Shown here: in pieces, positions 1-64,000 of the stretch
Numbering within the stretch: position 1 is the stretch's first letter
How the letters are laid out: each line of letters begins with the position of its first letter
Assembly (NCBI RefSeq): GCF_963675165.1
Contig: NC_087377.1
Location: 9,875,122 to 9,939,121, forward strand
DNA from: Halichondria panicea
Lineage: Eukaryota > Porifera > Demospongiae > Suberitida > Halichondriidae
DNA: 64,000 bases
Reading direction: 5' to 3'
The notes under the pieces: generated by a model
The model's input: only the letters and a program-made list of their open reading frames with translations
Database searches by the model: none
What the model was told of the DNA's origin: nothing
Position numbers and translations under genes: made by a program

Positions 1-2
1 AC

Positions 3-185
3 ACGCTTGGGGTGTGGCAGGACGAGGAGTACTTGAGAGCAAAGGAGCTGCGCACTGCAAGGGATGACAGGAGAGACATCATGCCACACAGGCCCTGCGT
101 GTCTCTCTTGTTTTTGGAGCATGTGATCTCTGTTTTGTCAGTTGTTACAATTGTCTATCGTGTTACCTTGTCAATCTTGAGCTAA
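3..185 (+). other. Open-ended reading frame at left edge, unidentified
   Basis: The third forward frame is open from the window edge to a TAA at 183-185. The first half (about 27 codons) is strongly charged, rich in Glu, Arg and Asp, and reads like the end of a coding exon or of a transposon protein. The second half is hydrophobic and less convincing. I do not recognise the family. It may be the last exon of a gene lying to the left, or chance. Confidence 0.15.
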
Positions 186-574
186 CTCCGCCGCTTAGCT
201 ATAGTTCTAGCACTCAACTCTGCCAATATTATACATGCAGTGGGTTGCCTTTACGACAAAAGTGGCGAAATATTATTGGTGCATGCACTCTTGTTCTCAA
301 TTCTAGCTATAATCTGTTCTTCTATTTGAATGCATTCGGCCCTTACTCATGCGCAGTACACTAAAAAAGGCATAATTATTTTAGCGGACTGCTGTATTTC
401 ATATATATTCGATCTAGCTGTGCTTGAGTTTGTCATACCGTCTTTCTTTTAATTACAGCGCTAATCATAGTTTTCCAGTGGCGCACAAAAAACCATGATT
501 CCAGTTTGGCGCTTATCTATAAGAACGTAGAGTAGATCTACTATATAGTAGCTGTTTCCAAGAGGCTATTAAAT
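186..574. other. Non-coding, AT-rich
   Basis: I see no credible exon, RNA gene or clear repeat border here. Confidence 0.4.
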
Positions 575-762
575 TGTACATGTATACTGTATATATTCTT
601 TGCGAACTTTGCGATGGTTGATCAATTCGCAACAATAAAATCCGCAAAAAACCACATGATTCTTGCCATGCAGAACGCAATAGTTAGGGTCAAAACTTCT
701 ACTGATTTGGCTCATTCGCAAAGGTTTTTCACCCGCAAATATTCTAGTAATACGGTAATTGC
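575..762. mobile_element. MITE, ACGGTA-ended family, copy 1
   Basis: The stretch contains repeated TTGCG/CGCAA motifs in opposite orientations and ends in TTCTAGTAATACGGTA. A second copy in reverse orientation lies at 25605-25822 and shares the same internal blocks (CTAACTATTGCGTTCTG, and GAATGAGCCAAAT in reverse). The left terminus is degenerate. A small non-autonomous DNA transposon is the simplest reading. Confidence 0.5.
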
Positions 763-787
763 TTAGCCAGCAAAAAATAATTCCAGA

Positions 788-793
788 TTTATT
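788..793 (-). promoter_or_regulatory. Possible polyadenylation signal of the methyltransferase gene
   Basis: TTTATT on the plus strand reads AATAAA on the minus strand, about 130 bases past the stop codon at 927. Spacing is plausible, but the hexamer is common in AT-rich DNA. Confidence 0.3.
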
Positions 794-926
794 TTATAGA
801 GTGGTGCTGTAATTAGAAGTAGATACAGTATCTCTATACTTATCATTTTTGTATAGCCCAAAAAAATAAAGTACATGTAGACAAAAGTACTAGAGCTATA
901 AAGTCATCAGACGGAAGATTAAACAT

Positions 927-1826
927 TCACTTGCTATTAGTCTTTCTCCCCACCACAAAAGCAATTGCTTTACAATCATTGAGAATATTTTGAGCTTCAT
1001 TTGGAATTGGGAATACATCACTAAACTCGACTGAAAATCCAGCTTGTTTGAAAGAGCTCGTCACATTTTCAAACGTAAGACCCAAATGAAACATTTTCTC
1101 CCCTCCATTAACATACCAGCTCTCTTCCAGCGAAATCAGGCTAGTTAGGTATCCTTGGGGTCGGACCAGCTTGCATAGTCGTAGAAGCGTTTCTTGATAG
1201 CTCTCAATCGTTGTGCATACGGCTTCACAACAGAAGTTGAAAGAGATGACATCAAACCATTCAGAACGATCACCAATATCGAGAATTCCATTTGGGTCTT
1301 CTTTGCGAATATCACATGTTACAATCGTCTTGATTTTACTTCTTAGGGACGTCACTCGACTTTGTGATTCACCAACCTTGCCCTCTAATGATCCCACAAT
1401 GTGATTAAAGTATGGAGTCCAATCATGAGCTTCAGCATCTTTATTTACCCAGAGCTCCACCTGTTTGAGATTCGGTTTGGAGAAGTCAGCGAAAGTGATG
1501 TCGGCAAAATACGGTGCAGCACTTATGAGAGGGTAAATTACGGGTCCACCACCTAGCTCGAGAAGCCTTGCTTTAGTGGGATCCCAAGAGCTATGGAACG
1601 TTTGGTAAAAGTGGTGGTAGCACTGGAGGTAAAATGGCTGCACTCCTCTCTCCTCATCAATGATGCCATTGGGAGCAATGAATCTTCTCTGCAAGTAGGT
1701 CTTGGCATTGAAGTGTTGATAGTTCTCAGGTTGGTGGCTTGCATGTAGATCCATCAGGCCTGCTATTAGCCTCGATTCCAGGCCGCTAAGAGAGGGCCTG
1801 GTATCGACTGTTTGCGCATGCGCCAC
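927..1826 (-). CDS. NNMT/PNMT/TEMT-family SAM-dependent N-methyltransferase
   Basis: This 299-residue intronless frame matches the NNMT/PNMT/TEMT family (about 260-290 residues) from end to end. The family pre-motif with a Tyr-Leu pair lies near residues 40-48. The SAM-binding glycine motif LELGGGP is at 89-95, the acidic-loop DFS at 114-116, and DWTP at 135-138. A CDI segment follows at 171-173, and the motif SFNFCCEAVC at 195-204 corresponds to the family's SFxxEAxC block. The C-terminal RPQGY...EKMFHLGLTFENV segment corresponds to the family's conserved product-site strand and helix. Such enzymes move a methyl group from SAM to small amines in the cytosol; the substrate here cannot be read. 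The first ATG leaves about 35 residues before the first conserved block, which is normal. No stop or frameshift is visible. It appears unrelated to the receptor cluster. Confidence 0.88.
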   Translation of the reverse strand: MAHAQTVDTRPSLSGLESRLIAGLMDLHASHQPENYQHFNAKTYLQRRFIAPNGIIDEERGVQPFYLQCYHHFYQTFHSSWDPTKARLLELGGGPVIYPLISAAPYFADITFADFSKPNLKQVELWVNKDAEAHDWTPYFNHIVGSLEGKVGESQSRVTSLRSKIKTIVTCDIRKEDPNGILDIGDRSEWFDVISFNFCCEAVCTTIESYQETLLRLCKLVRPQGYLTSLISLEESWYVNGGEKMFHLGLTFENVTSSFKQAGFSVEFSDVFPIPNEAQNILNDCKAIAFVVGRKTNSK

Positions 1827-2463
1827 CTATTACCCAGAAAGTGGGTAATTCGGATACCATTGTATTTTGCTCAGTAAAACAATGACGTCACAACGAACGG
1901 AAGTGGATTGAAGAAGTGGATAGAAGTGTGATTGTAGCCCGTGTGATAGCATTCTAATAGCCACCCTTAGCCTACTATGTTAACAAAGGACTCACAGCCT
2001 GCAACAGTGTGGATAACAATCCTCTGAACGGAGGGGAAGGCTGACAATAGCCATTATGGATAGGCCACGCCCATCTGACACTAACCTTCGTGAAAGTCGA
2101 CTCTATCAGAAAGAAATTGCTGCTGTAACCAATACAGCTCTGTCTCTAGCTAGCTAGCTATATAGCTCTGTGTCTGACTTTATGAAGAGTATTCTTTGTC
2201 TGTATATGTTATTCAGGATATAATTCGGATAAAAATTCAGTTTAATAGGAAACATTACGGGAATAGTATCCAATAATTTTGCGCATGCGCAAGCAGTCAG
2301 TAGCAGGCCTAATTGTTTAGGCCTTGAGAAGGAGGCTAGCCTGCTATATACTATACTAGCAGTCCAAACACGTACACATAAAACAGTTACTAAAAAAGGT
2401 CAACTTGACATTCCAGGCCAAATGGATGCAATCAAAGGTCAAATTATACCTGCGGCACTTATT
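1827..2463. other. Non-coding, with shared repeat segment
   Basis: No exon is visible. The stretch 2352-2405 recurs near 35264-35320 (CAGTCCAAACA, ACACATAAAACAGTTACT), so it is interspersed repeat. CGCATGCGCA-type palindromes occur near 2281, as at many MITE borders in this window. Confidence 0.4.
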
Positions 2464-3001
2464 ATGCCTCGGTGCGCATGCGTAAGCGAGGTAGATCTAC
2501 GCAGAGGTGTTTGTGTGTGTACGTGTACGTGTGTAGACTATTTCAGCTGCAAGTAAGAGTTTCTATAGGCTTCTAGTCATGTTTTCTTGGCATGCTATTT
2601 GTGGATTTGCAAAATAAAGCTTCGTTCTCGAGTTATGCCTAGTTTTGCTTACTTGGAATGCCATTGCAGCCTTTTCAGAAGAGTCCGTAGCAAAATTTGT
2701 TCACCGAGTGTTGCTACTCTACTTAGTAGTTAGCTATGCACTAGAACGCTAGCTATTGGTAGCTGCAAGAGTGAGAAGAGAGCTGCAAGGCTCTGCTGAT
2801 AGCATAGCCATTTAGACTTGAACTTTGGCATCGATCGTTTTTAACAGCAATCATGGTCGATCATTACCCACTATTTGAGTTTCCCTGCGATTGCATGCAA
2901 AATTTAAATGTTCATCATGATAATTATAAATCAATCAATGTGTGTATAAAAGCTAGCTAGTAGTTTTATGTTATGTAGCTTTGGCACCTCCACCGAGGCA
3001 T
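2464..3001. mobile_element. Interspersed TIR element 'ATGCCTCGGTG', copy 1
   Basis: The element begins ATGCCTCGGTG and ends in the exact reverse complement CACCGAGGCAT. Related copies lie at 4249-4719 and 62547-62899, and an internal fragment at about 44205-44370. All share internal blocks such as AAGTAAGAGTTTCTATAG and CTCGAGTTATGCCTAG-like sequence, followed outside by CAGCACCC. It codes for no protein I can see, so it is a non-autonomous DNA transposon. Confidence 0.6.
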
Positions 3002-4248
3002 CAGCACCCACGGTGCTTTAATTTCTGTTGTGATTATAAAGATGAAGCTAGTGGTGCATGGTGAATAAACCCGGGGCAGGAGGGTAAACTCGTAAAACAT
3101 AAGCCCACTTTTGATATTGGCGTACCTCCTCTTCCGGGTCCGAGTCTCGCGAGCAGACTTGTCAAGTCTGCTCAAGAGACTACTCTGACTCTAGCCATGG
3201 AAGGTATTTTCCAATCTTGTGGTTTCGAAGAATGCAATAAAAGGTCAATTTTCTCTCAAGCTGGTTCCTCTGGGGCGCGATAGCTCAACCGATAATAAAG
3301 AGGATCAAGCTATTATAGTGGTGGTGTAAAAATCAGTTTTACAGTTTACAGTTTTTCTTTCGAGGCTATGCTTCACCAAGCGTACCTCGAGGCAGCTAAA
3401 TACTACGTGAAAGAGCAACTCACAGCGCGCATGTGCTGGTACTCATACAGCGTGCGCAAACGTCATCAATTGCGAGTTGCTAGATCGAGGTATCATGCAG
3501 TTCAACACTCTTCTCTAGCTTCTATATATATATACAGATTACTGGTATGAGCATGAACATGTCGATCCGTGTTACACCTCAATCCCTAAACTGCTGATTC
3601 TAACTGGATTACTGGGCCCTATAATGTTTCATGAAGTTTTACCTGTTGGTGCTTTCTTGCCTTTTTGTATACATTCCTTTTGTAGCTGCTGCCAGTAGAT
3701 TCTACAACCATATATAGATAAATCACTAAAAATGGATTGGCAACAATAAGCGTCGAAAACTATCCGCGTTTCCGACGTCTTATACTGTCCGTAGAATCCT
3801 GCTGCGAAACCTTTACTTCCATTTGATACTTCAGGCCATATGAGACACATGCAGTACACATGCTTGCACTATATTAAACTATAATTATAGTTATAGCTAT
3901 AATAATATAGATACTATACACTACTGTAACAATAATGGGTGCAGAAACATCCTTAAAGAGTGAACAATATCGACCTATATAACAATATCCATTTTTTGGT
4001 TGTCATTTCCAAATGATGAGCTACCATCACTAAATAGAAGTTTTGGTGGGGCTTGGAAAGGGCGAATTTACCAAAACAGCAATAAAAAGAGTCTTTCCTG
4101 GGGTTAGGAGCCAAACACGGCTAGATCTTAGCTTTACATTATACATAATTATGCAGCTTATGCGACCACGTAGTCCGTCTCCAATCAATTTATCTATGTT
4201 GCAATCTAAATTAGTAAGTAGGTACTGTTCTACATGTGTACTATAGTT
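3002..4248. other. Non-coding, no recognised gene
   Basis: Short open frames here have no coding character. A tRNA-like start (GATAGCTCAACCGAT near 3280) has no matching B-box and no cloverleaf. Nothing else is supported. Confidence 0.4.
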
Positions 4249-4719
4249 ATGCCTTGGTGCATGCACATGCGTGTGTGTAGCATATTTTAATCGGCCTGGA
4301 TTCAAGGCTATAGTGTGTGTGTGTGTGTGTAGACTGCAATGGCTGCTTGAATGAATGAAGTGCAAGTATGAGAGTTTCTATAGGCTTCTATAGTCGTTTT
4401 CTTGGATTTTCTTGGATTTAAATTCGTAGATTTGCAAAATAATGTTGGTTCTCGAGTTATGTCTAGTTTTTTGTTGATACCATTTCAGAGAAGAGTGCGT
4501 AGAAAAACTATAGCTGTTGGTAGCTGCAAGAGTGAGAAGAGAGCTGCAAGGCTTATATATAGACTTGGACTTTTGGGATCAATCCTTTTTAACAACAATC
4601 ATGGTTGATCAACATCATTTCCCAGTGCTGCAGGCAGCAAATTTAAAATTAAAAATGTTCATCATGAATATAACGTGCTAATAGCTGCTTATGATTATGT
4701 AGCTTTTACACCAAGGCAT
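4249..4719. mobile_element. Interspersed TIR element, copy 2
   Basis: It starts ATGCCTTGGTG and ends CACCAAGGCAT. Relative to copy 1 both ends carry the matching change, so the terminal pairing is kept. A (GT)n run lies inside at about 4313-4331. Confidence 0.6.
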
Positions 4720-4832
4720 CAGCACCCAAGGTACAAATAGTCCTCTTAATTGTTATAAGCATGCACACCTCAATGATTAGCTATTATAAACAATTATACA
4801 TACAATCCTGCATGACTCACTTAATATAATTG

Positions 4833-5057
4833 TGTTGTATCTGTTAATTGTCTTCACTTTAACACAGATAAATATTCTTGATTGCAGCAAGGGTAGAATA
4901 GAACACACACACAGAGCACAGTACAGAACCTTCTTATATACAAAGCTAAGTAACTTCTAGATGTTACCACTAAGTACAGTTCCAATTCTAGCTAGATTGT
5001 TCTAGATCATTACAGATACATTACAGCTACTTCTAGATAGTTCCAGTGGATACTACA
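4833..5057 (-). mobile_element. Solo LTR with 5-bp target duplication
   Basis: On the minus strand the 225-bp block runs from TGTAGTATCC to GATACAACA, with the short inverted termini typical of LTRs. It has a central TATA-like TTTGTATATAAGAAGG. It is flanked on both sides by AATTG (4828-4832 and 5058-5062), the 5-bp duplication made by LTR retroelement integrases. No internal retroelement genes adjoin it, so it is a solo LTR left by recombination. A diverged partial copy is at about 61768-61973. Confidence 0.75.
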
Positions 5058-5062
5058 AATTG

Positions 5063-5743
5063 TAACAAAACATTTTAACACAAAACTATGTCCAATGTTG
5101 TTCAGTATAATTATACTGACTGCATGATGGTCCTATAGTATGCATAATAAGTAACAATAAAATTAATCATTTCACTAGTTTGAAGATAGTTTGGTGTATT
5201 AGGAACAATAGTTCAACATCCGACAGAACACAGCGCTATTATGGAAATATATTTTGTTAATTTGAAGAAATTTTTGAGGTTCTAAAAGTACGACACTCCA
5301 AAGTGTATGTATTTTTACGGCGTAATAGTATATAAATAAGTAAGTATATTTATGATCTATGTAGGGTAACTTACTAGTTTTTACATGCAAGCTGTATGTT
5401 TATGAAACATGTACTAGTACACAACCACAATGACCAAAAAAAACAGAATTCAATCACAGAAAGTAGTATGTAAAATAATTATACCCGCTATACGGTAATT
5501 GGGTACTATTATAACTAATACATCAGTACACCAAACTATTTTCACTCTGTACGGTATCGATGCGGAGTGACGTATTATCCGAGAACGGTTTAGGATTTGA
5601 AAGGATGGAAACAAATAATTTTATGCCAAACACATCTTCTCCACTCAATAGATTCTACTTATACCCTCGTCAGTCATCGTGTCACTACAGTTTTTCTAAA
5701 CAGAGAGCAGGCTAGATAATAGATGATAATCATCTAGTACCAG
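5063..5743. other. Non-coding 3' flank of the 5.7-6.5 kb gene
   Basis: AT-rich sequence with a MITE-end remnant CCCGCTATACGGTA near 5488-5501. No exon was found. Confidence 0.4.
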
Positions 5744-6519
5744 CTAAAAGTGTGTTTTGTGTACATTGACAGTAACACAATCACTTTGAAAATAGTTTGC
5801 GAATGTAACTACAGCCGCATTTAGAGTTGAAACAGTGGGGTGAAAGTCTTGTAGCTTGAGCAGAAGTGACCCAGCATCGACTACCAGTCCCTCCTCATAC
5901 AGTTGCTGTGCTACCCTCCTCACACGCACAGTGAGGGAGAATCCAGACTCAATTGTTTTGGCAGCTCTGATTTTGAGCATTGGAAGTACCTGGCAAAAAG
6001 GTGCATGTTTAGATTTTCGACCATCATCGATTTTTGTAGATATTATTATATTCACATAATTGGAGGTATAAAGAGTTATGGAATGTCTTGATAACGACTA
6101 TGAACTCCAATTATAGAGATCTTCTGAAAATTATGAAAATGAAAAAACAAATTTAAGATACGGATTTATATAAATCTAGATCAAGGTAACCCCGTATATA
6201 ATTATCGACTACCATAATTATAATTTTCGTATGGGGCAAATTTCATAGTTTTCGTATAATAATTATTATAGCATAATTATTAATTGAAAAAACTGCAAAA
6301 ACTTCACCATGCAATCTGAGATTTAGAATATGAAAGATTAATTGCACCAACAAATATTAATTTTACCCGCTATAATAAAGGTATAAGAATTGACTTACAT
6401 CGACCATTGACCGTATGGTTGACTTAATATTATTGATTGAAACTGACAAGAATCTCAACTTCAGCGCTTCAGATGAACTGGATTTGGATATCAACTCCAT
6501 GCACCAATCTCTCATCAAC
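5744..6519 (-). CDS. Last two exons of an unidentified gene (helical-repeat protein, possibly NBAS-like)
   Basis: Exon a is 6399-6519 (acceptor CAG; donor GATGTAAGT) and exon b is 5744-5989 (acceptor TTGCCAG, stop TAG at 5744-5746). The junction is phase 0 and joins SMVD to VLPMLKIRAAK. The joined frame gives about 121 residues, mostly amphipathic helix, with LYEEGLVVDAGSLLL and FHPTVSTLNAAV near the end. A gene losing its first turn here resembles the C-terminal helical region of NBAS, but this is from memory and weak. No upstream exon is visible to the right, where repeats and a receptor cassette follow. It is either the 3' end of a gene with a very long intron or a stranded fragment. Confidence 0.5.
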
Positions 6520-7259
6520 CTGAGCATGAGTATACTATACCAGTAGGCACGCAGATACATACGTACATGCAGATATACATATACCGTATAGCGGGTTATT
6601 TTCGTATGGTGGAATTTTCGTTCATACGACTGCGGAATTCCCCAATTGATGTTAAACATGAATCCTGAGCTGTACACATATTTAAATTAAATTCATAAAT
6701 TCATAAAAATTCATATGAAAATTGATAACTGTGGTGTGTACTGGTGTGATTGCATGTTCATGATGTGTTGTGATCTATCTTGATCTCTATCCTGATGTGT
6801 TTTGTTTGATTGTTGTGTGATTCACAGTTTTTCCTTGGTTTCCGATTATCATGCACCCTATATTTTTTTTTGTAATTATGACCCTTTACCAACTTTTATG
6901 TGCCTATGCGCAGCATAGGCACAAGAGCTAGCTAGCTATAGCTACACTCATTTCAGCAACGAAGGATAAATATTTTTGCCGACCATAAATACAACGAAAA
7001 TATGACGCATGCACAGATAGTATCAGGCCTAGTTGTTCACCTAACCTTTATAACTCGGCCTGGGATCGAGACTATACATACAATAAAACTACACCCTTAA
7101 AGGGCTGAGTCTATATAGGACCGGGGGTCTCTGAAATGCTACACTATAATATATGTAGTTATTGCATGAACGAATACGGCCTCGAGACCATGCACTAATT
7201 ACTATAATCACATGTTGTCCTATTATTCACTGTGATTCGTACAGTGATTAATCGCGTAT
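6520..7259. other. Repeat-rich non-coding stretch
   Basis: It holds a MITE end (ACCGTATAGCGGGTTATTTT, near 6583-6602). At 6900-6922 there is a 10-bp-arm hairpin, GTGCCTATGC and its complement around GCA. A copy of the GCCTGGGATCGAG repeat lies at about 6960-7075. No gene is visible. Confidence 0.5.
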
Positions 7260-7298
7260 CAGTAATTGCACGTCGTCATTAACGACGTGCAATTACTG
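7260..7298. repeat. Perfect hairpin, 17-bp arms
   Basis: CAGTAATTGCACGTCGT is followed by a 5-base loop (CATTA) and its exact reverse complement. No coding sequence or recognised element adjoins it. A further foldback (TAGTATGGCTA...TAGCCATACTA) lies at about 7404-7502. Confidence 0.7.
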
Positions 7299-7574
7299 CC
7301 TTGACAACCGCACGTTCGAATAACGGCCACGGCAAATTTTTTTACTGAAACTGCAGCTAAAAATGTCCTTAAAACTGCATCACAAACGATTAACACAATC
7401 AATAGTATGGCTACTCGTGTAATAAGGGATTAATAGCACGAGTAACAAGCAATGGCAAGGATACTAATTGCACGAGGCGTAGTTGCACTCTTAGCCATAC
7501 TATTAATTATACCATAGATAAACAAACAGATTGGATTGGAAACGCCTATCTGGCCCACGTAATAGAGGCTAGTT

Positions 7575-8238
7575 CTCAGGTGCATTAAGGACTGGGACCT
7601 TCAATTATTGCTGAATTTGCAAATTATAAGCCCCGCCCACACGGTCGCCATGGTTCCGCCCACGCGTTCATTACTTCAACGTACCACTCCCTTTTCATTT
7701 TACAGTAATTCAGCTAGTTTAGAGAAGTGACTTAGTCGGCGTTTAAAACACCCTCTAGTAAAGCTTGCGAGGCAATAGATGACTTCCATAAGCCTTCCTT
7801 AGCTGATTTATCCTTGTACTTTGTCAAAAAATTGTTGACCGTGTCCCTGGGAAGCCTACTATCCAAGATGAGACTGCTACATCAAACAACTTTCTGTTAT
7901 TTCTCCCTTGCAAAGACCAGGAGGGCTAAGCGCTAGAGTGAGTTGTTAGCTTAGATAGAACTAAGTATAATGAGCAGCAGCAATAGCTAGTAGACTTAGT
8001 GTTTAAACGCCGATTTTTCAATAGAAAAGTGAAATAGTGCTTCGACAAAACGGACCACCCCCACTGATCAATTAGTGGGCGGGGCTTCATTTTAATATTT
8101 TCCTAGAGAATGGAAGCCAGTGTTTCATTTCATCATAAAAGTTTTACACAGATTAATATACACAGTAAACAGCAGCAGGTTGAAGTGCCTCTTATAAATG
8201 TCTTTTTTATGTTGGTCCCAGTCCTTAATGCACCTGAG
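7575..8238. mobile_element. TIR transposon remnant with short coding relic
   Basis: The ends carry a perfect 25-bp inverted repeat (starting CTCAGGTGCATTAAGG; 7575-7599 and 8214-8238). A second inner pair, AGCCCCGCCCAC and GTGGGCGGGGCT, lies just inside. On the minus strand an open stretch at 7735-7878 reads like protein (about 48 codons, including LPRDTVNNFLTKYKDK). It may be a piece of the lost transposase; I cannot name the superfamily. A clear target duplication was not found. Confidence 0.6.
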
Positions 8239-8876
8239 TTACGGTCACATGACAGGAAGCTCTAAAATTAACTCTTTTTCCACTGCAAGTCCATAGCAAC
8301 AGCATCTACAATCTGTAAAATTATGTGGGACTGTTTATACACTAGCTCGGAAGCAAGAAGCAAAGTGTATTAAACGTAGAGAGACACTGCAACATCAGAC
8401 ATAATTTTTAATTGTTTCGTAAAATTAATTGTAAAATTAATTGTATAATCGATTATAAATCATTATTATTGTGTAATACATTGTTGTAACATTGTACAAC
8501 AATTTCTTCCTGGGTCTCTATAGGAGAGGCTTGTCATTGATAACTCCTCTGAATCACAAAATTAACACAATACGTACAAACATGACATAGTTATAATCAT
8601 TACAAAGTATATACACACACACAGCGTCAAAAATGTATGTAATGAAATGTACACATGGCTCATATCCAGGTATTAAAACAGGTACCTAACATCATTCATT
8701 TTGTATGGTGAAATTAATCTTTCAAGTATTACAAGGATATATAATTATGAGGGTGTACACGCATGTACCGTAATTACGACTCCTCCATAATTTATCCATA
8801 CTCAGTTTTTTATCCTCAACTCATATTGTAAGGCAGTTTCCCAATACTCATGCAGCAGACTGAACTATAATTATAG
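8239..8876. other. Non-coding; left part shared with the 47.7 kb region
   Basis: The stretch 8690-8876 is nearly the same as 47668-47852, which is intron sequence of receptor pseudogene R1. This shows that the cassette to its right was copied from, or with, such a gene. Confidence 0.6.
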
Positions 8877-8893
8877 TCCAATATACACACCAG

Positions 8894-9334
8894 ATTCTAC
8901 TACTGCGGCTATTTATGGTGGTGCTGTTGGTGAGATACTGGTGTTAGTGTGTCTTATTGGTATCTGCTTGATTGCCCTACTCTTACTGAGGAAAAAGCTA
9001 TCTAGTGAAGAACAAATAGCTGCTCCACTTTATGAGGAAGTAGGTCTTTCAGGAAATGACATTCAACTCGAGCCCAATGGTGCATATGGAAAGGTATACA
9101 TGTGCACTCATTACAATGTAAATTTGATTATTTTGAAAATGGTACACATGTTTCACAACACGTACCGCATGCACGCAGGCTGTTAGATGCTCCAAGGGTA
9201 TTCAACTACAATCTAACCAGGCTTATGAACTAGTGAGTTATTTTACTGTACCTTGTATAGATCTGATAATTATTGTTACTCAGGATGCACTCAATTACAA
9301 GCTCATCAAAGGATATGATTTTAACCAGACGTAG
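8894..9334 (+). pseudogene. Orphan receptor transmembrane/tail cassette A
   Basis: There are three exons: 8894-9093 (TM plus start of tail), 9179-9232 and 9284-9334 (stop TAG). Splice signals and phases (1, 0, 0) match the other plus-strand receptors. The tail carries LYEEV, NGAYG, NQAYEL and LNYKLI tyrosine motifs and ends YDFNQT. No signal peptide, Ig or FN3 exons lie upstream, so the cassette has lost its ectodomain. In the TM segment a Glu codon (GAG) stands where copy B has Val (GTG), which puts a charge in the membrane. I read it as a relic of a duplication rather than a working gene. Confidence 0.65.
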
Positions 9335-10440
9335 AAAGTCATATATATAGAACTGTTGCAGTAGCTTGAGATACTAGTTGATTCATACTATAACAACTGA
9401 ACTCATTGTAGAATCAATGATCAATGATACATTGATCATGGTTGCAGTTAACAAAAGATGCATGCTAATTCATCTGTTGGATTATTCATTTTACCTTAAA
9501 AGGATGTCACATTACTTTGTGCACAGTTTTTGTGTAGAGGTATCAATAGTTCAACACTCCTCTATACTCTTGCTAATAAGGTCTCAAAAATACAATTCAC
9601 TTTTTTGTAAATTCTGAACACCACTCTGCTTCAATTTCTATAAACTTCCCTGCTGTTGTGCAGCAGATTTTCCAGCTTCTTGCCAGGAGGAGGTACGACA
9701 GGCATGGTGTAGCTCAGCAATTAGCCACTGATTGAACTCAGCAATAACGTTGAATGTGGGCGGATATAATTAGTGGTCTGTGGCCTAGTTTACCATAATT
9801 TCTGTTTCACTGGTTGTAGTAACTCGCAAATAATGTTCAGCTTATAAAAAATAACTGATTGAACCATGACATACACTCAGAGAGTTGCTCAAATACAAAA
9901 CAGCACGTACTTTAATTACTAGTGTATAGATGAATCGGGAACACAGTCGCTTTATAGGACAATGATATTAAACTATGTATCTATGGCTCATGCTCCTATA
10001 ATTGAGCATGCACAGTATTGTGATATTGTATTCTGAACAGTTAACTGTAGCTATACTTATAATGCTCTCGTAATCGTATATAGTATAGGCATGACGCTAT
10101 AATACAGTTTTAGCAATGTTTCTTTATTCAGTATCATCACACATTTTCAGAAGGTTTTCTAGAGACGCCGAGACATGCACTATATCCAAACCACATCACA
10201 TTATACCAGCAATGAGCTGTGCATTTGCAGGCAATTCATTACTTACAATCGTTGTATGAATTGCTTGAAAGTTATAGTGTAGGTATAGTCTTCTACGTGT
10301 ATAAAGAAGAATCCCGAAAAAATTTTACTGGCTGTTTTTTGCTTCAAATCTTTTCGTTTGTACGAGTACCTATGTCAAAGACAGAAATTGTTCTCGTCAA
10401 AGCCAGAAAATTGATGCCTATTATCCCACCATTATTCTCA

Positions 10441-10576
10441 GACAACCATGTGGCACTGCTGTTTATCAATAAAGTGGGTGGATCAAGGTGTGGTTTATCT
10501 ATTCGATTATCCGGCATATTCACTTATCCGGCCTGCTTCTGGAACCAAGGTGTCCGGATAATCGAAGTTCTACTGT
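10441..10576. mobile_element. Truncated TA-MITE (Tigger/pogo-like ends), right half
   Basis: It ends TTCTACTGTA and contains ATTATCCGG blocks that match the right half of the complete element at 50684-50983. The left terminus is missing. The same truncated form lies at 19077-19213 in copy B. Confidence 0.55.
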
Positions 10577-10680
10577 AATGATAATTATGACTGAGGCAGA
10601 TTGATACAAAATAGTACATGCAGTCTTGTACCATGATGTGCTCTAGCACTAAGGAATCCATTGAAACTCTCAGGATTGTA

Positions 10681-11773
10681 ATTTTCAACCTTGTGAGCAC
10701 AGTGGATTCTCACTGCAAGCTAGGACCCGACTACATTCTGGCCACTGGTTTGCAGTTACCACGCACATACAGCCACATCAGAATTAAACAAGACTCATCT
10801 CATACTTACAGTTGCATGCCTCGCTGTGTTCTGTCAAGTGGTTAACTCCATTGTATATTCAAACAGTCTAAAGTGAGATATTGACGGTTAAGTTTATATA
10901 CTGAATAACAACATCAATTTTTATCGTGGCATGGCTATATGCACGGCCGCATCCGATAAGATAATTATAGCTATAATTATAGAGAGATCCCGAATACCGG
11001 AATAGCGAGTGGCCATACTTTAGGGTGAGTTTTGTGCAGTAAACATATAGCTAGCATTCCGTACCAAGCCAAATGGCGGGTATATCGGGTGGCCGTACTT
11101 CAGGGAGCCGGAATAGCGAGAGTGTACTGTACGTTAGAGCTGCAATTTTTGTTGCCTTTCAGTGTTTTCTAGATCCGAGTGAATGGTTGCTGGGTTCAAT
11201 GGAAACAGCAAATGATGGGAAGTATCAACTCATATACATGAAAAGTGGACAGCCCACTTTGTGTGTACGCGTGTATCTTGGAGACGTGTTCAACTAGATG
11301 TTGAAGTAAAGTCCGTGCTGACCAAAAGTTGACATGGCACTGCAATGCTGCTTTCGAATGCTCGAAACAATAATGGGATACTATCGAACATTATTTAATT
11401 GCCCTGAATGGTTACCTACAAATTAATCATGTTCAATAAATATTTGTAATAACAATTTTAATGTTATTTTGGTAACAATGGGTGATCTGTTTTCGTCGTC
11501 CACCTGCACCTGTTTCTATAGCTTGCTCACTGGAGTCCTGGTACCAATGTACTCATAGTAGTCTACTTAGTAAAGTAGAGCTGAAAGCCTCCTAAGTACA
11601 GCTCTAGGAGGCTTTCAGCATCATCCACTACTCCTTCATGAATGTTGTGCCCTGAGGCTTATAATTATTATGTGAAGAATTCTAGGGGTGTGGTTGTGGT
11701 TAAATAACTTCCGTTCTGAACAAAGAGAGAAACTTCCAATTAGATGCGACCATACAGAGGAGGGAGGACACGA
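10681..11773. other. Non-coding intergenic stretch
   Basis: A partial direct repeat (CCGGAATAGCGAG at about 10999 and 11109) and a short palindrome near 11580-11620 (AAAGCCTCCTA/TAGGAGGCTTT) are present. No exon is visible. Confidence 0.45.
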
Positions 11774-12381
11774 TTAACCTTAGCTCTAATTAGCTAATTA
11801 TCGTGACCTTTTAATTACATTCTTTGAACGATTCGTCTTTTCTTTCTTTATAACCTCTATATATTGGAACACACAGAACAGTACTGTAGTATGAGTGACA
11901 GGCAATTTTCTTGCAGGCACAGAGCAAACCATACAAATAAAGGGGTGCTAGAAGCTGAGACTGTTAGTGTCATTGATGTTCTTCATGTTGGAGACACTCT
12001 GAACTACACAATTCCATGTTGCAGCTTTATCACAGAGACAGGAGTGCCTGGGGTGCTTCTCACAGGGATCTTGGAGACAGGGGTGCCTGGGGTGCTCCTC
12101 ATAGGGATCCTGTCTCCAGGATTAAGAGTGCTTCTCACAGAGACAAGATCAGAGTGCCTGGGATGCTTCTCACAGGGATCTTAGAGATAGGAGTACTTGA
12201 GGTGCTTCTTATAGGGGTCCTATTACCTTCAGGTCCTGACAACTTGGCCATAGGGGTATCTCCAGTAGGAGAAAAGGCTTACTTTGCTCTAGCCCTTGTG
12301 TCCAATATGTAGAGGTTATAAAGAAAGAAAAGATGAATCGTTCAAAGGTCGCGATAATTAGCTAATTAGAGCTAAGGTTAA
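11774..12381. mobile_element. Foldback element with ~100-bp TIRs and internal minisatellite
   Basis: The left arm from 11774 (TTAACCTTAGCTCTAATTAG, then a block to about 11877) is matched in reverse by about 12291-12381. The centre, about 12030-12235, is an imperfect tandem repeat of about 40 bases built on GGAGTGCCTGGGGTGCTTCT, with four to five units. No protein is encoded. It is a non-autonomous foldback-type DNA transposon. Confidence 0.7.
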
Positions 12382-12907
12382 AAGTGATTCACGTGATGTT
12401 TTAGTCTACGTACTGTAGTGGCTCTGGGACCATCCGTGTATCTCCTCATAACTCCCGCAAAAGCCCGGGAAACTTATTGCATACATCTCAGAGCTACCCC
12501 CATTACTGAATCACATGCCCCCTGATAGTAGGTATCAATTGGAAACAAAGAAAATATAATCTCGATTGTCATGAAGTAGCTAGAGGTACACAGAGCGCCT
12601 TTTCATGCTTGTGTTCCTATAGTACCTTTGATATAGCTAAGGCTTTGTAACTAAATAGTATCCTGTGTCCCAAATGGCCTCAAGTATTAGATGTTTAGCA
12701 GCAGAACTGCTTGTGGACTTCTTACAGAGAGCAAAACAATTCTCTTGAATTATTCATGTTTAGCCCTAGTGTCAAAAAGTAAACCTCGATTAAAACCGCG
12801 GAGATACACGGATGGTACTTCGAGGGTACTTCCGCAGTGGTTCAAACCTCTCCTCTGCATCAGCCCCACCCTTTTATGTTGACGCATGCGTGTGAGGCTA
12901 CTTTCTG
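12382..12907. other. Upstream flank of R0 with an inverted-repeat pair
   Basis: ACCATCCGTGTATCTCC at about 12430 and its reverse complement at about 12800 bound a further probable MITE. No exon was seen. Confidence 0.45.
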
Positions 12908-12914
12908 TATATAA
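12908..12914 (+). promoter_or_regulatory. Possible TATA box of R0
   Basis: TATATAA lies 47 bases before the ATG at 12961. It is AT-rich DNA, so the call rests on spacing alone. Confidence 0.25.
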
Positions 12915-12960
12915 TTATAGCCAGTGTTTTTAGTTCAATCTAGATAAGCTACATTGTGAA

Positions 12961-15734
12961 ATGGAGATACTAGCACTAAAGCTGTTTTTTGTCATCTGCT
13001 TATCAAGAGTGGAACTGTCTACTCAAGTTGTTCCAGGTATTTCATCCAACAAATCAAGATTGATTTAGCTACAGTGCATAAAAAATAGATTATGTGTAGA
13101 TCTTCCAAGGGTCTATAATTTTATTCTGCAATACACGTTTGTTTTGCAGAAGTACTGGATGGCCCAGTGACACAGACTGTCCCTGTGACCCAGTATGAAG
13201 CCCAGTTCACCTGTCGTGCTCGAGCCTCTGCCGTATTCTGGTACATCAATGGCGAAACACTCTTTAACAATATTCCCAGCTGGATAATACTGTACGACGA
13301 TATACATGACTTTCCTAATGTTGAGGTGACGAGACGAATCGGTGTGAGAACTCAAGGACGTAATCGGACGAAGATCGAGTGTCTTGCTACAGGCTCTGAT
13401 CAGGCCACTGTTAGATCTGAACCACCTGTATTTCTCTATATTGTCGGTAAGTACTGCATGCATGCATGTATCATAGTGATTATCAGTTCAGCCAGCACTG
13501 TTGTTCTGCTAACCGGTATCCATGCATATATACACGTGTATACTACCTCATAATCATAGAGGACATGCAGTAAATGTCTCAATAATATCCCCTACAGATG
13601 TTCTCAATGCCCCTGTCACTGAGCTAGTTACGGTCAACACAACAGCTTTAAGGGTATCCTGGTTTGAGCCGTTTGCTCACACTGGTTTTCCTATTCTCAA
13701 CTACACTCTAATCATTCGAAGCACTGCTGACCACTCAGCACCCCTCTACAATGCCTCACTGAGTGCCCTGGAGTATGTGTTAACCACGGACAGTGTTCAC
13801 AGAGATTGCCACAATATAACGTTTGAGGTCATTGCCACGAACAGTATAGGACCTAGTGCTGCAGGTGTCGCCATTGGTGGATTTCCAATATGTGAGTCAA
13901 TTTTTATGCTGGTGTCATTGTATTAACGAGTATATCCAACAATGTACCTCCCTCACACGCACAAGCCACCAATGCTGCATGCACTGCACAAGCCGGGAAA
14001 ACTAGAAGGCTAAATTATTTTATATCCCGTTGCTATGTTGTTGCCAAGTGCAATATGAAGCATATTGCACTGCTGAAAAGTCATATTGCACTGCTGAAAA
14101 GTCATATTGCACTGACCACAAAACGCCCCTCTGGCATAATTAAATTAAATATTGTACCATGAGAAATAATAAGTATCAAAGTAAGTCCAGCCATGCATGA
14201 ATGTTCAGCACTGCTGGAGTTTCTTCTTTGCAACCATGCAGGTTTTAAAATCGTCCCAGGCTCATTTTGTGAAGATTCTGTGATCCTAGGCCTAGTCCTC
14301 CACTTCTTGATGCACGGTCAATTCTGGCTTCATCATAGCATGCACTAGAAGCGGCTCTTTTTGCAGGGGGCTTGAGCTGTTTTGCAGCAGTGTAGAGGCG
14401 AGCTTCTTTGGCTTGGTTGTGATACCGAGGATAGTGCTAGTGGAGGGGGCCGGGGCTGTTCGAGCAGCAGTTACACTGAGTAGTATAGTGGGGTGTGGCT
14501 GTTTCTTCGCAGCAGTAAATGGGCTGGGGCTGTTTCTTTGCAGCAGTAGAGGGGTGGGGCTATTTTGCAGCACCAGAAGTGGGGTGGGGCTGTTTTGCAG
14601 TGGTTTCAGCGTTGGAACTACAACAATTTTGTGTCAAGCCATTCGTCTGTCATGCCAATCTTATACGCTGCATATACTGGCGTCTAGGAGAGAGAAGAGA
14701 TGGAGCTGTGTCTAGAGTTGTCTTTGTCATCTTTTTGTGCAGTTTATATTGTGTTACTAAGACAGTATTATGTTGCTATGCCCTCGGGATATAAACTAGT
14801 TATTACACGTGCACTCGGGATGCATGGAATATATTGCACTCAGCCCTCGGGGCTTACGCCCTCGTGCTTCAGTGCAATATATTCCATACATCCCTCGTGC
14901 CCGTGTTATAACTATAACATAGTTACTGTACTGCATGCATGGTTCTCAGTCTGTTTATAATGTATTAGGCATGCATAATCTTCCGACTATAAGGTGTTAT
15001 ATAGATATTAATAGCTATAGTGCATAATCGACAGTGGTCCAGCTATAGGACAAGCATGGGAATTCTCCGTGGTTAATTGTACCATCGTTGTGCAGGATGC
15101 TGATACTGTGTTTTGGTGTTTCAAATACTCCAAACCCCCTTGTGTACATGTACAATGTTTATCTCTGGCACTTTCATTTTGAGTGAATTGATTCAAGGGT
15201 ATCTCACTAAGTTGATTACTGCATGCAAAGCTAATATTATTGTGCTCTCTCGTACAGTCATACAATTTTTATCTGCCAGGGTTTTTTCAAAAGTTGTGTT
15301 TTTTTTACAGTTCTTGGGGACTTTCTGCTCCCTCCTGTTGTCGTGATTACCTTCACAGCAGACTTGACCCCCATCATTAACGTCATATTTAAGGTGAATT
15401 TTACAATCATATACACGCACACTGAAATCTTAATTCGTATACATATACAAGATATATGCCGTTCAATGGAATCAAAATTAATTTCAATGCTTCATTGTGT
15501 ATACATAATCATGTGTGTCTGTTTACTTATAGTTTACTGTTTCTAAAATAAAAAAAATGCAGCACATTAATTGTTTTGCACACAGCCTCCAACAGTGTGC
15601 TGGTTTCAAGACGCCAGTTATGAACTGAGAATCCTGGATGTCTCAACTCAAGCCCTAAGTCTTTCCACTAGAATTGGAAGTTACCGTGGCGGTGGCATAG
15701 CAACTATATCGGAAGCGTATAATGATATATATAC
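12961..15734 (+). pseudogene. Receptor R0: signal peptide, Ig-like, FN3, split FN3 (truncated)
   Basis: Exons are 12961-13036 (signal peptide), 13150-13446 (Ig-like, Cys pair in FTCRA and ECLAT), 13598-13891 (FN3, with SWFEPF and NYTLIIRS strands), 15311-15393 and from 15586 (two halves of a second FN3, phase 0 between them). Phases agree with R1 and R2, so the gene model is sound through exon 4. Exon 5 is cut at about 15734, where a 16-bp-arm hairpin and foreign repeat begin, before the FN3 domain is complete. The four-cysteine module is absent, and the next family exon is the TM cassette at 17526. The protein would be a cell-surface receptor; in this haplotype it appears broken. Confidence 0.65.
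14021..14912 (+). mobile_element. Left copy of ~850-bp inverted pair inside R0
   Basis: It starts TATATCCCGTTGCTATGTTG and continues through repeated CATATTGCACTG units. Imperfect tandem GGGGTGGGGCTGTTTTGCAG units follow, then a block to a hairpin (GGAATATATTGCACT... at 14806-14905). The whole block recurs in reverse at 16545-17371. Open frames inside it follow the tandem repeat and are not genes. Confidence 0.75.
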
Positions 15735-15781
15735 GATTCCCTCTATTCTGCTACTGGTAACTCGCCAGAATAGAGGGAATC
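15735..15781. repeat. Hairpin, 16-bp arms, at R0 breakpoint
   Basis: GATTCCCTCTATTCTG and its exact reverse complement surround a 15-base loop. The same hairpin with a 4-base longer loop is at 46338-46388. Confidence 0.75.
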
Positions 15782-16204
15782 GCTGGGGATCAGGTTAGTT
15801 AATATGTACTCAAAGTAGCCAGAGAGATGCATAAATGTTGCCTTCAGTCTCCAATGACTGTGCAACACCAGCTAGAAGTTTACATAGAAACTTATTGTCA
15901 ATAAAACTGTACCAGCTCAGCAAAAAAGTGGTGCACGTGATCGTGTCCAACCTCCTCGGAGATATAGTATAGGCAAGCAAAATGATTCGATCTCTAAACT
16001 GTGGCTTACTGTAGACACAGCTATATAATTATACAGTCTATAGATACGTTGCCTGTTTCCATTCGCATTCAAAAAGTTGGAAGTGAAACGGTTATGACTT
16101 TCAAAATGCATTTGACAGTATAATTATATCTTCAATTCATACTACAGTATAATTATAGCAACCGTCCTATACAACGAGCTAATTGAATTTATCAGTGCAT
16201 AGTA
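15735..16204. repeat. Segment shared with 46338-46805
   Basis: This stretch and 46338-46805 are nearly the same. The right part also matches the intron upstream of the TM exon in minus-strand receptors B and C (19914-20090), so it is a stranded piece of such a gene's intron. Confidence 0.75.
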
Positions 16205-16544
16205 TGTCTGAAGTTACCTAAAGCCCACCCTCCACCCAGTAACCTGAAATGGTCCCTTTTATAGTATAACACTGTTAACAGATTCAGTGGTAGGCAGAAA
16301 ACGTTTTTCATGCGTCTGGTGCATTCCACAGCCACCACAAGTAGTTGAAACTAGTTGTCCTATAAAAGGAGTGATGTGTACACGGAAAGGAATGCACAAG
16401 GAATGCAGTCTACACTAAGACTATTATTGACTTCATATCACAATTTATATGGGGCCTTATGGGTGTTAATGATATTCATAGACCGCGGTAGTAACACAAA
16501 ATGGTACAGTCTCTTTATGAAGAATAACTCTGCAACAATGTATA
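16205..16544. other. Non-coding between shared segment and right inverted copy
   Basis: It holds a TATA-like CCTATAAAAGG near 16360, but no exon follows. No gene is supported. Confidence 0.4.
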
Positions 16545-17371
16545 AGTTATAGTTATAACACGGGCACAAGGGATGTATGGAATATATTGCACTGAAGCAC
16601 GAGGGCGCCAGCCCCGAGGGCTGAGTGCAATATATGCCATGCAGCCCGAGTGCACGTGTTATAACTAGTTTATATCCCGAGGGCATAGCAACATAACACT
16701 GTCCTAGTAACACAATATAAACAGCACAAAAAAAGACAGAGACAACTCTAGACACAGCTCCATCTCTTCTCTCTTCTAGACGCCAGTATCTGCAGCGTAT
16801 AAGATTGGCATGACCGACGAATGGCTTGACACAAAATTGTTGGAGTTGGAAATCTGCAAAACAGCCCCACCCCACTTCTGGTGCTGCAAAACAGCCCCGC
16901 CCCACTTACTGCTGCAAAGAAACAGCCCCACCCCACTACTCAGTGAATACTAGCTGCTGGTCTACGCTCGGCCTCATAACCAAGCCAAGAAAGCTCGCTT
17001 CTACACTGCTGCAAAACAGCTCATAGTGCTACGGTGAAGCAGAATTGACATGCATCACGATGTCGAGGACTAGGTCGATCTAGGAACACAGAATCTTCCA
17101 CAAAATAAATCTTGGACAATTTTAAAACCTACACGGTTGCAAGAAGAAACTCCAGCAGTGCTGAACATTCATTCCTGCATGGCTGGACATACTTTGATAC
17201 TTGTTATTTCTCATGCGTATTAATTTAATTTTAATTTAATTGTCTGTCTAAATGCCAGAGGGCCGTTTTGCGGTCAGTGCAATATGACTTTGCGGTCAGT
17301 GCAATATGACTTTCAGCAGTGCAATATGCTTCATATTGCACTTGGCAACAACGTAGCAACGGGATATAACA
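16545..17371 (-). mobile_element. Right copy of ~850-bp inverted pair inside R0
   Basis: Reverse-complement partner of 14021-14912, ending CAACGGGATATA. Together the two arms enclose R0 exons 4 and 5. Confidence 0.75.
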
Positions 17372-17525
17372 AGAAGTAATGAATGATATAGGCTTCACTG
17401 TTGTGGTCACGGGTCATTTGTATAATTATAGTGCCTTGCAATCCAGCAGCAATGGTCCTGCATTCCTTGCATGTATGCATAACTTCGTACTTTCAAAAGT
17501 GGTTTTTATCCAATATACACACCAG

Positions 17526-17984
17526 ATTCTACTACTGCGGCTATTTATGGTGGTGCTGTTGGTGTGATACTGGTGTTAGTGTGTCTTATTGGTATCTGCT
17601 TGATTGCCCTACTCTTACTGAGGAAAAAGCTATCTAGTGAAGAACAAATAGCTGCTCCACTTTATGAGGAAGTAGGTCTTTCAGGAAATGACATTCAACT
17701 CGAGCCCAATGATGCATATGGAAAGGTATATATACATGTGCACTCATTACAATGTAAATTTGATTATTTTGTTAAAATGGTACACATGTTTCACAACACG
17801 TACCGCATGCACGCAGGCTGTTAGATGCTCCAAGGGTATTCAAGTACAATCTAACCAGGCTTATGAACTAGTGAGTTATTTTACTGTACCTTGTATAGAT
17901 CTGATAATTATTGTTACTCAGGATGCACTCAATTACAACCTCATCAAGGGATGTGGGATTTTAACCAGACGTAGAAAGTCATAA
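17526..17984 (+). pseudogene. Receptor transmembrane/tail cassette B (3' end of R0)
   Basis: Exons are 17526-17725, 17817-17870 and 17922-17984. The first has an uncharged TM segment (GGAVGVILVLVCLIGICLIA) followed by RKK and the motifs LYEEV and NDAYG. The second gives NQAYEL. The third gives LNYNLI and, through a small indel relative to copy A, a different end rich in Arg. The exons are intact, but R0's ectodomain is broken to the left, so whether a product is made is unclear. Confidence 0.65.
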
Positions 17985-19076
17985 TATAGAACTGTTGTAG
18001 TAGCTCGAGATACTAGTTGATTCATACTATAACAACTGAACTCATTGTAGAATCAATGATCAATGATACATTGATCATGGTTGCAGTTAACAAAAGATGC
18101 ATGCTAATTCATCTGTTGGATTATTCATTTTACCTTAAAAGGATGTCACATTACTTTGTGCACAGTTTTTGTGTAGAGGTATCAATAGTTCAACACTCCT
18201 CTATACTCTTGCTAATAAGGTCTCAAAAATACAATTCACTTTTTTGTAAATTCTGAACACCACTCTGCTTCAATTTCTATAAACTTCCCTGCTGTTGTGC
18301 AGCAGATTTTCCAGCTTCTTGCCAGGAGGAGGTACGACAGGCATGGTGTAGCTCAGCAATTAGCCACTGATTGAACTCAGCAATAACGTTGAATGTGGGC
18401 GGATATAATTAGTGGTCTGTGGCCTAGTTTACCATAATTTCTGTTTCACTGGTTGTAGTAACTCGCAAATAATGTTCAGCTTATAAAAAATAACTGATTG
18501 AACCATTACATACACTCAGAGAGTTGCTCAAATACAAAACAGCACGTACTTTAATTACTAGTGTATAGATGAACCGGGAACACAGTCGCTTTATAGGACA
18601 ATGATATTAAACTATGTATCTATAGCTCATGCTCCTATAATTGAGCATGCACAGTATTGTGATATTGTATTCTGAACAGTTAACTGTAGCTATACTTATA
18701 ATGCTCTCGTAATCATATATAGTATAGGCATGACGCTATAATACAGTTTTAGCAATGTTTCTTTATTCAGTATCACACATTTTCAGAAGATTTTCTAGAG
18801 ACGCCAAGACATGCACTATATCCAAACCACATCACATTATACCAGCAATGAGCTGTGCATTTGCAGGCAATTCGTTACTTACAATCATTGTATGAATTGC
18901 CTGAAAGTTATAGTGTAGGTATAGTCTTCCACGTGTATAAAGAAGAATCCCGAAAAAATTTTACTGGCTGTTTTTTGCTTCAAATCTTTTCGTTTGTACG
19001 AGTACCTATGTCAAAGACAGAAATTGTTCTCGTCAAAGCCAGAAAATTGATGCCTATTATCCCACCATTATTCTCA

Positions 19077-19213
19077 GACAACCATGTAGCACTGCTGTTT
19101 ATCAATAAAGTGGGTGGATCAAGGTGTGGTTTATCTATTCGATTATCCGGCATATTCACTTATCCGGCCTGCTTCTGGAACCAAGGTGTCTGGATAATCG
19201 AGGTTCTACTGTA
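19077..19213. mobile_element. Truncated TA-MITE in copy B
   Basis: Same truncated right half as 10441-10576, so the truncation predates the A/B duplication. Confidence 0.55.
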
Positions 19214-20372
19214 ATGATAATTATGACTGAGGCAGATTGATACAAAATAGTACATGCAGTCTTGTACCATGATGTGCTCTAACACTAAGGAATCCATTGA
19301 AACTCTCAGGATTGTATAATTATGAATACGTATGACGGTTCTTGTATGTATAGTTAAATGAACAACATCATTATTGTAAGTGACAATATCAAAACAAGCA
19401 TTGAAATTAAACGATCTAATCAAGTTCTTCTCACATGACCATATATACTTAGGCCTGGTCGGATTCATTGCATGGGAGGGCGGACCACCTGAATGTAATA
19501 CCAAGGATTAAAAAATGCAGACTTATTCGTATACTAATAAGCCACTTGTTCATAAACCTGATTACAATCCAGTTAAATGTCTCGTGTTAAAATCACTTTA
19601 ATCGTATTGTTAATTATGGGTTATCATTCATTTAACGGGGACATTTTTCTCACCTGTCCATAAGCACTATTCGACTCTAGTTGAATGTCTGTTGCAATAG
19701 TGGTAATTTCATCGTACAATGGGCTAGCCGTGGCTTTCTGGTTCTCACTAGTTTCCGTTGAGAGATTTTGCCTCTTTCTCTTGACAATCAATGCCACAAC
19801 CAGGACGAGTACAGTAAAACACACCAGCACACCACCAATACTACCCACAACCACACCGACTATAGGCCCAATTATGGAAACACCTGCAGATGGAGCTGCA
19901 TAAAGGAATGACACAGCTATATAATTATACAACCTATAGATCTGTTGCCTGTTCCCATTCACATTTAAAAAGTTGAAAGTATAAAAAAGTATACGATTTT
20001 AACTTTTAAAATGCATTCGACAATAACTTTCAATTCATATTACAATAGCAACCGTCATAAGACGAGCTAATTGGATTTATAGAATAAAACACCTATAACT
20101 GACATTTTACAACTCACCGTAAGTTTGCGGCACACACATGATTTCCTCAGGCTCAGTGCTCCAGATTCCAGCATTAGATGGTGTTGGGTCCAGTCAGTGA
20201 GAGTCCATTGTCACACTGGTAAGTCAGCATTGTTCCCTCCAACACTGTCTCATTCAACCTCTCATAGTCGACTATAGTGCCGTTGGATGGCTCCTCAGGT
20301 AGAGAGCAATTCACTGTTATGGAACAAAAGGTCATGATATCACAAAAATAAAGGAACTGAAGATGATTTTAC

Positions 20373-20579
20373 CTGGTCTCTCTCTACACACCAAGCTCCC
20401 AGGATTCTCCACCCACTCTCCCCTACCACCCACATCAGTGCATGTGTTGGTCCTCACATCAAGGGGGAACAGTCTCTGGTCACAGCGATAGGTGACCTGT
20501 GAACGTAGTGGAAAGGGTGGTGTTCCACCATTGATATCCACACTGCCTCTGTATGGTGTAACAGGGTGGCCACAGGTGA
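20373..20579 (-). pseudogene. CCP (sushi) exon 1 of receptor B
   Basis: Phase 1-1 exon with Cys in VTCGHP, YRCDQRL, NTCTDVG and SLVCRE, the four-cysteine pattern of a sushi domain, with Trp in GEWVENPG before the last. Intact in itself. Confidence 0.75.
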
Positions 20580-20685
20580 CTGGGGGGATATAATTATGAG
20601 GTCACCAATAGAAACTGTACACATAATTTAAACGTACGTTGCCATACGTAAGTTCCTCCGTGTGTACGTGTACAGATTGCAGAAC

Positions 20686-20773
20686 TCCACCGAGTATAAC
20701 CGTCACTCCCAGTACCAACCAGACGGTACCCATCAACACAGACACCAGCGTCACCTATCGTTGCCAATCTGTC
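20686..20773 (+). pseudogene. Truncated Ig-like exon fragment on the opposite strand
   Basis: After an acceptor (GTACAG) the frame reads PPSITVTPSTNQTV... up to TYRCQ, the first strands of an Ig-like domain like the one in receptor E (TVSPTGNQTVPAG). It then stops within 10 codons. It lies between the signal peptide and CCP1 exons of receptor B but points the other way. Confidence 0.5.
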
Positions 20774-20977
20774 TATAAAAATTAATGCTGTCTAGGGCTA
20801 CATGCACGCATCGTGTATTTAACCTCAGGCAAGGCCATTTTACAAAGGGGTAGTATGAAACAGAATACATTCTGTAACCAAGCTCTGAAAAAAATGTGTT
20901 GAAAAAACATGTCTTTCTGACGTATTTACATTGAATTGACGCAATTGTTTTACCTGACTGATCATGACAGGCACATA

Positions 20978-21172
20978 CCGTATAGCGTGTAATTTTCGTG
21001 GGGCAAAAATTCGTGGTTTTCGTGGTTGGAGGTCTGACCACGAATATTTTACCCACGAATGAAGCGACCTTGCCTACCTTTACCTGCAGTGCAAGCAGCA
21101 ACCACGAAAATATTACCCACGAATATTGCTGAACCACGAATATTTTGTCCCCGAAAATTACCCGCTATACGG
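20978..21172. mobile_element. MITE CCGTATAGCG family, TA duplication, inside receptor B exon 1
   Basis: The ends CCGTATAGCG(T/G)GTAATTTTC are inverted copies, flanked by TA at 20976-20977 and 21173-21174. The interior repeats CCACGAA/TTCGTGG blocks. Read on the minus strand, the receptor B frame runs on into the element for about 40 codons before a stop. Confidence 0.75.
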
Positions 21173-21562
21173 TATCTCCAGGTGAATAGACAGAGCACTA
21201 TTAACACTATGAAACTATCTTGGACGCTTCCCGACATCTTTCTCAGGTCACGCAAGATCAATCTTTTTTCAATTTTGGCAGATTACTAGTTGGGCGTGGC
21301 CCCACCCTGGACGCGAACGTAGGGCCACACCGTTATAACGCCCACGCAGAGACACCATGCAGAATTCATCACCTTTTGCTTGCGATGACATTGTTTGTTA
21401 CACAGAAATAAGCTAGTACACAATGGTGGGAATGCAACAAGGACACAAAGCACGGCCTTTCTGTTATTGTGAAACTATAAAGGTAGTATAAAGGTAGCTA
21501 TACACAAAGATGCTATAAAAACAGTATATTAACTGTTCAGCTCAGTACAACGAATGATGTCC

Positions 21563-24500
21563 CTAGAGTTCAGCAATGATGTTTTCACCATCTCCTCCGT
21601 CCCCACCGTCAATCTGAACGTCCTCGTCACTCTCCTCTCCTGTTACACGGATCTCAGAGTGGAGCGGGAGCAGAAACTCGCGTATGGATTGCTGTAGGAG
21701 AATGTGCAGTCAATGGAAATGCAAGAAACGGAAATGTAGAAATAAGATAATTTATCGAAATTGATAGGATAGGAAAAATAGAACACAGCTTATAATGTTA
21801 AGAAACAGTAAATTGCATGGAATTCTTGTAAGCTGTAAAAGGACTGGAATGAAATGAATGTCTGCTATCATATATACCGTGCAGTGTACACAAACACAAC
21901 AGCTCCTACATGTATCTACCACAGTGAGGCATGTCCACTCACAGTTGGCGTGGCCCTGGCTGACTTCTTCTCGAGAGTGGTCATCTTCCTCTCCTTGAGA
22001 GCCCTGCGAATGAGGGCCCTGTTGAGGTGGAGATGAGCTTTTTTCTTGTCACGGCTAATGTGAAGCGAGAACGCTGCCGTGGAGTCGGTGAGGGACGGCT
22101 GTGCCAGCTGTGAAGTGTGTGAGGGGTGTGAAGGTATGTGATAGTGTGAAGGCCTAGGGGGCGGTACACATGAAGGTATTTTAGATACAGTCAGCATGAA
22201 TATACAGTACTTGAATATAGAAGCTAGATTCAAAGGCCCTGGTCTTCTAGAAGCCTAGGTGTTGCTAGTTGTGAATTTCTGTGCTTAGGCTGTATGGGTG
22301 TGCACATGTATGTATTACTCACAGAAAGAGGGGGTGGTCCACCAGCAGCATCACTTGGAGTGAAAGCTATGGACGCCTGAAAAAAGATCGATTTATAAAT
22401 AACGGTGCAGCTAGCACATAAAACAACATTCAAACGTTGATTACTTGCGAGTCAACTTGCCAGTATGCGAATGATTACATTGTATATACATTACATTGTA
22501 CGAATAACCACCTCTTCAGTTCCGTCCACAAGTGATCTGCCTCTCCTGAAGCTCGCCTGTAAGGGCACAAGTACTAAGTACTCACAAGTATGACGAATGG
22601 ACCAGTATATTTATATTCGCATAATTATATAGTTCAACTAAGGAAAGAAAATATACGCTTAGCCTTACATGCACAGACTAGGATACAAATACAAAACCAA
22701 CCTTCTTCTTTTTTGGTAGCTCGTGATCTGCCATTAGCCACTGCTTGTCAAAGTCGACGGAGACCTTCTCTTCGTCGTACCTCATAATCTTGGGCTGCTT
22801 ACTTGCTCGTCGTTTGTACTCCACCATCGCTATCACTATGACAACGGCTATGATGATGAGGACGGCCAAGATGACCCCTATCGTAATACCAGCAATGGCA
22901 CCACCAGACAGACTATCAGGTGGAGCTGTAACAGCAGGAGTGGAAAACAATGTTCAAAATCATATCTAGCAATGTAGCAGTCATAATTATCATGAGACCG
23001 AGTGTTTTATGACACACAAGCACGAAGGTGAAGCCCCGATGGCGAGTTGCCTGTGCATTTACATAAAATACGAGGATCCTCATACTATAATGTGTCTTAT
23101 CACGACGACCCCTTACCAAATCATGCATCGAGACTACGCGACTGTGTAATTAGCATGACTTTTAATACACCCTTGTCACTTTGACAACGTAACCTCGACA
23201 ACGTATATACGTAAGTACAGTGTATATGTATGCGATTTACTTCAAGTACTTGTATGTACAGTATAGCTAGCAATTACCTCACTGAGTTATTGTGTGCAAG
23301 TGCTAGTTAACAAGCTCAAGAACAAGTTGGTATCCATGCACACAGACAACAACACAGTGGCTACATGTACATGTATGAACCATGCAGCACTAACGAGGTG
23401 TCAACCTATACATATACATGCATGTGCTAGGGGCATAACAGCTACGATGCATGTACAATATGAGCTCACTTGGTGGAACACAGCCGGTCACCATGGTGTA
23501 GTTATCAGCATCAGCGGAGTTAATTGTTACTCGGGTTGCCGCCATTCCAAAAACCATGTCAGATTCCCAATCCACAGCTTTGATACTGGTATACGCATTC
23601 TGCATGTTCTGTGTCATAGAGCACATACTACCTGCGTTGACAGGCACAAAGATAGTCTCCACATCACCACTAGTTACAGTTAGCCTGAAGGCACACCCCA
23701 GGCCGGCAATCATGTTGACAAAGGTGCACTCGAGGAAGACGTTGGTGTCGAAGAACGTGATGCTGGCTGATTGTACGTCAGTTGTCCCTGTGTGTGTGTG
23801 TGTGCGTGTATGAACGGGTTTATGTGATATGGTTAGTGAAGGTTTGTGTGCAAGACCACAACATAATTATGCTATGGAAAAATCTCCCACAAGGTCACGT
23901 ACTAATATTAATATAATGTACTATATTGCCAAAGGACAGATACACACACACACACACACACACACACATGACTAGTTCTATCTCTATGGCTACAAGCATG
24001 CAAGTACACAGGATACCCAAACATGTCATGCAGAGAGGGACTAGCTGTGGTCTGCACACACTAATGACAACAAGCAATGAAAAACCCTATAATGCTCAAA
24101 TAGAGAAGCCTTCTCGAGCAATGAGAATGAAATCAGAGAACATACCCCAGCCTAAAACAAAATGCTTAAATATAAACAACTAAGGAGCGCTTCACTAAAT
24201 TCATGAGTACACAATTTCGATCACTACGCAAACAATTTGAGTATCTCTGTTCCCAATTCTCCTTCACTCACCCATCAAGACATTCTGTAGCTCTTAATAA
24301 TTACTCGATTACGTACTACCACACGGTATGGATCATTTGTGCTTACTGAATGACACAGGAACGAGGGTGGTCCGACATGTGACAGTGATGCAGGCGGACA
24401 CAGTGACCTGGTATTCTTCATCCTGCTGTAGCATACCACTGGGCACAGGGAGGGTGATGGGGCTCTGGCCGGCTATAAGGCGGTCCGTTACCAGGTACGT

Positions 24501-27500
24501 CATGGAGTCCGTCTCGTTACCCATGGCAACGTTCACCATGTAACTGACGAGAGGGAAGTTCATAACACTGCAGATGGTAGCAGGCTGAGAAGGGAGGGGG
24601 GAATAGACACATGTTAGGGTATACATTACAAGTTCCATACAACATGACATACATGTATTGTACATACTGTTACAGTAGGATAATTGTTTTTCGATCGTAC
24701 AATGTATTGCAGTACAGTTATGTATGTATTAGTTAATGTACAGTGTAGAGGGGTTTATGACAGTAAACCTCCCGACTAAGAGGGCGTAAGCCCGAGGGGG
24801 AGGTGTGGTTTACTGTCATAAACCCCAAGGCACTGTGCATTAATTGATATATGTCCCATCTGATTGGCTGGCTGCTTGCTATGCATCAAGCTGCATGACT
24901 ACCACATAGCAACACTATTCAAACAAGAAGACAACTAGGAAAAGATAGCTCGTTCACACCCTGCTGTCCACACTCAAATCCTTGCGCAGCCTGGACAGAA
25001 TATGAGCAGCCAGCCCCTCCCTCAAAGCGAACGGTACAGAGCCACTCCCCCTCTCTGTTCAATTAGTCAGCCCCTCCCTCCACTTACTGCGCAGCAACCA
25101 GCCAGAAGAAACAACACAGCTAGCTCTAGACGGTGTCTAGACCAGCTCTCTTCAGCTATGCCAGGCTAGTAGGCAAGCAAAGGTAAGTTTAAAATAGCCA
25201 CTCCTATATTATTACTAAACTGGCTTCTTTTTATTTAAATACAGAAGCTGAACAGGCCTAGTGCAGTGCGTGCAGTACTAGTGCTAGTGAGCAAGGCTCA
25301 GCCTGAGCCCTAGCCCTCTCCCAGAGTGTCTCTAAAGCAGCTCCTTCTGCAAGCACACAGCAGAATTTTTAATGAACTAGCCTACAGACTACACCCTCTG
25401 TCTCTATGTTTTCATTTATGACATTTTGTTTCTCATGCAAGACATTTTCATTCATCGAAAACACCATTAATTTATTTTTACTGCATATGCTTGAGGTGCC
25501 AATTTATGAGCCATATTTTCCCTTGTAGCCCTGAGGTGCCAATTTATGACAGTTAAACCCCACTAGACTGCATGGCAAAAGTGTAGTAGGTGGGAAATAT
25601 GTGTAAATACTAGAATATTTTGCTGGTGAAAAAGCTTTGCGAATGAGCCAAATAAGCAGAAAAATTAAACCTTTGCGATCTAACTATTGCGTTCTGGCAA
25701 AAGGTCGTGTGTATTTACCAGTACTAATTTAGGTGTTGCGATTTTATTGCTGCGAATTCATCAACCTCGCAAAGTTCTTTGCATATTATGTTTGATGCTT
25801 GCAAAACATTCTAGTAATACGGTACGTGGAAGGAACATGAACATAATGAATGTGCGGCTTCCGAACAAGACACGCAAGCTATTCACTGTGTGCGCGTACA
25901 CTTGTGTACAGTGGTTTGTTCCATATGACAGCTACACAATTACAATGTGTTTAAGAGCCTGACAGCTAGTACATTGACAAGCAACCTTGCACTAGCTGAC
26001 TGTAGTCCCGTATGGAGTTGTTGACACACACTAATGATCACACATTATTATGATCACACATTATTAGTTGTCATGACAGAGCAGCAGGGAATGGAAAGCA
26101 ATAATATTTCAGCTAGCTCAATAAGCGCAATAAATTATTGATTTACAGAAAGACATGCATGCTATACATGTAGATGTTTTTGAGCTGGCTTAGTATTAAG
26201 TAACTAAGCGTAGTAAACACAACGTTTCCATATCAATTACTGTCCACTACACGACTCACATTGAAGGTGACGTCGACAGCCACATCCCCACCAGAGAGAT
26301 TGATTCTAGACACTCTCAGTGAACTGCTCAGATCTCTGATGTCAGGAGCTGCAGCAGAAACCATGGCAGATGAAGTCAGAGGTAGTTAGTTTATATTCTA
26401 TATAATTATGACATGTACATCCGGTTACTATAGGTCAGTTTATATTATAGCATACACTCACTACTGTTACACTAACACTAGATGTGACTACCCATGAAAC
26501 TGTATCTACATGTATCAGGTACACAGCAATTACTGCACTAGCTGATATTACATTCTTGTTACACGCTACACAAACAAAGCACGTCAGCACGTGAAATGCC
26601 AATTCAACACACTATCAAGAAACAATTGATGTATGTACATCAATACGCCCCCTCTACACTTCACACACACACACCACACTCACTAATAGGGATGGTTTCT
26701 TGCCGTGTGACGTTCATTCCCTGACCAGCAGCGTTACTAGCCGACACAAATATATCGTGCGTTGCACACGCCTCGTTCAACTCATCCGTAAACTCGTAAC
26801 TCGTGTCTGTAGTGGTCACGTTGAAGTTGAAGGTTGGTCCAGTCACAGTCACAGTGTAGGTGGTAGTGACGGGGTCATCTTCGTCGATGATGGTGTTACC
26901 GGGTTGGTCCCAGGAGAGGACAAGTCGAGTTGTGTCGGTAGGGATCGGGTTGAACGCAAAGTTCTCAGGAGGACCAGGGATATCTGTGTAAGTGCGTGCG
27001 TGGGGGTGGGGGGGTGGGGTGGATGCGTGTGTGTGTTTGTGTGTGCGTATGTGTGTGTGTGTAGGGGGGGGTAATACATTTAGCTTTTTGTTAGTTATAA
27101 TCTGGTGATTGTACGATTGTACTATTGTAATACCTACATGTTTAGCCTACATTGGTTGTTACTAAACAATGTATGACACATACTCTTTAAGGCTATAAAT
27201 TACAGGCAGCATAATTTATGTATCACGGAGCAAGCTGGTACATACACTTTGCAAAGAAGCTTAATGATATAAACTTGAACAACCGGCCCGGCCAACATAC
27301 AATACAGTGCACACTAGACAACACACATCACATGCATGGATGGACACACCACATGAACTCACCAAATGTTCGCACATAGTAGTTGTCTCCGAACACAATT
27401 TCAACACGTGACTGTTGCAAAGCCGAGCAACGCAGTTGGATGTTACTACCCAACCTTTCTCTGCCAAGACTCGTCACAATGATGTTGGTCATTCAGCCCT

Positions 27501-29452
27501 CGGTGGGCGGATCAAGTATGAGTCCATTATCGGCGAGGATTTGTGCGTTCGATGACCCGGGACTGAGTTGCACCACGCCGAACACCCACTCTACGATAAA
27601 CCCAGCTGGTACGTTGCAGGTGTACGTAATGTTGACATCACTTCCAGCAGGCACGGTCTGGTTGCCAGTGGGCGATACAGTGATGATTTGAGACTCTATA
27701 AAGGAGAATTCATTGAGAGTAATTATCGTGTCTGTGATGTGACTAGAATTTTCAAAGTGGTCAATCCTCAATCTCAACAAATTTGCCTAAAAACAACAGG
27801 TCTATGAAGTGTTTCTCTATAAGGTGTGGTGTTTCTCTTTTGTTTATAGAGGAGGTTATTTTTGTCTATAGGTGGTTAGGTACAAATCGACCAGTGTGTG
27901 GGCACATCAAGGGTACGGTTCACCCATACACGTACATCAAAGCCTTTGACAAAGGACACACCTAATTCTCTATAAGGTGTGGTGTTTCTCTTTTGTTTAT
28001 AGAGGAGGCTATTTTTGTCTATAGGTGGTTAGGTACAAAATACCACCAATCGACCAGTGCGTGGGCACATCAAGGGTAAGGTTCTCCCATACATGTACAT
28101 CAAAGCCTTTGACAAAGGACACACCTAATGTGTTCAAAACAAGTACAGCGCACTTAACCCTTTAACCGTCGGATTCTTAATTAACAGTGAAGTGAAATGT
28201 CTGTAAATTCTCTATCAGGTTTCCAGAGCAATAAAATGCCTAGCAACCATATACCAATAGAATGCCCATACAACAAGGAATAAAATGGTGCAATATGTGT
28301 TGCCATAACAACCACGGTTATTACGCTCACCCGTTTTTATCATTTTAAATGCTCGGCCAGCGGTGAGATAAAATCCAAAAATTTTTTTTTTTATGGATCA
28401 GCCTATCATATGGTATAAAGGCTTGACTAAGCTTGATTTTCACATCATATGAATGTAACAGTGCTAAAATATATCAATTTGAAGTACAATACGTACATGT
28501 ATTACTATATCGGTGAACGATCTATGAAATTTACAAGCTCACATAAAGACTGTTCATTACTGCTAATTCTATTTTAGCTATACTATACTTACACTACTGA
28601 TATTCTAGCTATACTATACTACTTGCCAGAGTCACACAGTGAGCCCTCTCCTGGTCTTTCACCGTCCTGGTCCATAGCTCTAGCGTCTAGGTCCATGTCA
28701 TGCATGTCCTCAGTCCCAGACAGTTCATCAGCGTCTGGCATAAAGCTGGTAGCCTTTGGGAGGTATCCTACTATCCCCTCTCCTTCATAGGCACTGTCAT
28801 CACCAGAGGAGACATCGCCATTGCTGTCCTCAAGCTGTTCAAGCACATCGGCACAAGTAAACAACCTAGCCATAGCTATAAACTTCGTGCGGTAAGATGC
28901 TAATGAAATTTTAACATAGCAATGTGGCTTGGAAAATTCTAGACTAAATTGCACGTGATTCTACAGCTCTTCCTCTATACAGGGATGTGCGTAGTTCGAG
29001 CTACTTCCTAAGTATCGCAGAATTAGAATTTCGCAAAAAAAGTCACTATTGCGGGCCACGATCGTGGCCCGTGACGGTTAAAGGGTTAAAGAAACACCCC
29101 GAGTAAAACTATGGATGCTTTTCTGTTAATAAATACATACTAAGCCAACTTCTAAGCAATCACAGCGCGCGTTAGAGTGATGTCGTGCGCTTAAGAACAA
29201 GAAGAATGACATACAGTGGATTATTATTTTTATAGATCTAGGTACAGTAAATATTAATATATGAGTAGCTCTTACAATCAGCAAAACCATTTGCATGCAG
29301 TGTGTGTGTGCTGTGCGGATAGAAACAGAGCTAGCTACAACATGAACAATGGATGTGGTCACAACGCAACAAACAGCTCTGATTATGTAACTCTGCTCAC
29401 CTCCGATGCTCAACAGAAGACATGCTAAGAGGGACATACTTAACAGCTTCAT
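21563..29452 (-). CDS. Receptor E: signal peptide, Ig-like, two FN3, four-Cys module, TM, long tail
   Basis: Eleven exons with GT/AG borders and matching phases: 29401-29452, 27363-27695, 26684-26983, 26260-26348, 24347-24584, 23470-23787, 22702-22925, 22512-22556, 22323-22376, 21943-22107 and 21563-21691. Together they give 648 codons before the TAG at 21563-21565. Domains are a signal peptide (1-17), Ig-like (18-128), FN3 (129-228), FN3 split by a phase-0 intron (229-337), a four-cysteine membrane-proximal module (338-443), TM (about 453-475) and a 170-residue cytoplasmic tail. The tail has basic stretches and an acidic C-terminus (GEESDEDVQIDGGDGG). It is a type I cell-surface receptor; ligand unknown. 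One in-frame TGA at residue 85 (27493-27495) is the only visible lesion. The piggyBac fragment and a tandem repeat sit in intron 1. Confidence 0.75.
21943..22107 (-). CDS. Receptor E exon 10, basic tail segment
   Basis: 55 codons rich in Lys, Arg and Leu (RALIRRALKERKMTTLEKK). Phase 0 at both ends, as for exons 8, 9 and 11. Confidence 0.65.
22702..22925 (-). CDS. Receptor E exon 7, transmembrane segment
   Basis: A glycine/isoleucine-rich hydrophobic run (GGAIAGITIGVILAVLIIIA and on) is followed by the stop-transfer EYKRR. The donor is AAG followed by GTTGGT, weaker than usual. Confidence 0.75.
23470..23787 (-). CDS. Receptor E exon 6, four-cysteine membrane-proximal module
   Basis: It starts TTDVQSASITFFDTNVFLEC and has Cys in FLECTF, LGCAF, SMCSM and TGCVPP. 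The equivalent module in R1 and R2 has TTDV, FLxCEF, LGCQ, LSC and KPC but is split by an intron after LGC. I do not recognise it as a named domain; an Ig- or FN3-like beta-sandwich is possible. Confidence 0.65.
24741..24838. repeat. Hairpin in receptor E intron
   Basis: GGGTTTATGACAGTAAACC and, about 25 bases on, its near-exact reverse complement, with outer complementary CAGTG/CACTG. Probably a small MITE. Confidence 0.6.
25605..25822. mobile_element. MITE, ACGGTA-ended family, copy 2 (reverse)
   Basis: Reverse-orientation copy of 575-762, ending ATTCTAGTAATACGGTA, inside a receptor E intron. The left end (AATACTAGAATATTTTGC) pairs with it. Confidence 0.6.
26684..26983 (-). CDS. Receptor E exon 3, FN3 domain
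   Basis: A phase 1-1 exon with PPENF start, LSWDQP (conserved Trp), YTVTVTGP and FVSASNAAGQG (typical final FN3 strand with Asn-x-x-Gly). Confidence 0.8.
27363..27695 (-). CDS. Receptor E exon 2, Ig-like domain with in-frame TGA
   Basis: 333 bases, phase 1-1. It reads from SQIITVSPTGNQTV through ITYTCN and FIVEWVF to IQLRCSAL, the Cys-Trp-Cys signature of an Ig fold. The frame is unbroken on both sides of a single TGA (27493-27495), so it is a point change rather than an indel. Confidence 0.75.
27814..28130. repeat. Tandem duplication, two ~155-bp units
   Basis: Unit 1 at 27814-27966 and unit 2 at 27967-28130 both start TCTCTATAAGGTGTGGTG and end ACAAAGGACACACCTAAT. It lies in intron 1 of receptor E. 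Confidence 0.8.
28154..29089. mobile_element. piggyBac-like element, internally deleted
   Basis: It is bounded by TTAA on both sides (28154-28157 and 29086-29089), the exact piggyBac target. Inverted termini follow: CCCTTTAACCGTC at left and GACGGTTAAAGGG at right. An 18-bp palindrome GGGCCACGATCGTGGCCC sits next to the right end. Only an N-terminal acidic fragment of the coding region remains, so the element cannot move itself. Confidence 0.8.
28619..28954 (-). pseudogene. piggyBac transposase N-terminal fragment
   Basis: 111 codons; from the second Met the frame has a short hydrophobic patch, then a long acidic Ser/Asp/Glu-rich stretch (SNGDVSSGDDSAYEGEG). This is the usual low-complexity start of piggyBac transposases. 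The DDD catalytic core is missing. The assignment rests mainly on the flanking TTAA and TIRs. Confidence 0.55.
29401..29452 (-). CDS. Receptor E exon 1, signal peptide
   Basis: ATG is followed by 16 codons of Lys-Leu-rich hydrophobic sequence (MKLLSMSLLACLLLSIGG) and a GTGAG donor in phase 1, the phase used by all receptors here. Confidence 0.75.
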
Positions 29453-29530
29453 CTTGTCGAGTTGTCAGGCTACAGATTCCCTAGCGCACTTGAGTTGACT
29501 TGTCTAGCCTAGCCAGAATAAATTTTAAGA

Positions 29531-30660
29531 GCCTGGAATTTTGATTGCTTTTTAAACGCCCACTAACTACTTCCTGTATAGCTTCCGCAGTAAAATTGTG
29601 CTGAGCTGGCACACCCTTTTACATTGAAGTCATTGTAAAATCAATGCGTTTTTGCAGCCTCTGCATTCTGCAATGCATGCGCTATTATTCTAAATAAAGG
29701 AAGTTTGTGAAATATTAAAGTAAGAGCTACACAATGGTTTTTGTCCCAGAGTAATTGGGCGTGGCCCCACTCTGGACGCGAACGTAGGGTTGGGCACCAC
29801 TGCAATGTCAGGTTTGTTCCTGCTGCAAAAAATTTGCAGCCCAATCAGATTGCAGAGTTCAAGTGTGAAGGCGTGGCTCATTAATGAACGAGTCAGTAAC
29901 TAGTAATTCTCTTTAGTTAAATCAAAATGCAACAATAGTAGACAAGCCAGCTTGATCCAGGAACACGCCAGGTTAGTTAGAGCTAGTGGTATGCATTCTA
30001 ACTGAGCTTTGCGGTTACCGCCCACTTGAAATTAATCATATTCCTGCTTAGCCACACCCTAAAGCTAAGTGTCGGTGGAACAAACCTGACATTGCAGTGG
30101 TGCCCAACCCTACGTTCGCGTCCAGGGTGGGGCCACGCCCAACTAGTCCCAGAGAGTGTTTGTCAACTATCAGTGAGCTAGCTGGTCTTGAAGATACCTA
30201 CTATATACACAGTAAGTGCAGTATAGTGCAGTAGTAGTAGATCTAAGAGGTAAACTAATGCTCCAAGATGGTGGAACATCTCCTCTACACAATTCTGCAG
30301 ATGCCTACTATGTATATAAGATGTTCCATCATCCTTGAGCATTAGACTACCTCTTAGATCTATACTACTGCACTTACTGTGTGTATAGTAGGTATCTTCA
30401 AGACCAGCTAGCTCACTGACAGTTGACAAAAACTCTCTGGGACAAAAACAATTGTGTAGCTCTTACTTCAATATTTCACAAACTTCCTTCATTTAGAATA
30501 ATAGCGCATGCATTGCAGAATGCAGAGGCTGCAAAAACGCATTAATTTTACAATGACTTCAATGTAAAAGGGTGTGCCAGCTCAGCACAATTTTACTGCG
30601 CAAGCTATATAGGAAGTAGTTAGTGGGCGTTCAGTTCAAATAGCAATCAAAATTCCAGGC
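29531..30660. mobile_element. Large foldback element, host of a nested element
   Basis: The left arm from 29531 (GCCTGGAATTTTGATTGC) runs about 220 bases. It continues after the nested element at 30155 to the centre near 30285. The right arm to 30660 is its reverse complement. With the insert removed, nearly the whole 736 bases is one long palindrome. No protein is encoded. Confidence 0.8.
29752..30145. mobile_element. Nested TIR element with 9-bp target duplication
   Basis: The ends TA(A/G)TTGGGCGTGGCCCCA are inverted copies, extending about 65 bases. It is flanked exactly by GTCCCAGAG (29743-29751 and 30146-30154). A 9-bp duplication is typical of Mutator-like elements. A related end lies at about 21287-21335. 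Confidence 0.8.
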
Positions 30661-32343
30661 GTGGAGGCCTCACTGAAAAAATGCGGAAACGGCTGGTTAG
30701 TTCTGCACGCTGTGCAATTTGAATGCGAAGCCGAGAACCAAACAGGAAAACAGCTATCAAACGTTTAGAGAGAGATCTCATTAATGGCCCAAACCATTGT
30801 TTTGGGATTCATGACGCATGTAGCTCTGACTTCTGCTCAACAGCAAAGAAACGAGAAGAACCAACTTCTTCAAATGGTGCACTCAGTGAAGACCCAGACA
30901 CAGAGATTCTGGAGCCACCTGGAGAGGAAGATAACAATGATGGTAGCACTGAACAAGATCAGATAATGGGTACGTTTACAATAATGGTAACTCATGTAAT
31001 TATAATACCTATAATCAACTTATTGCAGAAATGGTCAGTACACAAGAAAGACTATGGGCAGAAACAACCACAGACGACCAAATTACGCAAAACGATGCTC
31101 GACTGGGGAATCACACCCCTATCAAAGCTAGTGTCTAACTGCAACACGGCATACAAGTGGTGCTAGCGAGGCTAGTAGCAAAGACTGGGCAGCTAATCGG
31201 CAACGAGACTACCAATTTGGCGGAGTGCTGGATGCACATCAGATGCAAGTTTGATGGTGGAAAGGTGATCAACAGATCCCAAAGTGGCTCATGGGAGCAC
31301 CGTTGTATGGGGGCTGGGCTCCAGCAAAATATGGGCAAGCAGTGGGGTTTGCAAGTTTGGGAAAACGTTACGGAATCACCCCCTAACCAATTGAAACTAT
31401 ACAGAACGTTCAGCCAAAAAACTAGCCAGTGACAACACACGTAAAGCAAGAGAAGACGTAAAAAGAAAACGAAGAAGTAGCAAATACAAAAAAACAGAAG
31501 ATAATTCAATTGCCGCTCGCAAGGCATATAGGAGAAACAATGAAGATGTAACACCAGATGAAAGGAGCGAGGAATTTCTTCAGAGCACTTGGAGCAATTG
31601 AAAAATGGGTTTTACGAAACGAAAGTGCGAGTAACCCCTGAAAATGTTCAAGAAATCGAAAGGAAAACCCAAGACCAAGCTGAAAATGAAGATTGGATTA
31701 ATGAAAGAAGGAAAAGAGTAACAGCTTCTAATGTTGGAGCCATTGCAAAATGAGAGCTAGTACCCAACGCAGTAAAAAGGTGGAACAGTTATTATATAAC
31801 TCTTTTAAAGGGAATGTTGCCACCCGTTACGGCATATCGAACGAAGATACAGCACGAGAGAAATACATAACTTACATGAAACAACAGGGGCATTCTAACT
31901 TGTCCGTTGAGAAATGTGGGTTGTTTGTATCCACTGAAAACCCTTGGTTAGCAGGAACACCAGATGGTTTGGTACACGATCCTGATTCCACTCAACCTCT
32001 TGGTTTGCTCGAAATTAAGAATTCATACTCTGTTCAAGAAATGACGATATCCGAAGCTGTTGAGAAACCTTCTTTCTATTTAGAAAAAAAAGGAAACGAT
32101 ATCTACCAACTGAAACCAAGACACAATTACTATTATCAAGTTCAGTGCCAATTGTATTGTGCAGACAGGCTCTGGTGTGACTTTGTTATCAGTACCGAGA
32201 AAGACATGCATGTCGAAAGAATTCAAAGAGACCCTTTGTGGTGGAACTCTAACATTGATAAACTCAAGATATTCTATTTCTCTTCTTTACTTCCTGAACT
32301 AGCATGCCCTAGACACCACACAGGAGGTATTAGAGAACTATAG
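30661..32343 (+). pseudogene. Decayed transposon-type gene with YqaJ-like nuclease domain
   Basis: The first part (30723-30967 and, after a possible intron ending at about 31027, to 31430) has NGPNHCFG and CSSDFC, then NLAECWMHIRCKFDGG. This block is known to me from transposase-like proteins of invertebrates. The last part (31750-32343) has the YqaJ nuclease landmarks: PWLAGTPDG near residue 60, LLEIKN near 92 and YYYQVQCQLY near 132. They supply the Asp, Glu-x-Lys and Gln positions of the PD-(D/E)xK-type site. Stops after KASV and after VGAIAK and at least two frame changes break it. It is a dead mobile-element gene, not a host gene. Confidence 0.6.
31750..32343 (+). pseudogene. YqaJ-like viral-recombinase-family nuclease domain (fragment)
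   Basis: 197 codons open to a TAG-type end at 32341-32343. The domain core is present from the N-terminal helix to the QVQ motif, but the ATG is internal to the older frame (VTASNVGAIAK just before a stop). Confidence 0.65.
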
Positions 32344-32517
32344 GCTAATTCTTTTTATAATAATAGATCTTACTTTAGTATCCTTTTCATGTATCTTGCT
32401 CTTAGACCACATCATCTCTTGAGATCCATCACTCAGTCTCTACCCTGTACACACCCCGGCCCCTATACTTAGCTATTTATGTGACAAAGCTAGCTAGCTA
32501 TACTAGTACTGTTGATA

Positions 32518-33109
32518 CAGACCTTTGCAGAGTTCTTGCAACTCGACGTCTAAAGCGGAAGTTACCGTCACGTGATATTCATGTACATTAAAGCCACACA
32601 ACATCACGTGAGCCCAACATTGCTGAGTGAGGCAAGTTTTTTACATTGAGTTCTCAAGATGCGCTATATGCATCACTAAATTACTTGTTACTAGTTATTC
32701 AGAGAAGTCTGAAATAGGATTGTAGCTTCCCAGTATTATATGAAGTGGCTTGCCCCAGCCTGCCCGCTCATTTTGTGTTGCTGCAAGCTGTTGAGAGTCT
32801 AGTCATAGACAGTAAAAGCTTTAAAGCTAAGCCTTAGCTCCAGCTGGATATATAGTTCTGTGACACAGGCTGTGTGACTAATAGTAACTCACAAAACGAT
32901 TGGAAATACTCATCAGCTAGCTAGCTGTTCATGTTCAAAGCCTTTCCTCCTATATAGGTCGAATTTTTCCCAGTTTAACAAAATTAAATAGGCTTTATTG
33001 GAGAAAAATTGGTTAGGAATGAGCCAGAATTCAATCTTGTTATGTAATGGTTCACGTGACAGGCACTTCCGCTCTAGACATGGAGTTGCAAGAACTCTGC
33101 AAAGGTCTG
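32518..33109. mobile_element. MITE family M (CAGACCTTTGC ends), TA duplication
   Basis: 592 bases with long inverted ends (CAGACCTTTGCAGAGTTCTT and GTTCACGTGACAG blocks), flanked by TA at 32516-32517 and 33110-33111. The sister copy is at 35556-36788. No protein is encoded. Confidence 0.8.
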
Positions 33110-33111
33110 TA

Positions 33112-33450
33112 CTGTTTCCCGTTTCTTGTACAGTTAATGTTTGTTACGCTGATGTTGATTGGCTGACTTAAGGTTAGGGTATTGTGATCACTCATGAATA
33201 TTCATGAGTTTAATTCTGTCAGCTTTTTCTCTTTTGCAGGTTCAAAGAAGTCTGCTGTACTCATATTGTATGATTATCAACTCTATTGCTATTGTTTTGT
33301 GTAAGAATGCCATAATTATGAAGATGCATGAATGAGAAAGTGGGCATCAAAACCGCAAATATATAGACTATTTTTTGCGTCAATTTATAAGAGCAGTAAG
33401 TACTTTCAGCAAGCTTTATTGGTATCTATATGTAGCTAAGTACCTTCCAG
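33112..33450. other. Non-coding between MITEs
   Basis: Nothing beyond AT-rich sequence and a TGACTCATGAATATTCATGAGT-like local palindrome near 33185-33210. Confidence 0.4.
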
Positions 33451-33608
33451 AGGGCCAGACAAAGAGATATTCGTTGTAAAACTTCATACAGGCGAGTAAA
33501 AGCTAAGAGTAGACGGTAATTATCTAAAAATACGCTTGATCTTCCGATAAACAGGAGGCTAGCTCCAACCAGATTGACTTTTTTCAAAATTTCTCTTTGT
33601 CTGGCCCT
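33451..33608. mobile_element. Short MITE, 17-bp TIRs
   Basis: AGGGCCAGACAAAGAGA at 33451-33467 and its exact reverse complement at 33592-33608 bound 158 bases. Confidence 0.65.
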
Positions 33609-33719
33609 GCCCCTACCTTTCTTTAATTGGATAGAGCCCTCAGTTGAAGATTCCCGGGTTTATCCATGCTAAAATTTGACGCAAGAAAACTCCAGTACAA
33701 CTTGTCTTATATATGCTTA

Positions 33720-34928
33720 GCCTCTTTGCAGCCTCTCCTTTTTCTGTTCTTTGTCACTGTAGTTCAATAAGATAAAATACGGGACGAATTGGAGGAACAA
33801 AGAAAAAAAGAAGGAAGAGACTAAGAAAAAGGAGAGCCTGCCTTGCTAAGTCGCGTGACGGTAGACGAGTGGTAGACGAGTGAAAATGAACGTGGGCAAT
33901 CACTAGCTGGGCGGAGCCTGACAGAGCAAAAAGCTACAGCATGCCTACGCATTGCAAACTCTAAATAAAAGCTGTTAGCATCGTAGATAGTAAGCCAGAA
34001 TCAAGCGTGGAGACATCGTAGACAAGGGCTTACCTAGTAAAGACTAAAGAGACTAAATATCTAAATTTAGCTCAGTTTTTTTTCCTGAGTTCAGAACAGA
34101 CCCACTTGATTAGTAGATATAATTATTACAGCAGTATATGTATACAGCAGCAGTCGGACGATATAAGAGAACTAGTATCTTTCACTTCATCCAAAACCAG
34201 GGCAGGCTGCTCAGGCCATTCCCTTCAAATTAAATTTGCTAGAAATAACTATTCAAGACACTTCTACTTCATTAGAATTGCAAAAGTATGGAATAAATTG
34301 CCGTCGAATTTAATAAATCTAGATTCATCTCTAGGAACAATCAAGAAAAAGACTTCGGACTTTTTAGTGTCAGATTTTCTAGAAAACTTTAACACAAATA
34401 ACTTATGTTCATTTCATATTGTTTGCCCATGCTCTAAATGTCATATATAGGATCCTCTGTTAACTATACTTATCACTCTATAGATTATATAATATACATC
34501 AGCTGCTCCAATATTGGAGTAAGTCTGTCAGCTATTTCCTCTCACCCAATAATTTTCACTTAATTTCTTTTGTGCATAGCTGTAAAGTTCACATAATAAT
34601 AATAATAATAATAGTCTACTCTACTCTAGTCTTTCATACTTCCTCTACTGACTAAAGGTCTCACGAAGGCTGACTCTACTGCACTGTACTGTACTGTTCA
34701 TAACAGATTATGTTCCTGGTAAATGCGCTCCAAGTACTGTGTGGGAGGACAGTTATTGAGGTTTTCTCTCGCCCACGCTCGTTAAAATTTGTCTACGTCA
34801 ATAGGGGATCACGCGACTTAGCAAGGCAGGCTCTCCTTTTTCTTAGTTGCTTCCTTCTTTCTTTCTTTGTTCCTCCAATTTTCTCTTCTGTGACAAAGAA
34901 CAGAAAAAGGAGAGGCTGCGAAGGAGGC
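33720..34928. mobile_element. Foldback element with ~175-bp TIRs carrying a LINE insertion
   Basis: The left arm from 33720 (GCCTCTTTGCAGCCTCTCC) and a long purine tract matches, in reverse, the right arm ending at 34928. Both sides have TA (33718-33719 and 34929-34930). Confidence 0.75.
34060..34614 (+). mobile_element. 5'-truncated LINE 3' end
   Basis: The frame ending at 34450 reads like the extreme C-terminus of CR1/L2-type reverse transcriptase proteins: RNNYSRHFYFIRIAKVWNKL, then SNLINLDSSL and a final CPCSKC. It is followed by a short 3' UTR and (TAA)n at about 34596-34612, a usual LINE tail. The catalytic part is absent, so it is dead on arrival. The 5' border is approximate. Confidence 0.7.
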
Positions 34929-34930
34929 TA

Positions 34931-35427
34931 TCTTATGCTTACACTAGAAACATAGCTATATAATGATATTCATACTCCATAAATATCGCGGGGGCGAAAC
35001 ACAATACCCTAACCTTCAGTAGAGTCACCAACTACCTAGCCTGGGGAGTTGGTAGGGTGAGGGGCTGAGCTGTTTATCGCAAGCCAAGCCCCGCAGCTAT
35101 GAATATCATTAGCGGTTATCACCCGGTTGGAGATGACGCATGAATCCCGGGCCGCGGGCCTGGGCGAGGGAGAATAAATAGGTGAGAAGCTTAGCTGCGA
35201 GCCCCCTCCAACAACGCTCCATCACGGTGTCATAGGAATGAATGACTCCCCTAAATACTAGTAGCAGTCCAAACATGTACGTACGTACACATAAAACAGT
35301 TACTAAAAAAGGTCAACCAAAACATTTGACCTTTGACCCTTGTTGCGTGGGATGCCAATAACATTTGACCTTTGACCTCATTTTCTGTCTGATCATTGAT
35401 ATGCGAGTGATTCAGCAGAAATTATTG
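34931..35427. other. Non-coding, with shared repeat
   Basis: The stretch 35264-35320 matches 2352-2405. A short repeat of TTTGACCTTTGACC follows. No gene is visible. Confidence 0.4.
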
Positions 35428-35553
35428 CTGATCTCAGGCCGAGTTTTTCGCTTTTATAACGGTTAGGCGAACAACTGGGCCTGGTACTAGCCTAGCCTCG
35501 ATCCCAGGCCGAGTTTTTGCTTTTATAACGGTTAGGCGAACAACTAGGCCTGG
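35428..35553. repeat. Repeated 'CAGGCCGAGTTTTT' units
   Basis: Two direct copies of a unit running from about TCCCAGGCCGAG to GCGAACAACT(A/G)GGCC; the reverse unit is at 40133-40190 and 41150-41210. Confidence 0.7.
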
Positions 35554-35555
35554 TA

Positions 35556-36788
35556 CAGGGATTTGAGGAGTTCTTGCAACTGTGATGTCGAGAGCGGAAG
35601 TACCTGTCACGTGAACCGTTAGATGACAGACACATGCACAAATCTCCCTATCTCATCCCTCCCCGCCCTTCTAGGTCGCCCTTCGATGCTATGGTCATGC
35701 TGTCAGCTGGATCGTTCTATGCATGGCCCCTCAAATTTCAGAATCAGGCTCCTAGTGGGCTGTGACGGGCTCGAGCTGGATGCGTCCAGGTTTAGATATC
35801 GCAACAGAGGAAATATCTCTCCCGGTGATGCATCGTGCAAACTATGCAACACTGAAGAAGAATCACCTTCACACTTTTTAGTAAGTTGCCCTGCTCTCTC
35901 AATGCGCAGACTTGCTCTCCTGCAGGATGCCCCATCCTGCATCAGTGTTCACCTCCCCCACGACCCAAGGGCACTACATGACACCCTCTACAATCTCCTG
36001 CAAGGCCTTGTCTGGCTGAAAGCTGCCCATGCGCAAGAGTGGCTCTTGCTCTTCATCAAAGATCTAAGGCAAACCCGCGCTGATCTCCTTCTCACAAGCA
36101 CATTGGTTTAAAGCTCCACCCTCTTACTGCGTGTTATAATAATACCCATTTTCAATATTCTTTTTCGTCTGCCCAATGGGCTACTCTTCATTATTTGGAG
36201 GCTACAAAGAAGAAGAAGAAGAACCGTTACGTAACAAGATTAAATTTTGGCTCATACAAATCCAATTTTTCTCCAATAGAGCCCATTTAATTTATTAAAC
36301 TGGGAAAACATCGTAAGCTTTGGCAAAGGCTTTGCACCACCACAGCATGCATGCATGCAGCTGAAGCTATCCTTGAGATTCTAATCGTTTTGTGAGCTAC
36401 TACTTGCCCCAGCCTGCCCGTAAGCTGTTGAAAAGTGTATCATTACTAGTGACTTTACTGAGACTAGTGGCACTAAGTCTCAGTAAAATCTCTCTTAGCA
36501 GCTGGATACACAGTTCTGTGACACAGGTTGTGTGACAGACTAATAGTAGTAGCTCACAAAACGATTGGAAATGCTCAAGGATAGCTTTAGCTAGCTAGCT
36601 AGCTGTGGTGCAAAGGCTTGCAGATGCAGAGCAAAGCCTGTATAGGTCGATTTTTTCCCAAAATAAATAAGGCCTAAATGCTTTATTGGAGAAAAATTGG
36701 TTTGGAATGACCCAGAATTACGTAACTGTTCACGTGACAGGTACTTCCGCTCTCGACATTACAGTTGCAAGAACTCCTCAAATCCCTG
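35556..36788. mobile_element. MITE family M, second copy, split by a LINE
   Basis: Ends CAGGGATTTGAGGAGTTCTT and its reverse complement; TA at 35554-35555 and 36789-36790. Without the LINE (35622-36220) it is about 620 bases, matching the copy at 32518-33109. Confidence 0.85.
35622..36220 (+). mobile_element. 5'-truncated LINE fragment with target duplication
   Basis: It is flanked by GAACCGTTA on both sides (35613-35621 and 36221-36229). The frame (to 36111) carries a zinc-knuckle-like CKLC...H...C motif (SCKLCNTEEESPSHFLVSCP) after NFRIRLLVGC, as at the C-terminus of some non-LTR reverse transcriptases. A (GAA)n tail ends it. It is too short to act. Confidence 0.75.
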
Positions 36789-36790
36789 TA

Positions 36791-36843
36791 CTGTTGTTTT
36801 TACTTCCCTTCGAATAATTATGCGTATGCGTATGCGTGTATGC
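36791..36843 (+). repeat. Left TIR and hexamer repeats of the transposon
   Basis: After the TIR there are at least six ATGCGT/TATGCG units (36819-36853 region). The right end has GCATACGCATA plus TACGCAT in mirrored order. Such subterminal arrays often serve as transposase sites. Confidence 0.6.
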
Positions 36844-36902
36844 GTATGCGTATGCCACGTGTGAAACCATTTTTTATTTTCGAGACAACTTATTAAACTA
36901 AG

Positions 36903-38020
36903 ATGGATCACTGGGACATCCATTGTCGAACAAATGGCCCCCAAGGCAGCATTGAAGTAGGCGCATTTCACATGCGTGAAGACTGTGAGTCTAGTACATC
37001 TGGTGTGGTACGTGCTAGTGGGACTGACATCACGGTGATAAGCCCTAGCTCAAGCCCAGAGATTGCACAAACTGTGAGTTCATACAAGTATACTTATTAC
37101 ACACCTACTGCTGCTATAGATTTACTACACATTCATACTAAAATACTGTCACACAGAATTAATTATGTGACACAAGGCATTAATAAATTTAGCAGCCCAG
37201 TGAGATGTTATGGTATTATTTATTACAGAGTGACCATGGAAGTGCACCGAAACAGTCCCCTCAAGTTCAAGTGGAGTATTCATTGAAGATCATTAACCGT
37301 CTTATTCCAGGTGGTGCCGTGGAACGGTTCTCAGCAAGTGTCTTTCATAGCAAACAAGAATTGGAGGAGAAAATTATGTGTACTTTGGTATCTGAGAAGC
37401 TCATTAAAAGTACTGATGGCGTACAGTTTGGCTACATAATGCCTGGTCATGGTTTCAAAGGAAAGCAGCAACTAGTTGATAGTGATGCTGATGTGGCAAC
37501 AATGTATGACTCTTACAAAAAGAAAACCCCTATAATCATTTGGGCAAAGATAAAAGCACATGCTCGAAAGCGCCTCTCTATTTCTGATGTCAATTCTGGT
37601 GCACCCCCGAAGAAGAAAAAGCCTGAAGAGGACAAAAACAAACCTGCCCGTCATTCAAGCTACCAAGGCCATTTGTCAAAAATGGCTGAAGTTGACTCTA
37701 TTGTTGATGAGCTAGAGGAAAAACACACTTCTGGAGAGTTTAGTCCTGAGCAACTTCGAGCCTGGGCTCATATGATTCAGCTAAACAAGCACGTATCATA
37801 TGACGAGCCTCCAGACAAGCCATTCTTTCGCCAATCAAAGTTGAAGAAACGATCTACATCCGAGCCTCAAGGAATATCACCTGCCAAACGAATCACACTG
37901 AGGTCTGAATGCATTGATCAGCTTGAGAAATGGCACAAGCTGATGGAGCTAGGTGCTATTACACAAGATCAATATGTAGAGCATAAGGATACAATCATGA
38001 GTGACATCAAGAAGTTTTGA
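36903..38020 (+). CDS. Accessory protein of the IS630-type transposon, unknown function
   Basis: Two exons, 36903-37073 and 37229-38020, with a GTGAGT donor, a TTACAG acceptor and a phase-0 junction, give 320 residues. The N-terminal 57 residues are acidic and Ser-rich. The middle has a compact folded-looking region (VEYSLKIINRLIPGG through HSKQELEEKIM). A probable nuclear signal PPKKKKPEE is followed by a C-terminal half with charged helices, including LRSECIDQLEKWHKLMELGA. I recognise no catalytic motif. It lies inside the TIRs, tail-to-tail with the transposase, so a role in transposition, DNA binding or regulation is likely but inferred. Confidence 0.7.
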
Positions 38021-38059
38021 GTGTAATATTAAAGCAAGAACATTGTAAAGTAATCATAC

Positions 38060-39043
38060 TTATGCATATCCACTATCACTTATCCAACCTATACATTGTT
38101 CTTTTGTGATGTTGTCAAAAGCTGATTGAATAATACTTTGAGGGTCATCTGTTGTCTGATATAGTTCATCATGATCTTTAATGAAGTACTTTACAGAACT
38201 AAAGGTTTCCTCTATTGGATTACGGTCCGGGCTGTATGGAGGCAGAAACATAACTAGTATTCCAGCATCCTCAAGTAGCTCGATGACTTCCGGCACATGG
38301 TGAATGGAACAATTGTCCAGGACTATCACTGACTTGCTGCTTGAACCATCAAATGGGTTCATGTTGGGTATCAGAGTTCCTCTAAGAAAATCGAAAAATT
38401 TGTCTCCATTAAAAGTTCCCGTAGTGAGTTCGACTCCAAGTAGCCCTTCAGAGCAAATAGCAGCAAGTGCAGAGATTCTAATTCCACGTACTAGGAAGCG
38501 ATGACATACTGGGGGTAAGCCTTTCAGTGAGTACCCAAATTTCCTTAATGATTGGCGCTTATCGCTTCCAGTTTCGTCAATCCATACAAATTGTTCTTTC
38601 CTAAAGAGCAATGCATGTGCTAAGAAGTCAGCTCTATACTGAACGCTTCTTTGCTTGGCAATATACTGAATTTTCTTTCTTGTGAATCCATTCCTCTTCA
38701 TAACACGGCACACTGTAGCTTCAGATACTATCACTCCAGTTGCCTCTTTAATTATGCTGCATATCTCTCTCAGATAAGTACAAGGATTTTCAGATATTAT
38801 GCCAATGATCAGTAGCTCATGATAATCATCTAAGTGCCTGGTTTGTCGCCGAAGAGGTTGATTTTTGGCAACCACGTCTCCTGACATTTTAAATCGAGAA
38901 AAAATTCTGTGAGCAGTACTTGAAGCAATTTGCAAGCAAGCTCCTATCTCTTTGTAAGAAAGATTCATTCCAATGTGCTGCCATACAACTCTCCAGTCAA
39001 TGTCAGCTGAGTATGCAGCTTTCCTCCCAGGTTCAGCAGACAT
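38060..39043 (-). CDS. DD34E transposase, IS630/Tc1-mariner superfamily
   Basis: 327 residues, intronless and intact. The N-terminus has a helix-turn-helix (SYKEIGACLQIASSTAHRIF, about 30-50) and a second HTH region (VSEATVCRVMKRNGFTRKKI, about 128-147). The catalytic triad is WIDETGSD (first Asp about 175), VIVLDNCSIHH (second Asp about 262) and PYSPDRNPIEE (Glu 35 after the second Asp, so DD34E). TFNGDKFFDFL and MNPFDG between them are typical of the IS630-like DDE_3 group found in protists, fungi and invertebrates. The enzyme cuts and pastes the element into TA sites, which agrees with the flanks. Confidence 0.9.
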   Translation of the reverse strand: MSAEPGRKAAYSADIDWRVVWQHIGMNLSYKEIGACLQIASSTAHRIFSRFKMSGDVVAKNQPLRRQTRHLDDYHELLIIGIISENPCTYLREICSIIKEATGVIVSEATVCRVMKRNGFTRKKIQYIAKQRSVQYRADFLAHALLFRKEQFVWIDETGSDKRQSLRKFGYSLKGLPPVCHRFLVRGIRISALAAICSEGLLGVELTTGTFNGDKFFDFLRGTLIPNMNPFDGSSSKSVIVLDNCSIHHVPEVIELLEDAGILVMFLPPYSPDRNPIEETFSSVKYFIKDHDELYQTTDDPQSIIQSAFDNITKEQCIGWISDSGYA

Positions 39044-39145
39044 CTTCGATTTTTAAAATTCCAGCGTATTTTAATCGGCCTGGTCTCGAGGCTAGGTACA
39101 ACGGATACGCATACGCATATTCGAAGGGAAGTGAAAACAACAGTA

Positions 39146-41211
39146 TACTAGTTGTCTGCGCATGCGTCAGTCGTTTGTCAGATTCTGACCAATGGATATT
39201 CTCGTTCACTTTTGTGACATTTATATTCTAGTACTATCGTGTACTAGAAGTCAGTTCCCGTTTTATCATTATTGGAATCAATTGGAATGGCTCTTAGCTG
39301 AAGCTTCTCTCTTCTCTGAAGCAACAAGGGAAGAGGTATAAAGCTTTGTCAAGCTTGTTAAGGTCAGATATTTTTGTGTGGGCCCTATGGCTATGCTATC
39401 AAGTCTTGTTCATGTTTGGCAAGATCTACCGGTAGGTAGACTATAGTTTCATCATTAATATGGTGGATCAAGTGAAGAGTGTGAGCTAGAGAACTTGGTG
39501 CTGCCATCATCAGCTCGTCGACAATGACACTATAACCTGTTTAATACGAGAAATTTAGTATGTATAGATCTACACGTATTTAGAATGTCTACTTCTCTGT
39601 ACAGGAGAAGTAATATCCAGCTATCCCAACAGTGCTCCTCTTGGCTATACTAACGGACGAGACTTGACAGTTTGAGGTAAGGGTTTAACCGTCTTTGGTT
39701 TCTTTTAATATTGTCCTATACTCACAGGACTGGAGTATGACCTGCTCATTCGAGCATTGCTGGGTAGCTCAGAGACATCAAGAGAATCTATGTTTTCTCA
39801 AGCAAAATTTAACTGAGTTACGAGTTGGGGCCTAGAATCAGAGAAGTCCAGCAGCCTGCTAAATCTTTTTGAAACGTAATTTGAACACATTCAATCATCC
39901 TGAAGTTTCCCTGGGTCACTGTAATTGTGCTGCAGCACAATTGGCAACTCCCCACGCCTTTGTGAAGCAGCTCCCTATGTGCATCTTTTGTGTACTCCCT
40001 ATATGCATCTTTTGTGTACTCACTCTGTGCATTTTCTGTGTACAAATTTCGATTATTGATATATTAAATATTTTTGCCGACCACAAATATACAATGAAAA
40101 TTTGACGCATGCGCACACAACTAGTACCAGGCCTAGTTGTTCGCCTAACCGTTATAAAAGCGAAAACTCGGCCTGGGATCGAGGCTAGGCCTGGTACTAG
40201 TTGTCTGTGCATGCGTCAACCAATTAGCCCATTTCTGGCTATTAGTGTATTCTCGTTCACTTTTGTGACATTTTTATATTTGTGTACTATCGTGTAAGAA
40301 GTCAGTTCCCGTTTTATCATTATTGGAATCGATTGGAATGGCTCTTAGCTGAAGCTTCTGTCTTCTCTGAAGCTTAGAAAACATTATTCTGAAGACTGAA
40401 CAACAAGGGAAGAGGTATAAAGCTTTGTCAAGCTTATTAAGGTCAGATATTTTTGTGTGCCCTATGCTATCAAGTCTTGTTCATGTTTGGCAAGATCTAG
40501 GTAGACTATATATAGTTTAATCATTAATATGGTGGATCAAGTGAAGAGTGTGAGCTAGAGAACTTGGTACTGCCATCATCAGCTTGTTGACAATGGCACT
40601 ATAACCTGTTTAATACGAGAAATTTAATATGTATATAGATCTACACGTATTTAGAATGTCAACTTCTCTGTACAGAAGCAATGGTTACTATCCAGCTATC
40701 CCAACAGTGCTCCTCTTGGCTATACTAACGGACGAGACTGGACAGTTTGAGGTAAGGGTTTAACTGTCTTTGGTTTATTTTAATATTGTCCTATACTCAC
40801 AGGACTGGAGTATGACCTGCTCGTTCGAGCGTTATACTGGGTATCTCAGAGGCATCAAGAGAATCTACGTTTTCTCAAGCAAAATTTAATTGAGTCACGA
40901 GTTGGCTAGAATCAGAGAAGTCCAGCAGCCTGCTAAATCTTTTTGAAACGTAATTTGAAGGCATTCAATCATTCTGAAGTTGCCCTGGGTCACTGTAATC
41001 GTGCTGAAGCACAACTGGCAACTGGCCTTTGTGAAGCAGCTCCCTATGTGCATCTTTTGTGTATATACTCACTCTGTGCATTTTCATTTCAAATATTTTT
41101 GCCGACCACAAATACGATGAAAGTTTGACGCATGCGCAGACAACTAGAACCAGGCCCAGTTGTTCGCCTAACCGTTATAAAAGCGAAAACTCGGCCTGGG
41201 ATCGAGGCTAC
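39146..41211 (+). repeat. Tandem duplication, two ~1.03-kb units
   Basis: Unit 1 (39146-40194) and unit 2 (40195-41211) both start TACTAGTTGTCTG(C/T)GCATGCGTCA and end CTCGGCCTGGGATCGAGGCTA, with the same order of blocks between. The junction GGCCTGGTACTAG at about 40186 shows the uninterrupted form of the site into which MITE M and the transposon went at 35554-39145. Confidence 0.8.
40656..40889 (+). CDS. Possible small secreted protein, two exons
   Basis: Exon 1 40656-40751 starts with ATG and codes 32 residues with a hydrophobic centre (YYPAIPTVLLLAILTD), ending at GAG followed by GTAAGG. Exon 2 40803-40889 begins after CTCACAG and ends TAA, adding 28 residues with one Cys. The phase-0 junction gives 60 residues. 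In unit 1 the same exon (from about 39585) is frameshifted. A weak model: a signal peptide exon whose real downstream exons are lost is equally possible. Confidence 0.3.
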
Positions 41212-41757
41212 ATGGACACAAGCGTTTTGCAACTCCAACTTTGGGGGTTTTATTGTTTAGCCGGTTATTGTCCTTACATAATTACTATGTGACTCTCAGC
41301 ATATCCCCCTACAGAATAAACGGTAGGATGTGTCTGATGATCGATTTTTTTTGTCTGTTCTTACCATTTATCAGACACTAGCACATTTTCAGCTCTTGAA
41401 GACTTAGTAGTTGATATTTATCAATTCTTTTTTGCATACATTCATAGTAACACATGCTTTATCAGATGGTGCAAAAGAAAATTTTTTATCACTGCTTGTT
41501 TCCTTAGAATGAGTGTCTGAACATGCATTGTGTCTGAATATAGATACCTTACTCTACATGGAGATCAGTCCTTGAGCACTGAAGTGCTAACCCTCAGCTG
41601 TTGACATGAATAATAGTCTAATAAAGAGGAGTATGGTGTTTAGTGTCAATTTTAATAGGGTGACTGTAAAACTTCAATGCTGCAGGGATAATAATTATCG
41701 GTAAAGATCATTAATGAAATTAATTAACACTGGGACTTCCACCGGAAATGAATAATT
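41212..41757. other. Non-coding upstream of R1
   Basis: No exon or repeat border recognised before the MITE at 41758. Confidence 0.4.
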
Positions 41758-42183
41758 AATTGTGACAGGCTCTGGGAAAACCAGACTATTGGAGCAGAAT
41801 TTAGTATTGAGCTACAGCTAAATTTATGCCTGCAGTATAAAATCTCAAATAAAATGTTATTGATGTATAAGTATCTACAGTCCTTCTACTACCTCTCTGT
41901 AAAATCTGATGCTCTAAATCCAACTCTTTCCATCGAAACGCTTCGTCCAAAGTTTCGCTATTACCTTATTTTTCCTAATTAAGCAATCTTTGAGAGTCGT
42001 TTTTCTCGATACTACATTTTACGGCTTCGAGTTTCCAACGCGCATGACTCGGGTATGAAACTAGGTATGTGAACACTAAGCATATCATTGTGTAGGCAAT
42101 GCTCTGCTCTATTATTTGGTACATTAATCACACATATTTTAGTCTGCTCCAATAGTCTGGTTTTCCCAGAGCCTGTCACAATT
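41758..42183. mobile_element. MITE, 41-bp TIRs, in the R1 promoter region
   Basis: AATTGTGACAGGCTCTGGGA and on (41758-41798) is matched exactly in reverse by 42143-42183. It ends about 50 bases before the R1 start codon, and the related R2 promoter lacks it. Confidence 0.8.
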
Positions 42184-42196
42184 TATACACAAGCAA

Positions 42197-42203
42197 TATA
42201 AAG
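42197..42203 (+). promoter_or_regulatory. Possible TATA box of R1
   Basis: TATAAAG 29 bases before the ATG at 42232, immediately outside the MITE. That would leave almost no 5' UTR, so the true promoter may be elsewhere. Confidence 0.2.
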
Positions 42204-42433
42204 TGGATAGTTGCACTTCAGTGAACTGACTATGGAGTTTGGATATTGTAAGGCAGCAGTCAGCAAGACTCTAACCATGATTGCTCTACACGTGGTTCTC
42301 CTTTGTGTCTTTGCTGCTGCAGAAGATGAAGGTAACAAAACACAGCTAAATCCACTGAGGGTTAACCCCACTGCACTGAGCAATAAGCTCTGAATGCAAG
42401 ATAATGCCTGTCTGTTCATTATCTTGCATGCAG

Positions 42434-42769
42434 CAAACGTGATCAGTTTTCAAGCAGAAAGAGAACTAATACCTGTTGGTCAACCAATGAGCTATACCTG
42501 CAAAGTGAAGGGTTGTGCAGTGTGGGAGTTTGGTACTTATTACTTCAACACAGCCTCCAGCGACTTTGCGGGAAATAGAAGCAATGTAATTGATGGAGTG
42601 AACATAACTGACTCTACTGACGCCAGTGGCAACGGCAATCATCTCTCCAAATTATTTCTTTCCTCGTCCATTGTCCAAAGTCTGAATGATACAGACATGG
42701 CCTGTGGTGCAACAACAAGTCTAACCATAAGACCAATTGGATACGAGCAGTTTAAAGTTAAAGTTTTTA
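42434..42769 (+). pseudogene. R1 exon 2, Ig-like domain
   Basis: 336 bases, phase 1-1. YTCKVKG and DMACGA supply the Cys pair, WEFGTYYF the core. Very close to the R2 exon at 58457-58786. Confidence 0.75.
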
Positions 42770-42823
42770 GTAAGTTCTCAGATTTATTGCACATCAGAAA
42801 CTAATTCATACCCCCCCCCCCAG

Positions 42824-42961
42824 GTTCTCCCACTTCCCCTGGCAATGTGAGAGTGGTGTCAGAGAGGCAGAAAGAGGTCACTCTGGCGTGGGAACCTTAG
42901 TTCCTGCCGTTCAACATCTCGCAGTATCACCTCGGAGCACATTGAAGTGGTTTTACCTGCA
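42824..42961 (+). pseudogene. R1 exon 3, FN3 domain with stop and deletion
   Basis: It keeps the start (SPTSPGNVRVVSERQKEV) and the last 30 bases of the R2 exon. The Ser codon after WEP is now TAG, and about 128 bases in the middle are missing, shifting frame. Confidence 0.85.
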
Positions 42962-42964
42962 TGT

Positions 42965-43007
<43 letters not shown>
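42962..43007. repeat. (GT)n microsatellite
   Basis: About 20 GT units directly after the R1 exon 3 donor. Confidence 0.9.
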
Positions 43008-43008
<1 letters not shown>

Positions 43009-44204
43009 AACATGTACATGTATATAGATGCTTGTTCAGTGCATGATACGATTACTCCAAGCCATATATTCATTCTGGTCATAGCATGCAGTCAGTCAAG
43101 TTATTAAGACTTCAAGACCGTGCACAAGTACAATTAAAATGAATATTCTTGCTGCACATAGTTTTGCAAGCATCATGTATTATGACGTAATAACACACGT
43201 CACTGAATAATACTGGCTGATCATAGATACTATAAATTACTGTAATTTATAGTATCTATGGCTGATACAGCTCAGTCACAATAATAAGGAATAATTTAAA
43301 TAAAACAGGAGAAACATATGGCTTGAGCTGCCTTACAGGTTGGCTTACAATAATTATAGACACAAAAAAATAGATGCTATTTTTATCACTTCTAAATGTG
43401 TAGTTATAATTATAGCACCTACGATATATACACTGTGACAGTAATTGCTGATGTGTGATGTGTGAAATTATGTGATCTACAGTTACTAAAAAAAACTAGT
43501 GACCGCCGTGTGAGCTTGCCCAAGACTTACAAATGAAACATTCGTCTCATTTCACTTGCACTGTACTTTACTTGTCCCTTTTATGATAGTGTTTATAAAT
43601 AATCTCTGAATGGCGTTTTTTCAATAATGCAATTTCATAGCAACCAACTTCACGATCATAACTTAGTCATAGAATGAGGTACATGTATGTGCATGCAGAC
43701 TAAGCATAGCATTGCATAGGCATTTCTCTGCTCTATTACTATATGTATAGAGATCTCAACTTTTTTAGATCAAGCCAAGTAGTCCCTTTTCTCAGATTGC
43801 ATGATCACAGATCGATAATCCTCTCCGTGTGATACCTTCACTCCTCTATATATTCACAGTTCCTAAGGTGGATGCACTGAGTGACAGCATCTCTACCGAT
43901 ATTACAAAGAGTGGTGCTCAAGTTCAAGTCACAGTTTCTTTTGACGTGAGTTTGACATAATTTTACCAGTAACTCCATACTATGCATGTATGAGTGACAT
44001 GTTTTCCTATAATTATGTATACTGTAATGATCGACCGGTAACTCCCATCTTCATTAGTTTGAGCTATGTGGTACCGGGTGTTGTTGAACTTGACTATAGT
44101 TGTTGACACTGAGCTAGTATACAAATGAAGTTTTCACGCGCATAAAAAGGTGAATTCATAGTGTGTTATGTTGTGTTAAACTGCATGCATGCTGTTTTAG
44201 TTCT

Positions 44205-44370
44205 GAAATGCAAGTAAGAGTTTCTATAGCTTCTGTAGTCACATTTTCTGGGTTTTAACTTATGGATTATAATATAAATAATGCTCCGTTCTTGAGTTAT
44301 GTTTATAATTGCAGCCTTTTCAGAAGAACACGTAGCAAAACTTGTCCATGGAGTGCATGTTGCTACTAAA
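44205..44370. mobile_element. Fragment of the ATGCCTCGGTG element, copy 3
   Basis: Internal blocks AAGTAAGAGTTTCTATAG and CAGCCTTTTCAGAAGA match copies 1 and 2; both ends are missing. It lies in an R1 intron, whose remaining part to 45387 shows only a MITE end near 44940 and no exon. Confidence 0.6.
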
Positions 44371-45387
44371 CCCTTTACCTGCCATTGACTTGATTTTGCC
44401 TCATAAATGCGTGCCCTGCACTGCGCCCATCAAAAATGTCACAGGCAGTGTACAAAATTACTAAAATCAACCGGGGCCAGCACGTTTCCCTTTGCCTTAT
44501 ACGGCATTTTTAAGGTTTTAGTACCCACCGAGACGTCATTTGGCAAGTAGTTGAGGGTGTTCACCACAGTTTTGGTACCAACCTCATCATGTTCGGATAT
44601 AGGTGTTGTCCTGCAGTTCCAAGAGTACTTCGAGGCTGTCGAAAACCAAGAATCCTCAGCACATTCCGACCATTATTTGCAAAAAGGGTGGGATTTAATT
44701 AGGGTATTGGGTGTGGCTGAGTTGGGTTACTGGGTATAAATGAGGGCCAAAATTAAGGTCAGTGGATGAGAGCTTGAAATTTGGCGAGAATAAAAAAACT
44801 CGGCAGGTATACCATATAATAATAATAGCAGGTATATATAATTTTCGTTGGTTCACATTTTCATGAACCACCCATTTATATTTTAAATGTTCGTATAGCT
44901 TAAGATAATGACGTTGCGGTAGAATAATTTTAATTTTCGTATAAATAGTCCGCTATACGGCCGTCAGTAATGGTTAAACAGAAAACGTATATAATCATGT
45001 AAGTCGGTAAGAGTCTGGCCACTCTAATATAAGTGCCCAACGTACTAGGTTTTTTTATTTTTGTGCGTCACTGGAAAATCAAAACTAATTTTTGTGGTGC
45101 TGCAATTAGAAGAAAGACGGTAGATCAATTCTACATGTATATAGACCACTAGGCTCAAACATCAGCACACAAACAAGTTTAACCAGCGCTGCCTTTGATT
45201 TTTCCTGGGTCCACCCCTGCATGCATGCATGTACTGTCCACTATAGTGAAGGTCAATTATGCTGCGCATGTCCATTAGCAAAGGTCAACTCTCGGGAATT
45301 CCCTGGGCCACCGTACTATTCAGCTCTGTCACATGCATGCAGCTACCATGCATGCATTCTAGCAATGATGTCCTTGCACCCGTACAG

Positions 45388-45598
45388 CAAGCCGTGTCAT
45401 GTCCGGCTCACCCGGTAACCAACTACACGGTGACGCTCACCTCAAGCACCTCCACCCCCATCATTCGGACAGTGACCACACCCCCTAAAGACAACGTCTC
45501 TATCACAGTGGGGGGTCTGAACGACAACACACTCTACACCTACCAGGTGCACGCTAACAATGCCATTGGAAGTGCAGCCTCAGCAGTGAAAACATTTT
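45388..45598 (+). pseudogene. R1 exon 5, second half of FN3
   Basis: Phase 0 start. VTNYTVTLTSSTSTP, then NTLYTYQVHANNAIGSA, is the typical C'-to-G half of an FN3 domain. Intact, like 61216-61426 in R2. Confidence 0.8.
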
Positions 45599-46337
45599 GT
45601 AAGTGCCTATATATATTTATTACTAAAATGTATAGGAGCTCTTTATATTGCCTAGCTAAAACGTGTTGCGTCCAAATTTGTAAAATATAATAGATCCAGA
45701 ACTAATTATAATTATACCCCTCCCCCTCCCCCTCAGACACGACTGATGTGCTCAGCGGCACTGCCATGGAGATGAATGAAGGTACACTGTTCCTGCGTTG
45801 TGAGTTTGTCCCCGGATCCAACGCACTTGGTTGTCAGGTGAGAGCATAGTAACAGCTGCAGTTCAAAAGAACGGACAGAAGCATGTCGTGCATGTATTGC
45901 ATTCAGTGCTGCCTAGCTAAACTAGCACTGCTGTAGTTGCCCTGTATATACTACTAGAGACTTAACTTCGTTGTGACCACATATATATATACCGTATGCA
46001 GCGGGAAATTTTCGCTATTTGGCTCGAGAAGCCCTCTGTTCGGGCTAAGTGCTCAGCCCTCGAAAAACATGAAATTTTGCTAGCAAAGGAGGTTGGCCAC
46101 GCGTCATTAATTGTGTGACATTCCTAAGGTCTCTGCTCACGTTACCATAGATACGGAATAGCTGAACATTTTTTTATGGATACTCTTGCTTTGCTAACTT
46201 ATAACACCCGACTAGCTGTACGTGTCTGTTGTCTGGTTGGACCAAGATTAAAGGGTTTTAGTTTAGCGTGCTATATGTAGCGTGCACTGTATACTGGCTG
46301 GCAAGATTCTAGCAAACACTGTATGCACAGTGCATAC

Positions 46338-46805
46338 GATTCCCTCTATTCTGCTACTGCATGGTAACTCGCCAGAATAGAGGGAATCACTGGGGATCGG
46401 GTTGGTTAATGTATACTCAAAGTAGCCAGAGAGATACATAAATGTTGCCTTCAGTCTCCAATGACCGTGCAACACCAGCTAGAAGTTTACATAGAAACTT
46501 ATTGTCAATAAAGCTGTGCCAGCTCAGCAAAAACGTGGTGCACGTGATCGTGTCCAACCTCCTTGGAGATATAGTATAGGCAAGCAAAATGATTCGATGT
46601 CTAAACTGTGGCTTACTGTAGACACAGCTATATAATTATACAGTCTATAGATATGTTGCCTGTTTCCATTCGCATTCAAAAAGTTGAAAGTGAAACGGTT
46701 ATGACTTTCAAAATGCATTCGACAGTATAATTATATTTTCAATTCATACTACAGTATAATTATAGCAACCGTTCTATAGAAGGAGCTAATTGAATTTATC
46801 AGTGC
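46338..46805. repeat. Segment shared with 15735-16204
   Basis: Starts with the same hairpin and carries the same intron-like stretch of a minus-strand receptor. Confidence 0.75.
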
Positions 46806-46844
46806 TGTTTAAAGCACCTAACTGCATGATATTGTGCAACTCAC

Positions 46845-46934
46845 CTTCAGTTGGTGGCACACACATGATTGTCTCAGGCTCAGTGCTCCAGACTCCAGCA
46901 TTAGTGCACGTGATGGTGTTGTGTGCAGTCAGTG
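46845..46934 (-). pseudogene. CCP2 exon fragment
   Basis: It reads NTITCTNAGVWSTEPETIMC and on to a GTGAG donor, the last third of the sushi exon seen at 20118-20313 and 56403-56608. This piece keeps the correct frame, which helps define the lesions in the other two. It is cut at its 5' side by repeat sequence. Confidence 0.7.
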
Positions 46935-47375
46935 AGATATAGTATAGGCAAGCAAAATAATTCAATCTCTAAACTGTGGCTTAAATCTATATCTTTCGTA
47001 GCTAAATAGGCTTCTCTATATGCCACGCGACGCCCAACTACGCAGATAAGTTAATTACGGCGTCTCTAATACTAGGTGTGGCTTTTGGTAAACCATATTT
47101 CAGCGCTTTGCACCGTCTTTCATTTATAATAGCACCCCTTTCTCCAAACCTGGCAACGCCCTAACAATTTGTCCACTTTCTGTTGTGGGGATCACTATTC
47201 ACTATAGTATAATAGTTATGATCTCTTATCCTATATATAGCTGTTATATATACCATTTCTGGGAAATACATTTTTCATCATGTTGAGGCCTCTATTCCTA
47301 TGAAATTCTGCCAATACTTTAATTACATGTCTGTTTTTTTTCTATAGCATCTGACCTTTATCTACTCCACTACAG

Positions 47376-47604
47376 ATTAAACTGGAGACCCTCACTCGCC
47401 TTGGTAACCTCACTCATTCCCTCTATCGTAGCCAACCAGATGCGGACTCTGTGGACACTGTCATCAACATCACTAACCTCTCCTGTTACGACAAGATGCT
47501 CGTGTTTGATATAGAGTCCGACAACACCACCGGTAACCTAGGCATGCCGGGAGAGTTCCATGTCAGTGGCAACAAGCCGTGTATCGCTCCTTTAAACACA
47601 GAAG
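47376..47604 (+). pseudogene. R1 exon 7, second part of the four-cysteine module
   Basis: 229 bases from IKLETLTRLGNLTHSL to APLNTEG, with Cys in NLSCYD and NKPCIA. Potential N-glycosylation sites NLT, NIT, NLS and NTT are seen. Intact exon. Confidence 0.7.
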
Positions 47605-48463
47605 GTAACGGTAAGAAAATAAAAATTGGTCCAATATAGAGCTGACTTAAACTATGTAACATGTACCTAACATCATTCATTTTGTATGGTGAAATTAATC
47701 TTTAAGTATTACAAGGACATATAATTATGAGGGTGTACACGCATGTACCGTAATTACGACTCCTCCATAATTTATCCGTACTCAGTTTTATCCTCATCTT
47801 ATATTGTAAGGCAGTTTCCCAATACTCATGCAGCAGACTGAACTATAATTATAGCTATATTTAATAGTGGTTATTTTCGGAAGTCAGACAATTTTTAATG
47901 AGTGATCAGTTTGTGGAATATATTTTCGTTGCTGCATGCACTGTACGTAACGGTAGTCAATGATCGCTTCATTTGTGGGTAAAATATTTGTATTCAGGGA
48001 TTGGATTCAACCACAAAAACTATGAAGCCCCTCAAAAATTATTGTAACGCTTCAACTTCCGTACTATAAAGAAAAATCGACCTGAGAAGGTTGTATCTGA
48101 CCGTTTAGCTATGTTTGTTCAACAATTTTTGTGGAGGATTGCTAACCCTCGAAAACAGCGAAAATTAAGCGCCTTTGGTATACTATTATAATTACTAAAC
48201 GGTTGGATGCAACGTCATTGACAGACCGTATATATAGCGTGAAATTTATTCCACAAAATGTCTTTAGAGGCACTCCACGAAAGTTAAGTGAGCTTTTTGT
48301 GCCGTATATATGTTCTGTGTATAAACTGTCCACTGTTGTGGTCACGGGTCACTTGTATAATTATAGTGCCTTGCAATCCAGCAGCAATGGTTCTGCATTC
48401 CTTGTATCATGCATAACTACATACTTTCATTAAAAAGTGGTTTTTATCCAATATACGTACCAG

Positions 48464-48647
48464 ATTCTCCAGATTCTACTATTGCGGCTATTTGGTGTTA
48501 GTGTGTCTTATTGGTATCGTCTTGATTGCCTTACTCTTACTGAGGAAAAAGCTATCTAGTGAAGAACAAATAGCTGCTCCAATTTACGAGGAAGTAGGTC
48601 TTTCAGGAAATGACATTCAACTCGAGTCCAATGATGCATATGGAAAG
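48464..48647 (+). pseudogene. R1 exon 8, TM exon with 25-bp deletion
   Basis: Compared with 17526-17725 a 25-base block is missing after GCGGCTATTT, so the frame meets TAG after 12 codons. A 9-base duplication (ATTCTCCAG) at the acceptor gives a second usable AG. Confidence 0.8.
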
Positions 48648-50683
48648 GTATACATGTCCACTCATTACGATGTTAACATGCATGTTTTCACAACACCGCA
48701 TGCATGCAGGCTGTTAGATGCTCCAAGGGTATTCAACTACAATCTAACCAGGCTTATGAACTAGCTATATAGTGAGTTATTTTACGTACCTGTATAGATC
48801 TGATAATTATTGTTACTCAGGCTCAATTACAAGCTCATCAAAGGATATGGATTTTAACCAGACGTAGAAAGTCATAATATAGAACTGTTGTAGTAGCTCG
48901 AGATACTAGTTGATTCATACTATAATAACTGAACTCATTGTAGAATCAATTGCAATGATCAATGCCATGCATGCATACAGTATTTGATATAAATATGGCA
49001 CTGCATGCAGATAATGCCAGTATATGAGCACGCAGCACTGCATGTGGTTTACAGTTCAGTAGAGCTCAAAGGAAACTGTCTGGCTTTCATGCAACAAAGT
49101 AGCCACCTTATCAAGAGCATGCGCAATGAGCTATGGCAGGCTATCTAGTGTATAAGAAGTCGAACTACAATACCAAAACTGTGCACAAAGTAACATGACT
49201 CGCACGTGATGAAGTAGTAATCTTCTATAGTAAATGTTAATCGTGGGGGTGTGTTAATTGAACAATGACATCTGATTTTAGCTATGTAGTCGTTTGCGTT
49301 CAACATTCAGAGCTGCTCACTGCACACTGATAGAAGACAATCTCTTCACAAAAATTATCTGAATGGAGACAATAGTCGGGTTGATCCTCCTCTTCACTTG
49401 TACTGTTTTACTCACTGTTAACAAATTCTGTGCGTTACGTAATGTATGCGCAAGCTTGCGCAAATGTCATGAGCAACTCGCAATTGACAGGATGTCACAT
49501 TACTTTGTGCATAGTGTTTGTTTAGAAGTATCAGTAGTTCAACACTCCTCTATACTCTTTCTAATAAGGTCTCAAAAAATACAATTCACTTTTTTTGTAA
49601 ATTCTGAGCACCACTCTGCTTCAATTTCTATAAACTCCCCTGCTGTTGTGCAGCAGATTTTTCCAGCTTCTTGCCAGGAGGATAATTAGTGGTCTGTGGC
49701 CTAGTTTACCATAATTTCTGTTTCATTGGTTGTAGTAACTCGCAAATAATGTTCAGCTTATAAACAATGAATCATGACATACACTCACTCAGAGAGGTAC
49801 TCAAATACAAAACAGCACGTACTTTACTGGTGTATAGATGAACCAGGAACACAGTCGCTTTATAGGACAATGATATTAAACTTATTATGTATCTATAGCT
49901 CATGCTCCTATAATTGTCTACTGAGCATGCATGCACAGTGTTGTGATCTTGTATCCTGAACACATGAGTGAACCTAAAGAATAGTTAACTGTAGCTTTAC
50001 TTATGCTCTCGTAATCCTAGGCATGACGCTATAATACGGTTTTAGCAATGTTTCTTTATTCAGTATCACTCATTTTCAGAAGGTTTTCCAGAGACGCCGA
50101 GACATGTCCATGCATGCACTATATCCATACCACATCACATTATACCAGCAATGAGCTGTGCATTTGCAGGCAATTCGTTGCTTACAATCATTGTACGAAT
50201 TGCCTGAAAGTTAGTATAGTGTAGGTATAGTCTTCTATACGTGTATAAAAAATCACGAAAAAATTTTACTGGCCGTTTTTTGCTTTCAATCTTTCTCGTT
50301 TGTACGAGTACCTATGTCAAAGACAGAAATTGTTCTCGTCAAAGTCAGAAAATTGATCCCTATTATCCCACCATTATTCTCAATACTCGGGAGCTATAGT
50401 ACCTAAGATAAAATCTGCCAAAGCCTACATAGGTGCATGCTTACTATATATATGTAAAGATCAGAAAATAATCAGAAGTCAAAGAGTGTTGTTGAACTGG
50501 CGAGTGTCAATCATACTTTGTTTTAATAACCTGTGATGCATAGTCCCTCTGCTCTGGTATGATCGACAGATGAACCAACTAGAACCTCGGCCAGAAGCTA
50601 TAGTGCTCGCAATGCATTAGAGAAATAAAGTATTGAGGTGATACTATACGGTAACTGTATTATATGAATGTAAATTAGAGGTA

Positions 50684-50983
50684 CAGTAGAACCTCCATTA
50701 TCCGGCCCTCCATTATCCGGAACCTCCATTATCCGGCTTGGCAGTTTTCTTTTTATCAGATTAAATAATTCAGAAAATGGGTGTGTCCCTCAAATGCGTA
50801 TGCGCGTAGCAGCTGTTACCATGGAGACATGCCTGCTTATCTTTTGTGCTTGCGCAGATAACCATGTGGCACTGCTGTTTATCAATAAAGTGGGTGGATC
50901 AAGGCGTGGTTTATCTATTCGATTATCCGGCATATCCGGCCTGCTTCTGGAACCAAGGTGTCCGGATAATCGAGGTTCTACTG
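50684..50983. mobile_element. Complete TA-MITE with Tigger/pogo-like ends
   Basis: 300 bases, starting CAGTAGAACCTCCATTATCC and ending in its reverse complement with one mismatch, flanked by TA (50682-50683 and 50984-50985). Such CAGT-starting ends are usual for pogo/Tigger-group elements. The left side repeats CTCCATTATCCGG three times. Confidence 0.75.
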
Positions 50984-51082
50984 TAATGATAATTATGACT
51001 GAGGCAGATTGATACAAAATAGTACATGCAGTCTTGTACCATGATGTGCTCTAACACTAAGGAATACATTGAAACTCTCAGG

Positions 51083-51553
51083 ATACTCATCCCATGTACT
51101 CTCCAGGGGTGTACCATGCAGGGGGTACATGGCTGTAGTGTCAGTCTGAAGCCTATCTTTTAAGGACCCTCTCTTTTAAAGAAATTTACTGTGACAAAAA
51201 TTGTGGAAAAGTACAAAAATGTGCGGGTGAAGTTGTAAATGTGGTTTGTCAAGTACAAGCACATCACACAAAATGTACACAGTGCCAATGCACCGCAGGG
51301 ATCAAAGAGTGTTTATTACTTACTACAGAGGTGGATCCAGGAAAAATTGAAGGGGGGCTCCAAACTAACGAGTACACAGTGCAAGTAGTGAAAATCGTGT
51401 GCAGCGCAAATTTTTTGTGGTGATGCCCACTTCTGGTCACACGTTGTGCAGTAAGACTAGGAAAATCCCATTCTCAGCCATTATAGTGTTGTTCCCGGCC
51501 TGTTGATTGTGCATGTTTAACATGTAAACACGTTAGTTTGCGTATGACACTTG
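51083..51553. other. Extra segment in copy C, absent from copy B
   Basis: Copy B runs straight from CTCAGGAT to TTGTATAATTATGAA; here about 470 bases intervene. They include a TGTTGTTCCCGGCCTGTTGA block also seen at 55560. Probably an insertion; borders are not clear. Confidence 0.5.
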
Positions 51554-51695
51554 TATAATTATGAATACGTATGACGGTTCTTGTATGTATATAGTTAAAT
51601 GAACAACATCATTATTGTAAGTGACAATATCAAAAAACAAGCATTGAAATTAAACGATCTAATCAAGTTCTTCTCACATGACCATAATTATATAC

Positions 51696-52147
51696 TTAGG
51701 CCTGGTTGGATTGCATGGGAGGGCGGTCCACCTGAATGTAATACCAAGGATTGAAAAATGCAGACTTATTCGTATACTAGTAAGCTAGCCACTTGTTCAT
51801 AAGCCTGATTACAATCCAGTTAAATGTCTCGTGTTAAAATCACTTTAATCGTATTGTTAATAATTATTATGGGTTATCATTTATTTAACGGGGACATTTT
51901 TCTCACCTGTCCATAAGCGCTATTCGACTCTAGTTGAATGTCTGTTGCAATAGTGGTAATTTCATCGTACAATGGGCTAGCCGTGGCTTTCTGGTTCTCA
52001 CTAGTTTCCATTGAGAGATTTTGCCTCTTTCTCCTGACAATCAATGCCACAACCTGACGAGTACAGTAAAACACACCAGCACACCACCAATACTACCCAC
52101 AGTCACACCAACTATAGGCCCAATTATGGAAACAGCTACAGATGGAG
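51696..52147 (-). pseudogene. Minus-strand receptor tail C (TM exon frameshifted)
   Basis: The TM exon 51907-52147 matches 19654-19895, but one base is missing after GTACTCGTC, so the TM run shifts into a stop. The downstream exon 51696-51731 gives 11 residues ending SNQA and TAA. No CCP exon remains to the right. Confidence 0.75.
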
Positions 52148-52814
52148 CTGCATAAAGGAATGACACAGCTATATAATTATACAACCTATAGATCTGTTGC
52201 CTGTTTCCATTCACATTTAAAAAATTGAAAGTATAAAAAAGTATACGATTTTAACTTTTAAAATGCATTCGACAATAACTTAACATTTTACACTTCACAC
52301 CGTCAAGTAAATTGGAGGAAAGTTCTCCCAAATGAATGGATCCCTCGTTGCCATCAATTATTACTGTTTTATCAAATGCCTTCATTTGATGTACGTGCGA
52401 ATATATACTACAATGTGCCAGTTGATCATCCTCCTCCTCTGTCACAAATTACTGCAATATAACTGACCACAACTATTTATAAATTGGACATTGATAATCA
52501 TGAGCATTATATTCATGGCTAACAGCTATTAATACGTGTCTAATTATAATTATGATGCATGTTATTGCTGCACTTGGTCGAATTTCAATAGAAATGTACA
52601 ACAAAAAATGACATGAGCGGTGAACAATGCATGATTGTTTATAGTCGTGCGAGTGTTAAATTAATGCAGTCATTGGAAATCGATCAACACAAAATTAGGT
52701 TAGGCGACAACATGCAGTACTTAATGTATACTTCAACATTAATTTGATGGCCATACACCTTTCGTTGTTATGTTAGCAAAAAAACCCTGGGCCCATACGG
52801 TATATACCATGCAG
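52148..52814. other. Non-coding
   Basis: The first 120 bases match the intron next to the TM exon of receptor B. The rest shows no exon or repeat border. Confidence 0.4.
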
Positions 52815-52952
52815 TCACTGACATATTTGACCCACTTGAATGTTACAACAGTAATGTCATTCCTTATGAGGGCATTGTACACAGCTTCCTTCACTACGTA
52901 TCCAAAGGAACCGTCTACAACGCAATTGCATTTGGAGTCACAGGATTGTCAG
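52815..52952 (+). CDS. Candidate isolated coding exon, unidentified
   Basis: Between an acceptor ATGCAG and a possible donor TCAGGTTC the frame reads about 45 codons of protein-like sequence (FDPLECYNSNVIPYEG, then HSFLHYVSKGTVYNAIAFG). Composition is unlike the surrounding AT-rich DNA. I do not recognise the family and see no partner exon. Confidence 0.35.
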
Positions 52953-53228
52953 GTTCAACATGTACTTCTATATATACGTACAGGGACACCTTCGTCAATA
53001 AGTACACTTGTTTTTCAGAGTACGTTAAATTAATTAAAGCGATTAGTTAGGGACGTACCCAAGGCGACAGAGGACACTAATACTGCAATCTGATTGTTAA
53101 AGGTAGTGTTCTATCCAACATAGAAAATCATGTAGATCTACTTACTTAGATAATCACTTAGAAAATCATGTAGCAAAGATTAGATAAGTCTGATTGGCTA
53201 GAGACTCATGGTTGCTATGATCTAGACC

Positions 53229-53382
53229 AGAGGAGGTACGACAGGCGCGGTGCAGCTCAAGCAATTAGCCTCTGATTGAACAATAATTATCCGCCCACGC
53301 ACAGCCCACGTCGTATGTTTTTGTTGAGAGTAATCAGAGGCTAATTTTACTTGAGCTGCACGGTGCCTGTCGGACCTCCTCT
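53229..53382. mobile_element. MITE with ~48-bp TIRs (AGAGGAGGTACGACAGGC)
   Basis: The left end AGAGGAGGTACGACAGGC, followed by GGTGCAGCTCAAGCAATTAG, is mirrored at the right. A half-copy sits at about 9687-9767 and 18325-18405 but is missing from copy C at 49680. Confidence 0.7.
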
Positions 53383-53585
53383 GTATCTAGACACTGTTTA
53401 GGAAGTTTGGAATTCCACATGATTTAGAAGCCCTCAGGGCTAGTAGAACCCTCACTACGTTCGGGATACTACAACCAGCCCTTTGGGCTACAGTGTCTAA
53501 CTATTTATAGACATTCCTTTTTTTGTTAGCGTAATCCCTATTTGGAACTCCCTTCCCTAAATGTTATCAGACAGTAGTCCATTTG

Positions 53586-54426
53586 TACGGTGGCCCTGAG
53601 CGTTACTAGCTATTAGTTCACCTTAACTACTTGATAGTTCACCTACCTTAGCTACTTGATAGTTCGCCTACCTTAGCTACTTGATAGTTGACCTACCTTC
53701 GCTGCTTGATAGTTTACCTACCTTAGCTACTTCGCAGTTGACCTTTGAACTGTATGTTAATTCTATTTAATGCTGCTGTAGCCATACTGTACATAGCGAC
53801 TAGAGATCAATATAATGAGAGCTACATATGCACGTATACAGGTACTGAGGATTATCCAACAGCAATACAAGACTAGAGTATCGCACCAGAACCATTGTAT
53901 AGTACAGAATTTAGGAGATATAAACGTGAACAACTTGAACTGCATGTATTGTATTAGTCTGGGGCCAGACCTTTTCTCAGAGGGGGAGGGGGAAGAGAAG
54001 AGAAAGGTCTCTTAATCCTAGCTCTATTTGATTTTGTCCCAAGCTATTAGACTAGCTAGTATTGTGAATAACATGTAACTTCCAAATGAATCAAGTGTGG
54101 TACTCTCCTCTTGCATTGCTGTTACCCATAGGGTAGAACTAACCGGCTGCAGATAATCCTCAGTACCTGTATATATAACTCATTTATATTGAGTCGCATG
54201 GCTACAGCAGCAACATACAGTTCAAAGGTCAACTTCGAAGTAGCTAAGGTAGGTGAACTATCAAGTATAGCTAAGGTTGTTGAACTATCAAGTAAGTAGC
54301 TAAGGTAGGCGAACTATCAAGTTGAACTATCAAGTAGCTAAGGTAGGAAAACTATCAAGTAGCTAAGGTAGGTGAAAACTATCAAGTAGCTAAGGTGAAC
54401 TACTAGTAGCGCTCAGGGCCACCGTA
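53586..54426. mobile_element. Foldback transposon with minisatellite-bearing arms, CATTTG duplication
   Basis: Ends TACGGTGGCCCTGAGCG and its exact complement, flanked by CATTTG on both sides (53580-53585 and 54427-54432). The left arm holds four to five units of a 26-base repeat (CTACCTTAGCTACTTGATAGTT) and the right arm five or more in reverse. No transposase is seen. Confidence 0.85.
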
Positions 54427-54432
54427 CATTTG

Positions 54433-54718
54433 CTTTCAAATTATCCTTGTCATAACATAATTTTTCAGCTTCTTGTATCAAGCACATTTAACCTTTTTTT
54501 GTTGCTGTTGGGGATTGACTTCATTATTAGCTTCATTTATAGGTATCTTGTCAGTCCTGTATGCTTCCTTTTGCATCGAACATTCATAAAGAAAAAACTA
54601 AGCTGCTTAGTAGACTATTGTAGTGCCGTGTACATAAATGGCTTGCTTCTTTGTCTTTCAAAATAATCTATGTCCAGAAGGACTATCTCTTAGTGTACAA
54701 CTCATGCAGTCCTACATG
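54433..54718. other. Non-coding
   Basis: A 78-codon hydrophobic open frame has no splice or family support. No gene is called. Confidence 0.4.
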
Positions 54719-54720
54719 TA

Positions 54721-54815
54721 GCCTCGGTCCCAGGCCGATTTTTTTTTAATAGAACAAAGTTGAAAAATAGGCGACCTAGCGTTCAATTGGAGACGGATCG
54801 GCCTGGGGTCGAGGC
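54721..54815. mobile_element. Very short MITE, ~19-bp TIRs, TA duplication
   Basis: GCCTCGGTCCCAGGCCGAT and its inverse with two mismatches, TA at 54719-54720 and 54816-54817. It is 95 bases long. The same end motif recurs in the repeats at 35.5, 39.1, 40.1 and 41.2 kb. Confidence 0.75.
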
Positions 54816-54817
54816 TA

Positions 54818-55433
54818 TCCAATATCAACATTGACAAGTTGCTCCTTTGTTGTTGTACGATTTGACCGGTAAAGGGATATAGTATCTAGTGTCAGAAGAA
54901 AATTCAGACATTGTGTCTGTTTGTCATGAATCATCATACGGAGAGCATTATAACACAGCATAATTATACTGACCATGTTCAATTGATAATCAATGGGGGG
55001 GGACCCATAGCAGCTTAAGTTAAAATTTCTCTGAACTTCCTCTTTTCAACCAATGAACATAATTATCTCAGATGTTTGCAAGTACATTTCAGTGTTCGTA
55101 GCTAAATATGATGTTAAATATGTTGACACCACTGCATGTACATCACACACACCCTCTGCAGGGTCAGAATCTAAACCCCCATATTTTTTGGCTACACATG
55201 CACCCCCTATTACATGCAAGTGCATCACAGTAGATCTAGTTTAATACATATGTTATAGTTGTGACACATGCACGAGTGCCACATGGGATATATTATTGGC
55301 TCAGTAGTGACTTAGGCCCGAGGGCCGCAGGCCTCGAGGGAAGGGGGGAAGGATCACCCCTACCCCAATAATGATTATAATTATATATGACTGCTATAAT
55401 TATAAGTAAAATTGCTATGGTGACTAGTGATTA
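54818..55433. other. Non-coding, with a GC-rich palindromic patch
   Basis: CCCGAGGGCCGCAGGCCTCGAGGG near 55317-55340 is a partial palindrome. No gene. Confidence 0.4.
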
Positions 55434-55523
55434 TCTTTGTATGGACCTGTTCCTTTTTGAATCTTATACAAGCTGTTAATTCCTTTTTGATAAGATTCAA
55501 AAAGGAACAGGTCCATACAAAGA
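55434..55523. repeat. Perfect hairpin, 33-bp arms
   Basis: 55434-55466 and 55491-55523 are exact reverse complements around a 24-base loop. Confidence 0.9.
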
Positions 55524-55525
55524 AT

Positions 55526-55577
55526 CAACAGGCCGGGAACAACACTACTATAGTATAGTGTTGTTCCCGGCCTGTTG
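55526..55577. repeat. Perfect hairpin, 22-bp arms
   Basis: CAACAGGCCGGGAACAACAC plus two bases, 8-base loop, and the exact complement, two bases after the 33-bp hairpin. One arm recurs at about 51488-51512. Confidence 0.9.
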
Positions 55578-55696
55578 ACGATTTAACCATGCATACATAA
55601 AACAAACTATAACTGTGTTTGCATGATAATGCAAACATCATCCTAAGCTCACAACAGACAATGTGACTATCAAAACAAGCATTGAAATGCAAACAA

Positions 55697-55765
55697 TCAA
55701 GTTTTTCTCACTTGACCATAATTATATTCATAAGCTTGGTTGGATTGCATGGGAGGGCGGATCAC
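55697..55765 (-). pseudogene. Receptor D last tail exon, complete motif
   Basis: It gives RPPMQSNQAYEYNYGQ and runs to TGA. It preserves the NQAY motif that copies B and C have lost to early stops. Confidence 0.65.
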
Positions 55766-56703
55766 CTGAATGTAATTCCATACTTATATTCGTATATTTG
55801 TATTATATAAGTTATACTTGTTCATAATATAAGCCTGATTAGAATCCAGTTGAATATCTCGTGTTAAAGTCATACTGGCAATCTTAATCATGTATGGGGT
55901 TATGGGATTCTTCATTTGATTAGGGGTCTCACCTGTCCATAAGCGCTATTCGACTCTAGTTGAATGTCTGTTCCAATAGTAGTAATTTCATCGTACAATG
56001 AGCTAGCCGGTGCTTTCTGGTTCTCACTAGTTTCCGTTGAGAGCTTTAGTCTCTTTCTCCTGACAATCAACACCACAATCAGATTCTCATGATGAGTTTT
56101 TATATCACGACGACCCCTTACGAAATCATGCCTCGAGGCTACGTGACCGTGTAATAAAATAATATAACACGGAGGGGACTGTATGACTCTTATTTACACC
56201 CTGCATGCATGTAGTAACATTGACAACGTGATATAAACAACCTAGTCTGTTGCCTGTTCCCATTCGCATATAAAAAGTTAAAAGTGTAAAAAAATTACAC
56301 GATTTTAACTTAAAAATAATATACTCGACAGTATAATTATATTTTCAATTCATACTACAATAGCAACCGTGCAGTTGAAAGCACCTATATTTTACAACTC
56401 ACCGTAAGGTAGCACACACACGATTGTCTCAGGCTCAGTGCTCCAGGCCAGACTCCAGCATTAGTGCAAGTGATGGTGTTGGGTACAGTCAGTAAGAGTC
56501 CATTGTAACACTGGTAAGTCAGCACTGTTCCCTCCAACACTGTCTCGTTCAACATCTCATAGCCAACTATAGTTTCGTTGGAAGGCTCCTTGAGTAAAGA
56601 GCAGTTTACTGTATTGGAACAAAAAGTACACTTAGTCTAGTACTGTTCAGATTACAGTACAGATTCTGAATCAAAAACATGCAAAGAAGAGAAAAATGGT
56701 TAC

Positions 56704-56919
56704 CTGGCCTCTCCCTGCACACCAAGCTCCCAGGATTCTCCACCCACTCTCCCCTACAACCCACATCAGTGCATGTGCTGGTCCTCACATCAGGGGGGAA
56801 CAGTCTTTCGTCACAGCAATAGGTGACCTGTGAACCTAATGAGAAGGGTGGTGTCCCACCACTGATGTCCACACTACCTCTGGGTGGTACAGCAGGAGAA
56901 CCACAAGTTACTGGGGGAT
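56704..56919 (-). pseudogene. Receptor D second CCP exon
   Basis: Open sushi exon with four canonical Cys plus two extra (YCCDERL and VGCRGEW) where receptor B has Arg and Gly. Confidence 0.7.
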
Positions 56920-58246
56920 CTAAGTATATCCAATAGAAGCTGTCCACATAATTATAGTCAGCATGTACCTGTAACTGGATCGACTGCTGCAGTCAAATGT
57001 CCCAAGGTCAGGAGACCACCCAATACTGCTGCACATGTTGAAGTCTTCACTTCATTCTCTCCACTACAAGTATAAAGGTGAGTATGGATCCACTAATGGT
57101 GACAGGTATTGGTGATGATCACACCAGCAGCAGTAGACGGTGTGGGGCACTCAACTGCAAGGAGGACAAGGTATACACGTTTGTTAAAACCATGCATAAA
57201 TTTAAATGGCATATACTTAGATCCACAATTGGACGTTTTTTCTCATTCCAGCACAATTGTCAGCTCTGATGGTCACATTGTAAGGATTGTTATAGGAGAC
57301 AATGACTTGTGCCGAGGTGGTATCCACGGTGACTGGTGAGCCGGAGAGGGGTGGTGATGAAATTGTAAGGACATAGCTGACAGGCACACCACTAGTAGAG
57401 GAGGAGTCTCATCCAGAGTGATATTAGAGGAGCTATGAGTGGAGAACACTCTTGTGTTCAGTGGAGGGGAGGGTGGATCTGTGTAAATCAATTGTTCAAC
57501 ATTGTCATTTATTGAACAAAGAACTCACCAGCCACAGTGACATTGTGAGCTCTCTCCCACACACAACACCATCCTCTACAATGGAGGCCTCAGACAGTGA
57601 AGTGAGAGTGGCAGTGAGCATTCCTCTACTGGAGTCAGTGAGAACACCACGGAATGCTGGAGTACCTTGTGTACTATCAGTGTTGCTGGTACTTAAAGCA
57701 ATCCTGAACACTTGGCCTTGTGGTGGAGTGATGTCCCACAGTACAACGCTACCAGTAGAGTGCAGGTGAAGGTGGAAATGTCATTAGGACAGGCCACAGT
57801 GGGATTGGGTGTTAGTGTGGCTGCAAAATGTCTTTAATAATTAGTGACCCATAACTATTGCACTTAAACTAAATTAACCATCATTCTATAATTAATTATT
57901 AAAGCTAGCAAGATCTATAGTTCACCTACCTTCTACTTGCCATAAAGATACTAACAATACTAGTGTGACAGTAAACATATCTGATCTCTGCCCTGAGTGG
58001 TAATCATGCCAGTAACTGTGTATAGATCATCAAATTTGATTAAACACTGAGATCCGCCCTGTTGCAAAAATTTAATGTGGGTGTAGATCTAGACTTTCAC
58101 CGGAAACAAATAAAGTTTTAATTATGGAGTTTAAATGCCCAGCGACTCACACTGTACAAGTTCTGCAAAAGTGGTATGATAAAGTTGGTTTTGTATCTAG
58201 TTTAGTTATATATATATATCCTCCAAGTTACTTTAGTGAACTGACT

Positions 58247-61200
58247 ATGGAGTTTGGATATTGTAAGCCTAAAGCAGCAGTCAGCAATACTCTAACCATT
58301 CTTGCTCTGGTTCTCTTTTGTGTCTTTGCTGCTGCAAAAGATGAAGGTAAAAAGCACAACTATATCCACTTGCACTGCACTGAGCAATAAGCTAACTGTG
58401 AATGCAAAATAATATATTTTCACTGCCTATCATTCTGTTCATTATCTTGCATGCAGCAAATGTGCTCAGTTTTCAAGCAGAGAGAGACCTAATACCTGTT
58501 GGTCGACCTATGAGCTATAGCTGCAAAGTGAAGGGACGTGCAGTGTGGGAGTTTGGTACTTATTACTTCAACACAGCCTCCAGCGACTTTGTGGGAAATA
58601 GAAGCAATATCATTGAAGGAGTGAACATAACTGACTTTACTGATGCAAGTGGCAATCATCTTTCCAAATTATTTCTTTCTTCATCCATTGTCCAAAGTCT
58701 GAATGACACAGATATGGCCTGTGGTGCAACAATAAGTCGGAATATAAAACCAACTGAAAACGAGAAGATTAGAGTTAAAGTTTTTAGTAAGTTCTCAAGT
58801 TTATTGCACAGCAAAAAACAACAACTTCATCTCCCCCTTCCACAGGTTCCCCTACTTCCCCTGGAAATCTGAGAGTGGTGTCAGAGAGGCAGAAAGAGGT
58901 CACTCTGATGTGGGAACCTTCGTTCTTGGCATTCAACATCTCCCCTCAGTACAAAGTGTATGTGGATGGTGTCATCAAAGCTACGACGGAACAAAATTAT
59001 TTTGTGTTCTCAAAACTGGAGCACTCGTGTGATTCTCATCAGATACGAGTGGAAGCGTACAATGAAGTCGGCAGTAACACCTCTGAGCACATCGAAGTGG
59101 TCTTACCTGCAGGTGTGTGTGTATATGGGATGCCGTTTGTGTCAAGAACACCATGTGAAAACTGCATGTTCAATGTGCATAAAAATCCACGACTATACTG
59201 TATCGGTCTCCTGATTTACTAAATCCGGCTCACGCTATACTAAACTGGTCTCATGCCTTAGTAAATCGAAGGTTCCACAACGTGAGACCGCTTTAGGAAA
59301 TCAGGAGACCGGTTTAGTAAAGTGTGAGCCCGCTTTAGTAAAGGTGATAAGGCCACTCCAAGCCATACATTCTGGTCATAGTACTTTAGTCAAGAGGATA
59401 GAGGATGCGGATGGGAGGGTTATTAGACTTAACCATTTTAGAAAAAATGTTGTGCGATCTTACATGCAAGCATCATGTGATGTAATAACAAACACTTAAT
59501 AGTACCAAGGGCGTATGAAGAGAAGAGGGCATGCATGCAACTACAATCTATCATTATATTACAAATGGGCAGGGGCTTATGTCTAAAAATAGTAAAGAAT
59601 GCATTGCACGTGCACTTTATACTAGCCTTCTTTTACTCTTTCCCTAGTGGGCGATTGGCTAAATCATGGCTAAATATAGCATATCCTGCTGACTCATCAA
59701 TAATATGACGCATACACAGTATACACATTGTAAGTTGCATGCCCTCTTCTCTTCATACGCCCTTGATAGTACGTACTGATTCAGTTCAGTCACAATAAAA
59801 TTCATGAGAAATAAACAGGATGACCAGAAACTATTAAATACACATAATTTATTTAGAAGTCATAAAAATGAGCTTTTGTTGGTTAATCTACTGACTGCTA
59901 GCTCAGTGGAAAGTATTCAGTTAGATTTAGATTCTATTGTGTAAGCCAGCTTATAAGACAGCCTTAAACTTAGGGCTACTCCAAGCCACCCATGCACACT
60001 GTGACAGTCCATATAAATTATGTGATATGTGCATATAATTATAAAGACAACACAAAATAATAGTGCGTACTGATATAAACTTGTGAGCCTGCCCATAGAA
60101 CGTATAACGCTTTCATACACTGAATTAATCATTAAGCTATACACTCAGGAAACAGAATTGGCGATATTCCGTGCGTTCCGTGAAATAATGTGGCCATTTC
60201 TGACGGAAGGAATACTTTTAAGGACACCTATAATTTTATTATCCTGTCAAAAAATTGTCTCGTTTTACTTGCATGGTGCTTTACTTATCCCTTTGTGTTA
60301 GTGATTAGTCTCATTGCATAATATCCTCTCCATGGTGACGACCTTTGTGATACCTTCACTCCTCTATATGCACAGTTCCTGAGGTGGGTGCACTGAGTGA
60401 CAGCATCTCTACCGATATTACAAAGAGTGGTGCTCAAGTTCAATTCACAGTGTCCTTTAACGTGAGTTTGATTAATAATTTTGTCAGTGACTCCATACTA
60501 AACATTTTATGCATGCGTGAGTGGCATGGTCTATGTTGTGCTTTGGAGGAATAATGTGGGAATAATATCCAATTTGAAAATTTTTTCTTCAACAAAGAGG
60601 CCAGAGAGGTATGCTAAAGGATGTAATTATTGCTTGATACAGCTAGTAAGACTTACATTTTTAAAATTAGGTTGAGGGTGTGCCCAGAAAGACTGTCAAC
60701 AAGCAAGGCAGTCCTTCAAAGCGACCTGCTGAAGTGTCATACCGGCAAAACTTTTGGCTAATAATATAGCTTTAACGCTCATTGTGGTCAGATATCTATA
60801 CTACTGTTGTAAATACAGTGCATGCCTGGGTAATAATTATCAATATCAGCCAGATATATATATCTGGATAATACCCAGGGTGCAGACTGAAGCACCACCC
60901 ACCACCCTATTAGCTTGCATTGCTTTTTAACAAACTGAAGTGCATTAATGCGTGGCGAATCACAATGCAGAATGCAATTTATGTTATTGATCCTGAATTT
61001 GATCCTTGAAATTACTACACAATCACCATAAGTATAATTATTATGTCATGCATGCCCTGTGTGTACTGCTAATACAACTCGAGCCCATGCATGCAGTTGT
61101 ATTAGCTGCATGTACATCCCTCTTGCATGAGTAATAACCTATACTTATAGTGTAGCCCGTGTACAGCTATCAAAAACATGCAACTCCAAAAATGATGTCT

Positions 61201-63828
61201 TTTGCACCCATACAGCAAGCCGTGTCATGTCCCGCTCACCCGGTAACCAACTACACGGTGACGCTCACCTCAAGTATGTCTACCCCTATCACTCGGACAG
61301 TGGCCATACCCCCTGAAGACAGCGTCTCTATCACAGTGGGGGGTCTGAATGACAACACACTCTACACTTACCAGGTGCACGCAAACAATGTCATTGGAAG
61401 TGCCTCCACAGCAATGAAAACATTCTGTAAGTGCACATAATATATTTACTAGGTATTATATTATGCATTCACAATAAAAGCTTTGCGCAGAGTTATATTT
61501 AAGGGAGAAAGAAGAAGAGTAGAGTGAGATCTGAATATATATGGATGTGGTCTCTCCAGAACTCTCTGATTTCTCTTTCTAAGAGCAACAAGACGCTTGG
61601 TCCTATCTTAGGTGTTGTTGTTGGTTTTGTCCATGGGAGACTTTTTATATATAGCTACGGCCTAGCTAGCTATAGCATATAGTCACCGCTCAGTTCAGTC
61701 TAGCTTATATTTTATTACAATGCCAATAGTAGATCAGTTTGGAGGTCAGGGGGTATACTCTCATTGTCCCCACTTTAACACTGATAAATATTATTGTTTG
61801 CAGCAACGTAGAATAGAACACATATACACAGAGCACAGTACAGAACCTTATATTATATACAAAGCTAAACTATAGATGTTACCAACTAAATACAGTTCTA
61901 ACTCTAGCTAGATTGTTATAGGTCAATACAGATACATTACAGCTACTTCTAGATAGTTCCAGTGGATACTACACTACTGTTGCATGTAACACGTACAGTA
62001 CATTCCTGGGTATACTGTATACGAGTAGAAAAGTTTGAGGTGTTTTTAATTTCGGGTTTTTCGTGGGTGGCTGCAGAAGATTTTAAAACCCATGGAAGGC
62101 TTCGTATGTGCATGCGAGATAAGTGCCACACCCTAACTCCACGATATTTACTACCCGCGAAATTTTCTAAATATTGAATTGCACGAAATTTTACACCCAT
62201 ACGGTATTGGTATAATACTCATGCAGGATATGTTGCTTTTTACCTAAAGCACCACCCACCTCCGTATAGATTGCATTGCTTTTATAAGAAACTTTATTGT
62301 GGTTGTTTGCAGTACGCATTTCTGAGGATGCATGTATTCGTAGCGAATTACATGCAGTCATGTAGAATCTTGCAACCTGATTGGTTCATTACATAATGAC
62401 CCTTGAGATTATTAATAACATAATTATAATGAATCTCATTAACCGGGCAACCAGTTAGACGCATAGAGGCTCAAATGTCATTGATGCTACTTGGAAACCA
62501 GTATGACGCAGGACTATTATGCAATCAGTAATAAATAGGTTATTATATGCCTCGGTTGCGCCATGCGCAGCGGTATAGTGTGTGTGTAGAGTGCTACAGC
62601 TGCTCAGATATAGATGAAGTGAAAGTAAGAGTTTCTATATAGGCTTCTGGACTCAGTGCAATTTGTGGAATTGCAAGATAATGCTTTGCATGTTCTTGAG
62701 TTATGGCTAGTTTTGTCTGAGTGAGAAAAAGCTGCAAAGCCATGCACACTGTTTCTCATTTTAAATAGCTAATTATGGACTTTGAACTTTCGGCAGCCTT
62801 TTTAGCAACAACCAAAGTCGATCATTTCCCAATGCAGTATAATACCGTTTTTTATAGTAGCTTCATTGCTATAAAGATTTGGCGCCTCCACCAAAGAATC
62901 AGCACCCGCGATGCTTTTATTACTTATGCAAGAGGGATGTACAGCTAATATACAACTCGAGAGTTTTATTAGCAGTACAGCACAAGGGCATGAGTAAAAA
63001 CCTTTATTGCTCATTGTGTCAAGACATCAAAGGCATTTGCACTAGTTGTAAATACAGTATCACCCAGGATGTAGTCAATATAAATGGATGATGATATTGA
63101 TGAGCCTCGATATCTGAACACCTGGTATCCCCACCTCATCAGAAACCACGTGGACCCTTAATGCGTAGATGTTTGCTATGAATATCATTATGTGGCAAAT
63201 CTTTCATCCGGATAATGGAGAAATCAGATGATCGGGGTTCGAATAATCAAGGCTCAACTGTACCCACCATGTAAACTAAATCACAACCCTTCACCTATAG
63301 TTAGCTTAAGAAACTAGAGTGCATTGATGCCTGGCGAATCCTAATGCAGCTGTCCATAGACTGTAGTCCATAAGGTAATGATCCTTGAAATTATTACACA
63401 ATCAACAATAAGTAGGTTATTACGTCATACCCTCGTGCTGCACTGCTAATATAACTCGAGCCCGAGCGACATAGCCCCTCAGGCTCGAGTTGTATTAGCT
63501 GTTTATCCCTCTTGCATGAATAATAACCTATACTAACATATATACGTATTCACTGCATGACCCACAAAAGAAACCCTTTTGCTATGAGAGACAGTTTTCT
63601 TTAGCCCTGTGAGATTTATAGAAAATAGTGCTGAACTGTAAATGTAAAGAAAGGTTTTCTGAATCTGTCAAAATTGCCATGTACATTTTATTTATCACTA
63701 CCCCCGGGCCGGGGCCCCTGCCACCAGATACTACTGATGTGCGCCGTGCCACTGCCATAGAGATGAATAATGACACACTGTTTCTGCACTGTGAGTTTTT
63801 GCTGGGGTCAAACGCACTTGGCTGTCAG
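58247..63828 (+). CDS. Receptor R2: signal peptide, Ig, FN3, FN3, start of four-Cys module (continues off right edge)
   Basis: Six exons: 58247-58346, 58457-58786, 58846-59112, 60376-60461, 61216-61426 and 63728-63828. All have GT/AG borders and consistent phases, giving 365 residues without a stop. The signal peptide has an LVLFCVFAAA core. Ig-like domain about residues 34-143, FN3 144-232, FN3 split by a phase-0 intron 233-331, then TTDVRRATAIE and FLHCEF of the four-cysteine module. Exon order and sequence follow R1 closely, so TM and tyrosine-motif tail exons should lie right of 64000. The fourth intron holds only repeats and short hairpins; the fifth holds an LTR fragment and MITEs. The best candidate for a working plus-strand receptor. 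Confidence 0.82.
58846..59112 (+). CDS. R2 exon 3, intact FN3 domain
   Basis: 267 bases, phase 1-1. SPTSPGNLRVVSERQKEV, LMWEPSF, YKVYVDGV and IRVEAYNEVGS give the full FN3 strand order. It is the intact reference for the broken R1 exon 3. Confidence 0.85.
59203..59345. repeat. Nested palindromic repeat in R2 intron
   Basis: GGTCTCCTGATTT and AAATCAGGAGACC, plus several ACTAAAC/GTTTAGT units, form an irregular foldback. Confidence 0.6.
61039..61140. mobile_element. MITE related to 63413-63530
   Basis: Shares CTGCTAATA(C/T)AACTCGAGCCC and GTTGTATTAGCTG with the copy at 63.4 kb. Confidence 0.5.
61768..61973 (-). mobile_element. Partial LTR, same family as 4833-5057
   Basis: About 200 bases match that LTR through its TATA region to GTGGATACTACA; the other terminus is diverged and no target duplication is seen. 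Confidence 0.6.
62547..62899. mobile_element. Interspersed TIR element, copy 4
   Basis: Starts ATGCCTCGG and ends CACCAAAGAAT, with the internal blocks of copies 1 and 2 but about 150 bases shorter. The ends no longer pair fully. Confidence 0.55.
63413..63530. mobile_element. MITE, TAGGTTATTA ends
   Basis: TAGGTTATTA at left and TAATAACCTA at right; inner AACTCGAGCC/GGCTCGAGTT pair. 118 bases, just left of the last R2 exon in the window. Confidence 0.65.
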
Positions 63829-64000
63829 GTGAGAGCACAAAACAATAGCTCAAATGAAATGTGCATTGCATAACTTGTATAATAATAGCTACCCTCGGTT
63901 GTACTATCATCTCATTGTGCGTTAAAAATGGATCTCAACTGCTTAGTTTATTCTTTAGCTCTAATTCTGGAGTCCTAAACGCTCGTTTGAGCACTTACTT

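Follow-up and report, generated by a model that had tools for sequence, protein, structure and literature searches.

The 64,000-nucleotide stretch of Halichondria panicea DNA analysed here (the window, C1:9,875,122-9,939,121 of a 131 Mb genome) is probably the proximal flank of a very large innate recognition-receptor complex on C1 whose genes carry two types of tail, a reading to which we assign a probability of roughly 0.55. The genes have the architecture of receptors and occur as open and broken copies, two different tails lie downstream of related ectodomain exons, and all scored tail-exon matches are on C1. The original prediction, that type I receptors with tyrosine tails form a cluster shaped by birth and death, is supported by the intact and broken copies on one chromosome. 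On the whole that prediction stands, and it is too modest; the larger finding lies outside the window.

R2 is an unbroken seven-exon receptor gene that extends 3.5 kb beyond the window and encodes, in order, a signal peptide, an Ig-like domain, an FN3 domain, a split FN3, a split cysteine domain (X), a membrane span and a YEEM/AYGK tail (Table 1). R2d and R3 are additional unbroken copies and R5, read to exon 6, is open that far. The exon phases and split FN3 that had been proposed as shared are exact in these four genes: the six joints have phases 1,1,0,1,0,1 (in R5 to exon 6) and every junction read is AG/GT. The valine formerly assigned to the end of the tail motif (AYGKV or AYGQV) is, in the window genes, the first codon past the GT donor, and the window tail exons therefore end at AYGK or AYGQ.

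Table 1. Receptor genes, gene fragments and duplicated segments in and next to the window (window coordinates unless C1 is given)
Feature	Position	Strand	Remarks
R2 exon 1	58402..58786	+	Signal peptide and Ig-like domain, open
R2 exon 2	58846..59112	+	FN3a
R2 exon 3	60376..60461	+	First part of split FN3b
R2 exon 4	61216..61426	+	Second part of FN3b
R2 exon 5	63728..63828	+	First part of cysteine-bearing X domain
R2 exon 6	65490-65718		Outside window
R2 exon 7	67279-67484		TM and YEEM...NDAYGK; outside window
R1 (including the piece earlier called C)	42394..48647	+	Pseudogene of the same seven-exon gene as R2
R0 ectodomain	13119-13550 (Ig-like exon); 13513-13923 (FN3 exon)	+	
R0 TM-tail exon	17526-17725	+	PLYEEV...NDAYGK
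R0 small exon	17817-17870	+	SNQAYEL
A, orphan TM-tail exon	8894-9093	+	PLYEEV...NGAYGK
A, small third-tyrosine exon	~9179-9232	+	SNQAYEL
E	22681..27786	-	Ig-like, FN3, second half of an FN3, X, TM
B	19627..20601	-	CCP2-CCP3-TM-tail (SPLYDEI...NSAYGQ)
D	55915..57827	-	Ig-like, FN3, CCP1-3, tail (SSLYDEI...NSAYGQ); B type
D', orphan TM-tail exon	51880..52250	-	B type; frame broken between TM and tail
CCP3 fragment of B-type gene	46819..46956	-	Antisense within R1 intron
Segmental duplication, copy 1	43435..64000	.	Runs on to ~68046, patchily to ~72021
Segmental duplication, copy 2	start C1:9,969,566		51 kb downstream of copy 1

All the pieces named at the outset (A, R0, B, E, R1 with C, D and R2) exist, and most are broken, each differently, as had been described: FN3a of R1 contains in-frame stops and a deletion, and the R1 TM exon has a further deletion; the frame of D is interrupted in Ig, FN3 and CCP1; and of A and D' only 3' exons are present. 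Both E and R2 had been called nearly intact; R2 is unbroken and E carries a single in-frame TGA in its Ig exon, ahead of the second cysteine. The first half of the second FN3 of E was not located, and copies of the E X domain at 96% lie at C1:10.045 and 10.059 Mb, one at each place. The TM exon of E contains RYDEEKV and lacks the YEEV...AYG pair, so the tail motifs, found in other copies, are not common to all of them. The Ig exon of R0 has copies at C1:10.111 and 10.154 Mb that are 99% and 97% identical to it, its FN3 matches Pfam fn3 at E 0.14 only, and its tail region (17509-19316) is 98.1% identical to the region of A (8877-10680), for which no accompanying ectodomain was found.

The pieces are of two main architectures and not of one: B and D represent a second type, Ig-like-FN3-CCPx3-TM, beside the FN3-X type of R2. 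The piece called D resolves into two things, the orphan TM-tail exon D' and the broken Ig-FN3-CCP gene for which we retain the name. No match to an Ig or FN3 of its type was found adjoining B. The gene upstream, U, has YDEI three times and no AYG.

The predicted domain content stands for FN3, which Pfam recovers in the window at 1.8e-5 (the 45250 ORF, just above cut-off), 4.9e-5 and 0.0017. The CCP domains of the window fall below the Pfam Sushi cut-off (0.0027 and 0.014), with relatives above it (3.3e-9 and 7.1e-9). No Pfam Ig family was called among 20 window ORFs, nor was any Ig above cut-off among 40 ORFs overall (the 20 window ORFs plus relatives), the best being Ig_2 at E 0.035 in locus L030. 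R2 gave a weak single-domain antibody match (E 0.68) that ranks below two unrelated PilQ matches. When nine Ig-like exons were compared with three textbook Ig domains, hhalign returned a probability of 8%, and 'Ig-like' is thus a statement about motif only, the C-x(7-9)-W...C pattern being visible across the Ig-like subfamilies; the values for FN3 exons were 0.5% with the textbook Igs and 0.2% with the Ig-like exons. Structures predicted by AlphaFold for the R2 Ig exon (two-sequence alignment) and the E X domain (single sequence) had a mean pLDDT of 37, too low to be of use in a fold search.

A 24.7-kb block is present twice at 99.26% identity (24,709 columns, 73 mismatches, 23 gap openings), and the R2 Ig exon and FN3b exon each have five matches genome-wide, all within C1:9.917-10.011 Mb. 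These five close copies and the duplicated block, with at least 150 related tail-exon matches on the same chromosome, mean that the family is not single-copy, as the cluster originally predicted demands. A cluster of mismatches between R2 and R2d in exon 3 (4 of 86 bases) was considered as a product of gene conversion and rejected, because random placement of the R2/R2d mismatches matched their densest 100 bp in 169 of 2000 trials, a rough control on one HSP. The window might instead be mostly a graveyard in which only R2 matters, with part of the apparent copy number created in assembly by setting two haplotypes one after the other. Seven of the pieces (R1, A, B, D, D', R0 and E) are indeed broken or partial, and the near-identity of blocks 51 kb apart could be a haplotype difference; however, R3 and R5 differ from R2 by a dS of 0.26-0.27 over exon 1 and are therefore too distant to be its haplotypes, no N lies between the two copies of the block, and the main complex is independent of it. 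We regard this explanation as quite improbable.

The typical tail reads Y-E/D-E-V/I/M, followed after 13-14 residues by A-Y-G. This pattern has 222 matches in the genome against 1 for the reversed control, and the 100 of the 222 that were listed are all on C1. Similarly, for the TM-tail exon of L067 (YEEV/AYGPV), all 150 matches scored from 309 candidates lie in C1:11.25-14.93 Mb, and only two of these 150 contain a stop. C10 and C8 also have tails of similar kind, there attached to dissimilar ectodomains. Scans with the tail alignment found no relative in a set of genome contigs or in one of viral contigs, nor did a scan of the genome contigs with an NNMT-like protein. The YEEV...AYG pair departs from the ITAM consensus in having V in place of L/I and a long spacer, and reading R2, R3, B, U and L067 by eye revealed no charged TM residue. 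The would-be activating partner accordingly showed no canonical ITAM, hemITAM or charged TM, and to call the YEEV-type tail activating is a guess.

The canonical ITIM consensus is [VILS]xYxx[LIV]. Sister genes with tails of this kind are found further along C1, for instance at 12.19 and 13.00 Mb: an ITIM exon has 20 matches (23 candidates), all in C1:11.41-13.81 Mb, of which 14 are without a stop. The motifs LTYDEV, VVYAAL and VTYATV, read in L030, are conserved in L028, L033 and L034. The tail consists of small phase-0 exons with about one YxxPhi tyrosine each, the last exon carrying two canonical ITIMs, and AG/GT borders and frame are kept in the tail exons of the four ITIM loci read. With E up to 0.05, the 154 kb surrounding the window yielded no ITIM tail exon in a search with short queries, which is weak for small exons. 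The ectodomains of B, D and U are 67-79% identical to those of ITIM-type L030 and L033 over the best-aligned Ig, FN3 and CCP2-3 pieces (CCP1, 49-67%), and despite this likeness their tails are YDEI-type.

To relate ectodomains to tails throughout the cluster, we used the L033 Ig exon, which has 111 matches (150 scored of 223 candidates), 109 on C1 and 2 on C6. The C1 rows merged to 104 exons, the two C6 rows were left out, and the tail set comprised 150 L067-type exons, 37 further pattern places and the tail of U. A YEEV-type tail lies 0.5-3.5 kb downstream on the same strand of 71 of the 104 Ig exons and an ITIM exon at this distance and strand of 5; neither follows the remaining 28, an over-count given that the tail set consists of the matches listed. 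The strand-flipped control gave 3 YEEV-type and no ITIM pairs, and shifting by 20-200 kb (500 runs) gave a mean of 16.5 (maximum 28) for YEEV-type and 0.39 (maximum 3) for ITIM. Close pairs are few, since an L033-like Ig is upstream of only 5 of the 20 ITIM exons and only 2 of these Igs, one being L033 itself, are at least 60% identical to L033. Judged by proximity, strand and conserved exon borders, related ectodomains thus appear to be joined to two different tails in one cluster.

Presence of ITIM-bearing sister genes strengthens an immune-type reading. A different view would be that these are adhesion or tissue-patterning receptors grown by drift, with no immune role and with tails for endocytosis or cytoskeletal linkage. 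FN3 and CCP are common adhesion modules, many FN3 clusters occur elsewhere in the genome (150 scored of 808 candidates), and pairwise dN/dS among the R-type genes of the window and near copies is below 1 in every domain including Ig, indicative of purifying selection. Against this stand the sister genes that have related ectodomains and bear canonical ITIMs, the at least 150 tail-exon matches, and the greater divergence of the Ig exon than of the tail in ITIM-type genes (36-67% identity in Ig, 89-95% in the ITIM exon; Ig dN/dS 1.05 for L030/L034). We consider this view unlikely.

From the favoured innate-recognition organisation we infer expression, ligands, tail phosphorylation, opposite signalling and an immune role. 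The genes would encode single-pass surface receptors with a membrane-distal Ig-like domain, an FN3, then either FN3-X or three CCPs, a span and in most cases a tyrosine-pair tail. A ligand on a microbe or another cell may cluster the receptor, whereupon a Src-family kinase would phosphorylate the YEEV-type tyrosine and SH2 proteins would be recruited; Src-family SH2 domains prefer pYEEI, to which this tyrosine is close in sequence. The ITIM tails of the downstream sister genes may recruit SH2 phosphatases and so inhibit. The receptors could be diversified as the array grows, as unequal crossing-over occurs inside genes, and as ectodomains and tails are exchanged exon by exon; receptors related in specificity would then differ in output, as do the paired receptors of vertebrates.

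The vertebrate families (LILR/KIR, CEACAM, FcR-like, CD300) are likewise clustered, combine related ectodomains with differing tails, one set bearing ITIMs, and evolve by birth and death. They have smaller copy numbers than the complex here. The ectodomain in the sponge genes, in contrast, is one Ig-like domain with FN3 and CCP, and the non-ITIM tail, in place of a canonical ITAM or charged TM, has a YEEV/AYG pair of its own. The Alr ectodomains of Hydractinia are V-set/I-set Ig and we know of no FN3 or CCP in them, whereas the genes here have a single Ig-like domain ahead of FN3 and CCP or X; the two are likened by architecture only. Alr genes, too, are Ig-type receptors that lie together on one chromosome, possible pseudogenes among them (PMC11876637, PMC11999971). 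Polymorphism and homophily are reported for Alr, whereas the window genes are known here from one assembly. Botryllus fester co-receptors (FcoR proteins), compared by description only, similarly combine Ig and sushi domains, a TM and a long tail with ITIM/hemITAM or a lone YxxI/L/V, and are clustered in the fuhc locus; they differ in having a V Ig, one sushi and two C2 Ig, with no FN3 in the part of the description available, and in that each is paired with a fester gene (PMC12065747). Sponge pattern-recognition repertoires (SRCR, FN3/Sushi, Ig-TIR) also include FN3, Sushi and Ig genes, some responsive to microbial patterns, but in the available part of that source appear as domain lists and not as clustered genes with two tail types (PMC6208332).

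These comparisons bear on whether the locus is an allorecognition complex proper, in which polymorphic ectodomains would bind self alleles and decide between fusion and rejection, the two tails setting the threshold. Clustered Ig-type receptors with ITIM-bearing sisters, and a distal Ig exon diverged between ITIM-type genes, are consistent with this, as are the 40 Alr and Alr-like genes, possible pseudogenes included, reported for Hydractinia chromosome 3 (PMC11876637) and the combination of Ig, sushi, TM and ITIM/hemITAM tails in the FcoR proteins (PMC12065747). However, the window genes carry no diversifying signal: the dN/dS of the Ig part is 0.18-0.38 among R1, R2, R3 and R5, inside the range of the other domains, so that these paralogues (a comparison distinct from one of alleles) give no sign of diversifying selection in the window-type Ig exon. 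Moreover, the size of the complex and its many near-identical copies suit innate recognition at least equally, and we consider allorecognition proper rather unlikely.

More speculatively, C1:9.87-14.93 Mb might be a histocompatibility-like complex of ~5 Mb in an early-branching animal, with at least 150 YEEV/AYG receptors and ~20 ITIM sisters and with activating and inhibitory outputs generated by exon exchange, a wider proposal that we hold only tentatively. Our literature search, for which most subscription journals were beyond reach, found no description of such a complex. According to a review, there is no conservation among the candidate proteins for allorecognition in sponges, cnidarians and ascidians, ITIM/ITAM-type motifs are reported in candidate allorecognition genes of Hydractinia and Botryllus, and signalling of ITIM/ITAM type is a point of convergence for systems from cnidarians to mammals (PMC12065747). 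A megabase complex in which related ectodomains lie beside ITIM or YEEV-type tails is a place to test how wide this logic is, R2 and R3 providing unbroken genes for testing and the complex a natural series of tail exchanges. If the wider proposal is true, the NK-type logic of ITIM-versus-activating receptors would be placed near the animal root, and there would be a concrete candidate for self/non-self recognition there.

The receptor pieces were located by six-frame comparison within the window and by exon mapping over 110-154 kb around it, and the genome searched comprised 131 Mb in 39 contigs. Spliceosomal introns interrupt the genes, whose domain mixes are of animal type. The original prediction of a duplicating cluster of tyrosine-tail receptors stands in part: every one of the named pieces was recovered by the comparison and mapping, but E lacks the shared tail, and the exons in the window end at AYGK or AYGQ. 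R2 is a clean gene of 495 codons without a stop, with AG/GT at all junctions and phases 1, 1, 0, 1, 0, 1, encoding a signal peptide, an Ig-like domain, FN3, a second FN3 (two exons), a cysteine-bearing domain, X (two exons), and a membrane span (TM) with the tail YEEM...NDAYGK. Read by eye, the TM-tail exon is followed in R0, A and the locus L023 by a small exon in phase 0 that carries a third tyrosine (SNQAYEL); in R3, an R2-type copy downstream, a stop lies directly past this tyrosine, and in R2 a stop is reached and the third tyrosine is absent. R1 and C form a single gene with the exon set of R2, broken in FN3a and TM. The Ig exon of E carries an in-frame TGA, and reading its TM exon revealed no YEEV...AYG pair.

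B, D, D' and U, the gene upstream of the window, share a different architecture: Ig-like, FN3, CCP1, CCP2, CCP3, TM and a YDEI-type tail, which reads YDEI...AYGQ in B and D and has three YDEI motifs and no AYG in U. The Ig exon of U is open and the gene is broken in CCP2 at least; B is reduced to its 3' half, and D has multiple frame breaks. Pfam supports FN3 in the window (best 1.8e-5) and Sushi weakly (0.0027, 0.014), and calls no Ig family on the 20 window ORFs tried; in relatives outside the window Sushi is clear (3.3e-9, 7.1e-9), fn3 reaches 5.5e-6 and Ig_2 no better than 0.035. 'Ig-like' is a putative, unconfirmed label based on the common C-x(7-9)-W ... C pattern. A 501-base probe from the nested inverted repeat in the window matched the genome at 133 places, among them a series on C7:1.85-2.89 Mb; the repeat is a mobile-element family, with an odd array on contig C7.

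Features in and around the window (window coordinates unless a contig or locus is named; C1 is the contig of the window)
Feature	Position	Strand	Remarks
U	C1:9,866,003-9,867,926		just upstream of the window
U tail	C1:9,866,003-9,866,280		three PLYDEI units, tandem within one tail exon
L065 tail	L065:1387-1788	-	three NQAYGPL units, tandem within one tail exon
Methyltransferase frame (NNMT/PNMT/TEMT-type)	930-1826	-	299 aa; 1.8e-45
Inverted pair	14020-14921 / 16543-17369		~0.9 kb, 80%; between R0 ectodomain and R0 tail
Repeat	15731-16198 / 46334-46805		95%; second copy inside R1
Nested inverted repeat, long	29555-30631		197-nt arms, 97% complementary
YqaJ-like recombinase domain	31732-32340	+	203 aa; 7.1e-10; repeat-rich stretch
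E		-	Ig-like, FN3, second half of another FN3, X, TM
DDE_3 transposase frame, open	38063-39052	-	330 aa; Pfam 2.8e-26; between E and R1
R2 exons 1-7	58402-58786, 58846-59112, 60376-60461, 61216-61426, 63728-63828, 65490-65718, 67279-67484		
Dense FN3-exon clusters	C4:4.38-4.43, C8:6.57-6.66, C3:6.68-6.72, C7:5.01, C1:10.17 Mb		from the best 150 of 808 candidates

The Ig and FN3b exons of R2 each had five genome matches, all at C1:9.917-10.011 Mb and corresponding to R1, R2 and the downstream copies R3, R2d and R5. All seven exons are open in R2d and R3; R5 is open across the six exons read, and its signal peptide is short and odd. The block at 43435-68046 (24,709 alignment columns) repeats 51 kb downstream at 99.26% identity, with 73 mismatches, 23 gap openings and no N. 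R1 and R3 have their 3' part in common inside this block and their Ig exon outside it, in a 93%-matching stretch; since the block edge falls inside the gene, the front of the ectodomain was exchanged against a constant rear. The R2/R2d pair may be a haplotype artefact, but R3 and R5 are separated from R2 by a dS of 0.26-0.27 over exon 1. Pairwise Nei-Gojobori dN/dS among R2, R3, R5 and R1 was 0.18-0.38 in the Ig part, 0.07-0.22 in FN3a and, for pairs where defined, 0.34-0.64 in FN3b and 0.15-0.21 in X; the TM-tail of R2 against R3 gave 0.44. No excess in the Ig part over other domains was seen among these four genes, and the Ig values, a paralogue and not an allelic measure, are evidence against recent diversification of the window-type paralogues.

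Related tails are concentrated along C1, a contig of 18.1 Mb, twice as long as the next one seen (8.6 Mb). The plus-strand tail query matched 17 places, 16 on C1, and the minus-strand query 29, of which 27 lie on C1 (including two at 16.5 Mb). The motif I-[EQ]-L-x-x-N-x-A-Y-G, searched as a DNA pattern, had 222 matches against 1 with a reversed control; all of the 100 listed lie on C1, with 12 in the interval 9.31-9.99 Mb and the other 88 within 11.25-12.36 Mb. For the TM-tail exon of L067, the best 150 of 309 candidates were scored; all fall within C1:11.25-14.93 Mb, and two contain a stop. With the pattern places added there are at least 175 tails (135 on the plus and 40 on the minus strand), at a median gap of 6.7 kb. 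The array loci L064 and L067 encode Ig-like, FN3, two CCPs, TM and a YEEV...NQAYGPV tail, and L060 and L063 have FN3 and three CCPs in the stretch read. At C1:16.5 Mb, L066 and L070 have YEEV...NEAYGQ tails after CCP repeats, and one of these tails contains two YEEV units; the complex may extend this far along C1. L032 and L068 (C10:1.33 Mb) have long tails with NQAYG and several more tyrosine motifs, and no Pfam ectodomain call. Since similar tails on C10 and C8 are attached to other ectodomains, the tail is a wider signalling module.

Four loci to which the TM segment first led (L028, L030, L033, L034) bear a different tail. That of L030 consists of small in-frame exons bordered by AG/GT (GDYSEL, EGYSRV, LTYDEV, EGYSTM, PGYGQL) and a final exon with VVYAAL and VTYATV; by alignment, the other three have the same tail-exon borders and frames. 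Three of the L030 motifs fit the ITIM consensus. The last (ITIM) exon had 20 matches, all at C1:11.41-13.81 Mb and 14 without a stop, and across C1:11.25-14.93 Mb these 20 are interspersed among YEEV...NQAYGPV tail exons.

Both tails occur with related ectodomains. In U, B and D, the Ig, FN3 and CCP2-3 exons match their counterparts in ITIM-type L030 and L033 at 67-79% over the best-aligned pieces, and CCP1 at 49-67%, D's broken pieces being lower, yet these genes carry YDEI-type tails. The L033 Ig exon had at least 111 genome matches, 109 on C1. When those on C1 were merged to 104 and same-strand tails were counted at 0.5-3.5 kb downstream, 71 had a YEEV-type tail (at a median distance of 1.7 kb), 5 an ITIM exon and 28 neither, among the tails listed; for the 53 exons at least 60% identical, the counts were 34, 2 and 17. 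A strand-flipped control gave 3 YEEV-type and 0 ITIM, and moving the exons by 20-200 kb in 500 runs gave means of 16.5 (maximum 28) and 0.39 (maximum 3). Against these controls, close ITIM/YEEV pairs are real, but few among ITIM exons. Within the ITIM-type genes, identity is 36-67% in the distal Ig exon (3 pairs) against 89-95% in the ITIM exon (5 pairs). The L030/L034 Ig pair has a dN/dS of 1.05 (54 replacement and 17 silent differences), and the remaining Ig pairs 0.42-0.65, with dS saturated in two. Over these few pairs, a divergent Ig above a conserved ITIM exon is the gradient that recognition receptors tend to show.

The general plan of the C1 complex resembles that of the Hydractinia ARC, where chromosome 3 carries 40 Alr/Alr-like genes (excerpt of PMC11876637), and that of Botryllus FcoR, which combines Ig, sushi, TM and ITIM/hemITAM (excerpt of PMC12065747); the working principle is like that of vertebrate paired receptors. 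We would not file the complex as a member of any of these systems; the ectodomain of Alr is all-Ig, unlike that of the C1 receptors. An inhibitory output is suggested by the canonical ITIMs; the case for an activating output of YEEV/AYG is weaker, since neither the ITAM consensus nor a charged TM was found. On balance, and with a probability only slightly better than even (about 0.55), we read these genes as innate recognition receptors with two outputs.
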